The notes under the pieces: model-generated
Database searches by the model: none
What the model saw: the letters and a program-made list of their open reading frames with translations, nothing else
What the model was told of the DNA's origin: nothing
Part shown: piece after piece, positions 1-54,856 of the stretch
How positions within the stretch are numbered: position 1 is the stretch's first letter
Layout: each line of letters begins with the position of its first letter
Made by a program: the position numbers and the translations under genes
DNA from: Candidatus Tanganyikabacteria bacterium
GTDB taxonomy: Bacteria; Cyanobacteriota; Sericytochromatia; S15B-MN24; VGJW01
Direction: 5' to 3'
DNA length: 54,856 nt
Assembly: GCA_016867235.1 (NCBI GenBank)
Contig: VGJY01000007.1
Span: forward strand, 1 to 54,856

Positions 1-2
1 CG

Positions 3-680
3 GCGACGCCCACCGGCCCCTCGCCGGCGCCGGCCCTGATGGCGGCGCTCGAATGGCCTGGCGACGCTCGGACGCGGACACCGAGGCCCACGCCGCCGAT
101 GCAGCGCGAGGTGCCGGCCGCGCCGCCGGAGCAGAGTCTAGCGAGCCCCACGCCGCCACCGCCACGGGCACTGGCGGAGGTGCCGGCCATCGGCGACCAG
201 GTGAGCGCGGCCGGAGACGTGGTCTCGGTCGCCCTCGGGCTGGGACCGGCCGGCGCGGGCGCCAGCTACCGGGCCACGGGCCTGCCGGCGGGCTTGCGGC
301 TCGATCCGGCGTCGGGCATCGTCTCCGGCCGCCTGCCCCAGTCGACCGCCGGAGTGTACCGCGCGGCCGTCTCCCTGGTCCCGGCGACGCCCGGGCGGCC
401 GCCGCAGACCCGGACGTTCCGCTGGGTGGTCTCGAGCCCGCGCGGCCCATTTCAGGGCCGCGACCGGCAGATCGGCCCCTTCCGCCGGGATCTGGCCGCG
501 CATGCACCGGAAGCGGAAACAATCGAGGACGCGCAAGCCTGGGAGCGCAGTCCATTCTCGCGAGAGGCGGCCGCGGGAATGCTCTCGGAAGCTTCGGAAG
601 CCGCGGACGGCGCGGCTGCCTCGGTCGCCGTCGTCGTCTGCTGCGTCTTGCTGCTGCTGGGCCGATCGCCCACGGATTGA
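3..680 (+). CDS. Ig-like (He_PIG-type) protein with C-terminal membrane segment, 5'-truncated by window edge
   Basis: The reading frame is open from the first bases of the window, so the true start is probably upstream; an ATG at 39 is the first in-frame one here. A Pro/Ala-rich stretch leads into a putative Ig domain of the He_PIG type, recognisable by GLPAGLRLDPASGIVSG followed by a strand-rich segment. The last 20 or so residues include a hydrophobic helix (VAVVVCCVLLLL), suggesting a C-terminal membrane anchor. It ends 15 nt before the channel gene at 696, so the two may be co-transcribed. Function is unknown; a cell-surface or periplasmic adhesion or scaffold role is only a guess. Confidence 0.6.
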   Translation, partial: ATPTGPSPAPALMAALEWPGDARTRTPRPTPPMQREVPAAPPEQSLASPTPPPPRALAEVPAIGDQVSAAGDVVSVALGLGPAGAGASYRATGLPAGLRLDPASGIVSGRLPQSTAGVYRAAVSLVPATPGRPPQTRTFRWVVSSPRGPFQGRDRQIGPFRRDLAAHAPEAETIEDAQAWERSPFSREAAAGMLSEASEAADGAAASVAVVVCCVLLLLGRSPTD

Positions 681-695
681 GGAGTCCTGCCCCCC

Positions 696-1670
696 ATGGT
701 GACCCGCATCGTCGGCTGCTTTCTCGCCTTCCGCCCGGCAATCTCCCGGGCGGCCGCGATCCTCCTGACCGCCCTGGCGCTGCTGGCGGCCCTGGCTGGC
801 ACGGCCCTGGCGGAGGGCGGCAAGCCCCCGGCCGGAGCGCCGGTCAAGGCCAAGGTCGCGTTCGAGTTGCTCGGAATCCGCAACGTCAATCCCCTGGCCG
901 GCCAGTTCGAGGCCGACTTCAACCTGTCCTTCAAGTGCTCGGGGCCGTGCGAGCCGGCCGAGTTCCTGCTCGAGAACGGCCGCATCAGCAGCGCGGTGCC
1001 GGTGGTGAAGGAACCGGCCAACAAGGTGTACCTGGTGCGGGCGCAGTTGATCTTCGACGTCGAGACGCAGCGGATCCCGTTCGACAGGCAGCGCCTGCTG
1101 ATCCAGCTTAGGACCGAGGATCCCGCGATCGAGTACGAGTTCGATCCGAACGAGACGCCGGTCGATCTCAAGCTGAGCGTCGTGGACTGGGTGCCGGGCA
1201 AGAAGCTGGACGCGGCGCCGACCACCACGACGCTGGGCGCCGGCGACGGCTCGGCCTTCCGCTACACCTTCGGCGTCACCGTCGAGCGGTCGGTCCTCTG
1301 GAGCGTCCTGCGGTTCATGCTGCCTGCCCTGGCGCTCGTGTTCTCGGGATTCCTGGTGCTGGTGCTGCCCTCGGACTTCAAGGCGCAGCTCGGCATGGCC
1401 CTCGCGTCGTTCATCGGACAGATCTTCTTGCAGCTCTCGCTGGGCGGCCGCGTGCCGGTCCGCGATACCACCCTGCCCTACTGGGACCAGTATCTGGTGA
1501 TTTCCTACGCCGCGATCGGCGCCGTGATCGTCTATCTCTTCGTGGACAACGCGCTCAAGGAAAAGGAGCTCGAGGAGATCCGCAAGAAGGTCACCTACTG
1601 GGTCAAGGCGCTGGTGCCATCCACGTGGCTCGCGCTCCAGCTCCTGGTGGCGATCACCACCCTCTGGTAG
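696..1670 (+). CDS. Pentameric ligand-gated ion channel (Cys-loop/pro-loop superfamily) homologue
   Basis: The 324-residue product has a signal peptide (about 1-39), a beta-rich extracellular domain (about 45-195) and four hydrophobic segments at about 203-224, 231-249, 264-284 and 306-322. This is the topology of prokaryotic pLGICs such as GLIC and ELIC. The signature turn is visible as RIPFDRQ (about 126-132), matching the conserved Pro-x-Asp of the pro-loop. A VRDT motif follows M2, and the same motif occurs in the Cache-fused channel at 6603-8693. A Cys pair (CSGPC, 81-85) in the extracellular domain may form a disulfide. A GAGGAG sequence lies about 11 nt before the ATG. Ligand and ion selectivity cannot be read from sequence. 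It converges with the GluR0-like gene, with only 6 nt between stops. Confidence 0.75.
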   Translation: MVTRIVGCFLAFRPAISRAAAILLTALALLAALAGTALAEGGKPPAGAPVKAKVAFELLGIRNVNPLAGQFEADFNLSFKCSGPCEPAEFLLENGRISSAVPVVKEPANKVYLVRAQLIFDVETQRIPFDRQRLLIQLRTEDPAIEYEFDPNETPVDLKLSVVDWVPGKKLDAAPTTTTLGAGDGSAFRYTFGVTVERSVLWSVLRFMLPALALVFSGFLVLVLPSDFKAQLGMALASFIGQIFLQLSLGGRVPVRDTTLPYWDQYLVISYAAIGAVIVYLFVDNALKEKELEEIRKKVTYWVKALVPSTWLALQLLVAITTLW

Positions 1671-1676
1671 GGGAGG

Positions 1677-2747
1677 TCACTCGGACGCGGCCCCCTCGGT
1701 TTCGCCGGCGCCGGGCATCCATGTATCGCGCACGGCGCCGTACTCGGCCGACTCGTGGAATGCCAGGAGCGAGCGGTTGAGATCGTGCAGCCGCGCGCTG
1801 GTGAGCGGCAACGCGAAGCCGTAGTTCTGCGAGTGGAACCGCGCGGGCGCGGCGCGCAAGGGCAATTCCGGCCGCTCGCCCAGGAAGTGGAGCAGCGCGG
1901 GCCGATCGAAGACCACCGCGTCGGCGCGCCGCGCGACCACCTCGGCGACGGCCGCGTCGAGGGCCGCGACGCGCCTGACGCGCGCCCCGACCGCCGCCGC
2001 GAACGTGTCGCCCGTGGTGCCCTTGACCACGGCCACGGGCCGGCCCGCAAGCTGGTCGGGCCGCTCGATGGCCGGCGACGTCACGTGGCTCACGGTGAAG
2101 ACCGTGGCGAGGGCGGCGGTGAGCGTGGAGGCGGTGACCATCGAGACCAGCATCCAGACCCCCACGATGACGCGGCCCGGGAGCGAGACCGGGGCGCGAT
2201 CGCCGTACCCCACGGTGGTCATCGTGACGAGCGCGAGCCACATGCCGTTGCCCACGCCAGCCAGCAGGCCGGGCGGGAACTGGTCTGGATTGCGCCGCCG
2301 CTCCGCCACCCAGACCAGGAAGCCGACTCCCACCAGCAGCAGGAGCAGGCAGCCCGCCGCGAACCCGAAGGTCGCCGACAGGAAGGGCCGCATGCGCTCC
2401 CAGGCGCTCGGGGGGCGGGTGGAGGCGAGAATGCCGAGCGACGCGCGGTAGTAGGGCTGGGTGAAGGCCACCTCCCTGGCGCGCTCGGCGGTGATGCTGA
2501 TGGGACCGATCGCGACGTCCACCGCGCCGCGCCGCACGGCTGCCAGGGCTTCCGGAACCGTGGGGTACGGGACCAGGTCGTACGCGAGGCCCCGATCGCG
2601 GGCCAGGGCCTTCCAGACGTCCACGGCGAAGCCCGTCCGCGCGCCGTCGGCGGTCGCGACCACGAACGGCGGCGAACCCGCGACCGCCACGCGCAGCGGG
2701 CTCTCCGCCGCGAAAGCGGCCTGGCAGAACGCCAGCAAGCCGAGCAT
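1677..2747 (-). CDS. GluR0-like ionotropic glutamate receptor (periplasmic binding domain with K+-channel pore)
   Basis: The protein has the split architecture of prokaryotic glutamate receptors. Binding lobe 1 (about 18-110) contains the type-3 solute-binding pattern ISITAERAREVAFTQPYY. A pore module (about 125-220) has TM1, the potassium filter TTVGYGD (177-183) and TM2. Lobe 2 then runs to the C-terminus (about 230-335). The segment after the filter (SMVTASTLTAAL) resembles the SYTANLAAF gate of eukaryotic receptors. The frame is open upstream to 2963, but that extension runs through a terminator and a small ORF. I therefore take the ATG at 2747, which gives a signal-like but uncharged N-terminus and 356 residues. 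No clear ribosome site precedes it, so the start is uncertain. Ligand (probably an amino acid) is inferred from the family. Confidence 0.8.
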   Translation of the reverse strand: MLGLLAFCQAAFAAESPLRVAVAGSPPFVVATADGARTGFAVDVWKALARDRGLAYDLVPYPTVPEALAAVRRGAVDVAIGPISITAERAREVAFTQPYYRASLGILASTRPPSAWERMRPFLSATFGFAAGCLLLLLVGVGFLVWVAERRRNPDQFPPGLLAGVGNGMWLALVTMTTVGYGDRAPVSLPGRVIVGVWMLVSMVTASTLTAALATVFTVSHVTSPAIERPDQLAGRPVAVVKGTTGDTFAAAVGARVRRVAALDAAVAEVVARRADAVVFDRPALLHFLGERPELPLRAAPARFHSQNYGFALPLTSARLHDLNRSLLAFHESAEYGAVRDTWMPGAGETEGAASE

Positions 2748-2770
2748 GGCGACGGCGAGGGCGCGGAGGG

Positions 2771-2805
2771 AAAAGGCCCCCGGAGACGCGCGTCTCCGGG
2801 GGCCT
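2771..2805 (-). terminator. Intrinsic terminator or attenuator between small ORF and GluR0-like gene
   Basis: A perfect 32-bp palindrome at 2774-2805 (arms AGGCCCCCGGAGACGC and its complement, no loop mismatch) is followed on the minus strand by TTTTCCC. This is a strong hairpin plus U-tract. It lies after the stop of the 19-codon ORF and only 23 nt before the chosen ATG of the GluR0-like gene. It may therefore end the M28/small-ORF transcript or act as an attenuator for the channel gene. Confidence 0.8.
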
Positions 2806-2818
2806 GTCGCGTACGTCG

Positions 2819-2878
2819 CTACCGCTTCTTGCTGCTGGTCGCGATGCCGGGATCGTCCGGTCCGTCCTGGTTGCGCAT
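2819..2878 (-). CDS. Small ORF (19 aa), possible leader peptide
   Basis: An AGGAGG at 2889-2894 lies 10 nt before an ATG that opens MRNQDGPDDPGIATSSKKR and then a TAG stop. The frame is free of rare features and ends in a basic tail (SSKKR). A perfect terminator palindrome begins 13 nt after the stop. The layout of ribosome site, very short ORF, terminator and then a large gene is that of a leader peptide. It could instead be an independent small protein at the end of the M28 transcription unit. The AGGAGG abuts another ATG with no spacing, which cannot use it, and this favours the small ORF over an upstream start for the channel. I do not recognise the peptide. Confidence 0.45.
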   Translation of the reverse strand: MRNQDGPDDPGIATSSKKR

Positions 2879-2964
2879 GCGGTTGCATCCTCCTACAAGG
2901 GCTAGCGGTTACACCAATTTCTTCTACCCCCGATCCGCGCCGGGAGGTGTAAAGAACTGTCACG

Positions 2965-3822
2965 TCAGCACTCGCTTTCCAGCGTCGCCGTCACGACGCG
3001 CCCGACGGCTTCCAGCGAGGCGGCGGAGCACCGATCCGGAGTGTCCCCCAGGGTGTGCCACCACGGGTAGTCGAAGTCGATGAGATCGACCATCGGCACG
3101 CCGGCCTCGATCAGCGCCAGGTGATCGTCCTTGATCCCCGGCCCCGGCCGGTCCACGAAGACGGCTTCGTGCCCGAGCGCGCGCGCCGCGTCCCACACCT
3201 TCCGCACGATCTCGCCCGCATGCCGCTCGCTGTAGGCTTCCCGCGGGATCTCGAGGACCGCGTCGCCCACCATGTCCAGCAGCAGGCCCCACCTGGGAAG
3301 GACCCCGCGCAGGCGGCCAGCGAAGCGGCGGGCACCCTGGCTGTAGCCCACGTGGTCCCGCCCCAGGTCCTCGCCGTCGAAGAGCACGACGCGTACAGGG
3401 ACGGCCGGCCGCGCCACGCGTGCCACTTCCAGGACCACCGCGACACCCGAAGCGCCGTCGTTGGCCCCCGGGATGGGCTCGTTCCGCCTGGCGGGATCGG
3501 GATCGCGGTCGGCCCACGGGCGGGTGTCCCAGTGCGCCGCCAGCAGGACGGGGGCGTCGCCGCGCGGCCCGAGGTCGGCCGCGATGTTGGAGAGGGGTAC
3601 CGGCACCCCGGCGCAATCCCCCGCGAAGTCGTCGACCGTGATGTCCCGGGCACCGGCCGCGGCCAGTTGCTCGAGCAACCAGCCGCGCGCCCGGCGATGG
3701 CCCGGCGATCCCGGGCAGCGTGGCCCCATGGCTACCTGGGACTCGAGAAGCGCCAGCGCGCGTGCCCCGTCGAACATGATCGGCTCGGCGCCACGGACGA
3801 TAGATGGGATCGGTGTCGACAT
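2965..3822 (-). CDS. M28-family zinc metallopeptidase / glutaminyl-peptide cyclotransferase-like enzyme
   Basis: The 285-residue product matches the M28/glutaminyl cyclase fold. AAHWDTRPWAD (95-105) is the first metal-site strand, and D122 (in GANDGASG), E151 (LFDGEDLG) and H256 (YPWWHTLGDTPD) correspond to the single-zinc Asp/Glu/His set of glutaminyl cyclases. The DDHLALIEAGVPMVDLIDFDYPWWH stretch (242-256 in its latter part) is characteristic of that branch. Known members cyclise N-terminal Gln to pyroglutamate or remove N-terminal residues. No signal peptide is evident, so it may be cytosolic or the annotated start may be short. It follows the nucleotidase/barrel gene by 9 nt on the same strand, consistent with one operon with the channels. 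Confidence 0.8.
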   Translation of the reverse strand: MSTPIPSIVRGAEPIMFDGARALALLESQVAMGPRCPGSPGHRRARGWLLEQLAAAGARDITVDDFAGDCAGVPVPLSNIAADLGPRGDAPVLLAAHWDTRPWADRDPDPARRNEPIPGANDGASGVAVVLEVARVARPAVPVRVVLFDGEDLGRDHVGYSQGARRFAGRLRGVLPRWGLLLDMVGDAVLEIPREAYSERHAGEIVRKVWDAARALGHEAVFVDRPGPGIKDDHLALIEAGVPMVDLIDFDYPWWHTLGDTPDRCSAASLEAVGRVVTATLESEC

Positions 3823-3831
3823 GAAGGCGCC

Positions 3832-6606
3832 CTAATAGAAGACGCCGGTGAGCGGCTTCCAGGTCGCGCCGTAGCTCAAGCCGATGCTCGGCGTGATCAC
3901 GGCGCCGAGGGACTCGGTGGCCGGGATCTTCCCGCGGAAGACCAGGCCGTCCACACCCACCCGCATGGCCAGTCCGGCGCCGAGGGGCACCTTGGCGGCC
4001 AGGCCGAACTGGCCCGACAGGCCCAGATCTGCTGCGGTGTCGCCGGCGATCGGCAGGAACGCGTCGAGTTCGGTTTCGAGCGACAGGTCCACGATGCCGA
4101 GCTTTCTGCCCAGCGACAGGCCCAGGCGCCCGCCGGGCTCGATGTCCTTTCCGACGACCGCGAAGTTCTTGCGCGCCTCGAAGGCGGCCTCGGCCTCCGT
4201 TAGCCACCCGCTTCCCCGCAGCGCGAAGCCCGCGATGGCCAGCGTGTCCTGGCGGCGCGGATTCTGGGCTCCGGTCCTGGAGTTGGTGCCGGGCACGACC
4301 TCGGTCACGTAGGCCAGTTCGGCGAAGGGCAACATCTGGCCCGCGATCGCGGGGATCTGGGCGGCGAGTGCGTTCCCCATGATCCGCGAGCCCAGGCGAA
4401 GTTCGTTGGTCAGCTGCTTGATCTGCTGCGAGGCGCTCGCCGTGATGGTCGCGGCATCGTACTTGAGCGTGCCCGTGTTCTGCCACGCGACTTCGGCGCC
4501 GTCGTACGCGGCGGTCACGGTCGCCTTGCTCCGCAACGTCTGCGTCGCCGGGGCCGAGATCCGCGAATTCGGGACCGAGCTGAAGGCGCTCGTGTTGTAA
4601 GGCAGGGAATCGTTGAACGATACGTCGAGGGGCGCCAGGCTCACCGACCATCTGGGTTCGAGCGCCTTCCCGTCGTCGCCCAGGAGCGCCGCCAGCCCTA
4701 GCCCGAATCCCGCGCCGAAGCCGCCATGCGCCGTCCGCAGCGTGTCGAGCCTGGCCAGTACGACGTCGGCCACCGTCGCGCCGGAACCTCCCGGGACCAG
4801 CAGATCGCCGACGAGCGCCAGATCGGTCCTCGGCTCGGACGCGGGAGCGAAAGCTCCGCCGTGAGCGAAACTATCCGTCGTCACGATGCGGTAGACCTCC
4901 GCGTCGACCAGTTTGCGCCCGCCGATGCGGCCCGTCGCCGGATCGTAGCCCGCCACGCCGGCATCCTTACCCAGCGAGGCGACCCAGCCGCGCAGGGCGT
5001 CGCCGCGCATGTCCGCCACCGCGACGCCGGTGCCCGCTGGCAGCCAGTCGAGGGCCACCGCCCGGGAGACCTCGCCGGTGGCGATCCGCCCGCCCCGGCG
5101 CGTGGCGATCACGGCCGCATCGGCTCCGGCCGCCGCCCGCAACGCGGCGGCGGCCAGGCGCGTCCATTCGCGCGAGCCGTATGCCGGGCGGGGGAAAGGC
5201 AGCGTCCGGCTATCGGGCAGGACGCTGTCCGAGAACGCGGCGTCGAAGGCCGCTTGCGCCGCGATGACCCGCGCCGCTCCCTGCGGGTCGGCCAGGTCGC
5301 GGTCGCTGGGCCGGGCGGTCTCGAAACGCACGGCGGCCAGGCTCTTTCCGCCACCCTTGCCACCCTCGAAGTCCAGGCTAAGCAGGCCGATCTCGACCGG
5401 AGATTGCCTGCCGACGAGCCAGGCGCGATCCAGGCCGGCGGCTGCCCGGGCCGCGACGCTCCGCTGCGGCGCACCCGGGTCGTAGTCGAAAGTCAGGATG
5501 GCGGCCGCGCCGGCGGCGGCGGGTCCCAGGGATGCGAGATCGCCGGCGGCCTTGTTGGTCACCACGACGATCGCCTCGGCCCCTTGCGCCCGGGCGGCGG
5601 CGACCGCCGACGCGAGGGCGGGGGCCTCGGGCTGCGCGGACCAACCGGTGCCGGCGCCAAGCAGGTTGTTGCGGGCGAGTACGAAAGCATCCGCGATGCC
5701 GACGAATCCCACCCGGGACCCGCCGACGTCGAGTACTTCGAACGGTTTGATCGGCACGTCCGGGGGCGCGGTCAGGTTGGCCGCCACCAGCGGCACGGCC
5801 CTGGCCAGTCGCGCCTGATCGGCGCGAGAGAGGCGGAGTTCGTTCTTGTACGGCACGACCAGCGCCACGCCCGCGGCGGGCAGGCTCTCGAGCGTCAGCG
5901 GCAGCGTCCGCCGGCCCCGCGCGTCGTTGGAATCGTCCACCAGGTTGCCGCCGTCGATCCACCTGGCGCCGCCCGACCGCCCCTGCCGGCGTGCCGCGTC
6001 GAACACGGCGAATCCGCCCTCGACGGTCGAGACGGCGATGACGTCGGCCGCCTGCCCCTCGGGGCCGGCGCTCCCGCGCGCCGCGGCCGTCGGAACCCAG
6101 CCGCCCTCTCTCAGCACCCTGGCGGCCGCGACATCGTCGCCGAAGCCTACCAGCCTGAGCTGCTGGCCCGGGACGCCCGCCAGATCCCAGACGGCGCCAT
6201 CGGGTCCCGGCCCGGCTCCGGGGGCGTACCGCCCGATCCCCGCGTTCGTCTCGGAAAACGCGATCGTCGCGCCCTTCCGGACCGTCGTGATCTTGCGCCC
6301 CGGCCCGGCAATCGACCACTTGCCCGATCGGGCGGCTTCCTCGACGGCTGCCTGCTCCGCTGCCGCGCCGCCGCCATACACGACCCAGTCCCCGCGGCGC
6401 AAGGCGCCGATGCGTGCGGGAGGCCGATCCGGCGAGGCGGAAGCCGCGAGCAATGCCTCGAGATCCTCCGCGACCGTCGCGACCCGCCGGAAGGGCCCGG
6501 CGGTCATCGTCGTGAACGTCACGGCACCCTCCTGGGCGAGGGCCGCGCCGGGCACCGCCGCGAGCGACGCGGCCGCGATCGCCAAGGACAGAAGTTCGCG
6601 CGTCAC
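3832..6606 (-). CDS. Secreted degenerate 5'-nucleotidase-like protein with C-terminal beta-barrel-like domain
   Basis: A GTG start at 6606 overlaps the TGA of the Cache-channel gene (GTGA) and gives a signal peptide ending near GAALAQEG; product 924 aa. The N-terminal part follows the metallophosphatase layout of 5'-nucleotidases, but the metal motifs are altered. TMTAG stands where T-N-D-x-H-G is expected, and YKNEL where G-N-H-E-F is expected, so phosphatase activity is doubtful. Residues about 480-640 resemble the 5_nucleotid_C substrate domain. The last 260 or so residues are amphipathic strands ending in an aromatic residue (TGVFY), like an outer-membrane barrel. A surface nucleoside/nucleotide-binding role beside the channels is inference. 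The longer open frame upstream to 7677 is antiparallel shadow of the channel gene. Confidence 0.65.
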   Translation of the reverse strand: MTRELLSLAIAAASLAAVPGAALAQEGAVTFTTMTAGPFRRVATVAEDLEALLAASASPDRPPARIGALRRGDWVVYGGGAAAEQAAVEEAARSGKWSIAGPGRKITTVRKGATIAFSETNAGIGRYAPGAGPGPDGAVWDLAGVPGQQLRLVGFGDDVAAARVLREGGWVPTAAARGSAGPEGQAADVIAVSTVEGGFAVFDAARRQGRSGGARWIDGGNLVDDSNDARGRRTLPLTLESLPAAGVALVVPYKNELRLSRADQARLARAVPLVAANLTAPPDVPIKPFEVLDVGGSRVGFVGIADAFVLARNNLLGAGTGWSAQPEAPALASAVAAARAQGAEAIVVVTNKAAGDLASLGPAAAGAAAILTFDYDPGAPQRSVAARAAAGLDRAWLVGRQSPVEIGLLSLDFEGGKGGGKSLAAVRFETARPSDRDLADPQGAARVIAAQAAFDAAFSDSVLPDSRTLPFPRPAYGSREWTRLAAAALRAAAGADAAVIATRRGGRIATGEVSRAVALDWLPAGTGVAVADMRGDALRGWVASLGKDAGVAGYDPATGRIGGRKLVDAEVYRIVTTDSFAHGGAFAPASEPRTDLALVGDLLVPGGSGATVADVVLARLDTLRTAHGGFGAGFGLGLAALLGDDGKALEPRWSVSLAPLDVSFNDSLPYNTSAFSSVPNSRISAPATQTLRSKATVTAAYDGAEVAWQNTGTLKYDAATITASASQQIKQLTNELRLGSRIMGNALAAQIPAIAGQMLPFAELAYVTEVVPGTNSRTGAQNPRRQDTLAIAGFALRGSGWLTEAEAAFEARKNFAVVGKDIEPGGRLGLSLGRKLGIVDLSLETELDAFLPIAGDTAADLGLSGQFGLAAKVPLGAGLAMRVGVDGLVFRGKIPATESLGAVITPSIGLSYGATWKPLTGVFY

Positions 6607-8693
6607 CGGTAGAAGACCGCGATCGTCGAGGCGAACAGGAGGGTGGACAAAAGCGGCCAGTAGACGAGTTGCGAGTACAGGCCGCCGCGCGCGTGGAAGA
6701 GCTTCGGGCCGATCTCGCTGGCCTTGAGGATGGCCGCCAGGGCCACGAACCCGATCATCAGATACATCTCCAGGCAGAACACTTCCATGAAGATGAAGTC
6801 GCCTGACGAGAAGGTGTCGCGAACCTTGGCGTGGGTCAGGGCGACCGAGAAGAAGAAGCCCACGATCGGCCCGAGCACGGCCATGGTCTTGTCCCCGGGC
6901 TTGGTGAACTTGAGGTTGAGGAAGAGCAGGCCGGCGATGATGCAGATGGGCAGGATCACCGAGATCATCGGGCCCGCGAAGTTGCGGGCGATGAGCATGT
7001 TGTACCGCAACTCGGGGAAGTCGGACTGGCCCACGTAGCTCTGGATGCCGAAGTTGGACTTGTACCGGAGCTTCGTGTAGTCGAAGAACGTCTGCTCGAA
7101 GAACCAGCCGCTCAGCACGGCCGAGACGTCGATGCCGGGCAGATCCGCCAGATCCCACGTGCCGTAGGAGTCGAGATCCGGCACGAGCATGATGTTCTTG
7201 TCGAACTCGGCGGGCCGGAGGCGGATCCAGATGTTCTGGTGGTCGAGGGGGTAGCGGCTGTAATCGAAATCCTGCCGCAGCGTGATCTTGTAGTTCCAGC
7301 CCAGGGTCGTGCCGTTGATCGCCGGGCGGGTGTACGCCTCGCCGAGGCTCGCGCTGATGGCCTCGGGAAAGGTCACCCCGGGCACGAACTTGTCCTTGAT
7401 CGCATCGGGAACCTGCTGCCACACGATGCCCGTGACCGACACGTTGTTGGTGCCGCTGAACTCCACCGACTGCACGTGCATGCCGGTCGAGACGCGGATG
7501 GGCGTCTGGAACGTCAGCTTGCCGTTGGCGTACGGATCCTGCGAGATGAACCGCTGCAACTGGCCGCGGTCGGTCAGCATGATGTCGGAGTCGGACTGGA
7601 CCAGCGCCACGGTGCCCAGCGCCAGCAGCCAGATGAACAGCGTGCCGCCGATCAGGCCGATCGCCCAGATCCCGCACAGCCTCCAGAGCTCGTTGTCCTC
7701 GAAGCCGTCTATCTGGAAGAACAGCGCGAGGCCGGCGATGGCCATCACCAGGAAGGCGATGCAGATCTGGATCAGGTTCTGCTTGCCGGCCAGGGCCGCG
7801 GCCGACGGCTTGTCGGCCGACAGGCGCACGACATACGACCAGCCGGTCTGCTTGACGCGCTGGAACGACAGCCAGTATGGCGAGCCGGTCCTGCCGCTGA
7901 CCGCCGAGAAAGTGCCCGCGTCACCCGCCTTGACCGCCTTGGCGAGCCTGGCGTAGGCGGGTTCCTGGATCCGGGTCGACAGGGCGTCGAGCGATTGCTT
8001 CTGGATGACGTACTCCGAGACGGGATACGTGAGGACCCGGCCCTTCTCGGCCGAGACCATGAAGGCGAAGCCCGCCGATCCGAGGTCGATGGAGTCGATG
8101 ACGCGGTCGATGGCGGAGGTTCCGAAGTCCACGAACAGGACGCCCCCGCCCTTGACGGGCACCGAGTACTCCGCGACGCGTTCCTTGATTTCCTGCCGGT
8201 AGTAGGGCTCGACCCAGCCCTCTCCGGCGGCGCGCCGGGATTCGCCGGCGACTTGCTCGGTGTTGCCGGCCGGCCGGCGGATGTGCATGACGGCCGGCCG
8301 CTTCTCGGCATCGGCCACGTCGGTCGGCGGCACGTAGCCGACCGAGGTGAGCGCCGGATCGGCCGCCAGGAGCCCGGCCAGCCCGTCACGGGTGGCTGGC
8401 CCGCCCGCCTCGGCCAGCTCGCGGGCCTCCGCCTCGATGCGCGAGACGATCTCTTCGAACGCGGCGGCGCCCTTCCGGGCGCTGGCCTCCGCCCGCGTCT
8501 GGAGGTCTTTCTGGAATGCGGCATCCTTGGCCCAGAAGCGCCAGCCGAGCGCCAGCGTGACGGCCAGCGCTATCAGGAAAATCGCGGTCAGGGCCGGCTT
8601 GAGCCAGGCCGGGCCCCGCAAGGACGGAACGACTGGCGCGACCTGCTCGCTCTGCTCGGCTGCCGCGGGAACCTTCTTTTCTGCTTCTACCAA
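6603..8693 (-). CDS. Cache-domain / pentameric ligand-gated ion channel fusion
   Basis: The 696-residue membrane protein starts at TTG (8693) with GAGG 9 nt upstream. TM1 (about 31-52) is followed by a double-Cache-like extracytoplasmic domain (about 55-300). TM2 (306-327) and TM3 (338-365) come next. A pLGIC extracellular domain (about 370-570) has the pro-loop YSRYPLDHQ (478-486), and M1-M4 lie at about 573-594, 601-620, 632-656 and 675-693. The topology is self-consistent: both the Cache and the channel ligand domain lie outside. KVRDT after M2 matches the stand-alone channel at 696-1670. Cache domains bind small metabolites in chemoreceptors and kinases. Gating of the channel by a Cache ligand is inference. 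It heads a tight run with the nucleotidase-like and M28 genes. Confidence 0.8.
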   Translation of the reverse strand: MVEAEKKVPAAAEQSEQVAPVVPSLRGPAWLKPALTAIFLIALAVTLALGWRFWAKDAAFQKDLQTRAEASARKGAAAFEEIVSRIEAEARELAEAGGPATRDGLAGLLAADPALTSVGYVPPTDVADAEKRPAVMHIRRPAGNTEQVAGESRRAAGEGWVEPYYRQEIKERVAEYSVPVKGGGVLFVDFGTSAIDRVIDSIDLGSAGFAFMVSAEKGRVLTYPVSEYVIQKQSLDALSTRIQEPAYARLAKAVKAGDAGTFSAVSGRTGSPYWLSFQRVKQTGWSYVVRLSADKPSAAALAGKQNLIQICIAFLVMAIAGLALFFQIDGFEDNELWRLCGIWAIGLIGGTLFIWLLALGTVALVQSDSDIMLTDRGQLQRFISQDPYANGKLTFQTPIRVSTGMHVQSVEFSGTNNVSVTGIVWQQVPDAIKDKFVPGVTFPEAISASLGEAYTRPAINGTTLGWNYKITLRQDFDYSRYPLDHQNIWIRLRPAEFDKNIMLVPDLDSYGTWDLADLPGIDVSAVLSGWFFEQTFFDYTKLRYKSNFGIQSYVGQSDFPELRYNMLIARNFAGPMISVILPICIIAGLLFLNLKFTKPGDKTMAVLGPIVGFFFSVALTHAKVRDTFSSGDFIFMEVFCLEMYLMIGFVALAAILKASEIGPKLFHARGGLYSQLVYWPLLSTLLFASTIAVFYR

Positions 8694-8768
8694 TGCCCTT
8701 TACCTCGGCCGACTGCTTTGGACGGGGTGCCTATACCCGTACCTACGTACTTTCCCCGGATCGGTATT

Positions 8769-8798
8769 GCGGCCGGGCTCTTTGTGACGCCCGGCCGC
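8769..8798 (-). terminator. Possible factor-assisted terminator hairpin
   Basis: Ten-bp perfect arms (GCGGCCGGGC and its complement) enclose a 10-nt loop, 11 nt after the stop of the lipoprotein gene on the minus strand. No U-tract follows, so it may only slow polymerase or protect the 3' end. Confidence 0.35.
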
Positions 8799-8808
8799 CA
8801 TGCCCAGC

Positions 8809-9729
8809 CTAGTTGGTGTAGTTCCAGAACTCCAGGAACTGGGGCTGGCCCACCATCTGGTTGACGAAGCCCTTCTTCACCCGGTGGCCCATCCGGAAGC
8901 GGATGACCTCCTTGGCGCCCTCCTTGAAGGTGAGGCTGTACACCTCGTAGGGCTGCATCACGTGGATCAGCGACGTCTTGGGCACCGTGCCGTTGATCAC
9001 GCGGGTCACCATGACCTGCATCTTGTCGGCGTCCATGTTGACGAAGTTGAGCGTCTTGACCGACCCGGTGGCCTCGAGGGTGTTGGCGAAGCGCATCCGG
9101 TGCACGCCGACGGTGAAGTTCTTGCCGCCCTTCGGGCCGGCGTAGATGGTGATGGGCAACGTGACGACCGACGTGCTGGCCGGCAGGTCGACGTTGGCCA
9201 CGAGCTTGATGCCGTCGGTCAGCGTGATGGACGCGCCGACTTCCAGGTCGCCCGGGGTCACTTCGGCGTTGAGGGCCAGATCGAGCTTGATCTCCGTGCC
9301 CGCGGCCACCGTCGTGGGCGCCTCGGCGTAGCCGACTATCTTGCCGGCCAGGTCGTAGGCGCGGGCCTCGATCATCACCTTGCCGGCCTTGAAGCCGCCG
9401 ATTTTCACCTTCTTGCCGCCGGTCAGGTCGGCGATCGGGAAGACCTTCCTGATCAAGCCCAGTTGCGGCTCGCCGGTGTAGAAGGCCGCGAGTTCGACCG
9501 AGGCGACGTCGGCAGCCTTGGCCTGGACCTGCCGATCTCCTTCCGGCGCCGCGAGACCGGCGGGCAAGTTGATCGAGAATGTCACCTCGTGCGTGTCGTC
9601 GGCCGCGCCCAGCAGCATGGGCAAGCGGACCAGGTTCCCGGGGGCGGATCCCGGAGCGGCGCAGCCCACGGCCGCGACGGCAAAGGCGCCCAGGAGGGCG
9701 CAGGTCGCCTTGAGAGTATCTAGGGCCAT
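8809..9729 (-). CDS. Hypothetical lipoprotein, beta-rich
   Basis: The 306-residue product begins with a lipoprotein signal ending in AAVGC (lipobox, Cys about 23). The mature part is strand-rich and has no motif I recognise. It contains phrases typical of Ig-like or transthyretin-like carrier folds (GFKAGKVMIEARAYDLAG). The ATG is preceded by AGGAGG with 7-nt spacing, and this ribosome site overlaps the TAG stop of the binding-protein gene upstream, so the two are translationally close. Its place between a LivJ-type binding protein and the Cache channel suggests a surface accessory of the same sensory cluster, but that is inference. Confidence 0.6.
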   Translation of the reverse strand: MALDTLKATCALLGAFAVAAVGCAAPGSAPGNLVRLPMLLGAADDTHEVTFSINLPAGLAAPEGDRQVQAKAADVASVELAAFYTGEPQLGLIRKVFPIADLTGGKKVKIGGFKAGKVMIEARAYDLAGKIVGYAEAPTTVAAGTEIKLDLALNAEVTPGDLEVGASITLTDGIKLVANVDLPASTSVVTLPITIYAGPKGGKNFTVGVHRMRFANTLEATGSVKTLNFVNMDADKMQVMVTRVINGTVPKTSLIHVMQPYEVYSLTFKEGAKEVIRFRMGHRVKKGFVNQMVGQPQFLEFWNYTN

Positions 9730-9741
9730 GTTCGCGTCCTC

Positions 9742-11033
9742 CTAGTTGCTGAAGCCGAAGCGCAAGACGGTGGGCTGGTTTTCCAGCTTGCCGCCCTTGA
9801 CCTTCCACGTGACGTACTGGGCCTGCTTGACATCGCCGTTGTCGTCGAAGTCGAGCGCGCCCGACACGCCGTCGAGATCCAGATCGCCGCCGATCTTGAG
9901 CCGCTCGGCGGCCGCCCGGAAGCCCGGCACGCCGTAGCCCTCGACCTCGACTCCCCCGGCGGCCACGGCCTTGAGGTTGGCCTTGATCGCGTCCTTGGTG
10001 CTGGCCTTGCCGGCCACCAGGGCCAGGGCGTGCAACTGGACGGCGTCGTAGGCGTAGGGGCTGAAGTTGTCGGGGGCGCCCGGGAAGCGCTTGTCGTAGG
10101 CCGCCTCGAAGTCGGCGATCTTGTCCCCGTAAGGGTGGGGGAAAGTGCCTTCGAAGCCCTCGATCTTGGACGCGTCGCCGACCAGGCTGACGAACGAATC
10201 GTTGCGCAGCGATTCGCTGAAGAACCATTTGAGGCCGCTGTTGCCGCCGTCGGCGACCCAGGCCTTGAGGATCCGTCCTCGTTGTAGCCGACGAGGCCCA
10301 CCGCGGTCGCCCCGCTCGGGATCTTCGCCTTGATGGCCGCGTAATCCGGCGTGGCCGTGTCGCCGTAATCCACGACGGTGGCCGTGCGATTTCCCGGCTG
10401 CTCGAAGTGGCTCTTGATCTGCGCCGCCAGGCCCGTGCCGTAGGCGTTCGTGCGGTTGAGGACCAGCACGTTGGCGTGGCCCCGGTTGGACAGCAAACCG
10501 GCCATGACGCCGCCCTGCAGGTTGTCCTGGGGGATGGTCCGGAAGAAGTAGCCGGTCGCGCCCAGCGTGCTGAGCGACGGCGCGGTCGAGGCCGGGGAGA
10601 TGGCCACGATGCCGGCGGGCTTGAGCACCTCGTCGACGACGCGCGCCGAGACGCCGCTGAAGTTCGGGCCGATCACGGCGATCGCGCCGGCCTCGACCAG
10701 TTCCTTGGCGGCCGCCACGCCCTTGTCGGCGTTGCCCTCGTCGTCCTTGGGCAGCAACTCGATCGGCGAGCCGTTGACGCCGCCTGCCTCGTTGACGTGC
10801 TCGGCCGCCAGCAGCGCACCGTTGCGGGCGCTGATGCCACTGGCCGAACTGGACCCGCTGAGCGGCCCGATGTAGCCGATCTTGACCGCCGGGCCGCTTG
10901 GCCCCTGCTGCGCTCCGCCAGCGGCCGTCTGGCCGGGCGGGGGAGCGCACCCCACGGTCGCGAGAATGCCAGCCATTCCGAGGACGGACGCGGTCGAGAT
11001 TCGGCGCGCGAAGACCGAGAGTCGGATCGGCAA
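9742..11033 (-). pseudogene. LivJ-type branched-chain amino-acid-binding lipoprotein, frameshifted
   Basis: A TTG start (11033) with AGGAGG 5 nt upstream opens a lipoprotein signal (ATVGC). It continues into a classic type-1 periplasmic-binding protein of the LivJ/Peripla_BP_6 family: KIGYIGPLSGSSS, NGSPIELLPKDDEGN, IGPNFSGVSARVV. Near 10271 the frame is lost after GYNEDG and resumes in another frame at ILKAWVADGG, running to RFGFSN and a stop at 9742. The two halves join exactly in family register, and the total length (1292 nt) is one base short of a multiple of three. A single-base deletion or a sequencing error is the simplest reading. No LivHMGF transporter genes are nearby, so it may serve sensing rather than uptake. 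Confidence 0.8.
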
Positions 11034-11136
11034 GGTGCCCTCCTGTGTGTTCGAGGGGCCTACGTACGTGTTTCCGGCGCGGAAAGGCCCCCTTGGCGGT
11101 TAGCGATGGCAAGAATCTACAGTCTTGGGTCGGCAG

Positions 11137-11165
11137 AATGCAAGACTTACGAAAATTAACGTCAA
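11137..11165 (-). promoter_or_regulatory. Candidate promoter for the binding-protein/channel operon
   Basis: In an AT-rich patch upstream of the LivJ-type gene, TTGACG (11160-11165) is spaced 17 nt from TGCATT (11137-11142). The -35 is good and the -10 weak, so this is tentative. An alternative -10 is TAGATT slightly downstream. It is the only clearly AT-rich spacer upstream of this run of minus-strand genes. Confidence 0.3.
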
Positions 11166-11195
11166 CAGTGAAAACTACGTGGATGCGTCGATCGC

Positions 11196-12263
11196 CTACA
11201 GCGCCACGCGATCCGGCCGCGCGGCGTGCAGGGCCACCAGGACCTCGGCGACGGTGGCGTAGAGTTCCGGCGGGATGAGGTCGCCCAGTTCGACGACCCG
11301 GTAGAGTTCGCGGGCCAGTGGCGGGTTCTCGACGATCGGCACCTGGTGCTCCTCGGCGATCGCCCGGATGCGCAGGGCCACGTCGTCGACGCCCTTGGCG
11401 ACCACCATCGGGGCCGGCGCCGCGCCGTCGCGTTCGTACAGGAGCGCCACCGCGAAGTGCGTCGGGTTCGTGATGACGACGGTGGCGCGAGGAACCTGCT
11501 GCATCATCCTGCGCCGCGCCGCCTGGCGCATGCGCTTGCGGATCTCCGCCTTGACGTTGGGATCGCCTTCCTGCTGCTTCTGCTCGTCCTTGACCTCCTG
11601 CTTGCTCATACGGAGGGATTTCTTGTAGTCGTACCGCTGCCAGTAGAAGTCGAACAAGGCGATCACGATGAGCGCGATCACGCAGCGCACGGCCAGCGTC
11701 CAGGCGGCCTCGGCGATCAGCGGTCCCGACACGGACGGGCTCATGCGCAGGCCGCTCAGGATCACCGGATACCGGTCGGCTAGCACCTGCCAGACGATGA
11801 CCCCGATGATCGCCATCTTGAGGATGCCCTTGAAGAGCTCCACGAACGATCGCGCCGCGAAGAAGCGCTTGACCCCGGTGAAAGGGTTGATCTTCTTGAG
11901 GTCCGGCCGCATCGACTCGGTGGTGAACAACGGCCCGACCATCAGGTAGTTGACGACGATTCCGGTGACGAGCAGGGCCAGCAGGAGCGGGGCCAAGACC
12001 CGCAGGACCACCGTCGCGTCTTCCAGCAGGATCCGCCAGAGCGACTCGATCGACAGGTCGCCTTCCGGGAACTGCCCCAGGTGCGTCTGGACCAGGCGTT
12101 GCAACTCCTCGGCGACGTCCGGCCACAGGAGGCGCATCATCACGATCGCCACCAGCATGATCGCCGCGGTCGTGACGTCCTGGCTGCGCATGACGTTGCC
12201 CTTCTTGCGGGCGTCGGACACGCGCTTGGGTGTCGCTTCTTCGGTCTTTTCGGCGTCGGCCAT
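11196..12263 (-). CDS. flhB: Flagellar export switch protein FlhB
   Basis: The 355-residue inner-membrane component of the flagellar type III export gate starts with the typical MADAEKTEEATPKR. Four TM segments lie within about 30-205. The cytosolic domain follows, with the autocleavage motif NPTH at 266-269, whose cleavage switches substrate specificity from hook to filament. It is the last gene of the minus-strand flagellar operon, 6 nt after fliR. A second FlhB-type cytosolic domain is encoded separately at 20208-20507. Confidence 0.97.
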   Translation of the reverse strand: MADAEKTEEATPKRVSDARKKGNVMRSQDVTTAAIMLVAIVMMRLLWPDVAEELQRLVQTHLGQFPEGDLSIESLWRILLEDATVVLRVLAPLLLALLVTGIVVNYLMVGPLFTTESMRPDLKKINPFTGVKRFFAARSFVELFKGILKMAIIGVIVWQVLADRYPVILSGLRMSPSVSGPLIAEAAWTLAVRCVIALIVIALFDFYWQRYDYKKSLRMSKQEVKDEQKQQEGDPNVKAEIRKRMRQAARRRMMQQVPRATVVITNPTHFAVALLYERDGAAPAPMVVAKGVDDVALRIRAIAEEHQVPIVENPPLARELYRVVELGDLIPPELYATVAEVLVALHAARPDRVAL

Positions 12264-12269
12264 GGCGGG

Positions 12270-13070
12270 CTACACGAAAAACGCCAGCGCCTGCCGGATC
12301 CAGCGCAAGAACAGGTCGTCGAAGTACGCCATCATCAGCGGCAGGCCCAGGAAGATGGTCAGGATGCCGACGCCGATCTTGATGGGGAAGCCGGCGACGA
12401 AGACGTTCATCTGCGGCATCACGCGGTTCATGATCGCCAGCGCCAGTTCGGCCAGCAGCAACACGCCCAGGATGGGGAGCAGCAGCGTGAAGACGATGGT
12501 CAGCATCCCGTTGTAGCTGTCCATCAGGTGGTCCTTGACCTGCGGCGCCATGTAGAACTCGCCGGGAGGCATCACCTCGAGGCTCTTGGCCACGGCGAGG
12601 ACCAGGAAGTGGTGGCCGTCGATGAGCAGGAAGGAGATGGTGGCCACAGCGGTCAGGATCAAGGCGAGGCTGGTGATCTGGCCGCCCGAGTTGGGGTCGA
12701 AGATCTGGTCCATCCCGAAGCCCATCTGCAACCCGATCATGTAGCCCGCGAACTGGATCGCGTGGATCAGCAGCATGGTGACGAAGCCGAGCAGGAGGCC
12801 GGCCACCAGTTCGCCGGCCAGCGCCATGGTGAGGGCGCCGGGATCGCCGACCTGCGGCACGGGCGCCCGCCCCAGTTGCACCGGCAGGAGCATGAGGGCC
12901 AGGAAGAATCCCAGGCCCACGCGAATGCGTACCGGCACCTGCACGTTGGAGTAGATGGGCGCCGTGACCATCATCGCGCTGAACCGGCACAGCAGCAGCA
13001 TGAAGACCAGCACCGTCTGCTGGGGCAGGGCCAGGAGCCCCCCAAGATCGAGCGTGGGGATCGGCTGCAT
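12270..13070 (-). CDS. fliR: Flagellar export gate protein FliR
   Basis: The 266-residue hydrophobic protein has the FliR/SpaR pattern (FMLLLCRFSAMMVTAP, LGFVTMLLIHAIQFAGYMIG) and about six TM segments. It is a core subunit of the FliP-Q-R export gate. The ATG is only 8 nt from the end of the MITE at 13079-13252, so the sequence directly upstream, where its ribosome site should lie, is now supplied partly by the element. I see no good Shine-Dalgarno there. Confidence 0.95.
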   Translation of the reverse strand: MQPIPTLDLGGLLALPQQTVLVFMLLLCRFSAMMVTAPIYSNVQVPVRIRVGLGFFLALMLLPVQLGRAPVPQVGDPGALTMALAGELVAGLLLGFVTMLLIHAIQFAGYMIGLQMGFGMDQIFDPNSGGQITSLALILTAVATISFLLIDGHHFLVLAVAKSLEVMPPGEFYMAPQVKDHLMDSYNGMLTIVFTLLLPILGVLLLAELALAIMNRVMPQMNVFVAGFPIKIGVGILTIFLGLPLMMAYFDDLFLRWIRQALAFFV

Positions 13071-13078
13071 GCCGGGCC

Positions 13079-13252
13079 TAGTGTCCCGCCGCGCTGATTC
13101 GTTGTGGGTGCGGGCAGCGTTTTTCGGTCATGGCGAGGCGCACGAGAGCGCCGTGTACTTGAAGCGGCGCGGGTACACAAGCTCTCGGGCAACGACAGCA
13201 GGGCCGAAAGGGCGCCGCCGAAGGCGCAACGAATCAGTGCGGCGGGACACTA
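13079..13252 (-). mobile_element. MITE with TA target-site duplication between fliQ and fliR
   Basis: Terminal inverted repeats of 26 nt (13079-13104 and 13227-13252) match at 25 positions. The outer bases are TA-GTGTCCCGCCGC on each side, giving a TA duplication as in IS630/Tc1-mariner elements. The roughly 170-bp interior carries no ORF of its own. A further inner hairpin (GTGTAC/GTACAC near 13153-13178) suggests the whole unit can fold. Removing the element restores a fliQ stop (TAG) followed 7 nt later by the fliR ATG, so the insertion is precise and leaves both genes intact. No transposase is in the window, so it would be non-autonomous. The strand is arbitrary. Confidence 0.85.
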
Positions 13253-13519
13253 GTGCGCGTACCGCGGGAGCGAGATCAGGATGTTGGCCGTGTAGTCGAT
13301 GAGGCTCTGGAGCATCCACGGGCCCAGGAACACCAGGGCGATGCCCACCGCGGCGATCTTGGGGATGAAGGTGAGGGTGGCTTCGTTGATCTGGGTGACC
13401 GCCTGGAAGATGCTGATGATGAGGCCGACGATCAGCGAGAGCAGCAAGGCCGGGCCGCCGATGATGGCCATGACGATGATGCCGCGGAGCACCATGTCGA
13501 GGAAGATCTCTTGTGTCAT
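13250..13519 (-). CDS. fliQ: Flagellar export gate protein FliQ
   Basis: The 89-residue protein has two TM helices and the FliQ pattern (MTQEIFLDMVLRGI, FQAVTQINEATLTFIPK). It is a subunit of the export gate with FliP and FliR. Its TAG stop coincides with the TA end of the MITE, and the stop would be the same without the element. Confidence 0.95.
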   Translation of the reverse strand: MTQEIFLDMVLRGIIVMAIIGGPALLLSLIVGLIISIFQAVTQINEATLTFIPKIAAVGIALVFLGPWMLQSLIDYTANILISLPRYAH

Positions 13520-13633
13520 GCGTGCGCCCCGGAAGCGGCTGCAAGCGCCGGGCGGCAGCGGGGCGCGGGCATGGCGCGCCGGAGCGCCCCACGAGAGGAT
13601 GCCAGGCTCGTCAGACCCACATCGAAACCTTCC

Positions 13634-14401
13634 TCAGAGAAAACTCTGCACGAGCCCGCGGGCGAGCAGGTGCCACCCGTCGACCAGCACGAAGAGGATC
13701 AGCTTGAAGGGCAGGCTGATCATGACCGGCGGCAGCATCATCATGCCCATCGACATCAGGATGCTCGAGACGACCATGTCGATGACCAGGAACGGCAGAT
13801 AGATCATGAAGCCCATCTGGAAGGCCGTCTTGAGCTCGCTGATCACGAAGGACGGGATCAGCACGTAGGTGGGGATATCCGCGACTCGCTGCGGCTTGGG
13901 CAGCTTGGCCATGTTCATGAACAGGCCGATGTCCTTCTGACGCGTCTGCTTGAGCATGAAGGTGCGCAGCGGCTGCTCGGCGTTCTTGAGGGCCGTGACC
14001 TGGTCGGCGCGGCCGTTGAGGTAGGGCTGGACGGCCTCGTCGTTGATCTTGGTCGCGACGGGCGCCATCACGAAGAAGGTCATGAACAGGGCCAGGCCCA
14101 CGATCACCTGGTTGGGCGGCATCGCCTGGGTGCCGATGGCGTGGCGCACGAAGGACAAGACGATGATGATGCGCGTGAATGCGGTCATCATGATCAGGAT
14201 CGCCGGCGCCAGGGAGAGCACCGTGAGCAGCAGCATGATCTGCAGGCTCGCCGCGACCGTGCCCCGATCGGTGGTCAGCGGGATGTCGGGCACCCGGACC
14301 TGGGCATGGGCGACCTGGGGGGCGAACGCGACCAGGGCCGCCGCCGCGGCGACAGCCAAGAGCAGCCAGCTATCCCTGATCCGGGCCAACCCGGTGTTCA
14401 T
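13634..14401 (-). CDS. fliP: Flagellar export gate protein FliP
   Basis: The FliP family is clear from LSLAPAILIMMTAFTRIIIVLSF-type sequence, a signal-like N-terminus (ending AQVAHAQ-like) and about four TM segments. I choose the ATG at 14401 because GATGAGG lies 6 nt upstream; another in-frame ATG at 14413 has no ribosome site. Product 255 aa. It lies 114 nt upstream of fliQ and is preceded by a structured spacer (14430-14497). Confidence 0.95.
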   Translation of the reverse strand: MNTGLARIRDSWLLLAVAAAAALVAFAPQVAHAQVRVPDIPLTTDRGTVAASLQIMLLLTVLSLAPAILIMMTAFTRIIIVLSFVRHAIGTQAMPPNQVIVGLALFMTFFVMAPVATKINDEAVQPYLNGRADQVTALKNAEQPLRTFMLKQTRQKDIGLFMNMAKLPKPQRVADIPTYVLIPSFVISELKTAFQMGFMIYLPFLVIDMVVSSILMSMGMMMLPPVMISLPFKLILFVLVDGWHLLARGLVQSFL

Positions 14402-14429
14402 CGCATGCCTCATCCCCGGTGCAAGTTAC

Positions 14430-14497
14430 GGGGAGCTTCCCGACTGGTTATGTTTACCTGGCGGGTTGCCGGCCGGCTGTGAGCTCCCCCACAGCCG
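14430..14497 (-). other. Possible pseudoknot-forming RNA element upstream of fliP
   Basis: On the minus strand a hairpin with 8-bp arms CGGCTGTG/CACAGCCG (14497-14490 and 14481-14474) presents the 8-nt loop GGGGAGCT. That loop is exactly complementary to AGCTCCCC at 14437-14430, about 29 nt before the fliP ATG at 14401. Loop pairing would make a pseudoknot or kissing structure in the fliO-fliP spacer. No known riboswitch class is recognised. Confidence 0.35.
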
Positions 14498-14508
14498 TTT
14501 TCGGTAAG

Positions 14509-15006
14509 CTAGCCTTCCGACTTGGGGGGGATCACGGCCTGGCGCAGTGAAGAATCGATGACGGCCTCGAAATCGTCGGGCCGATCGGCGGCGCGGCGGA
14601 CGGTCTGGCCGAAGGCGACCTGGGCGGCTTCGGGCGGCGGCTGATCGGCCGGCCACTCGGCCAGCTTCACCAGCAGGCCGGCGCCGTTGGAACCCACCAG
14701 CAACGTCTGGTCGCCCACCTGCACCAGGTACAGGCTCTGCGTCCCGGCCAGGCGGGCGGTCTCCAGCACGCGGATGCGGCCGAAGTCGGCCGGCGCCCGC
14801 TGGCCCAGCAGCTTGCGATAGGCCAGCAGCGAGGCGTAGATCAGCGCGATGACGAAGCCGAGCTTCACCAGGAACCAGAACGCCTGCAGCCACAATGGCT
14901 GCTGCGGGGCCACCGCCAGCGCGGGATCCTGGTAGTCGCGCCAGACGAAGCCGTCGCCGGTGGCAGCCTGGGCCAGCGCGGGAGCGGCGAGCGCCAGCCA
15001 GGTCAT
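14509..15006 (-). CDS. fliO: Flagellar biosynthesis protein FliO
   Basis: The ATG at 15006 gives a 165-residue protein with a signal/TM-like N-terminus (MTWLALAAPALAQAA). It has one strong TM helix (FWFLVKLGFVIALIYASLLAY) and a cytosolic FliO domain (GRIRVLETARLAGTQSLYLVQVG, then LLVGS). FliO assists FliP assembly. The frame stays open upstream through tandem repeats (GPTPPSGA units), which I regard as non-coding, so the longer start at 15183 is rejected. Gene order cheY-fliO-fliP supports the call. Confidence 0.88.
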   Translation of the reverse strand: MTWLALAAPALAQAATGDGFVWRDYQDPALAVAPQQPLWLQAFWFLVKLGFVIALIYASLLAYRKLLGQRAPADFGRIRVLETARLAGTQSLYLVQVGDQTLLVGSNGAGLLVKLAEWPADQPPPEAAQVAFGQTVRRAADRPDDFEAVIDSSLRQAVIPPKSEG

Positions 15007-15036
15007 GGCGAAGGCGACACCGAGGCCGGCACGGAG

Positions 15037-15155
15037 GCCGGCCCCACTCGGCGGGGTATGGTCGGCGTCTCCGCCGGCCCCGCTCGGCGGGGTGGGGCCG
15101 GCGTCTCTGCCGGCCCCGCTCGGCGGGGTGGGGCCGGCGTCTCTGCCGGCCCCGC
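15037..15155. repeat. 36-bp tandem repeat (3.3 copies) between cheY and fliO
   Basis: Units begin at 15037 (diverged), 15073, 15109 and 15145 (partial); the second and third are identical. Each unit contains GCCGGCCCC and GGGGCCGGC arms and so can form a hairpin. The array is entered by a copy of the dispersed GGCACGGAGGCC element at 15021-15048. Confidence 0.85.
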
Positions 15156-15157
15156 GA

Positions 15158-15517
15158 TCAGCGCAGCGCCTTCTTGACGGCATCGAGGACCCGTTCGGCC
15201 TGGAACGGTTTGACGATGAAGTCCCGGGCGCCGGCCTGGATGGCCTCGAGGACCATCGCCTGCTGGCCCATCGCGGAGCAGACGATGATGCGGGCGGCCG
15301 GATCGGCGTGGCGGATCTGCTTGATGGCGGTGATGCCGTCCATCTCGGGCATCGTGATGTCCATGGTGACCAGGTCGACCTTCATCTTGCGGTACATGTC
15401 CACCGCCTCGACGCCGTTCTTCGCCTCGCCGACCACGGCGTAGCCGTTCTGGCTCAGGATGTCCTTGAGCATCAGGCGCATGAAGGCCGCGTCGTCGACG
15501 ACGAGAATGCTCTTCAA
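15158..15517 (-). CDS. cheY: Chemotaxis response regulator CheY
   Basis: A 119-residue stand-alone receiver domain. The acidic pair is in VVDDAAF, the phospho-acceptor Asp is in LVTMDITMPEMDG, the Thr/Ser switch is in IVCSAMG, and Lys is in DFIVKPF. With no output domain and a place inside the flagellar operon between fliY and fliO, it should bind the motor switch (FliM/FliY) when phosphorylated. It lies 9 nt after the fliY start-proximal gene on the same strand. Confidence 0.93.
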   Translation of the reverse strand: MKSILVVDDAAFMRLMLKDILSQNGYAVVGEAKNGVEAVDMYRKMKVDLVTMDITMPEMDGITAIKQIRHADPAARIIVCSAMGQQAMVLEAIQAGARDFIVKPFQAERVLDAVKKALR

Positions 15518-15526
15518 ACCGCGCCC

Positions 15527-16801
15527 CTACGCCGGCCCGATGCCCCGGAAGCCGCTCACGCGCTCGGCCGGACTGACGATGTCCGTCACGCGGATTCCGA
15601 AGTTTTCGTCGATGACCACGACCTCTCCGCGGGCGATGAGCTTGCCGTTGACGAGCAAATCTACGGGCTCGCCGGCGAGCTTGTCAAGCCCAACAACCGA
15701 GCCCTTCCCGAGCTCCAGCACGTCGCGGATCTGCATGCGCGTGCGCCCCAGTTCCACGGTCACGCGCAGCGGCACGTCCATGATCAGATCGAGGCGGGTG
15801 GCGGCGCCCGCCCCCGGCATCCCGGCCGGTGCGCCCAGCGGGCCGAACGTGACGGGCTGGGCGACCGGGCCGCCGCTGAAGGCCGCGCCGGGCCCGGGAG
15901 CCTGCTGCGGCGCCTGCATACCCATCGCGTAGGGATTGCCCGCCATGCCGTAGGCTCCCGCCGCCATGCCCATCTGCGCCATCTGGGCCATCTGCGCCTG
16001 CATCTGCGCGGCCTGCATCTGGGCGAGCATCTCCGGGGTCATGCCGCCAAAGGCCGCGGCCGGCATCTGCTGGGGCATGGGCGGAGCCGCCTGGGGGGCC
16101 ATCTGGGGAATATCGGGCATTCCCGCGGGCATCCCGGACGGCGGCGAGGCGGGCACCGCCGCGCTCATCGCCGGTTCGGGAGCGGCCGCGGCGGCCTGCT
16201 TCGCCTGCTGCTTGCTCTTCATGGCCTGCACGAAGTCGCGGGCGCCCTCGGAAGGGAAGAGCTGGTAGATCTGCGATTCCACCAGGCCCTCGATCGAGAA
16301 GAGATAGGTGATGACGGCGTAGGGCCCGCCACCGAAGTTCGGCGGCAGCACCAGTTCCTCGGGGCGATCGACGACGGTGGCCTGCGGGGGCGATACCTCG
16401 ACCTTGCGGCCGTACGTGCTGGTCAGCGAGTTGGCGGCCATGCCCATCATCTGGTTGACGGCTTCCGAAATGGCCGACAGGCGCAGCTCGTCGATGACGG
16501 TGTCGGGTGGCGAGCCCTCCCCGCCCATCATCAGGTCGGTGATGCGGGCGGTGTCGGCCTGGCCGAAGAAGAAGGCGGTGGGGACGCGGTTGCCGACGTT
16601 GAGCGGCACCTCGACCAGGACCGATGGTTCCTGGAGCAGCTGGTAGAGCCGCTCGGGCGGGTACGCCTGCGCGGTCGGCGAGGTGATCGTGACCTGCTGG
16701 TTCAGGAGGATCGAGAGCGTTGAGGCTCCCGATCCCATGGCGGTCTGGCCGACCTCCTCGAGGACGTCGTTTTCTTCCGGGGTCAGGGCAAAGTCACTCA
16801 T
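15527..16801 (-). CDS. fliY: Flagellar motor switch protein FliY (CheC-like plus FliN domain)
   Basis: The 424-residue protein has a CheC/FliY-type N-terminal domain ([20 protein letters not shown], then [23 protein letters not shown]). A low-complexity Met/Gln/Ala/Pro linker follows (about 195-310), then a C-terminal FliN/SpoA domain ([30 protein letters not shown]). In known FliY proteins the CheC part can dephosphorylate CheY-P, and the E-x2-N pattern (EAVNQMM) is present once or twice here. It overlaps the fliM stop region by 8 nt and precedes cheY, consistent with switch and signal genes being made together. Confidence 0.93.
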
Positions 16802-17807
16802 TTTGCTCCCTTTCCTCGGCGAGCACCTCGGTGATGTGGACGGCCATGCGGTTCCGCAGCGTGCCGGGCCGGCCGCGGAACTTGGTCACGTCGCCGATGA
16901 CGACGGGCAGATCCTCTTCCTTGGGCTGGTCCAGCGGCAGGATGTCCCCGACCTGCAAGGCCACGATGTCGCCCAGCGTCACCTGGGAGTTCCCCAGCAC
17001 CACGGCGAGCGGGACGTAGGTGTTGACGACGCGTTCGTGCAACCGCACCTTGTACTCTTCGCTCTGGTGCATGCGCTGCGTGGCGAACATCGCCTGGGCC
17101 GAGATCTTGCTCATCACGGGCTCCAGCACGATGTAGGGGATGCACAGCGACATCGGCCCCGTGTTCTCGCCGAGCTTGGCCTCGAAGGTGATGAGCACCA
17201 CCGGATCGGTCGGCGGCACGATCTGCACGAAGCGCGGGTTGGTCTCGGTGCTCTCGAGCCGCGGGTTGAACTTCACGATGCTCTCCCAGGCCTCCGCCAG
17301 GTTGCCGAGGGTGCGGGTCGTGACCGACTGGATGAGCGTGCGTTCGATGTCGGTGAGGTCGCGGCGGATGCGCGTGACCTTGCCCGGCCCGCCCAGCATC
17401 CGGTCGATGACGGCGCTGGTCAGGTCGATGTTGAACTCGAGCAGGGCCGTGCCCACCAGCGGTTCGAGCGTGAAGATATTGAGAATGGTCGGGCCTGGCA
17501 TCGAGCGCGAGTACTCGTCGAACGTCATCTGCTCGACCGACACCACCTCGATTTGCACCAGCATCCGCAACTGGCCGGACAGCGCGGTCGAGAGGATGCG
17601 CGAGAAGCCCTCGTGGATCATCGAGAGCGTGCGGATGTGGTCCTTGGAGAATTTGTTCTGGCGCTTGAAGTCGTAGGCCCGGACCGCCTTCCGCGTGGCC
17701 GGGCCCTCGTCGTCGTGGCTCGACGGCAGGCGCTCGGGAGCCAGTTCGCCCTTGGCCAGGGCGGCCATCAGGGCGTCGATTTCGGACTGGCTTAGGATGT
17801 CTGACAT
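16794..17807 (-). CDS. fliM: Flagellar motor switch protein FliM
   Basis: The 337-residue protein has the N-terminal CheY-P-binding segment [17 protein letters not shown] and the middle domain with [26 protein letters not shown]-type sequence. The C-terminal SpoA domain ends in GDILPLDQ and [14 protein letters not shown]. It is the core of the C-ring switch complex with FliY. Confidence 0.96.
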
Positions 17808-17814
17808 GGCGTTT

Positions 17815-17834
17815 CGGCCGGCACGGAGGCCGGC
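17815..17834. repeat. Dispersed GC-rich palindromic repeat, fliM-fliL spacer
   Basis: Contains GGCCGGCACGGAGGCCGG, the core also found at 15021-15048, 54767-54790 and, inverted, inside fliK at 21254-21281. It fills almost the whole fliL-fliM spacer. Confidence 0.75.
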
Positions 17835-17835
17835 G

Positions 17836-18417
17836 CTACTGGATCACGAAATCTCCGAAGAACACGTCGAGGGTTTCCGGGATGCGTTCGTCCTGCTGGT
17901 GCAGGACGTTGAGCGCGACCTTGATTTCGGCCTTCACGCGCTCCTGGTCGAACAGGGTGGTGGTGGTCTGCCGGCGCAGCGTGCGGATGATGGCGTCGCG
18001 GTAGACCGGTTCCCAGGGCTTCATGCGCCCCATGATCGCCTTGCCGGGATCGGCCGCCTTCCCGTGGCCGCCGCCATGCCCGCCGCCCTCGTCCTTCTTC
18101 TCGGCATGGGCCGCGGGATCGCGGGCGACCTTGACGGTCACGGTGGTCTTCAAGAAGCGCCGGGTAGGATCGGCCAGGTTGACGATGAACGGATCGCCCA
18201 CGGTCCACAGGTCGCCTTCCGGAACGCCGTGGTGCTCGGGCTTGGGGGTCTCGTGGATGACGCGCTGTTCCACGATGATCTGCTTGGGCAGGGCGAAGCG
18301 GATGGCGGCGAACGAACTCACGGCCGAGATGATCGCCACGGCGACCGCGCCGCCGACCATCCGGGGCGAGATCAGGGACGTGCCGCCGCCGCCGGCTGGC
18401 GCCTTCTTAGTGGCCAT
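17836..18417 (-). CDS. fliL: Flagellar basal body-associated protein FliL
   Basis: The 193-residue protein has a short cytosolic N-terminus, one TM helix (MVGGAVAVAIISAVSSFAAI) and a periplasmic FliL domain (GDPFIVNLADPTRRFLKTTVTVK; C-terminal ETLDVFFGDFVIQ). A His/Gly-rich insertion (GGGHGGGHGK) sits mid-domain. FliL rings surround the MotAB stator and tune torque. It starts within the last codons of motB (11-nt overlap). Confidence 0.9.
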   Translation of the reverse strand: MATKKAPAGGGGTSLISPRMVGGAVAVAIISAVSSFAAIRFALPKQIIVEQRVIHETPKPEHHGVPEGDLWTVGDPFIVNLADPTRRFLKTTVTVKVARDPAAHAEKKDEGGGHGGGHGKAADPGKAIMGRMKPWEPVYRDAIIRTLRRQTTTTLFDQERVKAEIKVALNVLHQQDERIPETLDVFFGDFVIQ

Positions 18418-19213
18418 GATCGGACGCTCCTTGTTGGGGTTCGGAGCCCAGCGTGCCCGGTTGCGCCGGCTCCTGCTTGGCGGAGGTGGCCTCGCGGAGG
18501 ATGACGATGTCTACGCGGCGGTTCTTGGCGCGGCTGTCAGGCGAGGCGTTGGGCACGCGTGGGTAGTGTTCCCCGTACCCGGCCGCCGCTAAACGGCTGG
18601 GTGGCAGGCCTTTGCGCTCTTGCAGGTACCGGAGCACGTTGGTGGCCCGGGCGGTGGAAAGCTCCCAGTTGCTGGGAAAGCGACCGGTCTTGATGGGGAG
18701 ATCGTCCGTGTGCCCCTCGATGTGGATCCGGTTGGGCATGTTCCGCACGGAATTTGCAATCTGGTCGAGCGCGCGTTGCATGTTCGGATTGAGATCGGCG
18801 GTGCCGCCGCCAAACAGGGCGGTGTCGGCGATCGAGATGACCAGCCCCCGCTTCTCCTCGTGGACGTCGAACGAGGCGGTCGCCTTGAGCTGCTTGGCCA
18901 CATCCTCGACCGCCTTCTCGACCTGGCGGTAAGCGGCCTCCTCTTCGGAGTGCATCGGGGCGATCGGCGGCATCACCAGCTTCGAGCCGGGCGGCAGCAC
19001 GGAATCCGCCGCGCCACCCGCGCTGGGGATGACGTTGAACGCGTTCGACATCGCGTCCGCCATCTTCTTGTACTTGGTGGTGTCTATCTGTGACATCGCG
19101 AACAGCACGATGAAATAGATGAGCAGCAGCGTAATGAGGTCGGCATAGGTCAGCAGCCAGCGCTCGGAGCTGGAATGCCCGCCGCTCGCATGTCCGCCGC
19201 GCCGCCTGCCCAT
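18407..19213 (-). CDS. motB: Flagellar motor stator protein MotB
   Basis: The ATG at 19213 overlaps the motA TGA by one base (TGATG) and gives 268 aa. One TM helix contains the proton-path Asp in LLTYADLITLLLIYFIVLFAM. The OmpA-like peptidoglycan-binding domain is at the C-terminus (IHIEGHTDDLPI, NWELSTARATNVLRYL, NRRVDIVI). Paired with MotA it forms the ion-driven stator. The long open frame upstream is motA shadow and is excluded. Confidence 0.95.
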   Translation of the reverse strand: MGRRRGGHASGGHSSSERWLLTYADLITLLLIYFIVLFAMSQIDTTKYKKMADAMSNAFNVIPSAGGAADSVLPPGSKLVMPPIAPMHSEEEAAYRQVEKAVEDVAKQLKATASFDVHEEKRGLVISIADTALFGGGTADLNPNMQRALDQIANSVRNMPNRIHIEGHTDDLPIKTGRFPSNWELSTARATNVLRYLQERKGLPPSRLAAAGYGEHYPRVPNASPDSRAKNRRVDIVILREATSAKQEPAQPGTLGSEPQQGASDHGH

Positions 19214-19989
19214 CAGTCGTCCCGCTTGGCTATCTGCCGCCGCAAGGTGGGAGACAGGTAGCTCTTGAGCTTCTCCTCGACGATCTGGGGGTTGTCCCCT
19301 GCTTGTATCGACAGGACGCCGGCCAGCATGAGTTCCCGGACCAGGATTTCTTCCTCGCTCTTGCGCTTGAGCTTGCTGGCGATCGGCAGCCACAGCAGGT
19401 TGGCCGTCCAGACGCCGTACAGGGTGGCGACGAAGGCCAGGGCGATCGACGGGCCCAGGGTGCTCGGATCGTCCAGGTTCGAGAGCACCGAGATCAGGCC
19501 CATGACCGTGCCGAGGATGCCCATCGTGGGCGCGTAGCCGCCCATCGCCTCGAAGATGCCGAACGACGCGGCGTGCCGGCTGGCGATGAAGGACAGTTCG
19601 GTCTCGAGCATCTCGCGCACCGTATTGAGGTCGATGCCGTCCGAGACCATCTGCATGCCCTTTTGCAGGAACTCGTCGCCCGCGTCCGCCACGTCGGCCT
19701 CCAGGGCCAGCAACCCCTCCTTGCGGGCCTTCTCGGCGTAGCGCACCAGTTGCGGGATGAGCGTGTGCGGCTCGAGCGAATTCTTCTTGAAGGACATGGC
19801 CATCAGGTTGGGAATGTTCAGGCAATCCCGCATCGGGAACGCGGTGACGGCCGCGCCGAAGGTGCCGCCGAACACGATCATGGCCGCCGTGGCCTGCATC
19901 AGCGCGCCGATGGTGCCGCCTTCCATCGTGAAGGCGATGAGCATCGAGGCCCAGCCCAGGATCAGGCCAATGGGTGTCGAGATTTCCAG
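19213..19989 (-). CDS. motA: Flagellar motor stator protein MotA (probable CTG start)
   Basis: MotA/TolQ-family stator with loop-domain sequence FGIFEAMGGYAPTMGILGTVMGLISVL and conserved cytosolic charges. The first ATG (19944) would begin in the middle of TM1. The in-frame CTG at 19989, directly after the flbD TAG and with AAGGAG about 8 nt upstream, restores the N-terminus MEISTPIGLILGWASMLIAF, which fits the family. I therefore annotate 258 aa from CTG. motB follows with a one-base overlap. Confidence 0.9.
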   Translation of the reverse strand: MEISTPIGLILGWASMLIAFTMEGGTIGALMQATAAMIVFGGTFGAAVTAFPMRDCLNIPNLMAMSFKKNSLEPHTLIPQLVRYAEKARKEGLLALEADVADAGDEFLQKGMQMVSDGIDLNTVREMLETELSFIASRHAASFGIFEAMGGYAPTMGILGTVMGLISVLSNLDDPSTLGPSIALAFVATLYGVWTANLLWLPIASKLKRKSEEEILVRELMLAGVLSIQAGDNPQIVEEKLKSYLSPTLRRQIAKRDD

Positions 19990-20211
19990 CTACGTATCTC
20001 CTTGTCCCGCGCTCGCCTGCTGCAGGAACGGCGCCTGGCAGGCCTGCTTGTAGGCGAGGACGCGGCGTACCACCTCGTCGACCGACTCGCGCACGACGTA
20101 CTTGCGCTCGCTGGTGAGCGTCACGACCGTGTCGGGCGTGGCCTCGATGGTCTCGATGAGTTCGGCGTTGACGACGAACTCGGTGTGGTTGAGGCGCGTG
20201 ACGCTAATCAT
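19990..20211 (-). CDS. flbD: Flagellar protein FlbD
   Basis: The 73-residue protein of the FlbD family (MISVTRLNHTEFVVNAELIETIEATPDTVVT-type start, GRKYVV-like core) is commonly encoded just before motA. Its exact role is not well established. The ATG overlaps the stop of the FlhB-like gene (ATGA), and its stop abuts the motA CTG. Confidence 0.9.
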   Translation of the reverse strand: MISVTRLNHTEFVVNAELIETIEATPDTVVTLTSERKYVVRESVDEVVRRVLAYKQACQAPFLQQASAGQGDT

Positions 20212-20507
20212 CGGGTCTTGCCGCGCTCCCGGTTGGCCTTCGCGACGAACACCAGGACCTCGGCCACCACGGGATAGAGCTCGGCGGGAATGGTCTCCCC
20301 GAGATCGAGCTTGCTGAGGGCCTCCACTAGCTGCGCATCCTCCTGGATCGGGATTCCATGTTGTTTTGCCGCCGCGATGATGGCCTCGGCCATCTTGCCA
20401 CGCCCGGTCGCGACGACGACGGGCGCGGCGTCCCGATCTTCATCATAACGCAGGGCGACGGCCTGCTTCTGTGATGATTGGCCATCCTCAGGTAGATCGG
20501 CAACCAT
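20208..20507 (-). CDS. FlhB-like cytosolic domain protein (FlhX/FhlB type)
   Basis: The 99-residue soluble protein equals only the C-terminal half of the FlhB cytosolic domain (VALRYDEDRDAAPVVVATGRG..., then IPIQEDAQLVEALSKLDLGETIPAELYPVVAEVLVFV). It lacks the NPTH cleavage motif and all TM segments. Such proteins can substitute for the cleaved FlhB C-terminus in some bacteria. It lies between fliK and flbD with a 4-nt overlap to flbD. The ATG at 20507 is chosen because the frame further upstream overlaps fliK. Confidence 0.85.
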   Translation of the reverse strand: MVADLPEDGQSSQKQAVALRYDEDRDAAPVVVATGRGKMAEAIIAAAKQHGIPIQEDAQLVEALSKLDLGETIPAELYPVVAEVLVFVAKANRERGKTR

Positions 20508-20515
20508 CGCTCGCC

Positions 20516-21898
20516 CTACAGCCGCAGATCGAAGCGCCCCGGGGGCGCCTCCTTGGCCTGCGCCTCCTTGGCCGTGCCGACCTCGAGGTGGGACACGCCT
20601 ATCCCCGCCTTGCCGAGGTTGGCTTGAAGCTCGCCCAGGCGGTCGGCCAGGAACTCCCGGGTGTCGCCGTCGCCGACGGTCATCCTTCCGCCCACCTGGC
20701 CCTTGGAATACATCAGGTCCACCGTGATCGGCCCCAGGTGGTCCATGTCGAGCCGCAGCAGCACGCGGGCCTGGCCGGCGGGATCCTTGGCGTTGCCCTG
20801 CCATTTCTGCACGGTCACGTCGCCGGTCTGGTTGCCGAAGACCAGGGGCAGGCAGACCTCGACGGGGTTGCTCCGGGCGGCGCCGGCGCTGTCGGCGAGT
20901 TGCTGGAACTTGAGCTCCTTGGCCAGTTCCTTGGCCTGCGGGTCGGCCTCCTTGTCGAGGATGTTCGAGAAGTTGCCGGCCAGGCGATCGGCCAGATCGC
21001 CGGGCTGGCCCTTTAGGAACGCCAGGATCTCGGCCTCCAGGGGGTTGAGGCCCCTGGCCAGCCTGGCGAGGGCCTCGGCGAGGGCCTTGCTGTCCGGGCC
21101 GGCGTTGCGCGTGGGGCCGGCATTGTCAGTGGGGCCGGCCTTGTCAGTGGGGCCGGCCTTGCCAGTGGGGCCGGCCTTGCCAGTGGGGCCGGCCTTGTCA
21201 GTGGGGCCGGCCTTGTCAGTGGGGCCGGCCTTGCCAGTGGGGCCGGCCTTGCCAGTGGGGCCGGCCTCCGTGCCGGCCTCGGCGCCAAGATCCAACCCCG
21301 CAAGCGCGGCAAAGAGGTCGGGCGCCGCCTTCTCGAGCGCCTTCAGCCGGTCGGCGATGCGCTTGCCCGCGGTGGCCGGATCGCCCGGCCGGCCGGCCAC
21401 CAGCTGGATGGCCGCCGGTGTGGCCGGCAGGTTGCGGGCGAGCAGGAAAGTGGCCGCCGCCCGTTCCTCGGGCGTCTTGAGCGTGGCCATGAGCTTGGCC
21501 AGATCGCGCACCTGGCCCGGCTCCACCGAGCCGGTCTCCTTGAGCAGGGCCTTGGCGGCCTCGATGGTGGCCTTGTCGGTGGGCAGGCCCATCTTCTCGG
21601 CGAGATCCGCCACGTGGGCGTCGCCGAGCAGCGACTCCTTGCCCTGCAGGGCCATGACCTTGAGCTGGATCTGGCCATTCGGGCCCTTGGCGACCTTGAG
21701 CGACAGCTCGTCGCCCGGCGAGAGCGCCACGCTGGTCTGCACCTCGACCGTCTGGCCGGCCACGCTGACCTTGGCCATCCGGCCCTGGGTGGACAGGACC
21801 TTGGCCGTGAGCATGTCGCCGGCCTGCAGCTGCCGCTGCGCGGCCTCGGGGCCGTCCTGGGGCTGGCCGGCGGATGACGAGACGCGGGAGACGTCCAT
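20516..21898 (-). CDS. fliK: Flagellar hook-length control protein FliK
   Basis: The 460-residue protein has an Ala/Lys-rich helical N-terminus, a central run of about nine [12 protein letters not shown] hexapeptides (encoded by 21111-21254) and a C-terminal FliK_C domain ([22 protein letters not shown], then [12 protein letters not shown]). FliK measures hook length and triggers the FlhB substrate switch. It is the first gene of the minus-strand flagellar operon, diverging from the vWA gene at 22020. The hexapeptides have the composition of the dispersed repeat rather than of a protein family and may alter ruler length. Confidence 0.88.
21111..21281. repeat. 18-bp tandem repeat inside fliK, ending in a dispersed-repeat copy
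   Basis: Eight head-to-tail 18-bp units (GTGGGGCCGGCCTTGTCA or TTGCCA variants) run from 21111 to 21254. Next comes a copy of the dispersed element at 21254-21281 that is identical over 28 bp, in reverse complement, to 15021-15048. The unit looks derived from the end of that element. Confidence 0.9.
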
Positions 21899-22019
21899 GA
21901 GCTATTAGTACCCTTCGGCGGCGTGGGGCGGCATGCGCAGGCGAGCGAGTTTCGACCTCGCGAGCGCGAAATACGCCGCGACGTCCGGCCGTTGCCCAAC
22001 GGGAAGGGAGGTTCCCCCC

Positions 22020-23018
22020 ATGGCATCCAGGCTTCCGATCTACGTCCTGCTCGACTGCTCCGAATCGATGGCCGGCCCGGCGATCGAGGCCGTCAACGCC
22101 GGAGTCCGCGCTCTGCTCGCGGCCTTGCGCAGCGACCCGGTCGTGGTCGAAATGGCGGCGCTCAGCTTCATCACCTTCGATGCCCAGGCGCGCCAGGTGG
22201 TGCCGCTCAGCGACGTCCTCGCCATCCGGCCGCCCATCCTGAGCGTGCTGCCCGGCACGGCGCTGGGAGCCGCCCTGCGCCTGCTGGCACGGTGCCTGCG
22301 GACGGAGGTCGTCCGCACCACCGCCGGAACCAAGGGCGACTATCGCCCTCTGGTCTTCCTCATCACCGACGGCCAGCCTACCGACGACTGGGAAGCCGGC
22401 CTCGCGCAACTTCGGAGCGACGGCCTACCCCGGATCGCAAACATCTACGCCATCGCTTGCGGGCAGGACGTCGATCTCGGGGTACTACACGAGATCACCG
22501 ACATCGTGCTCGAGACCAGGGACCTCACGGCCGACGCTATCCGGCGCTGCTTCGTGCTGCTATCGGCCTCCATCCAGTCCGCGAGCGCCGCCGTCGATGC
22601 GGGCGCCGCACCGAGCCTGCCGACTCTGGACGGCATCGCGCTGGCGCCGCGCTTGGCCCGCTCCATCGATCCGGCGCGCCAGATCTTCATCCGGGCTCTC
22701 TGCGGCCGCGGTGGCCAGCCCTACCTGATGCGGTACGCCCGAAAGCGGGGTCAAGACTACGAGGCCATCGCCGCCCACCCGGTGGGCTGGTGGGACGCCG
22801 GCGCCGCCGGAGAGTTGCCCCCGGTCGACGTCAGACGCCTCGACGGCACGCCGCCGTGCCCGCACTGCGCAAACCAGGGCGCAGCCGTCTGTCCATGCGG
22901 TGCCGTGTTCTGCGTTGATCCGCTGAGCCGCCGCGACTACCGCTGCCCCGCATGCGAGCTCGAACTCGTGCCGAGCGGCGAGCCGGCGGACCTCGCGCTG
23001 CGCCAGTCGGCCGGCTAG
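22020..23018 (+). CDS. TerY-type vWA protein with C-terminal zinc ribbon
   Basis: The ATG at 22020 has GGGAGG about 9 nt upstream; product 332 aa. The vWA domain (1-210) carries MIDAS DCSES (12-16), a distal Thr (GTALGAAL) and FLITDGQPTDDW. The C-terminal third has CPHC...CPCG...CVDP...CPAC, a treble or double zinc ribbon. This is the TerY-C form described for Ter-associated stress-signalling systems. It converges with the kinase gene and shares a region with a second, shorter TerY at 26366-26995, matching the known vWA/PP2C/kinase association. Ligands are unknown; vWA proteins assemble metal-dependent complexes. Confidence 0.82.
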   Translation: MASRLPIYVLLDCSESMAGPAIEAVNAGVRALLAALRSDPVVVEMAALSFITFDAQARQVVPLSDVLAIRPPILSVLPGTALGAALRLLARCLRTEVVRTTAGTKGDYRPLVFLITDGQPTDDWEAGLAQLRSDGLPRIANIYAIACGQDVDLGVLHEITDIVLETRDLTADAIRRCFVLLSASIQSASAAVDAGAAPSLPTLDGIALAPRLARSIDPARQIFIRALCGRGGQPYLMRYARKRGQDYEAIAAHPVGWWDAGAAGELPPVDVRRLDGTPPCPHCANQGAAVCPCGAVFCVDPLSRRDYRCPACELELVPSGEPADLALRQSAG

Positions 23019-23111
23019 CGGTCGCGGGCGACCAGCTCTGGCGCGCGACCAGCGCTGGCAAGAACGCAGCGCCTGCGCGCCACGACTCTTTCGACCTCTC
23101 TTGCGCGGCGC

Positions 23112-24545
23112 TCACGCCGCTTGCATGATGCGAACGTCAGCGACTCGCCCATTTGGCCCCCCCGCGAGCCGGATCTGAATGCCGTCGTCCAGGCGGAGCC
23201 GAGAGCCGATGGGGACCGGCTGCCCGCTGCCGGTCGTGAGACCGGGCAGGCCCCTGTTCTGCAGAAACCACGACCCGCCCTCCGCAATAAAGGTGGCCCG
23301 CGGAGTCCTGTCGGCCTTCTCGCCGGGGACCACGGTGTCGAGGACATGCCAGTCGTAGAGCGCGGTCTTGGGCGATCCGACGACCTTGCCGTCGGGCCGC
23401 CACTCACCCGCCCGGCGCGAGGAGCGGAGATCGAGCACCACGATCGGTCCCGTCGGGGCCTTGCCGCAGAACGGGCAGCGGATGCGGCGCTCGTCGGCGA
23501 GCACGAAGCGCGGTTCGTGGCAGCCGGGGTTGGTGCAGCTGACCAGCGAGCTCCAGGCCCGCTGCAACGCCGACTCCCAGTCTCTGGCCGCCGGCCGCCG
23601 CTCGGGATCATGGAGACCAGTCACGAAGGCTCTCGCGAACAGGTCGGCGAGATCCGGCCCGAAGGCCTTGTACGAGACGAGAATGGGCTCCTCGGAAGGG
23701 TTCGTCCGATCCGACGGGTGTTCGACGAAGAGCGCGCGTGACCCCATCGCCAGGAAGTCGTCATCTTCGGCCGAAGAGGTGGAGTGAACCTTCTTGCCGG
23801 CCAGCGGATGGCGCCGCAACAGGTACTCGTAAAGCAGGACCGCCAGGGCGTGCTGGTCGGTGAGGATGCTCGGGTGGCGCCGCCGCGGATCGTCCATTGC
23901 AAGGCGGGAAGTCGCCAGGACTTCCGGCGCGATGTAGCCCTTCGTCCCGAGGACGAGCGGGGGATAGAGCTTCGGCACGACCAGCCCGTCGATGTCGATG
24001 ACGACGGCCGAGCCGGTGGACGGGTCGACCAGCACGTTCTTGTGCGAAAGATCCGAGTGGGCGAGTCCCGCGCTGTGCAGTCGGCGCACGGCCCGCGCGA
24101 TGCGGATGCAGATCGACAGGTACATGTCCCAGGTTCCGAACTCCGCCGCGGGCAAGGCTCGCGACAGCCGCGGCGACGTGAACCAGCGCCCGACCTTCGT
24201 GTTTCCCCTGTAGGGCCCCGTCGCGAAGTAGTAATTCCTCGGATAGGCCGGCACGACCAAGCCGATGCGGGGCTTGACCACCACCCGGGTGGGCCAGCAG
24301 TACAACTCCCTGAAGTGACCGCCGGTGGCGGGGCAAAGCGTGGGGTTGAGCGGCCCCAGGATGGCCTGGAGCCGGGCCAGGCGGTGCGGGTCGGCGGCCG
24401 CTCCCTGGTTACGAAAGAACAGCACGACCTGGCTCCGGTCGGCCGTGAAGTAGGCTTCCTTCTCGGCGCCACTGCCCACGAGATCCGGGAGGTACTCGAG
24501 GGTAGAGCCGTCCTCGAGAATGACCCTGGGAAGCGATCCTCTCAT
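23112..24545 (-). CDS. TerY-P-type protein kinase with zinc ribbon and FHA-like domain
   Basis: The ATG at 24545 overlaps the PP2C stop (ATGA); 477 aa. The kinase domain has a glycine loop (VGSGAEKEAY, 23-32), a catalytic loop HSDLSHKN (163-170) in place of HRDLKxxN, and DIDG (184-187) in place of DFG. This is typical of the atypical kinases in TerY-P triads. A zinc ribbon (CTNPGCHEPRF...CPFCG) follows, then a C-terminal FHA-like beta domain that could bind phosphothreonine. Substrates are not deducible. It is translationally coupled to the phosphatase and TerY genes. Confidence 0.83.
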   Translation of the reverse strand: MRGSLPRVILEDGSTLEYLPDLVGSGAEKEAYFTADRSQVVLFFRNQGAAADPHRLARLQAILGPLNPTLCPATGGHFRELYCWPTRVVVKPRIGLVVPAYPRNYYFATGPYRGNTKVGRWFTSPRLSRALPAAEFGTWDMYLSICIRIARAVRRLHSAGLAHSDLSHKNVLVDPSTGSAVVIDIDGLVVPKLYPPLVLGTKGYIAPEVLATSRLAMDDPRRRHPSILTDQHALAVLLYEYLLRRHPLAGKKVHSTSSAEDDDFLAMGSRALFVEHPSDRTNPSEEPILVSYKAFGPDLADLFARAFVTGLHDPERRPAARDWESALQRAWSSLVSCTNPGCHEPRFVLADERRIRCPFCGKAPTGPIVVLDLRSSRRAGEWRPDGKVVGSPKTALYDWHVLDTVVPGEKADRTPRATFIAEGGSWFLQNRGLPGLTTGSGQPVPIGSRLRLDDGIQIRLAGGPNGRVADVRIMQAA

Positions 24546-26356
24546 GCTGCAGTATCCTCCTCGGTAACGACCACCAAGGTTCGATCGTCGAACGATCCGC
24601 GCCGGTAGTACCCGTCCAGCCACTCCAGGAGCCGGCGTTGGGGCTCGCCGGCCGGCGCTTGCGGTCCCGCGACGGCGGGCGCGCCGCGTCCCAGGCGCGG
24701 GAACGCCCCACAAAGCGCGAGCTCGTCGGCCAGGTGGCGGAAGCCGGGATCGGCCGGGAAGAAGTCGTCAGCGACGCCGTCGGTCATTACCAGCACCGCG
24801 TCGAAGTGCCCGACATGCTCGTGCGCCCGCCGCCTCAGCCAGTCCATGTCGGGTTCGCCCGCCGAGGCGAGGAACTGGGTCTCGCCCGCGAATTCTCCGG
24901 CCTCGGGAACGCCGAGGGAAATTACCCGATCGCCGGCAACGGCAGCCAGGGCCCCGTCGCCAATCTGCACGGTCATGCAGAACGAGCCGCCCGCGGATCC
25001 CGGCAAGCGACGCATGACCGCCAGGAGCAAGGTCGCGGCGAAGTCCGCGGGCTGCAAGCCACCGAACCGCCCCGCGTACTCGGGATTCGAGATTCGCTCC
25101 AGCAGCGCCTGGTCCAGCGCGCGGCGCGCCGAAATGACCGCGCCGAGAAGCGCCTGGGCGACGGTCTCCGGTCCCGGCACGGGAAGGGTAGCCAGGGAGC
25201 CGGCCAGGGACGCCGCGGCGGCCCGGCAGGAGACCTTGGCTCCGACCCGCGAGAGGCGCTTCGAGCCGGCGCCGTCCGACACCGCCACGATGGCCCAGTC
25301 GCCGGATCGCGCCAGTTCGAACCAGTCGTCGCAGTTGGTTCCGTCGTGCCGATGCTTGCGGCCGCGAGCCCGGGAACCGACCATGCGATAGGCGCCCGGC
25401 ACCTCCAGCGTCGCGGTGAACGTGTCGTCATGGCGATCCATCCGATCCTCGACGGCCAGCACGCGCCACATGGCACTCGGCCTGGCCGGAGCGTCGCCGG
25501 GCGCGTCGGCCGAGCTCGCCGGACAGGCCGCCGGCGGGCCCGCGACGGGCCCCTGCGGTGTGGGCGGAGGAGGCCCGTTTCGGGGCTGGGAGCATTCAGG
25601 CATCCGCCGATCGTCATCGCCCTCCCCGACCGATCGCACGATGCGTGGCGCCGCGTGAGGCCGCGGCATCCCGTTGGAGCCCCGCGGCGGGTGGACGCCG
25701 AGACTGCGGCGCATGATGCCGGCGACGAGGATCGAGTGAGCGGGCCGAAGCGCCACCCAGGCCGAGAATGCCGAGACCAGCGAATCCAGGACCAGCTGGT
25801 CGTGATCCGGAACCCCGCTCGCAAGCGTCAGGCCGAACCGCAGCCGCAATGCGTTCTCCAGCTGCAGGCCCAGGGCGTCCGCGACGTCGGCCAGGCGGTG
25901 AAAGAATGGGCGATCCCCCTGAAACACCAGCCGGTGCCAGTCGTCCGACGCTGTCGGGTCGTCATCGGCCGGGATGCCGAGCTTCCAGCGAACAGCCTTG
26001 AGCTTGCGCTCGGCGCCACCGGAGTTCGATCGCAGTAACGCGAACCGGATCTTGCGAGCGACCAGGGTGGAAGCCGCGGGAAACTCGGTGACCCACCTCC
26101 CGAACTCGCTCCGGAGGGAGTCGAGGATCTCGCCGTTTGCGGGATCTGCCGGGAATACGCCCAGGCGTGCGCCAATGGCGTTACGCAAGAGCTGGGCCAG
26201 GTTGAACGCCATGCTGGTCGCCTCGGTCCAGCTCTCGGGCTGGCCGCGGTACTGGTCCCAGAGCAGTGCGCCGGTCTCGTGCGCCACATCCGTCGGCAAG
26301 CCCAGCCGCCAGCGGACGCCCTGGCTGATCGGCTCGACGTCGGCAAGCGAACGCAT
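24542..26356 (-). CDS. PP2C-like serine/threonine phosphatase of a TerY-P triad
   Basis: The 604-residue protein has a helical N-terminal region (about 1-235) with two related segments (VRWRLGLPTD and VRWKLGIPAD), which suggests a duplicated domain. A Pro-rich linker follows, then a PP2C domain (about 325-600) with metal-ligand motifs VSDGAGSKRLS, QIGDGALA, MTDGVADDFF and FDDRTLVVV. I take the ATG at 26356 because AGGTGAG lies 4 nt upstream; a GTG at 26365 directly after the TerY stop is the alternative. It should oppose the kinase encoded next. Confidence 0.85.
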   Translation of the reverse strand: MRSLADVEPISQGVRWRLGLPTDVAHETGALLWDQYRGQPESWTEATSMAFNLAQLLRNAIGARLGVFPADPANGEILDSLRSEFGRWVTEFPAASTLVARKIRFALLRSNSGGAERKLKAVRWKLGIPADDDPTASDDWHRLVFQGDRPFFHRLADVADALGLQLENALRLRFGLTLASGVPDHDQLVLDSLVSAFSAWVALRPAHSILVAGIMRRSLGVHPPRGSNGMPRPHAAPRIVRSVGEGDDDRRMPECSQPRNGPPPPTPQGPVAGPPAACPASSADAPGDAPARPSAMWRVLAVEDRMDRHDDTFTATLEVPGAYRMVGSRARGRKHRHDGTNCDDWFELARSGDWAIVAVSDGAGSKRLSRVGAKVSCRAAAASLAGSLATLPVPGPETVAQALLGAVISARRALDQALLERISNPEYAGRFGGLQPADFAATLLLAVMRRLPGSAGGSFCMTVQIGDGALAAVAGDRVISLGVPEAGEFAGETQFLASAGEPDMDWLRRRAHEHVGHFDAVLVMTDGVADDFFPADPGFRHLADELALCGAFPRLGRGAPAVAGPQAPAGEPQRRLLEWLDGYYRRGSFDDRTLVVVTEEDTAA

Positions 26357-26365
26357 GGCTCTCAC

Positions 26366-26995
26366 CTAGGGGGTGTGAAGGCCGGGATCTGGCCCGAAGT
26401 CGGCCTGTCCCCGTGGCGGGAGCGCCTGAATGCTTGCCGAGGCTTGCTTGATGGAATCCGTCACCTGGCGGAAGAACAGCTTGAGTTCTTCCGGCTGCAG
26501 GCTGCTGAGCTCCACCACGGTCTCGGTCATCCGGCGCAGCGTCGCCGAGTTGGCGCGCGGTCCGGCCGCACAGGCAACGAAGGCGCCATACTTGCGCCGA
26601 GACACCGCGTCTGCGGCGGCTTCCCACGCATCCGTGGGCTCGCCGTCCGTCATCAGGAAAACCAGGGGCCGCCAGTCGCCCTTCTGCGTCGAAGTGGTCC
26701 TCCGAACTTCACTATCCAAGGCGTCCAGCAGCACCGACAGGGCGTGGCCGAGGGCCGTGCGGCCGCTGGCATCCAGCGAGGGTTCGCGAAACGAGGTCAG
26801 TTCGGTCAGCGGAATGACCTGACGGGCCTCGTCGTCGAACGTGATGACCGACAGGAATGCGGTCTCCAGCGAGGTGGGATCTCCCTTGAGATCGGCCACC
26901 AGAGCCTTGACGCCCTGGCGGACGGCCTCGATCGGCTCGCCGGCCATCGAGCCGGACGTGTCGAGCAGCAGATACACGGGCAACCGGCGGACCAT
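26366..26995 (-). CDS. TerY-like vWA protein
   Basis: The 209-residue single vWA domain has an intact MIDAS: DTSGSMAG (12-19), the Thr of SGRTALGHAL, and FLMTDGEPTDAW. It is closely related to the vWA part of the 22020-23018 protein but has no zinc ribbon. GAGGAG lies 8 nt before the ATG. It is first of the three-gene minus-strand unit vWA/PP2C/kinase, the TerY-P arrangement. Confidence 0.88.
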   Translation of the reverse strand: MVRRLPVYLLLDTSGSMAGEPIEAVRQGVKALVADLKGDPTSLETAFLSVITFDDEARQVIPLTELTSFREPSLDASGRTALGHALSVLLDALDSEVRRTTSTQKGDWRPLVFLMTDGEPTDAWEAAADAVSRRKYGAFVACAAGPRANSATLRRMTETVVELSSLQPEELKLFFRQVTDSIKQASASIQALPPRGQADFGPDPGLHTP

Positions 26996-27192
26996 CGACT
27001 GTTCTCCTCGATCGTTGCGGATTCCTCTCGGACAACTTCCTGGCGCCCGGGATTATTTCAGGGAATCCTCGGCGGCGCGAAAGGTGCCTGGATGAAGAAG
27101 AAATAGTTGGTGGCCCGCCGCCGTTACTGGATCGACCGGTACGAAGTGCCAGGCAGGTGCCGAGCCGGCTCGTGGTTGGAGGGTTCATTCGG

Positions 27193-29442
27193 ATGGTGCG
27201 CATTGTCGGCTTCCCGCTCCGCATGCTGGCCGGTTCCACGGCGGTCGCGCTCCTTGCTGGCTGCCCGCCGGGCGTTCGCGTCTACGACATGACCCGCATC
27301 CAGGCAGGCAGCCAGGGACCGGGCCTGGCCTACCCGCCGGACGGCGCCCCCACCCCCCAGCCCGCCCCTGCGGCGTCGCCCGCCTCGGCGCCAGGCTCGG
27401 ACAGCTTCGAGCCGTGGATTCTCGGCAAGCGCCTGTACAACCTGAGCCAGGATCTCAAGACCGTGACCATGTCCCTCGACGTGGCCTCCGGCGGGGCGCC
27501 GCTGGCCATCGAGTGGTCGCAGGAAGGAGACTACGGCACCTTCAACAGCTCGACGGGCCGCGATGTGCAGTGGCACCTGCAACGCGACGCCGGGACCTTC
27601 GTCGCCAACATCACCGTCACCGTCCGCAAGGTGGGCAAGGACGCCGGCCCGATCGCCAAGGCGACCTTCCAGATACCCGTCGTCGAGGGCCGAATCGACG
27701 TGCCGGAGATCTTCCCGGAGCTGTCGGTGTTTCCCCAGTCCACCGTGCTGTTCCGGCCGCTGCCGTTCGCGATCGGCGGCTCGCGCGACTCGCTCGCCGT
27801 GCTGGGAATCAAGGATCGCGTGCAGTTGACGGTCACGACCTACATCTATGACAAGGGCACGAACTCCAAGAAGAAGACCACTGGCGATATCGCCGAGACG
27901 CGGTTCGAGCCGCAAGCGGCCGATCTCGTCGTGGTCGACGACCTGGGGCTCGTACGGCCCGCGGACGGCTCGGCGACCGGGTCGGCGGTCGTCTACGTGA
28001 CTTCCAAGTCAAACGCCCAGAGCCGGGTCGCGGCACGTGTCCAGGTTCATTACCTGGCGACCCGCATCACGCTCCGGTACCCGGCCACGTCCCTGTACCT
28101 GCCGGGCCAGGGCACGAGCGCGATGAAGCTGGGCGCGACCGTCCAGTACACCAACCCGCTGGATCGCGATCGCGTGGTATTCACCGACCCCGACGGCCGG
28201 GAGCTCACCTGGTCGACGTCCGATCCGGACGTCGCCCAGGTGGATGCCGGCGGCAACCTCTCGGTTCTGCCCGACGCCAAGCCCGGCACCGTCAAGGTCG
28301 TCGCCCGAAGCAACTACGATCCGTCTGTCGCCGCGGAGCTCACCATTCGCATCGGCGGAACGCCGGGTGGCTTCGCAGCGTCAGCCGCCGCCACTCCGGG
28401 CCCCGTCGCCACGCCGGCACCGTCGGCAGCGCCGTCCGCACCGCCCTCGCCCAAGCCGCCCACCCCGACTCCGACGCCATTGGCCTACGTTGCGACGCTT
28501 GCCGGCGGGTACGCGGGCCACGGGGATGGCGACGGGACGGTGGCCCGGTTCTCTGGCCCCGTGGGACTCGCCGTAGGACCCGACGGCTTCCTCTACGTCG
28601 CCGACGCGGGCAATAGCGCGATCCGCCGGGTGTCCCTCGGGGGGAGCGTGTCCACGCTGGCCGGCCAGAACGGAGCGGGCCACGCGGACGGATCGTGTTA
28701 TCAGGCGCGATTCCGCAATCCGACTGCTCTAGCGTTCGGACCCACCGGCGAGCTGTACGTTGCCGATACCGACAATAACCGCGTCAGATTGATCGACTTG
28801 CCGAGCTGCACCGTGTCCACGCTGGCCGGCTCGGCAACCTCCGGGTACGCCGACGGATATCGGTCCGCCGCGCGCCTCTCGGCACCCACGGCCATCGCGT
28901 GGTGGAACGATGCCCTGGTGGTCGCGGAGGGGGGCCAGGACCGGCTCCGCCGCGTCACTCCACAGGGCTACGTGACGTCGCTCGGCAGCGGCGGCTCTTC
29001 GGGCTTCAAGGACGGGTACCTGTCCCAGGCCACCTTTCAGGGCCTGAACTGCCTGACGGCCGCGTCCGCCGGCCGCCTCTACCTCGCCGCCAACAACGCG
29101 CTCCGCGCGATCGACAGCTACTGGCTGGCGACCCTAGCCGGTAGCGGGGCTGCGGGCTTCAAGGATGGCGAAGGCGCCACTGCCCAGTTCAACACGCCGT
29201 GGGGCGCCGCGGTCGGCTCGAACGACACGGTCTATCTCGCGGACAAGCGCAACAACCGCATCCGCGCCATCCGCGCCGACGGGTCGGTCGCGACCCTGGC
29301 CGGAACCGGGCTCCCCGGGACGGTGGACGGCTATGGCGACGCGGCGCGCTTCAACGGGCCCACGGGCCTGGCCTTCAAGAACGAAACCCTCTACGTGGCC
29401 GATACCGGCAGCAACCGGATCCGCTCGATTCGTCTGCGGTAG
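27193..29442 (+). CDS. Lipoprotein with Ig-like (BIG_2) domain and NHL-repeat beta-propeller
   Basis: The ATG at 27193 (GGAGGG 9 nt upstream) gives a lipoprotein signal ending LLAGC (Cys24); 749 aa. The middle part has Ig-like beta domains, including a BIG_2-like stretch (TWSTSDPDVAQVDAGGNLSV). A Pro/Ala/Thr linker follows, then five or six NHL repeats (for example GPVGLAVGPDGFLYVADAG and NPTALAFGPTGELYVADTD). Between NHL blades, STLAG-x-GxxDG phrases recur. NHL propellers bind proteins or glycans. The gene diverges from the TerY operon across a 197-nt spacer in which I find no convincing promoter. Confidence 0.85.
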   Translation: MVRIVGFPLRMLAGSTAVALLAGCPPGVRVYDMTRIQAGSQGPGLAYPPDGAPTPQPAPAASPASAPGSDSFEPWILGKRLYNLSQDLKTVTMSLDVASGGAPLAIEWSQEGDYGTFNSSTGRDVQWHLQRDAGTFVANITVTVRKVGKDAGPIAKATFQIPVVEGRIDVPEIFPELSVFPQSTVLFRPLPFAIGGSRDSLAVLGIKDRVQLTVTTYIYDKGTNSKKKTTGDIAETRFEPQAADLVVVDDLGLVRPADGSATGSAVVYVTSKSNAQSRVAARVQVHYLATRITLRYPATSLYLPGQGTSAMKLGATVQYTNPLDRDRVVFTDPDGRELTWSTSDPDVAQVDAGGNLSVLPDAKPGTVKVVARSNYDPSVAAELTIRIGGTPGGFAASAAATPGPVATPAPSAAPSAPPSPKPPTPTPTPLAYVATLAGGYAGHGDGDGTVARFSGPVGLAVGPDGFLYVADAGNSAIRRVSLGGSVSTLAGQNGAGHADGSCYQARFRNPTALAFGPTGELYVADTDNNRVRLIDLPSCTVSTLAGSATSGYADGYRSAARLSAPTAIAWWNDALVVAEGGQDRLRRVTPQGYVTSLGSGGSSGFKDGYLSQATFQGLNCLTAASAGRLYLAANNALRAIDSYWLATLAGSGAAGFKDGEGATAQFNTPWGAAVGSNDTVYLADKRNNRIRAIRADGSVATLAGTGLPGTVDGYGDAARFNGPTGLAFKNETLYVADTGSNRIRSIRLR

Positions 29443-29447
29443 GGAGA

Positions 29448-29472
29448 GTGAGAGCGTCTTGCCGGCTCTCAC
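29448..29472 (+). terminator. Possible terminator hairpin after the NHL gene
   Basis: Perfect 8-bp arms GTGAGAGC/GCTCTCAC with a 9-nt loop lie 6 nt after the stop codon. No U-tract follows, so the call rests on position and symmetry only. Confidence 0.4.
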
Positions 29473-29569
29473 GACTGCGGACCAGTTACTCGGATCTCCC
29501 CCGAGGCTCGAATAAGGGCTGGCCCCGGGTCGTTGACGGAGTGTTGAAACCCTGGAGAGGAGGGCGACG

Positions 29570-29941
29570 ATGCCAAAGGTCCCCGCAGCCATCCTGGTAG
29601 CCTACGACTCCCCGGGCGGCGCCGTGGATGGCGTGGCCGACCGGGCGGCGATCACCTCCCGCGAGACCCGCACGACGCGGACGGTCCGCCCGATGCCTCG
29701 CGTTCCCGATCCGCTCGTGCAGGTCGCCCGGATCGCCTGGCTGTGCGTGAACGTACAGGCGCAGGATCGCCCGGTGGACACCCGCTGGCTGCGCAAGACG
29801 ATCGCGCGCATCGATCGCGACTTCGACCCCCACGCCGTGGGAGCCCGCAACTTCAACGAAGTCCTGGAGAGCCTCGAAAGGTGCGGGGTGGTGCGCATCC
29901 ACCGCGACAACGGCGTGGTCCGCGTCGCGCTGCCCGGCTAG
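29570..29941 (+). CDS. Small OST-HTH/LOTUS-like domain protein
   Basis: The 123-residue protein has GAGGAGG 7 nt before its ATG. From about residue 46 it follows the OST-HTH (LOTUS) pattern: a helix with LVQVARIAWLCVNVQ, then VDTRWLRKTIARIDRDFDPHAVGARNFNEVLESLERCGVVRIHRDNGVVRVAL. The FDPHAVGARNFNEVLESL segment corresponds to the conserved F-x-x-x-x-x-G-x-x-x-x-x-x-L core. OST-HTH domains bind RNA and usually sit behind NYN nucleases; here it is alone. It leads a plus-strand run into the DUF1822/sigma/protease module. Confidence 0.6.
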   Translation: MPKVPAAILVAYDSPGGAVDGVADRAAITSRETRTTRTVRPMPRVPDPLVQVARIAWLCVNVQAQDRPVDTRWLRKTIARIDRDFDPHAVGARNFNEVLESLERCGVVRIHRDNGVVRVALPG

Positions 29942-29962
29942 TTCGACAGGAGTCCGAATCCG

Positions 29963-30460
29963 ATGTGGCACCTCTGCTTCCCGACGCTGTTTCACCGGCG
30001 CTTGCCGTCGGCGAAGGGTCATCGGATACTTCGTGGGATTGCGAAAGGGCCAGCCAGGTTGCCGGACCGAGACGTTTTCACCGCATCGCCAGGGCCGCCT
30101 CGCGGCTTGACCCGCGAGCAGGCGCGGCTGGCGTACCCCGGCTGGCTCCGCGCTCTGGCGGGCGGCGCGGGCGACGACGCGCGAGTCGCGGCCGGCGAGG
30201 CGCTGCTGGGGTACGCAAGCCAGGTCGCCAGGAGCCGGCTGCAAAATGCGGTCCCGGGCATGCCCGCGGCGGAGCTCGCGGCGACGGTACGCGACTTCTC
30301 CTGGGCGCTCGCGCGCCACGAGGCAATCCATGGCGAGAAGCTTCCCGACCGCTTCGAGGGGTTCGAAGCCCTGCTGGCGGCGATCTTGCACGAATGCTGG
30401 CTCCGCCGCGGCGGCGCCGACCACGACGACCACGCTCAGATTCCGGACCCCCGGGCCTAG
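29963..30460 (+). CDS. Hypothetical helical protein
   Basis: The 165-residue ORF has AGGAG 10 nt before the ATG. It is not recognised. The N-terminal 50 residues look poorly structured; from about 50 on, Ala/Leu-rich helices predominate (EALLGYASQVARSRL, FEALLAAILHECWL). It fits between the OST-HTH and DUF1822 genes with short spacers, so it is probably part of that operon. No counterpart is seen in the second module copy. Confidence 0.45.
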   Translation: MWHLCFPTLFHRRLPSAKGHRILRGIAKGPARLPDRDVFTASPGPPRGLTREQARLAYPGWLRALAGGAGDDARVAAGEALLGYASQVARSRLQNAVPGMPAAELAATVRDFSWALARHEAIHGEKLPDRFEGFEALLAAILHECWLRRGGADHDDHAQIPDPRA

Positions 30461-30475
30461 AAAGGCGATTCGCGC

Positions 30476-31594
30476 ATGATGACCACGGTTTTCCGCATCG
30501 ATCCCGACCGCTGGGAGGCGCTGCGACGGGAAGCGGCGACATTCTCGACCGCCCCGGTTCGCAAGCGCGTGTTCGCCAACCTCCTTGCGCGAGAGGGGCT
30601 CTTGGCCTGGCTTGCGGCGCACGGTGCCGAAGCGCGGGCGGGGGACTCGTTCGCCGCCGACTCTACCGTCGCCGAGTTGCTCGACGTCTGCGATGTCCAC
30701 GTCGGCGCCCGGCGGATCAACGCGTGCCCGGTGCTGCCCGGCTCCAGGCGGGTGCTTGCCGACTTCCGGGCCCTCATGCACCGCTTCTATTCGGACGTCT
30801 ACGTCGCCGTGGGCCTGCGCGGCGACATCGCGACGGGCTCCGACGTGGAGGCCGAGATCCTGGGAGCGACGACGCCAGCGGTCTTCGACAATCACGGCAC
30901 GTGGGACGAGCGGGGCCACGCCGTGCTGGACCTCTCGGAGCTGACGCGGCTCGAACGGCCCGAAGACTTCGCCAGGTTTCCCGAGGCGGAACCCCCCGGG
31001 GAAATCTGGGCGTTCGAATGCGACGAGGTGCGGCCCCGGATCCCCGAGTACTGGAAGCGCCGCATCGATCCCGCCGCGATCCCCATGTTCGAGGCACACA
31101 TGCTCCATTGCGCGGATTGCCGGCAAGACGCGATCGGCGCCCGGTTGGCGGCCGAGGTCGATCCGCCCGGACGCAAGGCCGAAATCGTCTACTTCCCGGC
31201 CGCCCTGCTGCGCCGGACGGCCATGGCCGCGAGCACGGCGGAGCCGGCATCTTTCGCGATCTCGGGAGGAGACGACGAGATCCCGGCAGCGCGCGTGCCG
31301 GGCGAGGGCCCCTGGCTCACTTCGGATGGCCGCCTGGAGGGCGCGCTCGCCGTGGGAATGGAACACGCGGGCAAGACGGTACGCCTGACGCTGGCGCTCT
31401 CTTTCGGACCCGAAGGCGCCACCGAGCCCGCGTTCGACACGACGGTCACCGCCGGCGGGGGGGTACCGCTGGATCGCCGCCTGCAAGAGCCGGCAATCCT
31501 GGCCTGGCTCGGGGAGACAGGGCTCGCATGGCCCGACGGCCGCTGGGCTCTCGAGCCAGAGCACCTCGCGCTGGAGTTCGTCGGTGATGAGTGA
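30476..31594 (+). CDS. DUF1822-like protein with anti-sigma zinc motif (module A)
   Basis: The N-terminal 135 residues follow the DUF1822 pattern known from cyanobacteria (RVFANLLAREGLLAWLAAHG, then LLDVCDVHVGARRINACPVLP, then YVAVGL). A zf-HC2/ZAS signature comes next: H208-x3-C212-x2-C215 in EAHMLHCADCR, the motif of zinc anti-sigma factors. The C-terminal 100 residues form a beta-rich domain (TSDGRLEGALAVGMEHAGKTVRLTLALSFG in outline) shared with 46160-47398 and 48704-49240. No TM segment is present, so it is soluble. The next gene, overlapping by 8 nt, encodes a sigma-like protein. An anti-sigma role is inferred from motif plus neighbour. Confidence 0.72.
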   Translation: MMTTVFRIDPDRWEALRREAATFSTAPVRKRVFANLLAREGLLAWLAAHGAEARAGDSFAADSTVAELLDVCDVHVGARRINACPVLPGSRRVLADFRALMHRFYSDVYVAVGLRGDIATGSDVEAEILGATTPAVFDNHGTWDERGHAVLDLSELTRLERPEDFARFPEAEPPGEIWAFECDEVRPRIPEYWKRRIDPAAIPMFEAHMLHCADCRQDAIGARLAAEVDPPGRKAEIVYFPAALLRRTAMAASTAEPASFAISGGDDEIPAARVPGEGPWLTSDGRLEGALAVGMEHAGKTVRLTLALSFGPEGATEPAFDTTVTAGGGVPLDRRLQEPAILAWLGETGLAWPDGRWALEPEHLALEFVGDE

Positions 31595-32765
31595 GAGCGA
31601 GAGCCCGCAAAGCGCTCTCCGGATCGAGGGGATCCCCGGCGATCTCCCCGCGAAGCTGTCCGACCTGCTGGCGACCAACCAGCGCCTGTGCCGGGCAAGC
31701 GGCCTCACCGACGTCGCCCGCCGCAAGATGAAGTTCCAAGCGCTCGTCGGGGCGCTCGAGAAGAAGCGGGAGGCAGCGCGCAAGGAAGCCTGGGAGTGCA
31801 CCGACGGGGAGCGGCGCGGCGAGCCGGGGGCCCGGGAGCGCGCCGCGGATCGCCTGGGGGATGCGGCGCGGCTCGACGCCGAGTTGCACGCGGCGCGCCA
31901 GGAGCTGTCGCAGCTGCCAGCCTCGCTCCGGCAACTGCGAAAGCGCCCCGACATCGAGGCCGTGCGGTCGCAGATAGCCAGGCTCCTGGAGCCCTGGTGC
32001 GCCAGGTATCTCGCCGGGCGCAACGCGACCGAAGGCCGCGACTCCCAGAGCGCCAAGATCGGCGAGGCCGATCGGGCCGACCTGGTGGCGCTGTTGCAGG
32101 AGAAACTGGTCGTGGCCCTCGACGACTTCAATCCGCGGGCGACCGCCGGGGCGAGCGATCGACGATCGCCCGCCGATCCGGACAAGGCGGCCGGTCTGTT
32201 CCTGCTGGGCTGGTGCAAGACCGTCCTCAACAACCTGTCGCATGACTGGCGCATCGCCCGGGGCTTTCAGCCCAGGAAGTCGGAGGTGATAGACCCGGAG
32301 GACGGCAGCGTGGTGGTGCGCGAGTCGTGGCGGCCGCGCTGGGAGCAGGAACCTGCCCACGGCGAGGAGTATTCGCTGGATCAGTGGCTCGACCCGCAGG
32401 CGGCGGGAGACCAGGGCCGGGCGGTAGCGCAGACGCACCGGGCGCTGCTGCTCGAGGGCCTCGACCGGCACATCCGGGAAATCGACGCGCGCAAGCCCGG
32501 GCGCAAGTTGCGGGAGGTCCTCTACCTCGGAAAGATCCTGGGTTGGCGGCAGGCCGACATCGGCCGGCGAGTCGGCTGCGTCCAGTGCGAAGCGTCGAAG
32601 CGGTTCTGGGAAATGCTGTCCGCCATCGTAGCCTGGGTGAAGGCAGAAGACGCCGACTTCGCCAATCCCGCGGACCTCGACTGGCTGATCCACAACCTCG
32701 ACTGGTCAGACTTGCACGCCGCCATGCGCCTTGCTCCGCCGGTGAATGCGGGTGATCGCCCCTAG
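31587..32765 (+). CDS. Sigma-70-like regulatory protein (module A)
   Basis: The 392-residue protein starts at ATG 31587, overlapping the DUF1822 stop; a GTG at 31584 is possible. A charged coiled-coil-like N-terminus (about 40-110) precedes a segment with WCKTVLNNLSHDWRIARGF. The C-terminus has a sigma region-4-like helix-turn-helix: KLREVLYLGKILGWRQADIG, then RRVGCVQCEASKRFWEML. Family assignment rests on this HTH and on neighbours. Region 2 is diverged, so DNA binding is likelier than full promoter melting. It overlaps the protease-ATPase gene by 20 nt. Confidence 0.6.
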   Translation: MSESESPQSALRIEGIPGDLPAKLSDLLATNQRLCRASGLTDVARRKMKFQALVGALEKKREAARKEAWECTDGERRGEPGARERAADRLGDAARLDAELHAARQELSQLPASLRQLRKRPDIEAVRSQIARLLEPWCARYLAGRNATEGRDSQSAKIGEADRADLVALLQEKLVVALDDFNPRATAGASDRRSPADPDKAAGLFLLGWCKTVLNNLSHDWRIARGFQPRKSEVIDPEDGSVVVRESWRPRWEQEPAHGEEYSLDQWLDPQAAGDQGRAVAQTHRALLLEGLDRHIREIDARKPGRKLREVLYLGKILGWRQADIGRRVGCVQCEASKRFWEMLSAIVAWVKAEDADFANPADLDWLIHNLDWSDLHAAMRLAPPVNAGDRP

Positions 32766-35700
32766 CGCGAGGGTGGCGCGGCCCGACCTCGACGCCCTGG
32801 CCGATTACCTGGAGTGCCCCGGGCTCCCCTTCGACGGCTTGCGCGTGAGCTGGGAGCGCGCCCGCAGGTGCCCCCTTCCGGCAGAGGCCTGGCATGTCGC
32901 CAGGTCCTTGCTCGCGCTCTGCCCCGAAGTTGCCCGCGAACGGCTCGACGCGCTCGTGGCGGGAGCCGCCGACCTCCCCAGGCTGTTCCCGGCGGCGCTG
33001 GACTGGGACCGGCACTTCGGCCTGCGGCTCGCGCTCTGGGAACTCGCACGGGCCGAGGAGAGCGGCACCGAGCCTGTCGGGATTGCGGGCAACCCGCGGG
33101 CCTTCGAGTTTCGGGCCGGCGACCTGCTGGCGGCCCGCACCGCCGACGGATGGCTGGAAGAACGCGCTGGCATGCTGCTTGGTGGCGTCGAGACGGGTGT
33201 GCTCGCCACCCTCGGCGGCCACGGCCACTTCGAACCCGTGCGCCTGACCGCCTATCAGCCCCCGGTTTCGGCCGGCGCCGAGGCCGTCGGGATCCTGGGC
33301 GGCGGGCGGTGCGATCCGGCATTCCTGGCCGCGGCCGCGGAAGCCTGGGCGGCGGCCTGGGCCGCGGTCAGGCCCGGAGAGCCGGCGCCCGGGCTCGTGG
33401 TGTGGCTGGCGGCCGACGCCGCCCTGCGGGGCCGCTCGGCGGGCATGGTCTTCGCCGCGGCGGCCTGGGCGATCGCCCGGAAGCGGGATCTCGAGTGCGC
33501 CGCGTTCACCGGGGATTTCCGGGCCGGCAGATTCGCGAAGGTCGAGGGGATCGGCCCGAAGGCGCTGGCCGCGGAGGCCGCCGGGATGCGCTTCCTCTAC
33601 GTTCCGCAGGGCCTCAACGCCTTCCGGGCCGGCTCGTGCTTCCCCCGCGAAACCGTGGGCGTCGCGGGAATGGACGACCTCGTGTCGCGGCTCGATCACG
33701 AGCACCGGCAAGGGAGCGGCGATCTGGCGGCGCGCTGGGCGCCACCGCGCGCCGAGAGCCTGGCCTCCCTCGAGCGGCACCGGGATCCCTTCCCCTGGGA
33801 TCGCTTCGACCAGGTGGTGCCCGTGGACGTGGTCGCGGGAGAGGCGCGCGCCGACGCCCTGGATTGGCTGGCCTCGAGCACCGCGCACGTGCTGCTGGTG
33901 GGGCACGGCGGAGCGGGCAAGACCTCCCTTTTGGCATCAGCGGGATTGGCCGCGGTCTCCGGCGGCCGGACGGTCTACTTCCTCGAGGCCGGCACGTGGA
34001 TCGCGCCGGCGACCGGGCTCGCGCTCGTCGCATGGTGGCGCCGCGCCTCGCGAGACCTGGCGTGGCTCGTCGTGGATGGGCTCGACGAAGGCGGCTACCG
34101 GGACGAAGATCGATCGTGGCTTCCCGCCCTGCTCGCCGATCTCGCCGCGAGTTCGGCTCCCGGCTCACGCGTGATCCTCTCCAGCCGTCCCGACCGGTGG
34201 CGGGGCGGCGAAAGCCTGCAGCTCCAGGCGGCCGTGCGAAGGAGCTACGATCAAGCCGACGTCGCGTGCAGGCTGCCTGGCGATGCGCCCGAGGGCTGCA
34301 CGACGCCCCTGGCGTATCAGTGCTTCAAGTTCCTGGAGGCCACGCGGTTCGCGGCCGCCTCGCTGCCGCTCGGAGCTTTGCTGGCCGGCGTCGAGGGGCT
34401 GCTATGGGATCGCGAGGGTGCCCGGCGCGGATCCGCGGGCGATACGACCGACTGGCGGCGCCACGTGGGCGATCTCGCCCTGGGCATGGTGACGGCCGAC
34501 CGGCACGAACTTGGTCTGGCCGACCTTCCCGCGCAAGTGAAGCACTCCCGCGCGTTCTGGCAGCTCCCGTTCTTCAAGGCCGGCGCCGGCGGCCTGGCAT
34601 TCGCCGCGCCGCTCCTGCGGGACCACTTCGCTTCGGTGGAGCTCGAGCGCCGCGCCGCGGAGGGCCGGCACCTGCCCGACGTGTCGCCGCTCTCATGGGC
34701 CGATGCCCTGGGATTGCTCGCCGACCGCCGCCCTCCGGCACGGCGCGGAGCCCTCGCGGACCTCCTGGTTGCCGCCGCGCTGCACTTCCAGCGGCGCCGC
34801 GAACCCCGGCGGCGCGACGCCGTGGTGGCTCTGCTGCGGACCTGGGCGGGCAAGCTCGACGCGGCGCAGCTCGCGACCATGTCGCTGTGGGATGCCAAGG
34901 GCGCATACTACGGCGGACGGTACGGCGAGATGGCCGATCTGCTGCTCGAGGCCGGCCGGCTGCGCGACCTCGAGTCGTTTCCGGCCGTGGCCGCGCAGAT
35001 CGCGCAGCAGTTCGGCTCGGCCTTGCTGGATCTCAACGAGCTCCATGCCGCGCGGACGCTGCTAGACCTGGCGCAGCGCCTGATTCCGGACCACGAGGGG
35101 GTGCTCGCTTCGGAAATCGCCGGCACGGCGGGAAGGTTGGCCCTCAAGGAAGGCCAGGTCGCCGGGGCGATCGATTCGTTCGCGGCGAAGCTGCGGGCAC
35201 ATGCCGCCGCCGATCTGGCCGACCAGGTTTGCCGCGATCGCAACGACCTGGTCCTGGCGCTCGCGGTGGCGCTTCGCCTGGCCCCCCCCGGGGAGCGCCG
35301 GATCGCCGAGGATGGCCTGCGGGAAGCGTTCGGCAAGGCCCTGGCGTCCCACGAAGAGCTCCAGGCGGCCGGCTACGGGGATCAGGCCCTCAACGTCTCT
35401 TACCTCTACCGGAATCTGGCATGTGCGCTGCCGGCCGTTGCAGAGAGTCTCCGCTTCGGTGTCTGGGTCGCGACCACCGTCGAGGGCGGCCTCGCCTTCC
35501 TCGATCGCCACGGCCTGGCCGATCAGCCCGAGGCCGCTTTCATCGGCCTGCAGCTCGGCGCCCACTTGGCCGCGGCCGGCCGGGCGGATCGGGGAGCATC
35601 GTTGCTCGCGAATGCCCACGCCGCGCTGGCACGGGACCACTTCCGGCTGGAAGCGGCGTGCGCCGCCTACCTGCTGCAAGATCTGGGGCGGCCGGTCGAT

Positions 35701-35880
35701 CCGCTGGCTCACGTGGCCGACATGCGGGCGCAACGCGACCGGGTCTTCGCGGCCGCCGAGCGCTGGCTGGCGGGGGATCTGGAGGCGGACCCGCGCTTCT
35801 GGGAATCGCCGTGGGCTACCGGCAAGCGGCCGGAAGCGGGTTGGAGCGCGGCATTCCGGAAGCTGATCCTGTTCGAGTAG
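32746..35880 (+). CDS. Lon-type (S16) protease domain fused to STAND/NACHT-like ATPase (module A)
   Basis: The 1044-residue protein starts at ATG 32746, 20 nt inside the sigma-like gene. Residues about 210-300 match the Lon proteolytic domain: GRSAG with Ser231, TGDFRAGRFAKVEGIG, and GPKALAAEAAG with Lys272, the Ser/Lys dyad. A P-loop ATPase follows: Walker A GHGGAGKTS (386-394), Walker B WLVVDGLDE (440-448), and RVILSSRPDRW as the sensor strand, as in NACHT/STAND proteins. The rest (about 550-1044) is helical, TPR-like. Unlike Lon, the protease precedes the ATPase and the ATPase is not AAA+. I infer a signal-triggered protease; the target is unknown. Confidence 0.75.
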   Translation: MRVIAPSARVARPDLDALADYLECPGLPFDGLRVSWERARRCPLPAEAWHVARSLLALCPEVARERLDALVAGAADLPRLFPAALDWDRHFGLRLALWELARAEESGTEPVGIAGNPRAFEFRAGDLLAARTADGWLEERAGMLLGGVETGVLATLGGHGHFEPVRLTAYQPPVSAGAEAVGILGGGRCDPAFLAAAAEAWAAAWAAVRPGEPAPGLVVWLAADAALRGRSAGMVFAAAAWAIARKRDLECAAFTGDFRAGRFAKVEGIGPKALAAEAAGMRFLYVPQGLNAFRAGSCFPRETVGVAGMDDLVSRLDHEHRQGSGDLAARWAPPRAESLASLERHRDPFPWDRFDQVVPVDVVAGEARADALDWLASSTAHVLLVGHGGAGKTSLLASAGLAAVSGGRTVYFLEAGTWIAPATGLALVAWWRRASRDLAWLVVDGLDEGGYRDEDRSWLPALLADLAASSAPGSRVILSSRPDRWRGGESLQLQAAVRRSYDQADVACRLPGDAPEGCTTPLAYQCFKFLEATRFAAASLPLGALLAGVEGLLWDREGARRGSAGDTTDWRRHVGDLALGMVTADRHELGLADLPAQVKHSRAFWQLPFFKAGAGGLAFAAPLLRDHFASVELERRAAEGRHLPDVSPLSWADALGLLADRRPPARRGALADLLVAAALHFQRRREPRRRDAVVALLRTWAGKLDAAQLATMSLWDAKGAYYGGRYGEMADLLLEAGRLRDLESFPAVAAQIAQQFGSALLDLNELHAARTLLDLAQRLIPDHEGVLASEIAGTAGRLALKEGQVAGAIDSFAAKLRAHAAADLADQVCRDRNDLVLALAVALRLAPPGERRIAEDGLREAFGKALASHEELQAAGYGDQALNVSYLYRNLACALPAVAESLRFGVWVATTVEGGLAFLDRHGLADQPEAAFIGLQLGAHLAAAGRADRGASLLANAHAALARDHFRLEAACAAYLLQDLGRPVDPLAHVADMRAQRDRVFAAAERWLAGDLEADPRFWESPWATGKRPEAGWSAAFRKLILFE

Positions 35881-35891
35881 CGCGCCGGCGA

Positions 35892-36860
35892 TCACCGCTC
35901 GAAGCGGATGCCGCCGAACCGCACTTCCTCGAAGGGCAGGAAGTCCCAGTCGTAGTCGACTCGCGGCAGCAGGAGTTCGATCCAGTCGTAGCGGCTCACG
36001 TCGACCACCACCGGCAGCGCCGCGTCGAGGCGCTGGAGGGTGCCGTCGGCAAGCAGATTGCCGGCGGGATCCTTTAGCTGAAACGGCCGCGCGCGCTTGT
36101 CCGCAGGCGCCGCGTCGTCCACGGCGACCGAGAGCTTGAGCCGGCGGTACTTCTTGAGCAGTTCGACCTTGAGCGACCGGTCGAGCAGGCCCACGGCGTC
36201 CGGGAACGCGTTGCCCCGCACCTTGGCCTGGGCCTTGATGGCGTAGCGCCCGGCCAGGATCTTCACGTCCGCGATCGTCGCCGGCTGAGCGAAGGCTCCG
36301 CCGCCCGCGTCGCTCGCGCCGGGCTGGGGCGTGCCGATGGCGACGCTCGGCGGCCGGCTGTCCCGCGTCACGCGCCCGCGCACCAGCACGTCCCCGGTGG
36401 GGGTGTTGACGAAGATCTCGACGTCGACCGTCGTGCGCGCGCCGGCCTTGACCATCCCGGCCCCCGTCCCGGTCCCGAGCACCCCTTCATCCGCGTCCAG
36501 CAGCGTGATGGCCACGCCCACGGGACCTTCGGGCACGCCGGTGACCTCGACCGCGAACTGCTCGCCCGCCAGGCGCTGCGAGTCGTTGATGCTCCGCGGC
36601 AGCGTCGTGCCGTCGGCGAACCGGAAGAGGAGCTCGACGCGGGCGAGCTGCCCCGCCATCAGCAGCCCGCGGCTGCCCGGCAAAGTCATGGCGACGTTCC
36701 CGCCATCGGGCGTCGGACCCTGGATGTGAAACACGCCGCCGGCTCGGTCGGTGGCGGCCCCCGGGACGACGGCGACGCAGCCAGGCACGGCCAGCGCCGA
36801 CGCGGAGAGGGCGGCGACGGCCGCCGCGATACCGAGGTTCAGGGCGATGTTGGCCTTCAT
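35892..36860 (-). CDS. Hypothetical exported protein, beta-rich
   Basis: The ATG at 36860 gives MKANIALNLGIAAAVAALSASALAVPGCVAVVPG, a signal sequence with a possible but poor lipobox (VPGC); 322 aa. The mature part is beta-rich with Ser/Thr/Val strands and no motif I know. Its style resembles the lipoprotein at 8809-9729 (VLLDADEGVLG, RGRVTRDSRPPS). It converges with the protease-ATPase gene and diverges from the vWA lipoprotein gene across a spacer holding a strong palindrome. The longer frame upstream is a shadow of the vWA gene. Confidence 0.6.
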   Translation of the reverse strand: MKANIALNLGIAAAVAALSASALAVPGCVAVVPGAATDRAGGVFHIQGPTPDGGNVAMTLPGSRGLLMAGQLARVELLFRFADGTTLPRSINDSQRLAGEQFAVEVTGVPEGPVGVAITLLDADEGVLGTGTGAGMVKAGARTTVDVEIFVNTPTGDVLVRGRVTRDSRPPSVAIGTPQPGASDAGGGAFAQPATIADVKILAGRYAIKAQAKVRGNAFPDAVGLLDRSLKVELLKKYRRLKLSVAVDDAAPADKRARPFQLKDPAGNLLADGTLQRLDAALPVVVDVSRYDWIELLLPRVDYDWDFLPFEEVRFGGIRFER

Positions 36861-36918
36861 GGCGTTTTCCCTTTCCGGCGGACATCTCGCGCCAGCTCCC
36901 GAACGGCCGGCCGGGGGA

Positions 36919-36950
36919 GGGTATTCCCGCGGGACGTCCGCGGAATACCC
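36919..36950. promoter_or_regulatory. Palindrome in divergent spacer (candidate operator)
   Basis: GGGTATTCCCGCGG and CCGCGGAATACCC face each other around GACGT, a 13-bp inverted repeat with one bulged base. It sits between two divergent genes, 58 nt from one ATG and 53 nt from the other, where a shared repressor or activator site would lie. It could also be a transcript hairpin. Confidence 0.4.
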
Positions 36951-37003
36951 GAGCCTGTCGATCCGTACTGCATGTGAGCGATGACACGCCGAAAGGAGGC
37001 CAG

Positions 37004-37669
37004 ATGTCTGGCGTCGGAGGTCTGAAAGCGTCTTTGCTACTGACCCTGGGGGTCGCCAGCGCCGTCGTCGGGGGCTGCAGCAAGCAGCAGCCGGTCGCGG
37101 CGATCGCGTTGCTCGACTGCTCCGAGTCGAGCTGGCCGCATCGCCAGGGAAGCATCGCGGCGCTCCGCACGATCGCCCACGCCCTCGATCCGGTGCTCGA
37201 TCGGCTCGCCATCTACCGGATGACCGACACGATCTTCCCCATCTACCCGCGGCGCGAGCCCTCCGGCCGCGAGCTTGCGGCCGTCCTGGCTGCCTACTCG
37301 GACGGCGAGCGGTGGGACGAGCGCGGCACCGCGTACGGGGACGGGCTCGATCGGGTGTTGCGCGACGCTCGCGACGCGCAGCGCGGCGGCTATCGCACGG
37401 CCATCCTGGTGTTCGGCGACGGGGCCGACGAGCCGATCGCCCGCCCGCACGCCAACTTCGACCCGATCGATCCGGTTCGCTGGACCGATCCGTTGCGGGC
37501 CCTCGCGTCAAGCTCGGTGCTCGCGTTCATGTTCACGGAGCCGCGCCGGACCGACCATTTCCGTCCGCTGCTGGACGGCCTGGATAGAGATCGCGTGTTC
37601 GCCCTCAGCCCGGTGGCCATGAGCTCGCCCAAGGGACTGACAGCTATCATCCGCACGCTCGGGAGGTAA
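37004..37669 (+). CDS. vWA-like lipoprotein
   Basis: The ATG at 37004 with AAAGGAGG upstream gives a lipoprotein signal ending VVGGCSKQQ (Cys about 25); 221 aa. A vWA-like fold is suggested by the first strand with LLDCSESS (D-x-S-x-S), a later Thr (ERGTAYGDGLDRVL) and the strand AILVFGDGADEP. A MIDAS metal site is thus plausible. It is followed at 5 nt by the eight-TM protein, with which it probably works at the envelope. Confidence 0.7.
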   Translation: MSGVGGLKASLLLTLGVASAVVGGCSKQQPVAAIALLDCSESSWPHRQGSIAALRTIAHALDPVLDRLAIYRMTDTIFPIYPRREPSGRELAAVLAAYSDGERWDERGTAYGDGLDRVLRDARDAQRGGYRTAILVFGDGADEPIARPHANFDPIDPVRWTDPLRALASSSVLAFMFTEPRRTDHFRPLLDGLDRDRVFALSPVAMSSPKGLTAIIRTLGR

Positions 37670-37674
37670 GGAAC

Positions 37675-39534
37675 GTGAGCAACGACGTCTTTCCGACGCA
37701 ACGGTTTCCCGCGGCCGACGAGGCGGCCCGCCAGGCGCGGCGCGCCTACCGGGATCACCTGGGCTCGCCGCCCGATTCCGCCGCCGTCGACCGCGAGCTG
37801 CACGTCCGGCGCGAGACGCGTTTCCTCGACGGTCCCGACTCCCTGGGGCAGGTGCGATCGAGCGCCGGCCACGGCGCGGCCGAAGTCGAGGCGCTTCGCA
37901 CCGGCGTTCGCCCGCCGGAAGATCCCCTGGCCACCGACCGGGAAGACCTTCGCTCGCGCCGCGCCGTCCACGCCCTGGGCCTGTTCTTGCTCGGGACGTG
38001 GCTGTGCAGCGCCGCCGCGGTCGTGGCCGGGGCGGCGCTGGCTGCCGCCCTGGGCTGGGCCCAGCCGGTGTGGCTGTACCAGGTACTCGTCGCGGCCGGC
38101 GCGGGCGCTTTCGTCGCGCGGCTCGGCTATCTGACGGCGCGCGCGCTCCAGCTCAGGGACGAGTCCCGCACGAACGCCCGCGACATCCCCCCGCTCGGCA
38201 AGCTTGCGGATGCCTACGCCCACAGCGTGCTCGGTGCCGCGAGCGTCTCGACGCTGGCCGCCAACGAGGCTCGCAGGCTCGCCGAGAAGCTCGAGGCCTG
38301 GAAGCGGGAGCGCCTCTCCGGATTGTCTTGCGCCCAGATCGGCCGGGAACTCGCCGTCAGCCTGCTGCTGTTCGGCGGGGTGCTGGTGCCGCTGGCGTTG
38401 TCCGGCTACGCGGTGTTCGGTACCCGTCCGGCCCTGCAGTTCGTGCTGAGCTCGCTGTGTACCGTCCTGCCGGCGGTCCTGCTGGTGCGCTCGGTGCTCG
38501 CCACGGCGCCCCATACGCTGCAGATCCCCGAGGATCGGGACCTCCGCGAAGCCCACCTGGATGCGGTCGCCCGCGCCAAGGGCGAGCTGCTCCGGCTCGG
38601 CGAGGAGCGCGACGAAGTGCGTGCCGCGCAGCAAGCCGAACTGCGCAAGCGCGACCGCTCCAACAAGCTCGAGGCCCACCAGGAAAAGCTCAAGGTGTCG
38701 GCCGTGGTACGCGAGACTTTCGCGTCCTGGGAGCAGAAGCGCAAGGATCTCTTCGAGGCGCTGAAGGCCGCCCTGGGCGTCTGGGAAGCCGAGCGCGGCT
38801 TCACCGCGCCCGAGTGGGCCCTCATGCTGCGCGAGCAGAAGTACCAGGATCGGCTCGGGATCCTGCTGCTCGCCGCCACCGCGGTGACCTTGATCTTCGT
38901 CACCTATCCGGCGGCCATCGCGGTGTGCGCGATCTTCGGCATGCAGTTCCAGTACCTCGAATGGCTGGGCGGCCTGCGCGCCTCGATCATCTGGAGCCTC
39001 GCGTGGACGTTCATCCTCATCTACGCCGAAGTCACGTTGGTCAAGAGCCTGGTCCACCTCGCCGTCATCCGCTACCAGCGGCGGGTCCTGGAGTCCGGCT
39101 ACGAGCTGGGCGACCGCAAGGACGGCCTCCGCAACGAGGTCTGCGACGAGGACGAAGCCGGAATGCGCCGGCGCGGGCCCGTCACCTACCTCGTCATCGC
39201 GGTCTGCCTGATCGCCGCCGAATTCGGTTTCAACGTCGCCTACATGGCCATGTTCTCGGATTCCGACGCGGCGCTGCGCTATCTGCTGCCCATCGTCCCG
39301 TCCCTGGCGTTCTTGCTGCTCACCAAGCCGCTCGTCGACTACCAGTGGGCCAGTTTCTGGCTGCGCCGCGCCCTGGGCCGGAAGCTGTGGCAGCATCCCG
39401 AGCCCGAGGAAGTTCGCCTGGCGCTGGTCCCCAGCGAGACGGCCTACACGGTCCGGACCGTGGCGGAGGCGCCGCGGCACCAGAACGGCGTGAGCCCGGT
39501 CCGCCACCTCATCGACGAGCCGGCCAGGCAGTAG
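37675..39534 (+). CDS. Multi-pass membrane protein with central coiled coil
   Basis: A GTG start with AAGGA upstream opens a 619-residue protein. I count about eight hydrophobic segments in two groups of four (about 100-265 and 405-560), separated by a highly charged coiled-coil-like region (ELLRLGEERDEVRAAQQAELRKRDRSNKL in outline, about 290-390). The N-terminal 95 residues are soluble and charged. I do not recognise the family. Its tight coupling to the vWA lipoprotein suggests a membrane complex in which the vWA protein docks outside. Confidence 0.65.
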   Translation: MSNDVFPTQRFPAADEAARQARRAYRDHLGSPPDSAAVDRELHVRRETRFLDGPDSLGQVRSSAGHGAAEVEALRTGVRPPEDPLATDREDLRSRRAVHALGLFLLGTWLCSAAAVVAGAALAAALGWAQPVWLYQVLVAAGAGAFVARLGYLTARALQLRDESRTNARDIPPLGKLADAYAHSVLGAASVSTLAANEARRLAEKLEAWKRERLSGLSCAQIGRELAVSLLLFGGVLVPLALSGYAVFGTRPALQFVLSSLCTVLPAVLLVRSVLATAPHTLQIPEDRDLREAHLDAVARAKGELLRLGEERDEVRAAQQAELRKRDRSNKLEAHQEKLKVSAVVRETFASWEQKRKDLFEALKAALGVWEAERGFTAPEWALMLREQKYQDRLGILLLAATAVTLIFVTYPAAIAVCAIFGMQFQYLEWLGGLRASIIWSLAWTFILIYAEVTLVKSLVHLAVIRYQRRVLESGYELGDRKDGLRNEVCDEDEAGMRRRGPVTYLVIAVCLIAAEFGFNVAYMAMFSDSDAALRYLLPIVPSLAFLLLTKPLVDYQWASFWLRRALGRKLWQHPEPEEVRLALVPSETAYTVRTVAEAPRHQNGVSPVRHLIDEPARQ

Positions 39535-39558
39535 GGGAGGACTCGGGAGGTCTAGCCG

Positions 39559-41172
39559 CTACCCGCCCGCCTCGCGCCGGGCGGAGCGCTCTCCCGCCCG
39601 CGGTACGGTCGCGCTGATTTCCCGGCCGGCAGCGGGTAATGTCGCCGGGCCGTCCCCGACTCGCGAACGGCCGGCCCAGAAGAGGCGGCCCGGCAGCCCG
39701 GGATCGGCGACCCGCACGAGGAGCAACGTCGAGATCAGCCAGACGCCCACCGGAATCAGGAACCAGGGACTGGTGTAGAAGGCTCCCTGGAAGTCGGAGT
39801 ACAGACCCAGGTTGGTGCCGAACAGCGCGAGCAACGCGCCGAAGGGGCCCAGGACCGACAGGAAGACGTTGAGGTTGCGGCTCGCGCGCGCTTGCAGATC
39901 GTCCGCCATTGCCCGCAATTGCTGCTCGACTTCGGTCGCCTCCTCGCGCGTCTCGTTGGCCAGATCGTCGAGGCCGAGGCGCGCCCGCAACAGACCGTAG
40001 AACTGTGCGTAGGGCGTGATGGCGCTGACCGTGTCGAAGCGGTGGTGCAGGTTGAAGTTGATCGTGCGAATGCGCAGCCGATTGACGCCTCGCCGAAACT
40101 CCTCGAAGCGGGCTGCGCCCCGCCTGTCGGCATCCTCGGGGACGAAGGGCAGCCGTCCCGCCTCGGCCGCGAGCATCAACGAGGCCGCTCGCTGGTGCAA
40201 TGCGAGCAGGTAGTGGGCGAAGTAGCTCGTCCGCGCCCGGTCGATGAACTCGTTCGAGAACTCGTGCCTCCACGCCGTCTCCAGGGTCGCGACGCCCTCG
40301 AGGGCGCAGCCATGGACCGAATGGCCGTAGTTCCGGACTATCTCGGGGCCGCGCTCGACGTCCAGGTCGGCCGCCAACGGCATGTAGCCTTCGTTGGCGA
40401 CTCGCCGCAGGAAGTACAGCGCCTCGCCGAAGCGCTCGAGCGGCTCGGGCTCGGCGAGCTGCGCGAAGGTCTGGACCTTGAATGCCCGCTCGTTGAGGAA
40501 CTCGACCCGCACGTCCGACAGGCCGGCCGCCTGCAGCAAGAGTTCGGCCACGTCGTGCAGGAAGAGGCCGGTGGGGTTCATCAGCAGCGCATACTCCGGC
40601 AATTCGGCCGCCTGCGTCAGATTGCGCTCATTTGGCCCTTCGCGCCTGATGAGCAGCTTCTGGGACCGATCGAGCCGCGAAACCGCGAAGTTGAAGCGCA
40701 CCAGGTCGCGAAGCGTGAGATCCTGCGATTCCCCGCCCCCGAGGCGCGCGCGCGGAGGCGGAACTCGAGCGTCAGTGCCGATGCCGGTCCCCTGGAAGAG
40801 ATGCACCAGGCCATTCGCCAGCGTGAAGCGATAGTCCTCCCGCGCCCTGACGTCGGGCTTCTTTACCCCGGCGAACCGCAGGTCGCCGCCGTACCACCGC
40901 GCCACCTCATGGGTCTCGACCAGGCGGTACGAAGGCGCCGCGAGCAGGTAGTTGCGAACCGATGGCAGGAAGAACTTGACCTCGTTCTCGCGGCTTGCAT
41001 CTTCCGGCCCGCGCACCCGCCAGAGGGGCCCGGACCCGAGCAGCCCGAGCGACGGATCGGTCGCGCTTCCCGGATCGAAGTGGAACACGCAGAAGATGCG
41101 CGTGAAATGGCGATCACGGCGAAGCGGCGCGTCCAGGGACGACGCGCCGCCAGCTTCCGGTTGGTCCGGCAA
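39559..41172 (-). CDS. Membrane protein with CorA-like C-terminus
   Basis: The 537-residue protein has a long soluble N-terminal part and long helices (about 330-420). Two closely spaced TM segments lie near the C-terminus (LNVFLSVLGPFGALLALFGTNL and FLIPVGVWLISTLLLVRV). The stalk helix plus TM1-loop-TM2 order and the FGTNL at the end of TM1 resemble CorA, whose signature is G-M-N; here Met is replaced by Thr. The N-terminal domain does not look like CorA. It is last in a four-gene run with the Clp-like ATPase and the YbjN-like pair. An ion-channel role is possible but weakly supported. Confidence 0.55.
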   Translation of the reverse strand: MPDQPEAGGASSLDAPLRRDRHFTRIFCVFHFDPGSATDPSLGLLGSGPLWRVRGPEDASRENEVKFFLPSVRNYLLAAPSYRLVETHEVARWYGGDLRFAGVKKPDVRAREDYRFTLANGLVHLFQGTGIGTDARVPPPRARLGGGESQDLTLRDLVRFNFAVSRLDRSQKLLIRREGPNERNLTQAAELPEYALLMNPTGLFLHDVAELLLQAAGLSDVRVEFLNERAFKVQTFAQLAEPEPLERFGEALYFLRRVANEGYMPLAADLDVERGPEIVRNYGHSVHGCALEGVATLETAWRHEFSNEFIDRARTSYFAHYLLALHQRAASLMLAAEAGRLPFVPEDADRRGAARFEEFRRGVNRLRIRTINFNLHHRFDTVSAITPYAQFYGLLRARLGLDDLANETREEATEVEQQLRAMADDLQARASRNLNVFLSVLGPFGALLALFGTNLGLYSDFQGAFYTSPWFLIPVGVWLISTLLLVRVADPGLPGRLFWAGRSRVGDGPATLPAAGREISATVPRAGERSARREAGG

Positions 41173-41177
41173 CCGAT

Positions 41178-41615
41178 CTACCGTTCCAGCGCTCGTTTCC
41201 CGCCCCAGCGGCTAACGATTTCGTCGTCGAAGTCGTCCGCCACCGCGGCCACGGCCTTGACCGCCGCGCGGAACTCCTCCTTGTCCATGCCGGTCGCCAG
41301 GATGGAGTGCTGGTACACGACGTCGCCGTCGGAATCGATGCCGAATCCGCCGAACACGACGTCGTCGTTCTTCTCGAGCAGGAAGCGCATCAGCGCCTCG
41401 TCGATCTCGGCCCCCTCGACCATGTACGACAGGGCGCGGATGCCAACCTTCCCCTCGCCCCAGTCGTGAACCTGGATGCGGAGCATCGTGCTGCCGCGTG
41501 GAATGGACACTTCGGGTGCGTCTTTTCGCAAGTAGACGTCCTCGCCGAAGATCTCCGTCGCCCACTGCTTGACTTGCTGATAGGTCTTCTCCTGGTTCTG
41601 GCTGTCGAACTGCAC
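41178..41615 (-). CDS. YbjN-like protein (type III chaperone-like fold)
   Basis: The 145-residue protein matches the YbjN family pattern: an N-terminal helix, an acidic strand pair (GFGIDSDGDVVYQHSILATGMDKEEF) and a final helix (VKAVAAVADDFDDEIVSRWGG). YbjN-like proteins share the type III secretion chaperone fold and act as small protein-binding factors. It is a diverged paralogue of the next gene, 12 nt upstream, and both follow the Clp-like ATPase gene. Confidence 0.72.
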   Translation of the reverse strand: MQFDSQNQEKTYQQVKQWATEIFGEDVYLRKDAPEVSIPRGSTMLRIQVHDWGEGKVGIRALSYMVEGAEIDEALMRFLLEKNDDVVFGGFGIDSDGDVVYQHSILATGMDKEEFRAAVKAVAAVADDFDDEIVSRWGGKRALER

Positions 41616-41627
41616 TGTGCGACCCTC

Positions 41628-42104
41628 CTACTTCGCGCCGCTCATGTATGCGGAAGCGCGGATGCTGTCGAGCGCGCGCATCCCTCCCCACTTCGCCGTG
41701 ATGATGTCGTCGTACTCGTCGGCCGTGGTGATGACCCCGGTGATCGAGCTCATGAGCTCGTCGAGGTTCACGGAGTTGCCCAGGATGGTGTGGCAGAAGA
41801 CGATGTCGCCCTCGTCGTCGATCGCGAACGCGCCGTTGGGAGAGTTCGCGTTGACGCCCAGGAGCAGGCGCATCAGGTCGGCGTCGATGGTGGCGCCGGT
41901 GACCACGTACGACCGGGTGGCGACGACCGCGTCGTCGGATCGCCACGGCAGCACGCTGGTCATGGACGCCGCCGACTTGTACAGCATGCCGAACGAGAGG
42001 CCCTCGGGGTGCTTGATGAGCTTCGCGTCGGAGCCGAACTTCTTCTCTATCAGGTCGATCAGGTGGTCGTAAACGGCCCGCAGGCGTTGCGCTTTGTCTG
42101 GCAT
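41628..42104 (-). CDS. YbjN-like protein (type III chaperone-like fold), second copy
   Basis: The 158-residue paralogue of the adjacent gene has the matching core GAFAIDDEGDIVFCHTILGNSVNLDEL and C-terminal helix VITTADEYDDIITAKWGG. The pair differs enough to suggest specialised partners or a heterodimer. It starts 15 nt after the Clp-like gene ends. Confidence 0.72.
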   Translation of the reverse strand: MPDKAQRLRAVYDHLIDLIEKKFGSDAKLIKHPEGLSFGMLYKSAASMTSVLPWRSDDAVVATRSYVVTGATIDADLMRLLLGVNANSPNGAFAIDDEGDIVFCHTILGNSVNLDELMSSITGVITTADEYDDIITAKWGGMRALDSIRASAYMSGAK

Positions 42105-42119
42105 CGTTTTCCCGCCTTT

Positions 42120-44282
42120 CTACTGGTCGCGCATCTGCACGACGACGACCTGATCCTGCACGGTGACCAGCAGTGCCCGGAGGTCACCGCCGGGCTCCGC
42201 CCAGAACCCCGCGATCTTCGGGCCCAGGCGATCCTCGACCAGGCGCTCCCACGCCCGCAAATTGGGGGCGTGCTCGCGCTGGGCCACGAGCCACCCGACC
42301 AGCTCCGCGTCCCAGAGGACCTCGACCCCCACCTTGCGGTAGCGCGCCGCGAAAGCCGGCAGGAGAGCGGTCTCCAGCCAGCGCTGCGTCGAGTCCTCGG
42401 ACGAGGCCAGATCGGTGATGATGACGTCGATCGCCTCGGCAAAATTCTCCCCCAGCTCGGCCGCCACGGCCTTGCGAGCGTCCGCCGGCGCGCCGGATTG
42501 CCGCTGGTCGGCCCCGAAGCCGAAGGCGGCCTTGGGCGCCGCGCCCGGATCGAGGCTCGCCGTCAACACCACCATGGCCTCGCTGAGGAAGATCCGCTTG
42601 CCCGCCGCGTCCGTCAGGAACCCGTCATGCAGCGCCTTCGACAGCGCCGTGAGGACGGACTGGTCGCAGGCATCGACGTTGTGGGCCAGCAAGACTCCCA
42701 TCGGCATCTGGATGAGCCGGTGTATGGGCAACTCGGCGTTGTAGCCGACGTAGCTCGGCCCGGCGCCCAGGAAGCTGGTGATGGCCCCGGGATGGTTGAA
42801 CTGCGCGAAGTCGATGCTCACCACGCGCTCGGCGGCTCCGGCGAGCGCTTCGGCGAGGATCCGGCTCATGCCGTCGGCCTGCTTCGCCGCGGAGCCGGTC
42901 AGGAGGATCACGCCGTTGGGCCTGCCGGGTTTGATGTCGAGCCCGCGAAGCGTGACCTCGAGGCGATTGAACAGGGCCGCTTCATCCTCGGGTCTCAAGG
43001 GCACGCGCTCGCCCAGGAGCGACCTGAGCGTCTCGAGCCGCTCTCGCACCGCCACGGCCATGCCGACCATGCGGCGTGCGACCCCTTCCGCCGTTGCCAG
43101 CGTGACGGCGTCCTTGCCCTGAGCGAGGGCGTTGGCCACGCACTGGTCGAGCAGATCGACGGCCTTGTCGGGGAAGAACCGGTTGTGCAGCGCCTCGCGG
43201 GCAAACTCGACCAGCCACGCCAGGACTTCGTCGCCGACCGCCACGTTGCGCTTCGCCCTGAACTGGTCGCGCAGCGTCCGCAGCACGCCAAGCGTCTGCG
43301 ACGGCGTCATCTCCTGCACGCGAATCGGCTGGAAGCGCCGCTCGAGCGCTCCGTCCTGCTCGATGTACCTGCGGTACTCTGCGTCGGTCGTCGCCGCGAC
43401 GCACGCGAGCTCGCCCCGCGAGAGCGCGGGCTTGAGCATGTTTGCCGCGTCCCCGGTGCCCGCCGCGCCGCCGGTGCCGATCAAGGAGTGGACCTCGTCG
43501 AAGAACAAGATCGTTCCGGTAGCTGCCGCCTCTTCGAGGATGGCTTGCAGCCGCTCTTCGAACTGGCCCCTGACGCCGGCGCCGGCCTCGAGGAGCGAGG
43601 GTTGGAGCGCCACGATTCTCGCCCCCTTGAGAAGATCGGGGACCAGGTCGCCGGCGACGCGCTGCGCCAGACCCTCGGCGATGGCAGTCTTTCCGACACC
43701 CGGCGGCCCCACCAGGACCGGATTGCGCTTTGTGTGGCGACAGAGCGTCTCGATGACCAGGTCGAGCTCCAGATCGCGGCCGACCACGGGCGAGAGCTTG
43801 CCCGCCGCGGCCTCGGCCGTGAGGTCGCGACCGAAATGGTCGAGTGCGGGAGTCTTGCGCTTCCGGCCGCCCACGACTTTCGCGGCCTTCTCCCCGGCGG
43901 TCGTCGCGCCGCCGGGCGCCGCGTCCCCTACCGGCAAGCCCGCCAACCGCAGGATGACGAACGCCAGATCCCGCTCGCCGACCGCGGGCCGCTCGCGCTT
44001 GGCCGCCCGGTCGGCCGCCTCGCCGACGACGTCGCCGATGGGGGCGGGCGCCCCTGCGTCCCCCCGCTCCAGCGCATCGAGCGTGTCGCGCCGCACCGAA
44101 TCGGCGTCCAGGCCGGGAGACACGTCGGCCGCCATGGGTCCGTGCCGGTCGAGCAAGGCGGCGAGCCAGTGGCGGCAGGCGAGATCGTCATGCCGGAACT
44201 GCTCCCTCAGCCTCTCCGCCCTGGCGACCAGCGCTTCCGCGCCCGGCATCAGTTTCGCGACTGCTTCATCGACTTCTGGCAC
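42120..44282 (-). CDS. Clp-like AAA+ ATPase with degenerate second ATPase domain
   Basis: A GTG start (AAGGGG 9 nt upstream) opens 720 aa. A Clp_N-like helical domain (about 1-115) precedes D1, with Walker A GPPGVGKT (192-199), Walker B TILFFDEVHSLIG and the arginine finger region GALERRFQPI, as in ClpA/B/C. D2 keeps the overall order, but its Walker A reads TGSAAKQADG and its Walker B LLAHNVDAC, so it should not bind or hydrolyse ATP. The coiled-coil M domain of ClpB is absent. Its operon partners are two YbjN-like proteins and a CorA-like membrane protein, so a dedicated unfoldase or remodeller is plausible. Confidence 0.8.
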   Translation of the reverse strand: MPEVDEAVAKLMPGAEALVARAERLREQFRHDDLACRHWLAALLDRHGPMAADVSPGLDADSVRRDTLDALERGDAGAPAPIGDVVGEAADRAAKRERPAVGERDLAFVILRLAGLPVGDAAPGGATTAGEKAAKVVGGRKRKTPALDHFGRDLTAEAAAGKLSPVVGRDLELDLVIETLCRHTKRNPVLVGPPGVGKTAIAEGLAQRVAGDLVPDLLKGARIVALQPSLLEAGAGVRGQFEERLQAILEEAAATGTILFFDEVHSLIGTGGAAGTGDAANMLKPALSRGELACVAATTDAEYRRYIEQDGALERRFQPIRVQEMTPSQTLGVLRTLRDQFRAKRNVAVGDEVLAWLVEFAREALHNRFFPDKAVDLLDQCVANALAQGKDAVTLATAEGVARRMVGMAVAVRERLETLRSLLGERVPLRPEDEAALFNRLEVTLRGLDIKPGRPNGVILLTGSAAKQADGMSRILAEALAGAAERVVSIDFAQFNHPGAITSFLGAGPSYVGYNAELPIHRLIQMPMGVLLAHNVDACDQSVLTALSKALHDGFLTDAAGKRIFLSEAMVVLTASLDPGAAPKAAFGFGADQRQSGAPADARKAVAAELGENFAEAIDVIITDLASSEDSTQRWLETALLPAFAARYRKVGVEVLWDAELVGWLVAQREHAPNLRAWERLVEDRLGPKIAGFWAEPGGDLRALLVTVQDQVVVVQMRDQ

Positions 44283-44404
44283 GACCTGCCCCCCTTGCTG
44301 GCGATGCGATCGGTTTCGTTCCCTTGCTGCAGGATTTGAACCGGAGAAGTTTTCGAGTGGTCCGCAATGGAATACGGACGCCGCCTAAGAAGTATTACCG
44401 GTAG

Positions 44405-44926
44405 ATGGGGATCAGCTTCGACCAGCTTACGACTCGACTCTACCTCGGGTCATTGCCGTGCGAGCCAATCGACGTGTCGATCTTGCGGGAGCACTTGATG
44501 GTCACGCATGTCGTGGCGGTTTGCGCCGAGCGCCCGCGGGAAGTGCTCGCCGCGTTGTTGGGCGATTCGGGACGTTTCTTCAGCTACGTGCCGATCATCG
44601 AAGCTTCCCCGGACCCCGCCCTGCTGCGGCGCGCGGTCCTGGCGGTCGAGGCGGCGCTAGGGGCGGGACCCGCCCAGACCGTTTACCTCCACTGCTGGCT
44701 CGGGCGCCACCGCTCGGCGGCCGTGGCCGCGGGCTTGCTCGTGCGGCAAGGCCTGTTCAAGACGTTCTCGCAGGCCCACGGGTTCCTGCGGGAGCGCCGG
44801 CCGGAGGTCCAGCCGATCGAGCTGGGAGAGGCGTTCGCGGTCATGATCCAGGTACTGGCGAACGACATGGACTTCAGGTTCCCCGCCCGCGGCGGGGCGA
44901 CCCTCGTCGGGGATCTGCTGAAATAG
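44405..44926 (+). CDS. Dual-specificity / tyrosine phosphatase-like protein
   Basis: The 173-residue protein has the C-x5-R signature HCWLGRHRS (96-104) with Cys97 and Arg103, and a plausible general acid Asp70 in IEASPD. The N-terminal part (TRLYLGSLP) is typical of small dual-specificity phosphatases. It would act by Cys-phosphate catalysis on phosphoproteins or other phosphoesters. It diverges from the Clp-like operon across 122 nt and is followed at 27 nt by a helical-repeat gene. Start codon context is weak. Confidence 0.8.
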   Translation: MGISFDQLTTRLYLGSLPCEPIDVSILREHLMVTHVVAVCAERPREVLAALLGDSGRFFSYVPIIEASPDPALLRRAVLAVEAALGAGPAQTVYLHCWLGRHRSAAVAAGLLVRQGLFKTFSQAHGFLRERRPEVQPIELGEAFAVMIQVLANDMDFRFPARGGATLVGDLLK

Positions 44927-44953
44927 CATCGATCCGCCGGCCGTCTCTTCCGT

Positions 44954-46159
44954 GTGAAGGGCAAGGTGCGGCGCCGTCTGCTCGAGGGGCTCGTCGGGCG
45001 GGACTCGCAACTGGGCGCGCAGGCCAGGGAGGCCGCAATCCGCGAGTTGCTGGCCGACGGCTCCGCGGCGGCGGCCGGCCTCCTGGCCGGCGCGGCCATC
45101 GCGATTCCCGATCGGGCCATCGCCGCGCGACTGCTCGCCGCCGCCGGCCTGCTGCAGCGACAGGAGGCCGTCGACGAGGTCTGCCGCCTCTGGTACCGAA
45201 CGGGCGATCCGCGCCTGCGCCGGTTGATCTTCGAGAGGGGCTGGATCGCGTCCCCACGGGTCGAAGGTACGCTCGAGACCGCTCTGGTCGTGGCGGAATC
45301 CCCGGCGCAGCGCATCTCGAACCGCCGCCTGGCCACCGCGCTGCTGCGCCTTGCCAGGTCCCCGGACGACGCGGATCGGGAGGCCGCCCTTTCTCACCTC
45401 CGGGCGCTCCCGCCGGGGTCGGCGCAGGACGAGGTGAGCATCCATGCCCTGGAAGGCGACGCTTTCGCCATGTCAATCGCGCGGGCCGCCGGCTATCAGC
45501 CTCTCGCGCAAGATGCCCGCGTCGCGTTCTTCCTTCTGGCGGGCCGCGCGGGCGAGTGCGCCGCGCTCGACCCGCGCGGGGACGCCTTGGCCAGTTACCT
45601 CGGCTGGGCGGGCCCCGCCGCCATCGACGCGGTGCTGGATGCGGCCTGGGCCGCCGACCCGTCGCTGCTGTTCCGCGCGGTCGGAGCCGGTGCCGGCCCG
45701 GATCGATCCACTCTCGTCCCGGTCCCGAGGGCGCGCGGCTGCGATCACCTCTGGTCCGCCCTGTTCAAGATCCCGCTCGGGCCGGCCGCGCGCGTCGTCG
45801 TCCTGGCTTCCCGCGCCGGCCATCCCCCGGCGGATCCGGAGGCGGGCCCGGCGTTGGCACGGCTTTCGCCGCTCGCCTGCCAGGCGCTCGACCTCCAGCC
45901 CTACCCCTCGGCGTCCATTGCGCCCGAAAGTCCCGAGTGGCCGGCGACTCGCCTGGCCACCGAGCCGCTCGAACGCATCGGGCCCCGCGACCTGCGCCAG
46001 CTCAGGGCACATTTCGAGAAGTTCCCCGCCGGCAGGGCGCACGGGGCGTGGCTGCGCCTGCTCGTAGCCCTGGCAGCCTGGGGCAATCGGCACGAAGTGG
46101 CTATCGCCTCAGCGGGCGAGGCGCCGCGCGGGCCGCACGATTGCGGCCTGGAGCCCTGA
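44954..46159 (+). CDS. Helical-repeat (HEAT-like) protein
   Basis: GTG start; 401 aa. Ala/Leu/Arg-rich helical pairs recur (AREAAIRELLADGSAAAAGLLA, RLLAAAGLLQRQEAVDEVCRLW in outline), as in HEAT or Armadillo repeats, over about the first 250 residues. The remainder is less regular. No catalytic motif is visible. It sits behind the phosphatase gene and meets the DUF1822-like gene stop-to-stop (TGA immediately followed by TCA). A scaffold role is the most that can be said. Confidence 0.55.
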   Translation: MKGKVRRRLLEGLVGRDSQLGAQAREAAIRELLADGSAAAAGLLAGAAIAIPDRAIAARLLAAAGLLQRQEAVDEVCRLWYRTGDPRLRRLIFERGWIASPRVEGTLETALVVAESPAQRISNRRLATALLRLARSPDDADREAALSHLRALPPGSAQDEVSIHALEGDAFAMSIARAAGYQPLAQDARVAFFLLAGRAGECAALDPRGDALASYLGWAGPAAIDAVLDAAWAADPSLLFRAVGAGAGPDRSTLVPVPRARGCDHLWSALFKIPLGPAARVVVLASRAGHPPADPEAGPALARLSPLACQALDLQPYPSASIAPESPEWPATRLATEPLERIGPRDLRQLRAHFEKFPAGRAHGAWLRLLVALAAWGNRHEVAIASAGEAPRGPHDCGLEP

Positions 46160-47398
46160 TCAGGTCGACGCTTCGAAGCGCAACTCGCCGGGTCCGACGG
46201 CCAGCCGGCCGACCGCGGCCAGGTCCTCGGCCAGGGCCTGGGTCAGCGCTCCGTCCGCCAGGTCGTGGTCGAGTTCGACGACGGCTCCGGAGACCGTCGC
46301 GGGGAATCGCTCGACGACCTGGCCGCCCAGCACCAGTTCGGCCGTCAGCTGCCGCAGTGCCGCCACCTCGCTCGCGGCGCCCTCGAGGAACAGCCGGCCC
46401 TCGACCCGCCCCTCGGCGGTCAGACATGGGCCTCGCGCCGCGTCGGCCGGGGCGCGTATCGTCAGGCCGGTGGCGCCGGCTACGGGGTAGGTGCCGTGCT
46501 CGGCCGAACTGGCCGAAGCCCTTCCCGCCAGGCCGCGCACGGCCAGCGCGGCGGCCAGGTCTATCACCGCCCGCTCGTCCTGCGCCCGGAACTCGGCCTC
46601 TTGCAGATCGAGCGAGCCGGCTCGCTCAGCCTTCCGCAGCGCGATGAAGCGTCGCCTGCAGGTTGCGCATGCCAGCAAGTGAGCTTCGAAGAGGTCATGC
46701 GCCTCGATCGGGACGCGCCACGCCTCCGGGGGCAAGCTCTCCCAGGCATCGGAGGCCGCATGCCGCCCGGCGCCCGGCACGCCCGTCGGCAATCGCAGCG
46801 CGTCGCGCAGGTAATCCCCGAGCTTCGGAAACACCTCCTCGTGGGCGAGCGCTCCCGGCGGCGGATCGACGCCGGCCGGCGGTTCGGCCAGCAGGGCCGC
46901 GAAGGCGGTGGGCGGCAGGACGGCCGCCGCCGGCAGGTCGAAGTACAGGCCCGTCGCCACGCGATGGCGCCCTTCTTTCACGAACTCCCGGTTTCTCGCC
47001 AGCCCGACGAGCGTGCCCCCGTCGAGGGCGTCGGTCAGCTCCACGAATGCATAGAGATCGGCGTGATACCCGTAATTCAGGGCTCGCCAGTCCACGCGCG
47101 GCCGGCGGCCCTCGCCGGGCATGAGCGCGGAGACGCCCACGCGCCGGCCGGCGATCCAGACGTCGCAGACATCGAGCACCTCGACGACATCCGGCGCATC
47201 AGCGTAGGCGGCCTCTTCCACTACCTCGAACCCGCTATCGGCGGCCCAGTCGAGGAATACCTGGCGTGCCAGGCGATTGGCGAGGACGCGCTTGCGGACC
47301 TCCGGGATGCTGAAAGTCGCGGCCACGGCGCGCGCCGCGTCCCGGGCCCCCTGGCCGATGGGCAGAAAGGGCGACTGCGAAGCGTCTGCGATGGTCAT
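46160..47398 (-). CDS. DUF1822-like protein with anti-sigma zinc motif (module B)
   Basis: The 412-residue paralogue of the 30476-31594 protein has DUF1822-like N-terminal sequence (RKRVLANRLARQVFLDWAAD, then VVEVLDVCDVWIAGRRVGV) and the zinc signature H240-x3-C244-x2-C247 in FEAHLLACATCRRR. The shared C-terminal beta domain begins near LTAEGRVEGRLFL. The family usually lacks this zinc finger as far as I know. It lies 9 nt after the sigma-like gene, in the order sigma then anti-sigma, opposite to module A. Soluble. Confidence 0.7.
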   Translation of the reverse strand: MTIADASQSPFLPIGQGARDAARAVAATFSIPEVRKRVLANRLARQVFLDWAADSGFEVVEEAAYADAPDVVEVLDVCDVWIAGRRVGVSALMPGEGRRPRVDWRALNYGYHADLYAFVELTDALDGGTLVGLARNREFVKEGRHRVATGLYFDLPAAAVLPPTAFAALLAEPPAGVDPPPGALAHEEVFPKLGDYLRDALRLPTGVPGAGRHAASDAWESLPPEAWRVPIEAHDLFEAHLLACATCRRRFIALRKAERAGSLDLQEAEFRAQDERAVIDLAAALAVRGLAGRASASSAEHGTYPVAGATGLTIRAPADAARGPCLTAEGRVEGRLFLEGAASEVAALRQLTAELVLGGQVVERFPATVSGAVVELDHDLADGALTQALAEDLAAVGRLAVGPGELRFEAST

Positions 47399-47407
47399 GG
47401 CCGAATC

Positions 47408-48550
47408 CTAATCGTACTTCCATTCACCGTATCGATGGCTGGCGATCCAGGCCTGCCGGACCCGCTCGCGAATGCGCTCCAGGCGGTGCCTCACTTCGGT
47501 CTCGGGCAGATTCAGATCGTCCGCGACAGCTGCGATCGAGAATCCGGCACGGAACTGCCACGCCCATAGCCAGATGTCGCGATGATCGATTCCCCGCGCC
47601 GCAATCTGGCGACCCTCGTGAAGCAGAAAGCGCAGGAACTCGATCACGCGCAAGCGGCGATGGTTGACGAATGTCTGGCTGAAGGGCTGGATCTTGCCGT
47701 CCGGGCCTGCCCGCCCCACGCCAGCCGCAAGCGCCGCTCCGATCGCGGCGTCCGTCACCTTCTCCTGGCCGGCGAGCCCGTCCAGGTAGAGCTCCCAGAT
47801 CCGCGGGTAGTAGGTCTGCGGCCTGGCGTCCCACGCCTCCAGCAGCCAGACCAGCTCCCGGGACTGGAGCCACAGCAACTCCTGGCGCGCCTTTTCGTCC
47901 TCCGCCTCCTCCCCCGCGTCGGGTAGCGACCCGAACTCGCTGCGGTAGCCGGACGCGTGGTCGCCGGCCAGGTCCCCCGGCACGGTCGAGTGCGGCTCGA
48001 CGCGCGCCTGCCGGGTCTCCACCACCGCGCCGGCCGCGTTCGTGTGAGTCTTGGCCGTCGCCCCGCACTTCGTCAGGTAGGACTGGAAGACCTGCACCGC
48101 ATGCGGACGCCGCAACCAGTTGGCCAGGGCGTCGCCACTCGAGCGACTGAAGCTGGGAAGGTAGCGGATCAGGCGGGCGAACACCTCCGAGGCGAGCTGG
48201 GCGGCGCCTTCGTCGTCGAGGGGAGCGTCCCAGACCCAGCAACCCCGGAGGAAATCCTCGGCAGCACCGCTGTAGCGCAGCCAGAGGTCCCAGATGCAAG
48301 GGCAGTCCCGGAGAGCTTCCCAGCGCTCGGCCCCCTCCCCGTCCATCCGTCCCCGGTGGAGGGCGGCCCAATCGACGTCGCCGCCGAACGCCGCGATCAG
48401 CCTGTCTCGCTCGGACAGGGCACCTGCGAGCAGATCCTGGAAGGAGGGCGTGGCGGGGGCGGGCATGGTGTGCTGGAACGAGCTCCGGCGACCGGTTGCG
48501 TGGCTGCCGGAAATGGTACGGAGAGATCTCCCGTTCTTCAATCCCGTCAT
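47408..48550 (-). CDS. Sigma-70-like regulatory protein (module B)
   Basis: The 380-residue protein starts at ATG 48550, preceded by AGGAGG with a short 4-nt spacer; an ATG at 48466 is an alternative without a ribosome site. The middle region has LASEVFARLIRYLPSF and a segment like sigma region 2. The C-terminus carries a region-4-like HTH (FSIAAVADDLNLPETEVRHRLERIRERVRQAW), clearer than in module A. Overall similarity between the two sigma-like proteins is low; position and HTH link them. It precedes the DUF1822/zinc protein by 9 nt. Confidence 0.65.
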   Translation of the reverse strand: MTGLKNGRSLRTISGSHATGRRSSFQHTMPAPATPSFQDLLAGALSERDRLIAAFGGDVDWAALHRGRMDGEGAERWEALRDCPCIWDLWLRYSGAAEDFLRGCWVWDAPLDDEGAAQLASEVFARLIRYLPSFSRSSGDALANWLRRPHAVQVFQSYLTKCGATAKTHTNAAGAVVETRQARVEPHSTVPGDLAGDHASGYRSEFGSLPDAGEEAEDEKARQELLWLQSRELVWLLEAWDARPQTYYPRIWELYLDGLAGQEKVTDAAIGAALAAGVGRAGPDGKIQPFSQTFVNHRRLRVIEFLRFLLHEGRQIAARGIDHRDIWLWAWQFRAGFSIAAVADDLNLPETEVRHRLERIRERVRQAWIASHRYGEWKYD

Positions 48551-48650
48551 CGGCCCTCCTGATTCCGCCTGTTTCGGCGGTCTCCTTCAAGACCTCAACG
48601 ACCGACCGCTCCTCGTTATTCCGGGAATGGACAGGTGGGGTCGGACGTTA

Positions 48651-48679
48651 TTGCCTCGAGCCGCCGGGCGGTGGATAAT
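48651..48679 (+). promoter_or_regulatory. Sigma-70-type promoter for the 48704 gene
   Basis: TTGCCT (48651-48656), a 17-nt spacer and GATAAT (48674-48679) make a good housekeeping-type promoter in otherwise GC-rich DNA. Transcription would start near 48686, followed by AAGGAGG and the ATG at 48704. Confidence 0.65.
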
Positions 48680-48703
48680 CGCTTGCAGACAAGGAGGACG
48701 GCA

Positions 48704-49240
48704 ATGCCCGACGTTCCCGCGGTGCCCGAGACCGGAGCCGGCGTGGCCGACGCTGCCCGGGAAGCGCCTCGCCACTTCGAGGCGGTTCCGGCGTCGAGCA
48801 ATCATGATGGCGAAGGGTTGGCCGCCGACATCCTCTTCCTGCTGCGCCGGCTCCCCATCGTTCGAGCCTTTCGGGCGCTGGCGGGCTACGAGGCCGCTTC
48901 GGCCATGACCGTCACGCTGTTCCGGCGCGACGGCCGGGAGGACGCGATCGATCTGCCGGCATCCCCCGAGAAGCGGCCGCACCTGACCCACGAGGGCCGG
49001 CTGCGGGCGACCCTCGCCCTGCCGGATCCGGCGCTGGCCGGCCAGCGCCTGCTCGTCGCGCTGTCGCTGGACTTCGACGGTGTCAAGGCCGAACCTGTGG
49101 TGGTCGTCGCCGGCGACTCGGCGCTCGCGATCGATTGCCAGATGGCGCCGCCCGAGGTGGGGCAGTGGCTCGCCGCGAACCTGGCGCCCGGAGCGCGCCT
49201 GGTCGTTCCACCCGCGACATTTGGCTTGCTGGCCCTGTAG
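48704..49240 (+). CDS. Stand-alone version of the DUF1822-partner C-terminal beta domain
   Basis: The ATG at 48704 has AAGGAGG 7 nt upstream; 178 aa. After a variable N-terminus, residues about 95-178 (LTHEGRLRATLALPDPALAGQ, then LLVALSLDFDG) align with the C-terminal domains of both DUF1822/zinc proteins here (TSDGRLEGALAV and TAEGRVEGRLFL). It thus carries that domain without the DUF1822 and zinc parts. It lies between the module B sigma-like gene and protease gene, on the opposite strand to both, with its own promoter. It could compete for a common partner. Its stop touches the stop of the protease gene. Confidence 0.6.
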   Translation: MPDVPAVPETGAGVADAAREAPRHFEAVPASSNHDGEGLAADILFLLRRLPIVRAFRALAGYEAASAMTVTLFRRDGREDAIDLPASPEKRPHLTHEGRLRATLALPDPALAGQRLLVALSLDFDGVKAEPVVVVAGDSALAIDCQMAPPEVGQWLAANLAPGARLVVPPATFGLLAL

Positions 49241-52200
49241 CTAGCCCGCCAGGACCTTTCGTAGCACCCAATCGGGGAGTTCGGGGCCGGCGGGAGGCAC
49301 CGCCAGGTCTGGATCCCGAGGGAGAGATTCGGCGGCGGGCCACAGCCCGGTGACGCGCAGCCAGCGAGTGGCCCCCGCGATGACGCACTCCCGCTGGCTC
49401 CGGAAGTCGGCGAGCACCTCCGCGGATCCGAGCGAACCGGGTTCACCTGCAAGCTGCTCGAGCAAGGCGAGCATCCCGAACTCGTGGAGCCGATACCCCG
49501 GGGTCAGCGACCTGAAAATCTCGTAGGCAGCTCCGAAATCGGCCTCGGCAAGCGGACTCTCGCCGCTCGCCATGAGCGTGAGACCGCGATTGGCCAGGAG
49601 GAACGCCCGGCACGTCGGGGGGAGCCAGCGGGCGCCGGCCGGATCGCCCAGAAGCTCGTCGACCCGCGCCCTGATCCAGGCGGCCTGGCCCACCATGCCG
49701 CGGCGAGACAGTTCGGGCAGCAGGGCGGAGAGGTACGCGTCCAGATAGCTCGCTCCGGCGGCCGTGGGCGTCTCGAGCCGCCTGGCAAGCTCGCGATGGT
49801 CGCCGCTTACCTTGGCGGCCGCGGCCTCCAGATCGGCGAGCGCGGCCGTGATGTCGCCGGACGTCTCGTTCCGCAGGCGCTCCGCCAAGCGCAGCGCGTC
49901 GATGCGCACCAGGTCGATCGCGTCCCTTGCGGCGTCGTCGTGGCGGTGCTGGAGCGCGTGCCCCCGGCGCTTTCGCGCCGCCAGCACGGCTGCAGCGTCG
50001 ACCTTCCCGGTCTCGGCAAGCAAGGTCGCGCGCGTGCCCTCGCGGGCATGCCGGTTGCGATCCCCGCGGGCATCCCTGCCGATGGCATCGGCTTTGTCGA
50101 GGCAAGCCAGCGCCAGGGCGGGAGCCTTCACCCGCCACAGGCACAGGGCCAGCTGGTGCGCCGCCCAGGCCTTGTCCCGCGCTTCCAGATCCTCGAAGGG
50201 CACGGTGGCCAGCACTTCGCAGCACTCGACCAGGTGCCCGGTGTAGTACAGATCGGACGCGGGAATGAGCGCGCACGACGCCGCTTTCGCCGGCCCGGCC
50301 AGGTCGCGCGGCGTCCGGGGGTCCCGCGCGGAGCAGGGCCGGGAGAAGCGCTCGGCGACGCGATGGTGGAGCGGCCGATCGTGGGCGCGGATGCAGTGGG
50401 GCAATGCCTCGATCAGGATGTCGACGTGCTTGTCTGCCCAGACCTCTCCCAGCAGCAACTCGGCCGCCTGCAGGATCGGCCCGCGCCAGCGCGTCGACTC
50501 GAGCCCGGGTGGCAAGCGCTCGGGACCTTCCAGGAGGTGCCGCGCCGCGAAATGATCGCGGACGACGACGCTGCCGAAGCGCGGCGCGCCGGAACGCTGA
50601 TCCAGTAGCCGCAGCTCGAGCAAGGCCTCGCGCAGCGAATCGGGAAAGTCGGCCGGCCATACCAGGTCGGCGCGCGCCTCGCCGCGCAGCACCTCCTCGT
50701 AGGCGAGGGTCCGCAGGACCGTCGTACACCGGTCCACGTCGGCGTCCGGCAGATCCTTCTTCTTGTCGCGCGCGTAGCGCCATACCAAGTCGACGACTTC
50801 CGAGAGCAGGCCTGCCGGCCCCTCGATGTTGCGCGGGAGCGCGAAGCGGTAGCACTGGGCCAGGAAGGGCGTCGTGCAGTAATCCGGCAGGTCGCCCCCC
50901 GGACCAAGGGCGCTGGCGGACTGGCGCGGGTCGAAAGCCATCCAGACCCAGTCGACTTGCTCGCGCGCGAACGCGCGCGTCTCGAGCGCGCGCACCGCCG
51001 CCGGGCGACTCGCGATCAGCAACTTGCCGCGCCCGTGGCTGGCGGATAGCAAGCGCACCACGAAATGCGCGAGCTCGGCCGCGCGGTCGGCAAAGCGGGG
51101 GGCCTCGTCGAGGCCGTCAAGGAGCAGGCAGGGGGGCTCCGGTGAGATCGCCAGCTGGTACACCCACCACTGGGCTATGCGCTCCAGGCTCTCGGACGAA
51201 CCCAGGTGCCGGCCCTCCAGGTGATAGACCGGGAGGCGATCGGCCAGCTGGGCGCCCGCCATCAGCACGCTCCAGGACTTGCCGCTCCCGCCGTCGCCCA
51301 GGACCAGGACGGTCCCGGGCTCGCTTGTCGCAAGCAGCTTCACGACCTCTCGCCCCTCCCGGTCGGCGAGCGTCATCTCCCGATCGGCGCCCGGCTCCCC
51401 GGGCATCCACGGAAACGTCCAGCGGCGCCGCAACAGTGCCTCCCGGGCCAGCGGCTCGAGATCGGGGACCGGGCCGTGCGGGACGCCGGCCGACGGCGCC
51501 TTCCAGAGACCCGCGAGATCCTCCACGGTGTCGATCGGTGCGACACCGGATTCGCCAAACGGCCCGCTGGCCTCGATCTGATTGTCCCGGGGCACCGCCA
51601 GCCTCACGACGCCCAGTTCCCGCGAGGCGGCCGCCTTGTCCCAGACATGCCAGACGCTCCCCACCGTGCCGTCCCCCGCCACGGCGCCGGTAAGGGCCAG
51701 GTCGGCCGGGACACTCTCCCCGCGGCCGATCGCCAGGCCAGCCGCGGCTGCGGCCAGGCCGATCGAGTTACCACTGTAACTCCCCCCGTCCAGCAAGCGC
51801 GGGAGGTAGACCACCAGCACCGGCGGGGCCTTGCTGGTCCCTCTGGGCCTTGCATGCCGCCAACCTGCCAGCCAGCCCGTCAGGACGGCCTCGCGGAACT
51901 CGGCCTCCAGGTTGACAATCGGGCACCCGGCCCAGATCGCCGGCGGGTCGCCGGGGCCCGCCTCGAAGGCGCTGAAGCGCAAGCGTTCGAGCTTGCCGGC
52001 CTTGAACCCGCCGGGCGCCGGGACCGCGAAGAGCGCGTTGACGGTGGCCGAGCCCAGGCGCTGCCGGCCTTGCCGCAACCAGGCCAAGGGAGCGCGGCCA
52101 TCATCGGCTCTCATCGGCGACTTCCACTCGGAGGCCTCCAGCAGCACGCCCGGATCCCGCACGAGGGGCCACAGCAGGTGCCCGGCCGGGTCGGAGGCGG

Positions 52201-52624
52201 GATCGCGCTCGAGGTGATCCTCGAGCACACCCAGTGCCCACAGACCGCGCCTTGCCTGCAAGTCGCCCAGCCACCTCGCATTCGGGTCCACGTCCGGACG
52301 GCGTCCGGGATCCCGAGGAAGCAGCAGCGTGCCGTGCGACAGTTCCGCCTCGAACCGTTGCAGGTTCCTCACCCGGGCCTCCAGGCGCGCCCACCCCGCA
52401 CTGCCGGGCCGGCGATGCGCCGGATCGAGCTGCTCCCATTCCCTGGCGATCGTGCCCCACACGTCGGCCGGCGCGGAGTAGTGGCCGGATGCGACGTCCA
52501 GCGCCAGGGTCGTCAGCGCGCGCCCACCTGAATCGGAGCGACAGATCCACCCGCCCACGAGCCTCACGAGGTCGAGTCTGTGCGCGGATGTCGTGGCCGT
52601 TACCTGGTCCCCCTCGCACCACAT
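49241..52624 (-). CDS. Lon-type (S16) protease domain fused to STAND/NACHT-like ATPase (module B)
   Basis: I choose the ATG at 52624 (GGAG 8 nt upstream; ATG 52651 is an alternative), giving 1127 aa. The Lon-like domain (about 265-365) has GNSIGL with Ser287, LTGAVAGDGTVGSVWHV and WDKAAASRELG with Lys330, keeping the Ser/Lys dyad. The ATPase has Walker A GDGGSGKS (443-450), Walker B CLLLDGLDEAPRF and KLLIASRPAAV. A long helical, TPR-like C-terminus follows. The N-terminal 260 residues differ from module A. It diverges from the WD40 gene with a 56-nt gap and converges stop-to-stop with the small beta-domain gene. Confidence 0.75.
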   Translation of the reverse strand: MWCEGDQVTATTSAHRLDLVRLVGGWICRSDSGGRALTTLALDVASGHYSAPADVWGTIAREWEQLDPAHRRPGSAGWARLEARVRNLQRFEAELSHGTLLLPRDPGRRPDVDPNARWLGDLQARRGLWALGVLEDHLERDPASDPAGHLLWPLVRDPGVLLEASEWKSPMRADDGRAPLAWLRQGRQRLGSATVNALFAVPAPGGFKAGKLERLRFSAFEAGPGDPPAIWAGCPIVNLEAEFREAVLTGWLAGWRHARPRGTSKAPPVLVVYLPRLLDGGSYSGNSIGLAAAAAGLAIGRGESVPADLALTGAVAGDGTVGSVWHVWDKAAASRELGVVRLAVPRDNQIEASGPFGESGVAPIDTVEDLAGLWKAPSAGVPHGPVPDLEPLAREALLRRRWTFPWMPGEPGADREMTLADREGREVVKLLATSEPGTVLVLGDGGSGKSWSVLMAGAQLADRLPVYHLEGRHLGSSESLERIAQWWVYQLAISPEPPCLLLDGLDEAPRFADRAAELAHFVVRLLSASHGRGKLLIASRPAAVRALETRAFAREQVDWVWMAFDPRQSASALGPGGDLPDYCTTPFLAQCYRFALPRNIEGPAGLLSEVVDLVWRYARDKKKDLPDADVDRCTTVLRTLAYEEVLRGEARADLVWPADFPDSLREALLELRLLDQRSGAPRFGSVVVRDHFAARHLLEGPERLPPGLESTRWRGPILQAAELLLGEVWADKHVDILIEALPHCIRAHDRPLHHRVAERFSRPCSARDPRTPRDLAGPAKAASCALIPASDLYYTGHLVECCEVLATVPFEDLEARDKAWAAHQLALCLWRVKAPALALACLDKADAIGRDARGDRNRHAREGTRATLLAETGKVDAAAVLAARKRRGHALQHRHDDAARDAIDLVRIDALRLAERLRNETSGDITAALADLEAAAAKVSGDHRELARRLETPTAAGASYLDAYLSALLPELSRRGMVGQAAWIRARVDELLGDPAGARWLPPTCRAFLLANRGLTLMASGESPLAEADFGAAYEIFRSLTPGYRLHEFGMLALLEQLAGEPGSLGSAEVLADFRSQRECVIAGATRWLRVTGLWPAAESLPRDPDLAVPPAGPELPDWVLRKVLAG

Positions 52625-52680
52625 ACCCAGCGCTCCCGATCGCCACGGCATAGGCGCGCGGCCCCGGGCGTTGACGGGGC

Positions 52681-54735
52681 ATGGACGCGGTCGAAACCAT
52701 CCTCGACGGCGCGGCCACGCATGCGCGGGCGGCGGTCGAGGCACTGGTGGCGCCGCAAGCCGTGGACGATCGGTCGCCCGGCCTCGCCGCCCTGCGCTCT
52801 GTCGCCCTGGAGTGCCGGGGCCGCGAGGGCGCGGGCTACTTGCCGGCCGGCACGCGAGCGCTGGGGATCTGCGAAGGGCGTGGCCTCGCGCTCAGCGCCG
52901 ACGGCCGGTTCGCCGCGACCGGCGGGCGCTGGGATTATCTCCAGGTCTGGCGCCTGCCCGACCTGGTGCCCTGCGCCACGCTTGCGCTGCCCGATCCCGT
53001 GAGCGCCGCGGCATTCAGCCCGGACGGCCGGCTACTTGCGGCGATCGCGGGTTCGAAAGCGATCGTTCGCTCCTTTCCGGACCTTGCGGTCGTCGCCGAA
53101 ACCGAGTGGGTATCAGGCGGCGACTTGCTCGCGTTCACACCGGATGGCGGGGGCCTGTTCGGCTGCGGCACCTGGGGCAGCATGCGCTACTGGCAGATTG
53201 GCGCGGAGTCCTCCCGCCGGCGCTTCCTGGGGTTCGTCTCCAGCTCATGCATCGCGCAATGGGAAGGGGAAGCCTGCATCGCGGGAATCGACCGGTCGGG
53301 CGACTTGCGGTTGTACGGTGTGGCGAGCGGCCAAGCGCGCGGCACGGTGCACGCCGTGGGCAGGGCTACTTGTCTGGCGGTGGCCCACGATGGCGGCCAC
53401 CGCGCCGTCGCCGGCGGTTCGCAGGTCGCCGTCTTCCGTGCCGGGAGCCGGATGCCGGCATGGCTGGCCCAGTGCGAAGCCGACGTGACGTTCATCAGCT
53501 TCCTGGCAGACGGCTGCTCGGTGCTGGCGGCGCTGGCCTCAGGGGCGATGGCAATCTTCGATCCTGCGGGGCGCCGGGCACGGACGCTGAGCCTGGGCGA
53601 CGCGGCCGGAATGCTGGAAGTCGCGCTGGCGCCCGCTGCGGACCTCGTCGCGGCGCGAGCCCAAAAGGCTCCCGGACTCGCCCACCCTGGGATCGGCGTG
53701 TGGGACTTGCGGACCAGCCGGCGGGTGGCCAGCCGGCGCCAGCACTCGCCCGGCCTGCTCCCGCTGGTCAGAGGCTCGGCCCCGGCCGGGATCGCCGTGA
53801 CGGCCGCCGAGTCGGCACTCGCCACCTGGACGCTCGGCGCGACCGGTGAACCCGAGGTTTCGGATCCGGTACCCGAAAAGATCCTGGCGCTGGCTTTGGC
53901 CGGGTCGGGGGAGTTCGCCGTAACCCACCATGCCAACGGCAAGGTCCGGATCTGGCCGGGCGGGCGCCAGGGACCCCTGGCGCCCCGGATCGCGTCGCCC
54001 GATCCCTTCGCTCCGCAGCGCAGCGCGCAGATCGGGCCCATCGCCATCAGCGGGGACGGTACGCGACTCGCTGCGGGTTCCTGGCATGGCCGGCGCGTCA
54101 CGGTGCTCGGGACGCGAAACCTGGCGGATCGCACCGACCTCGCCACGGCCAGCCGGGTCGTGCGTCTGGCTCTCGATTGGCGCGGCGAGCGGGTTGCTGC
54201 CTTGTGCTCCGGCACGGCCGGGCCCGGGAGCCACGCTTTCGTGGAAGTAGTGGTCTGGCAACTGGCTCTCGGGCGCCGCATCGCGACCCACCGGCAGCCG
54301 GGAACGGCCTGCGAACTCGCCCTCAGCTCCGACGGCCGGTATCTCGCGCTCAGCGCCCGGGGCGGCCAGTCGGGCGAGTGCCACGTGGACGTGCTCGACC
54401 TCCCGGACGCCCAGTTGCCATGCCGGCGGTTCGTCCTCCCGGACGCGGCCTGGAGCCTGGCTTTCGGCCCAGGTCCCGACGGCGTCGGCGGGCCCTGGCT
54501 CGCGGCCGGCCTCGACGCCGGGACGGTGATGGTCTGGGATATCGCGACCGGCCGGCACCTGCAGACCTTCCGAGGGCACGCCGGGCGCGTCCAGGATCTC
54601 TCGTTCGGGGAGGACGGGCGCTCTCTCATGGCCTTCCTCGAGACCGGCATCGTGCAGACCTGGGAGCGCCGCCTGCCGGGGCTGATCGGGCGGCCCGCCG
54701 GCGGCCTGGCCCGGGCCCGCCGGGAGGCGTCATAG
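52681..54735 (+). CDS. WD40-like beta-propeller protein
   Basis: The 684-residue protein has a short helical N-terminus (about 1-60) and then many WD40-type blades across the rest. They are recognisable by repeated S-x-DGR phrases (LSADGRFAATGG, FSPDGRLLAAIAG, SSDGRYLALSARG) and VMVWDIATGRHLQTFRGHAG. Enough blades are present for two propellers. No signal peptide is seen, so it is cytosolic. WD40 proteins often accompany STAND ATPases as partner or sensor. Divergence from the module B protease-ATPase suggests shared control. Confidence 0.85.
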   Translation: MDAVETILDGAATHARAAVEALVAPQAVDDRSPGLAALRSVALECRGREGAGYLPAGTRALGICEGRGLALSADGRFAATGGRWDYLQVWRLPDLVPCATLALPDPVSAAAFSPDGRLLAAIAGSKAIVRSFPDLAVVAETEWVSGGDLLAFTPDGGGLFGCGTWGSMRYWQIGAESSRRRFLGFVSSSCIAQWEGEACIAGIDRSGDLRLYGVASGQARGTVHAVGRATCLAVAHDGGHRAVAGGSQVAVFRAGSRMPAWLAQCEADVTFISFLADGCSVLAALASGAMAIFDPAGRRARTLSLGDAAGMLEVALAPAADLVAARAQKAPGLAHPGIGVWDLRTSRRVASRRQHSPGLLPLVRGSAPAGIAVTAAESALATWTLGATGEPEVSDPVPEKILALALAGSGEFAVTHHANGKVRIWPGGRQGPLAPRIASPDPFAPQRSAQIGPIAISGDGTRLAAGSWHGRRVTVLGTRNLADRTDLATASRVVRLALDWRGERVAALCSGTAGPGSHAFVEVVVWQLALGRRIATHRQPGTACELALSSDGRYLALSARGGQSGECHVDVLDLPDAQLPCRRFVLPDAAWSLAFGPGPDGVGGPWLAAGLDAGTVMVWDIATGRHLQTFRGHAGRVQDLSFGEDGRSLMAFLETGIVQTWERRLPGLIGRPAGGLARARREAS

Positions 54736-54766
54736 CGCGGCTCTGATGACTACGCTCCGGCATCGC

Positions 54767-54821
54767 GGCCGGCACGGAGGCCGGCCCCACCCGTTGCATC
54801 GGTGGCGCAGGCCTCCGTGCC
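54767..54821. repeat. Dispersed GC-rich repeat forming an inverted pair after the WD40 gene
   Basis: GGCACGGAGGCC at 54771-54782 and its exact complement at 54810-54821 form a 12-bp inverted repeat with a 27-nt loop, 35 nt after the WD40 stop. The left half extends as the dispersed GGCCGGCACGGAGGCCGGCCCC element. It may double as a transcript end. The remaining bases to 54856 show nothing else. Confidence 0.7.
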
Positions 54822-54856
54822 TGCGTCCGATAGGCGCCAGGTCATTTGAGCGCCGC

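What the first reader, a model, noticed from the sequence alone, without database searches (positions are those of the whole stretch)
29570..52624. Duplicated module: sigma-like protein, DUF1822/zinc anti-sigma-like protein and Lon-protease/STAND ATPase
The same three-part set occurs twice, at 30476-35880 (+) and 46160-52624 (-), with different gene order and strong divergence. Both copies keep the H-x3-C-x2-C zinc motif, the sigma-like HTH, the Lon Ser/Lys dyad and the P-loop. In cyanobacteria DUF1822 is found beside sigma-like genes, but I know of no report joining it to a Lon-type protease on a STAND ATPase. Independent retention of all parts suggests one functional system, perhaps a stress, immunity or programmed-death switch.
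Basis: partly seen in the sequence, partly recalled or inferred. Interest (0 to 1): 0.92.

Follow-up and report, generated by a model that had tools for sequence, protein, structure and literature searches.

The report
Duplicated STAND-Lon protease/anti-sigma/sigma gene module
Two old, very different copies of a gene set lie side by side in one cyanobacterium-related genome and pair a probable sensor-controlled protease with a probable transcription-factor inhibitor and its transcription factor; the likely switch (cut the inhibitor, free the factor) resembles two CRISPR-linked systems but has no CRISPR part and seems undescribed in this form.

Summary
Two divergent copies (27-31% identity) of a gene set lie at 30476-35880 (+) and 46160-52624 (-): (1) a protein with a DUF1822 N-terminal domain plus a zinc anti-sigma motif; (2) a sigma-like protein; (3) a Lon-like Ser/Lys protease domain on a STAND/NACHT ATPase with a helical C-terminus. 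Lon, P-loop and DUF1822 features are statistically supported in both copies; the zinc ligands are kept in both. The sigma assignment is weak (copy B) to marginal (copy A), and those two proteins are not detectably homologous. Copy B also holds a fourth, related gene (48704-49240, +). In 40 sampled cyanobacterial DUF1822 loci the usual set is sigma-DUF1822, often with a CHAT (caspase-like) protease; none has Lon or the zinc motif. The window's genome has no CHAT gene. No other genome searched has the Lon-STAND protein. Best reading: a CRISPR-free system with the logic of CalpL/CalpT/CalpS and Csx29/Csx30/CASP-sigma, in which a STAND-gated Lon protease cuts a zinc/DUF1822 anti-sigma factor and frees a sigma factor. 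Binding, cleavage, trigger and regulon are inferred, not shown. New variant of a known kind.

The parts
29570..29941 (+). P0011, small protein (123 aa), possible first gene of the copy A operon; winged-helix-like tail by eye, no family hit
   Evidence: 22-nt gap to the next gene, AGGAGGG ribosome site; no Pfam hit
29963..30460 (+). P0008, 165 aa, unknown, probable operon member of copy A
   Evidence: 16-nt gap to P0001; no Pfam hit; not sigma-like by shuffle test
30476..31594 (+). P0001, copy A DUF1822/zinc protein (372 aa), probable anti-sigma factor
   Evidence: zf-HC2 1.4e-5, DUF1822 3.3e-4; shuffle test
31019..31123 (+). zf-HC2 zinc anti-sigma motif of P0001 (residues 182-216, C...HMLHCADC)
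31584..32765 (+). P0002, copy A sigma-like protein (393 aa), marginal
   Evidence: overlaps P0001 by 11 nt and P0003 by 20 nt; shuffle test z 4.1/2.9; no family hit
32746..35880 (+). P0003, copy A Lon-STAND protein (1044 aa)
   Evidence: NACHT/nSTAND5 7.5e-4/3.2e-4; Lon profile 0/4000 shuffles
33403..33630 (+). Lon-like catalytic region of P0003 (Ser231, Lys272)
33901..33924 (+). Walker A of P0003 (GHGGAGKT)
46160..47398 (-). P0004, copy B DUF1822/zinc protein (412 aa), probable anti-sigma factor
   Evidence: DUF1822 8.3e-6 above cut-off; HLLACATC
46658..46681 (-). HxxxCxxC of P0004 (residues 240-247)
47408..48550 (-). P0005, copy B sigma-like protein (380 aa)
   Evidence: ECF 0.0032; region 4 0.0013, region 2 0.043; AGGAGG ribosome site upstream
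48704..49240 (+). P0007, extra gene sharing the C-terminal domain of P0001/P0004, divergent from the sigma-like gene and convergent with the Lon-STAND gene
   Evidence: BLASTP 6e-5 and 1e-4; AAGGAGG ribosome site before ATG 48704
49241..52624 (-). P0006, copy B Lon-STAND protein (1127 aa from ATG 52624; frame open to 52744)
   Evidence: spore Lon C 5.3e-4, Lon_C 0.0073, NACHT 0.033; 0/4000 shuffles for Lon
51563..51787 (-). Lon-like catalytic region of P0006 (Ser287, Lys330)
51275..51298 (-). Walker A of P0006 (GDGGSGKS)

Best explanation
Each copy is a sensor-gated proteolytic sigma switch. At rest the zinc/DUF1822 protein holds the sigma-like protein inactive (inferred). An unknown trigger is sensed by the helical C-terminal part of the Lon-STAND protein; ATP-driven STAND assembly brings its N-terminal Lon-like Ser/Lys domains together and activates them (inferred from domain order). 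The protease cuts the DUF1822/zinc protein, the sigma-like protein is freed, and a local or wider response is transcribed (inferred). It works like CalpL/CalpT/CalpS and Csx29/Csx30/CASP-sigma, but with a STAND ATPase in place of a CRISPR signal, and it appears to be a Lon version of the cyanobacterial sigma-DUF1822-CHAT set. Shown by sequence: domain make-up, catalytic, zinc and ATP motifs, duplication, operon layout. Not shown: binding, cleavage, trigger, regulon.
For: Zinc anti-sigma motif fused to DUF1822 in both copies. Lon dyad in register with canonical Lon in both copies. STAND P-loop and DGLDE box. Sigma-like partner adjacent. Same logic in 40 cyanobacterial loci: sigma directly upstream of DUF1822 in 32, CHAT protease directly downstream in 16, both in 9, with CHAT fused to nSTAND1, CHASE2, HEAT or TPR. 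The own genome has DUF1822-like genes only here and no CHAT gene. Published precedents for a protease cutting a sigma inhibitor, one Lon and one CHAT (PMC11417357, PMC10028731).
Against: The sigma assignment of P0002 is marginal and P0002/P0005 are not alignable. Both copies are in one genome, so co-occurrence is n = 2 and they share ancestry. No structure or interaction test: both folds were too poor (pLDDT 66 and 39). Lon could be inactive or aimed at other substrates.
Confidence: 0.5

Rival explanations
1. Cell-death effector under sigma control: the Lon-STAND protein is itself a toxic effector that degrades many cell proteins after sensing invasion, and the sigma/anti-sigma pair only controls expression of the locus.
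For: N-terminal enzyme, STAND, C-terminal helical repeats is the usual layout of STAND immune effectors (general knowledge of the family); the neighbourhood holds other conflict-type genes such as TerY/PP2C/vWA.
Against: In characterised Lon or CHAT systems with a sigma/inhibitor pair next door the inhibitor is the substrate (PMC11417357, PMC10028731). PADLOC finds only weak Lon hits.
Confidence: 0.2
2. Non-proteolytic switch: the Lon-like fold is a docking or oligomerising scaffold, and the STAND protein controls the sigma/anti-sigma pair by binding alone.
For: The Lon similarity is short (about 66 residues) and weak in family libraries; canonical Gly-Pro-Ser-Ala-Gly became Gly-Asn-Ser-Ile-Gly / Gly-Arg-Ser-Ala-Gly.
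Against: Both catalytic residues are kept in two copies with only 27% identity overall.
Confidence: 0.15
3. Redox or metal sensing zinc anti-sigma pair with an unrelated neighbouring Lon-STAND gene; the trio is neighbourhood, not a system.
For: zf-HC2 anti-sigmas often sense redox by zinc release (established for the RsrA type); only one genome is known.
Against: The trio is kept twice with overlapping or touching genes (copy A overlaps of 11 and 20 nt) and in rearranged order (copy B); the DUF1822-protease pairing recurs in cyanobacteria.
Confidence: 0.1

Closest known systems
Cyanobacterial ECF sigma + DUF1822 + EACC2/caspase (CHAT) neighbourhoods (Kaur et al. 2021, PMC8195603)
   Same: Sigma-like gene next to a DUF1822 gene and a protease domain on variable sensor parts, in some cases a STAND ATPase (L063 ORF: CHAT + nSTAND1)
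   Different: Protease is CHAT, not Lon; DUF1822 proteins there lack the HxxxCxxC motif (0 of 40); the DUF1822 match here is only the N-terminal 90-150 residues
CalpL/CalpT/CalpS of type III CRISPR (PMC11417357)
   Same: Lon-type Ser/Lys protease, anti-sigma factor and ECF sigma in one locus
   Different: CalpL is switched by cA4 through a SAVED domain; here a STAND ATPase and no CRISPR genes in the window. CalpT homology was not tested
Csx29/Csx30/CASP-sigma of type III-E CRISPR (PMC10028731)
   Same: Protease cleaves a sigma inhibitor to start transcription
   Different: CHAT protease with RNA-guided activation
Zinc anti-sigma factors (zf-HC2, RsrA type)
   Same: C/H...HxxxCxxC motif; P0001 passes the family cut-off
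   Different: Fused to a DUF1822 N-terminal domain and a C-terminal domain shared with P0007; no membrane anchor was looked for
TY/ter stress island neighbours (TerY-PP2C-vWA)
   Same: Present in the same window (21933-26995)
   Different: Separate gene set; no link shown

Membership tests
DUF1822 (PF08852) | Profile score above curated cut-off | tested here: inconclusive
   P0004 25.5 bits (cut-off 25); P0001 20.3 bits; match limited to the N-terminal 90-150 residues
zf-HC2 zinc anti-sigma (PF13490) | C/H...HxxxCxxC and score above cut-off | tested here: met
   P0001 25.5 bits, cut-off 22.2. P0004 keeps the ligands but has an insert and does not reach the cut-off
Sigma-70/ECF | Regions 2 and 4 detectable | tested here: inconclusive
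   P0005 sub-threshold hits to both regions; P0002 no hits, shuffle test only; fold of P0002 uninformative
Lon (S16) protease domain | Ser/Lys dyad in register and profile similarity | tested here: met
   0 of 4000 shuffles, dyad aligned in both; scores stay below curated cut-offs
Lon (S16) protease domain | Lon-type AAA+ module in the same chain | tested here: not met
   ATPase is NACHT/STAND-like and lies C-terminal of the Lon domain, so it is not an ATP-dependent Lon, only a Lon-domain protein
STAND/NACHT ATPase | P-loop, hhhhDGLDE box, family similarity | tested here: met
   (scores below Pfam cut-offs)
CalpL/T/S | SAVED domain and type III CRISPR locus | tested here: not met
   No SAVED match outside the Lon region of P0006 in PADLOC; no CRISPR genes among the window genes examined
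sigma-DUF1822-CHAT set | CHAT protease partner | tested here: not met
   No CHAT gene in the whole genome

The most novel reading that the evidence does not exclude
A CRISPR-independent immune or stress relay in which a STAND ATPase sensor directly gates a Lon-type protease that cuts a zinc/DUF1822 anti-sigma factor, so that CHAT and Lon are interchangeable proteases in a general sensor-protease-anti-sigma-sigma design that type III CRISPR later, or separately, adopted.
Probability: 0.4. Interest if true: 0.78.

Novelty: new variant of a known kind. Interest (0 to 1): 0.62.

Why it matters
If true, it shows that the protease-cuts-anti-sigma immune relay known from two CRISPR systems also exists with a STAND (NLR-like) sensor, that Lon and CHAT can swap in the same slot, and it gives DUF1822, a family found in 154 of 244 genomes sampled in the phylum and with little described function, a testable role as an anti-sigma factor.

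Tried and rejected
P0002-P0005 homology: BLASTP, shuffles and profile searches all negative; the 33% in the forced alignment is an artefact. Structure: P0002 alone gave pLDDT 66 with the sigma part below 50, and its PDB fold search returned only coiled-coil look-alikes; Lon-STAND gave pLDDT 39 and was not searched. Outside homologues: two GTDB pattern scans and plasmid tblastn found none; the pattern scans demand exact short matches and can miss distant relatives. Weak hits of the Lon-STAND profile in other genomes of the phylum mostly lie on the Lon stretch, and eight of nine such loci were confirmed as ordinary Lon proteases. Mis-binning: GC matches the own contigs; tetranucleotide profile of the module ends is at the low edge of own windows (0.756-0.758 against a 5% point of 0.767), so a horizontally gained island is possible but foreign contamination is not indicated. 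Shared promoter motif between the copies: looked at by eye, nothing convincing.

Full report
Setting. The window is contig C7 (54,856 bases) of a 6.1 Mb, 514-contig genome with 100% completeness and 2.26% contamination. Its phylum looks like Cyanobacteriota: many sampled relatives are 1.7-2.3 Mb genomes and DUF1822 is in 154 of 244 of them. The name of the class is not given; only 18 genomes of it are held. GC (0.69-0.71) matches the genome's other contigs.

The two copies. Copy A (+): P0001 DUF1822/zinc 30476-31594, P0002 sigma-like 31584-32765, P0003 Lon-STAND 32746-35880, with overlaps of 11 and 20 nt, probably in one operon with two small genes before it (29570-29941, 29963-30460). Copy B (-): P0006 Lon-STAND 52624-49241, P0005 sigma-like 48550-47408, P0004 DUF1822/zinc 47398-46160. 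Between P0006 and P0005 lies P0007 (+, from ATG 48704, with AAGGAGG before it), which shares the C-terminal domain of P0001 and P0004. That domain occurs nowhere else in the genome above noise.

DUF1822/zinc protein. The two copies are 31% identical (2e-27). Their N-terminal 90-150 residues match DUF1822; no shuffled sequence of 3000 does as well, and a profile comparison with 40 cyanobacterial DUF1822 proteins gives 1.8e-7. P0001 also carries zf-HC2 above its cut-off, the motif of zinc anti-sigma factors; P0004 keeps HxxxCxxC and has His where P0001 has the first Cys, with an insert between. None of the 40 cyanobacterial DUF1822 proteins has HxxxCxxC or even CxxC.

Lon-STAND protein. The copies are 27% identical (2e-16). 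A profile of canonical Lons from the phylum, seven of the eight from the window's class, scores P0006 at 21.9 and P0003 at 19.4 bits; the best of 4000 shuffles reach 4.8 and 6.8. The catalytic Ser and Lys are aligned. The ATPase carries GxGGxGK[ST] and DGLDE and weak NACHT/nSTAND5 similarity. The C-terminal third is predicted helical in a poor model with a weak TPR hit. The order enzyme-STAND-helical repeats is the usual one for STAND effectors (general knowledge).

Sigma-like protein. P0005 has sub-threshold matches to sigma regions 2 and 4 in the right order. P0002 matches no family; against 21 DUF1822-partner sigmas its C-terminal part scores z 4.1 and its middle z 2.9 over shuffles, with three control fragments at -0.5 to 1.8. 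P0002 and P0005 show no similarity to each other. 'The same three-part set' therefore rests on position and size for this member.

Comparison set. In 40 cyanobacterial DUF1822 loci, chosen mostly among the strongest family matches, a sigma-like gene lies directly upstream in 32, a CHAT gene directly downstream in 16, both in 9. Ten neighbours were scanned with Pfam: sigma region 4 above the cut-off in two of three upstream genes; CHAT with TPR, HEAT, nSTAND1 or CHASE2 in six of seven partner candidates, the seventh being a CheA-type kinase. No ORF in these loci matches Lon. Kaur et al. 2021 (PMC8195603) already described ECF sigma and DUF1822 genes beside caspase-domain proteins.

Distribution of the Lon form. 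The two-sequence profile finds only the two copies at high score in 339 genomes of the phylum and none in 391 genomes of another order, partly overlapping the first set. The DUF1822/zinc profile finds only the own genome in the class. The own genome has no CHAT gene. Plasmids and GTDB pattern scans gave nothing. Co-occurrence is thus two copies in one genome.

Mechanism. The best-supported reading is a protease-released sigma switch: STAND senses, Lon is activated, the DUF1822/zinc anti-sigma is cut, sigma acts. Two published CRISPR systems work this way, with Lon (CalpL cleaves CalpT, freeing CalpS; PMC11417357) and with CHAT (Csx29 cleaves Csx30, freeing CASP-sigma; PMC10028731). Here a STAND ATPase would replace the CRISPR signal. 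Domain content is shown; binding, cleavage, trigger and targets are inference.

Verdict. Observation partly confirmed, interpretation partly supported, new variant of a known kind, interest 0.62.

Noticed in passing
window 21933-26995: TerY-type vWA with TerY_C, PP2C-type phosphatase and a second vWA, a ter-type stress/conflict gene set next to the module.
   Followed up: partly
window 11196-19944: Flagellar/chemotaxis cluster on the minus strand; FlhB confirmed by Pfam, FliR/FliQ/FliP/CheY/FliM/MotA read by eye from translations.
   Followed up: partly
window 39559-41172: CorA-like protein by PADLOC (1.9e-11), no Pfam hit; CorA-like proteins accompany some type III CRISPR systems, but none is seen here.
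   Followed up: no
window 41178-44282: Clp/Hsp100-like double AAA protein followed by two TY-Chap/YbjN chaperone-like genes.
   Followed up: no
window 44405-46159: Dual-specificity-phosphatase-like gene (sub-threshold) and a 401-aa protein without family hit, convergent with copy B.
   Followed up: no
window 52681-54735: WD40-repeat protein transcribed divergently from the copy B Lon-STAND gene; possible sensor or target, not tested.
   Followed up: no
window 38522-38610: tRNA-Ala call on the minus strand inside a long coding frame; probably a false positive.
   Followed up: no
L070: Cyanobacterial locus with two DUF1822 matches close together.
   Followed up: no
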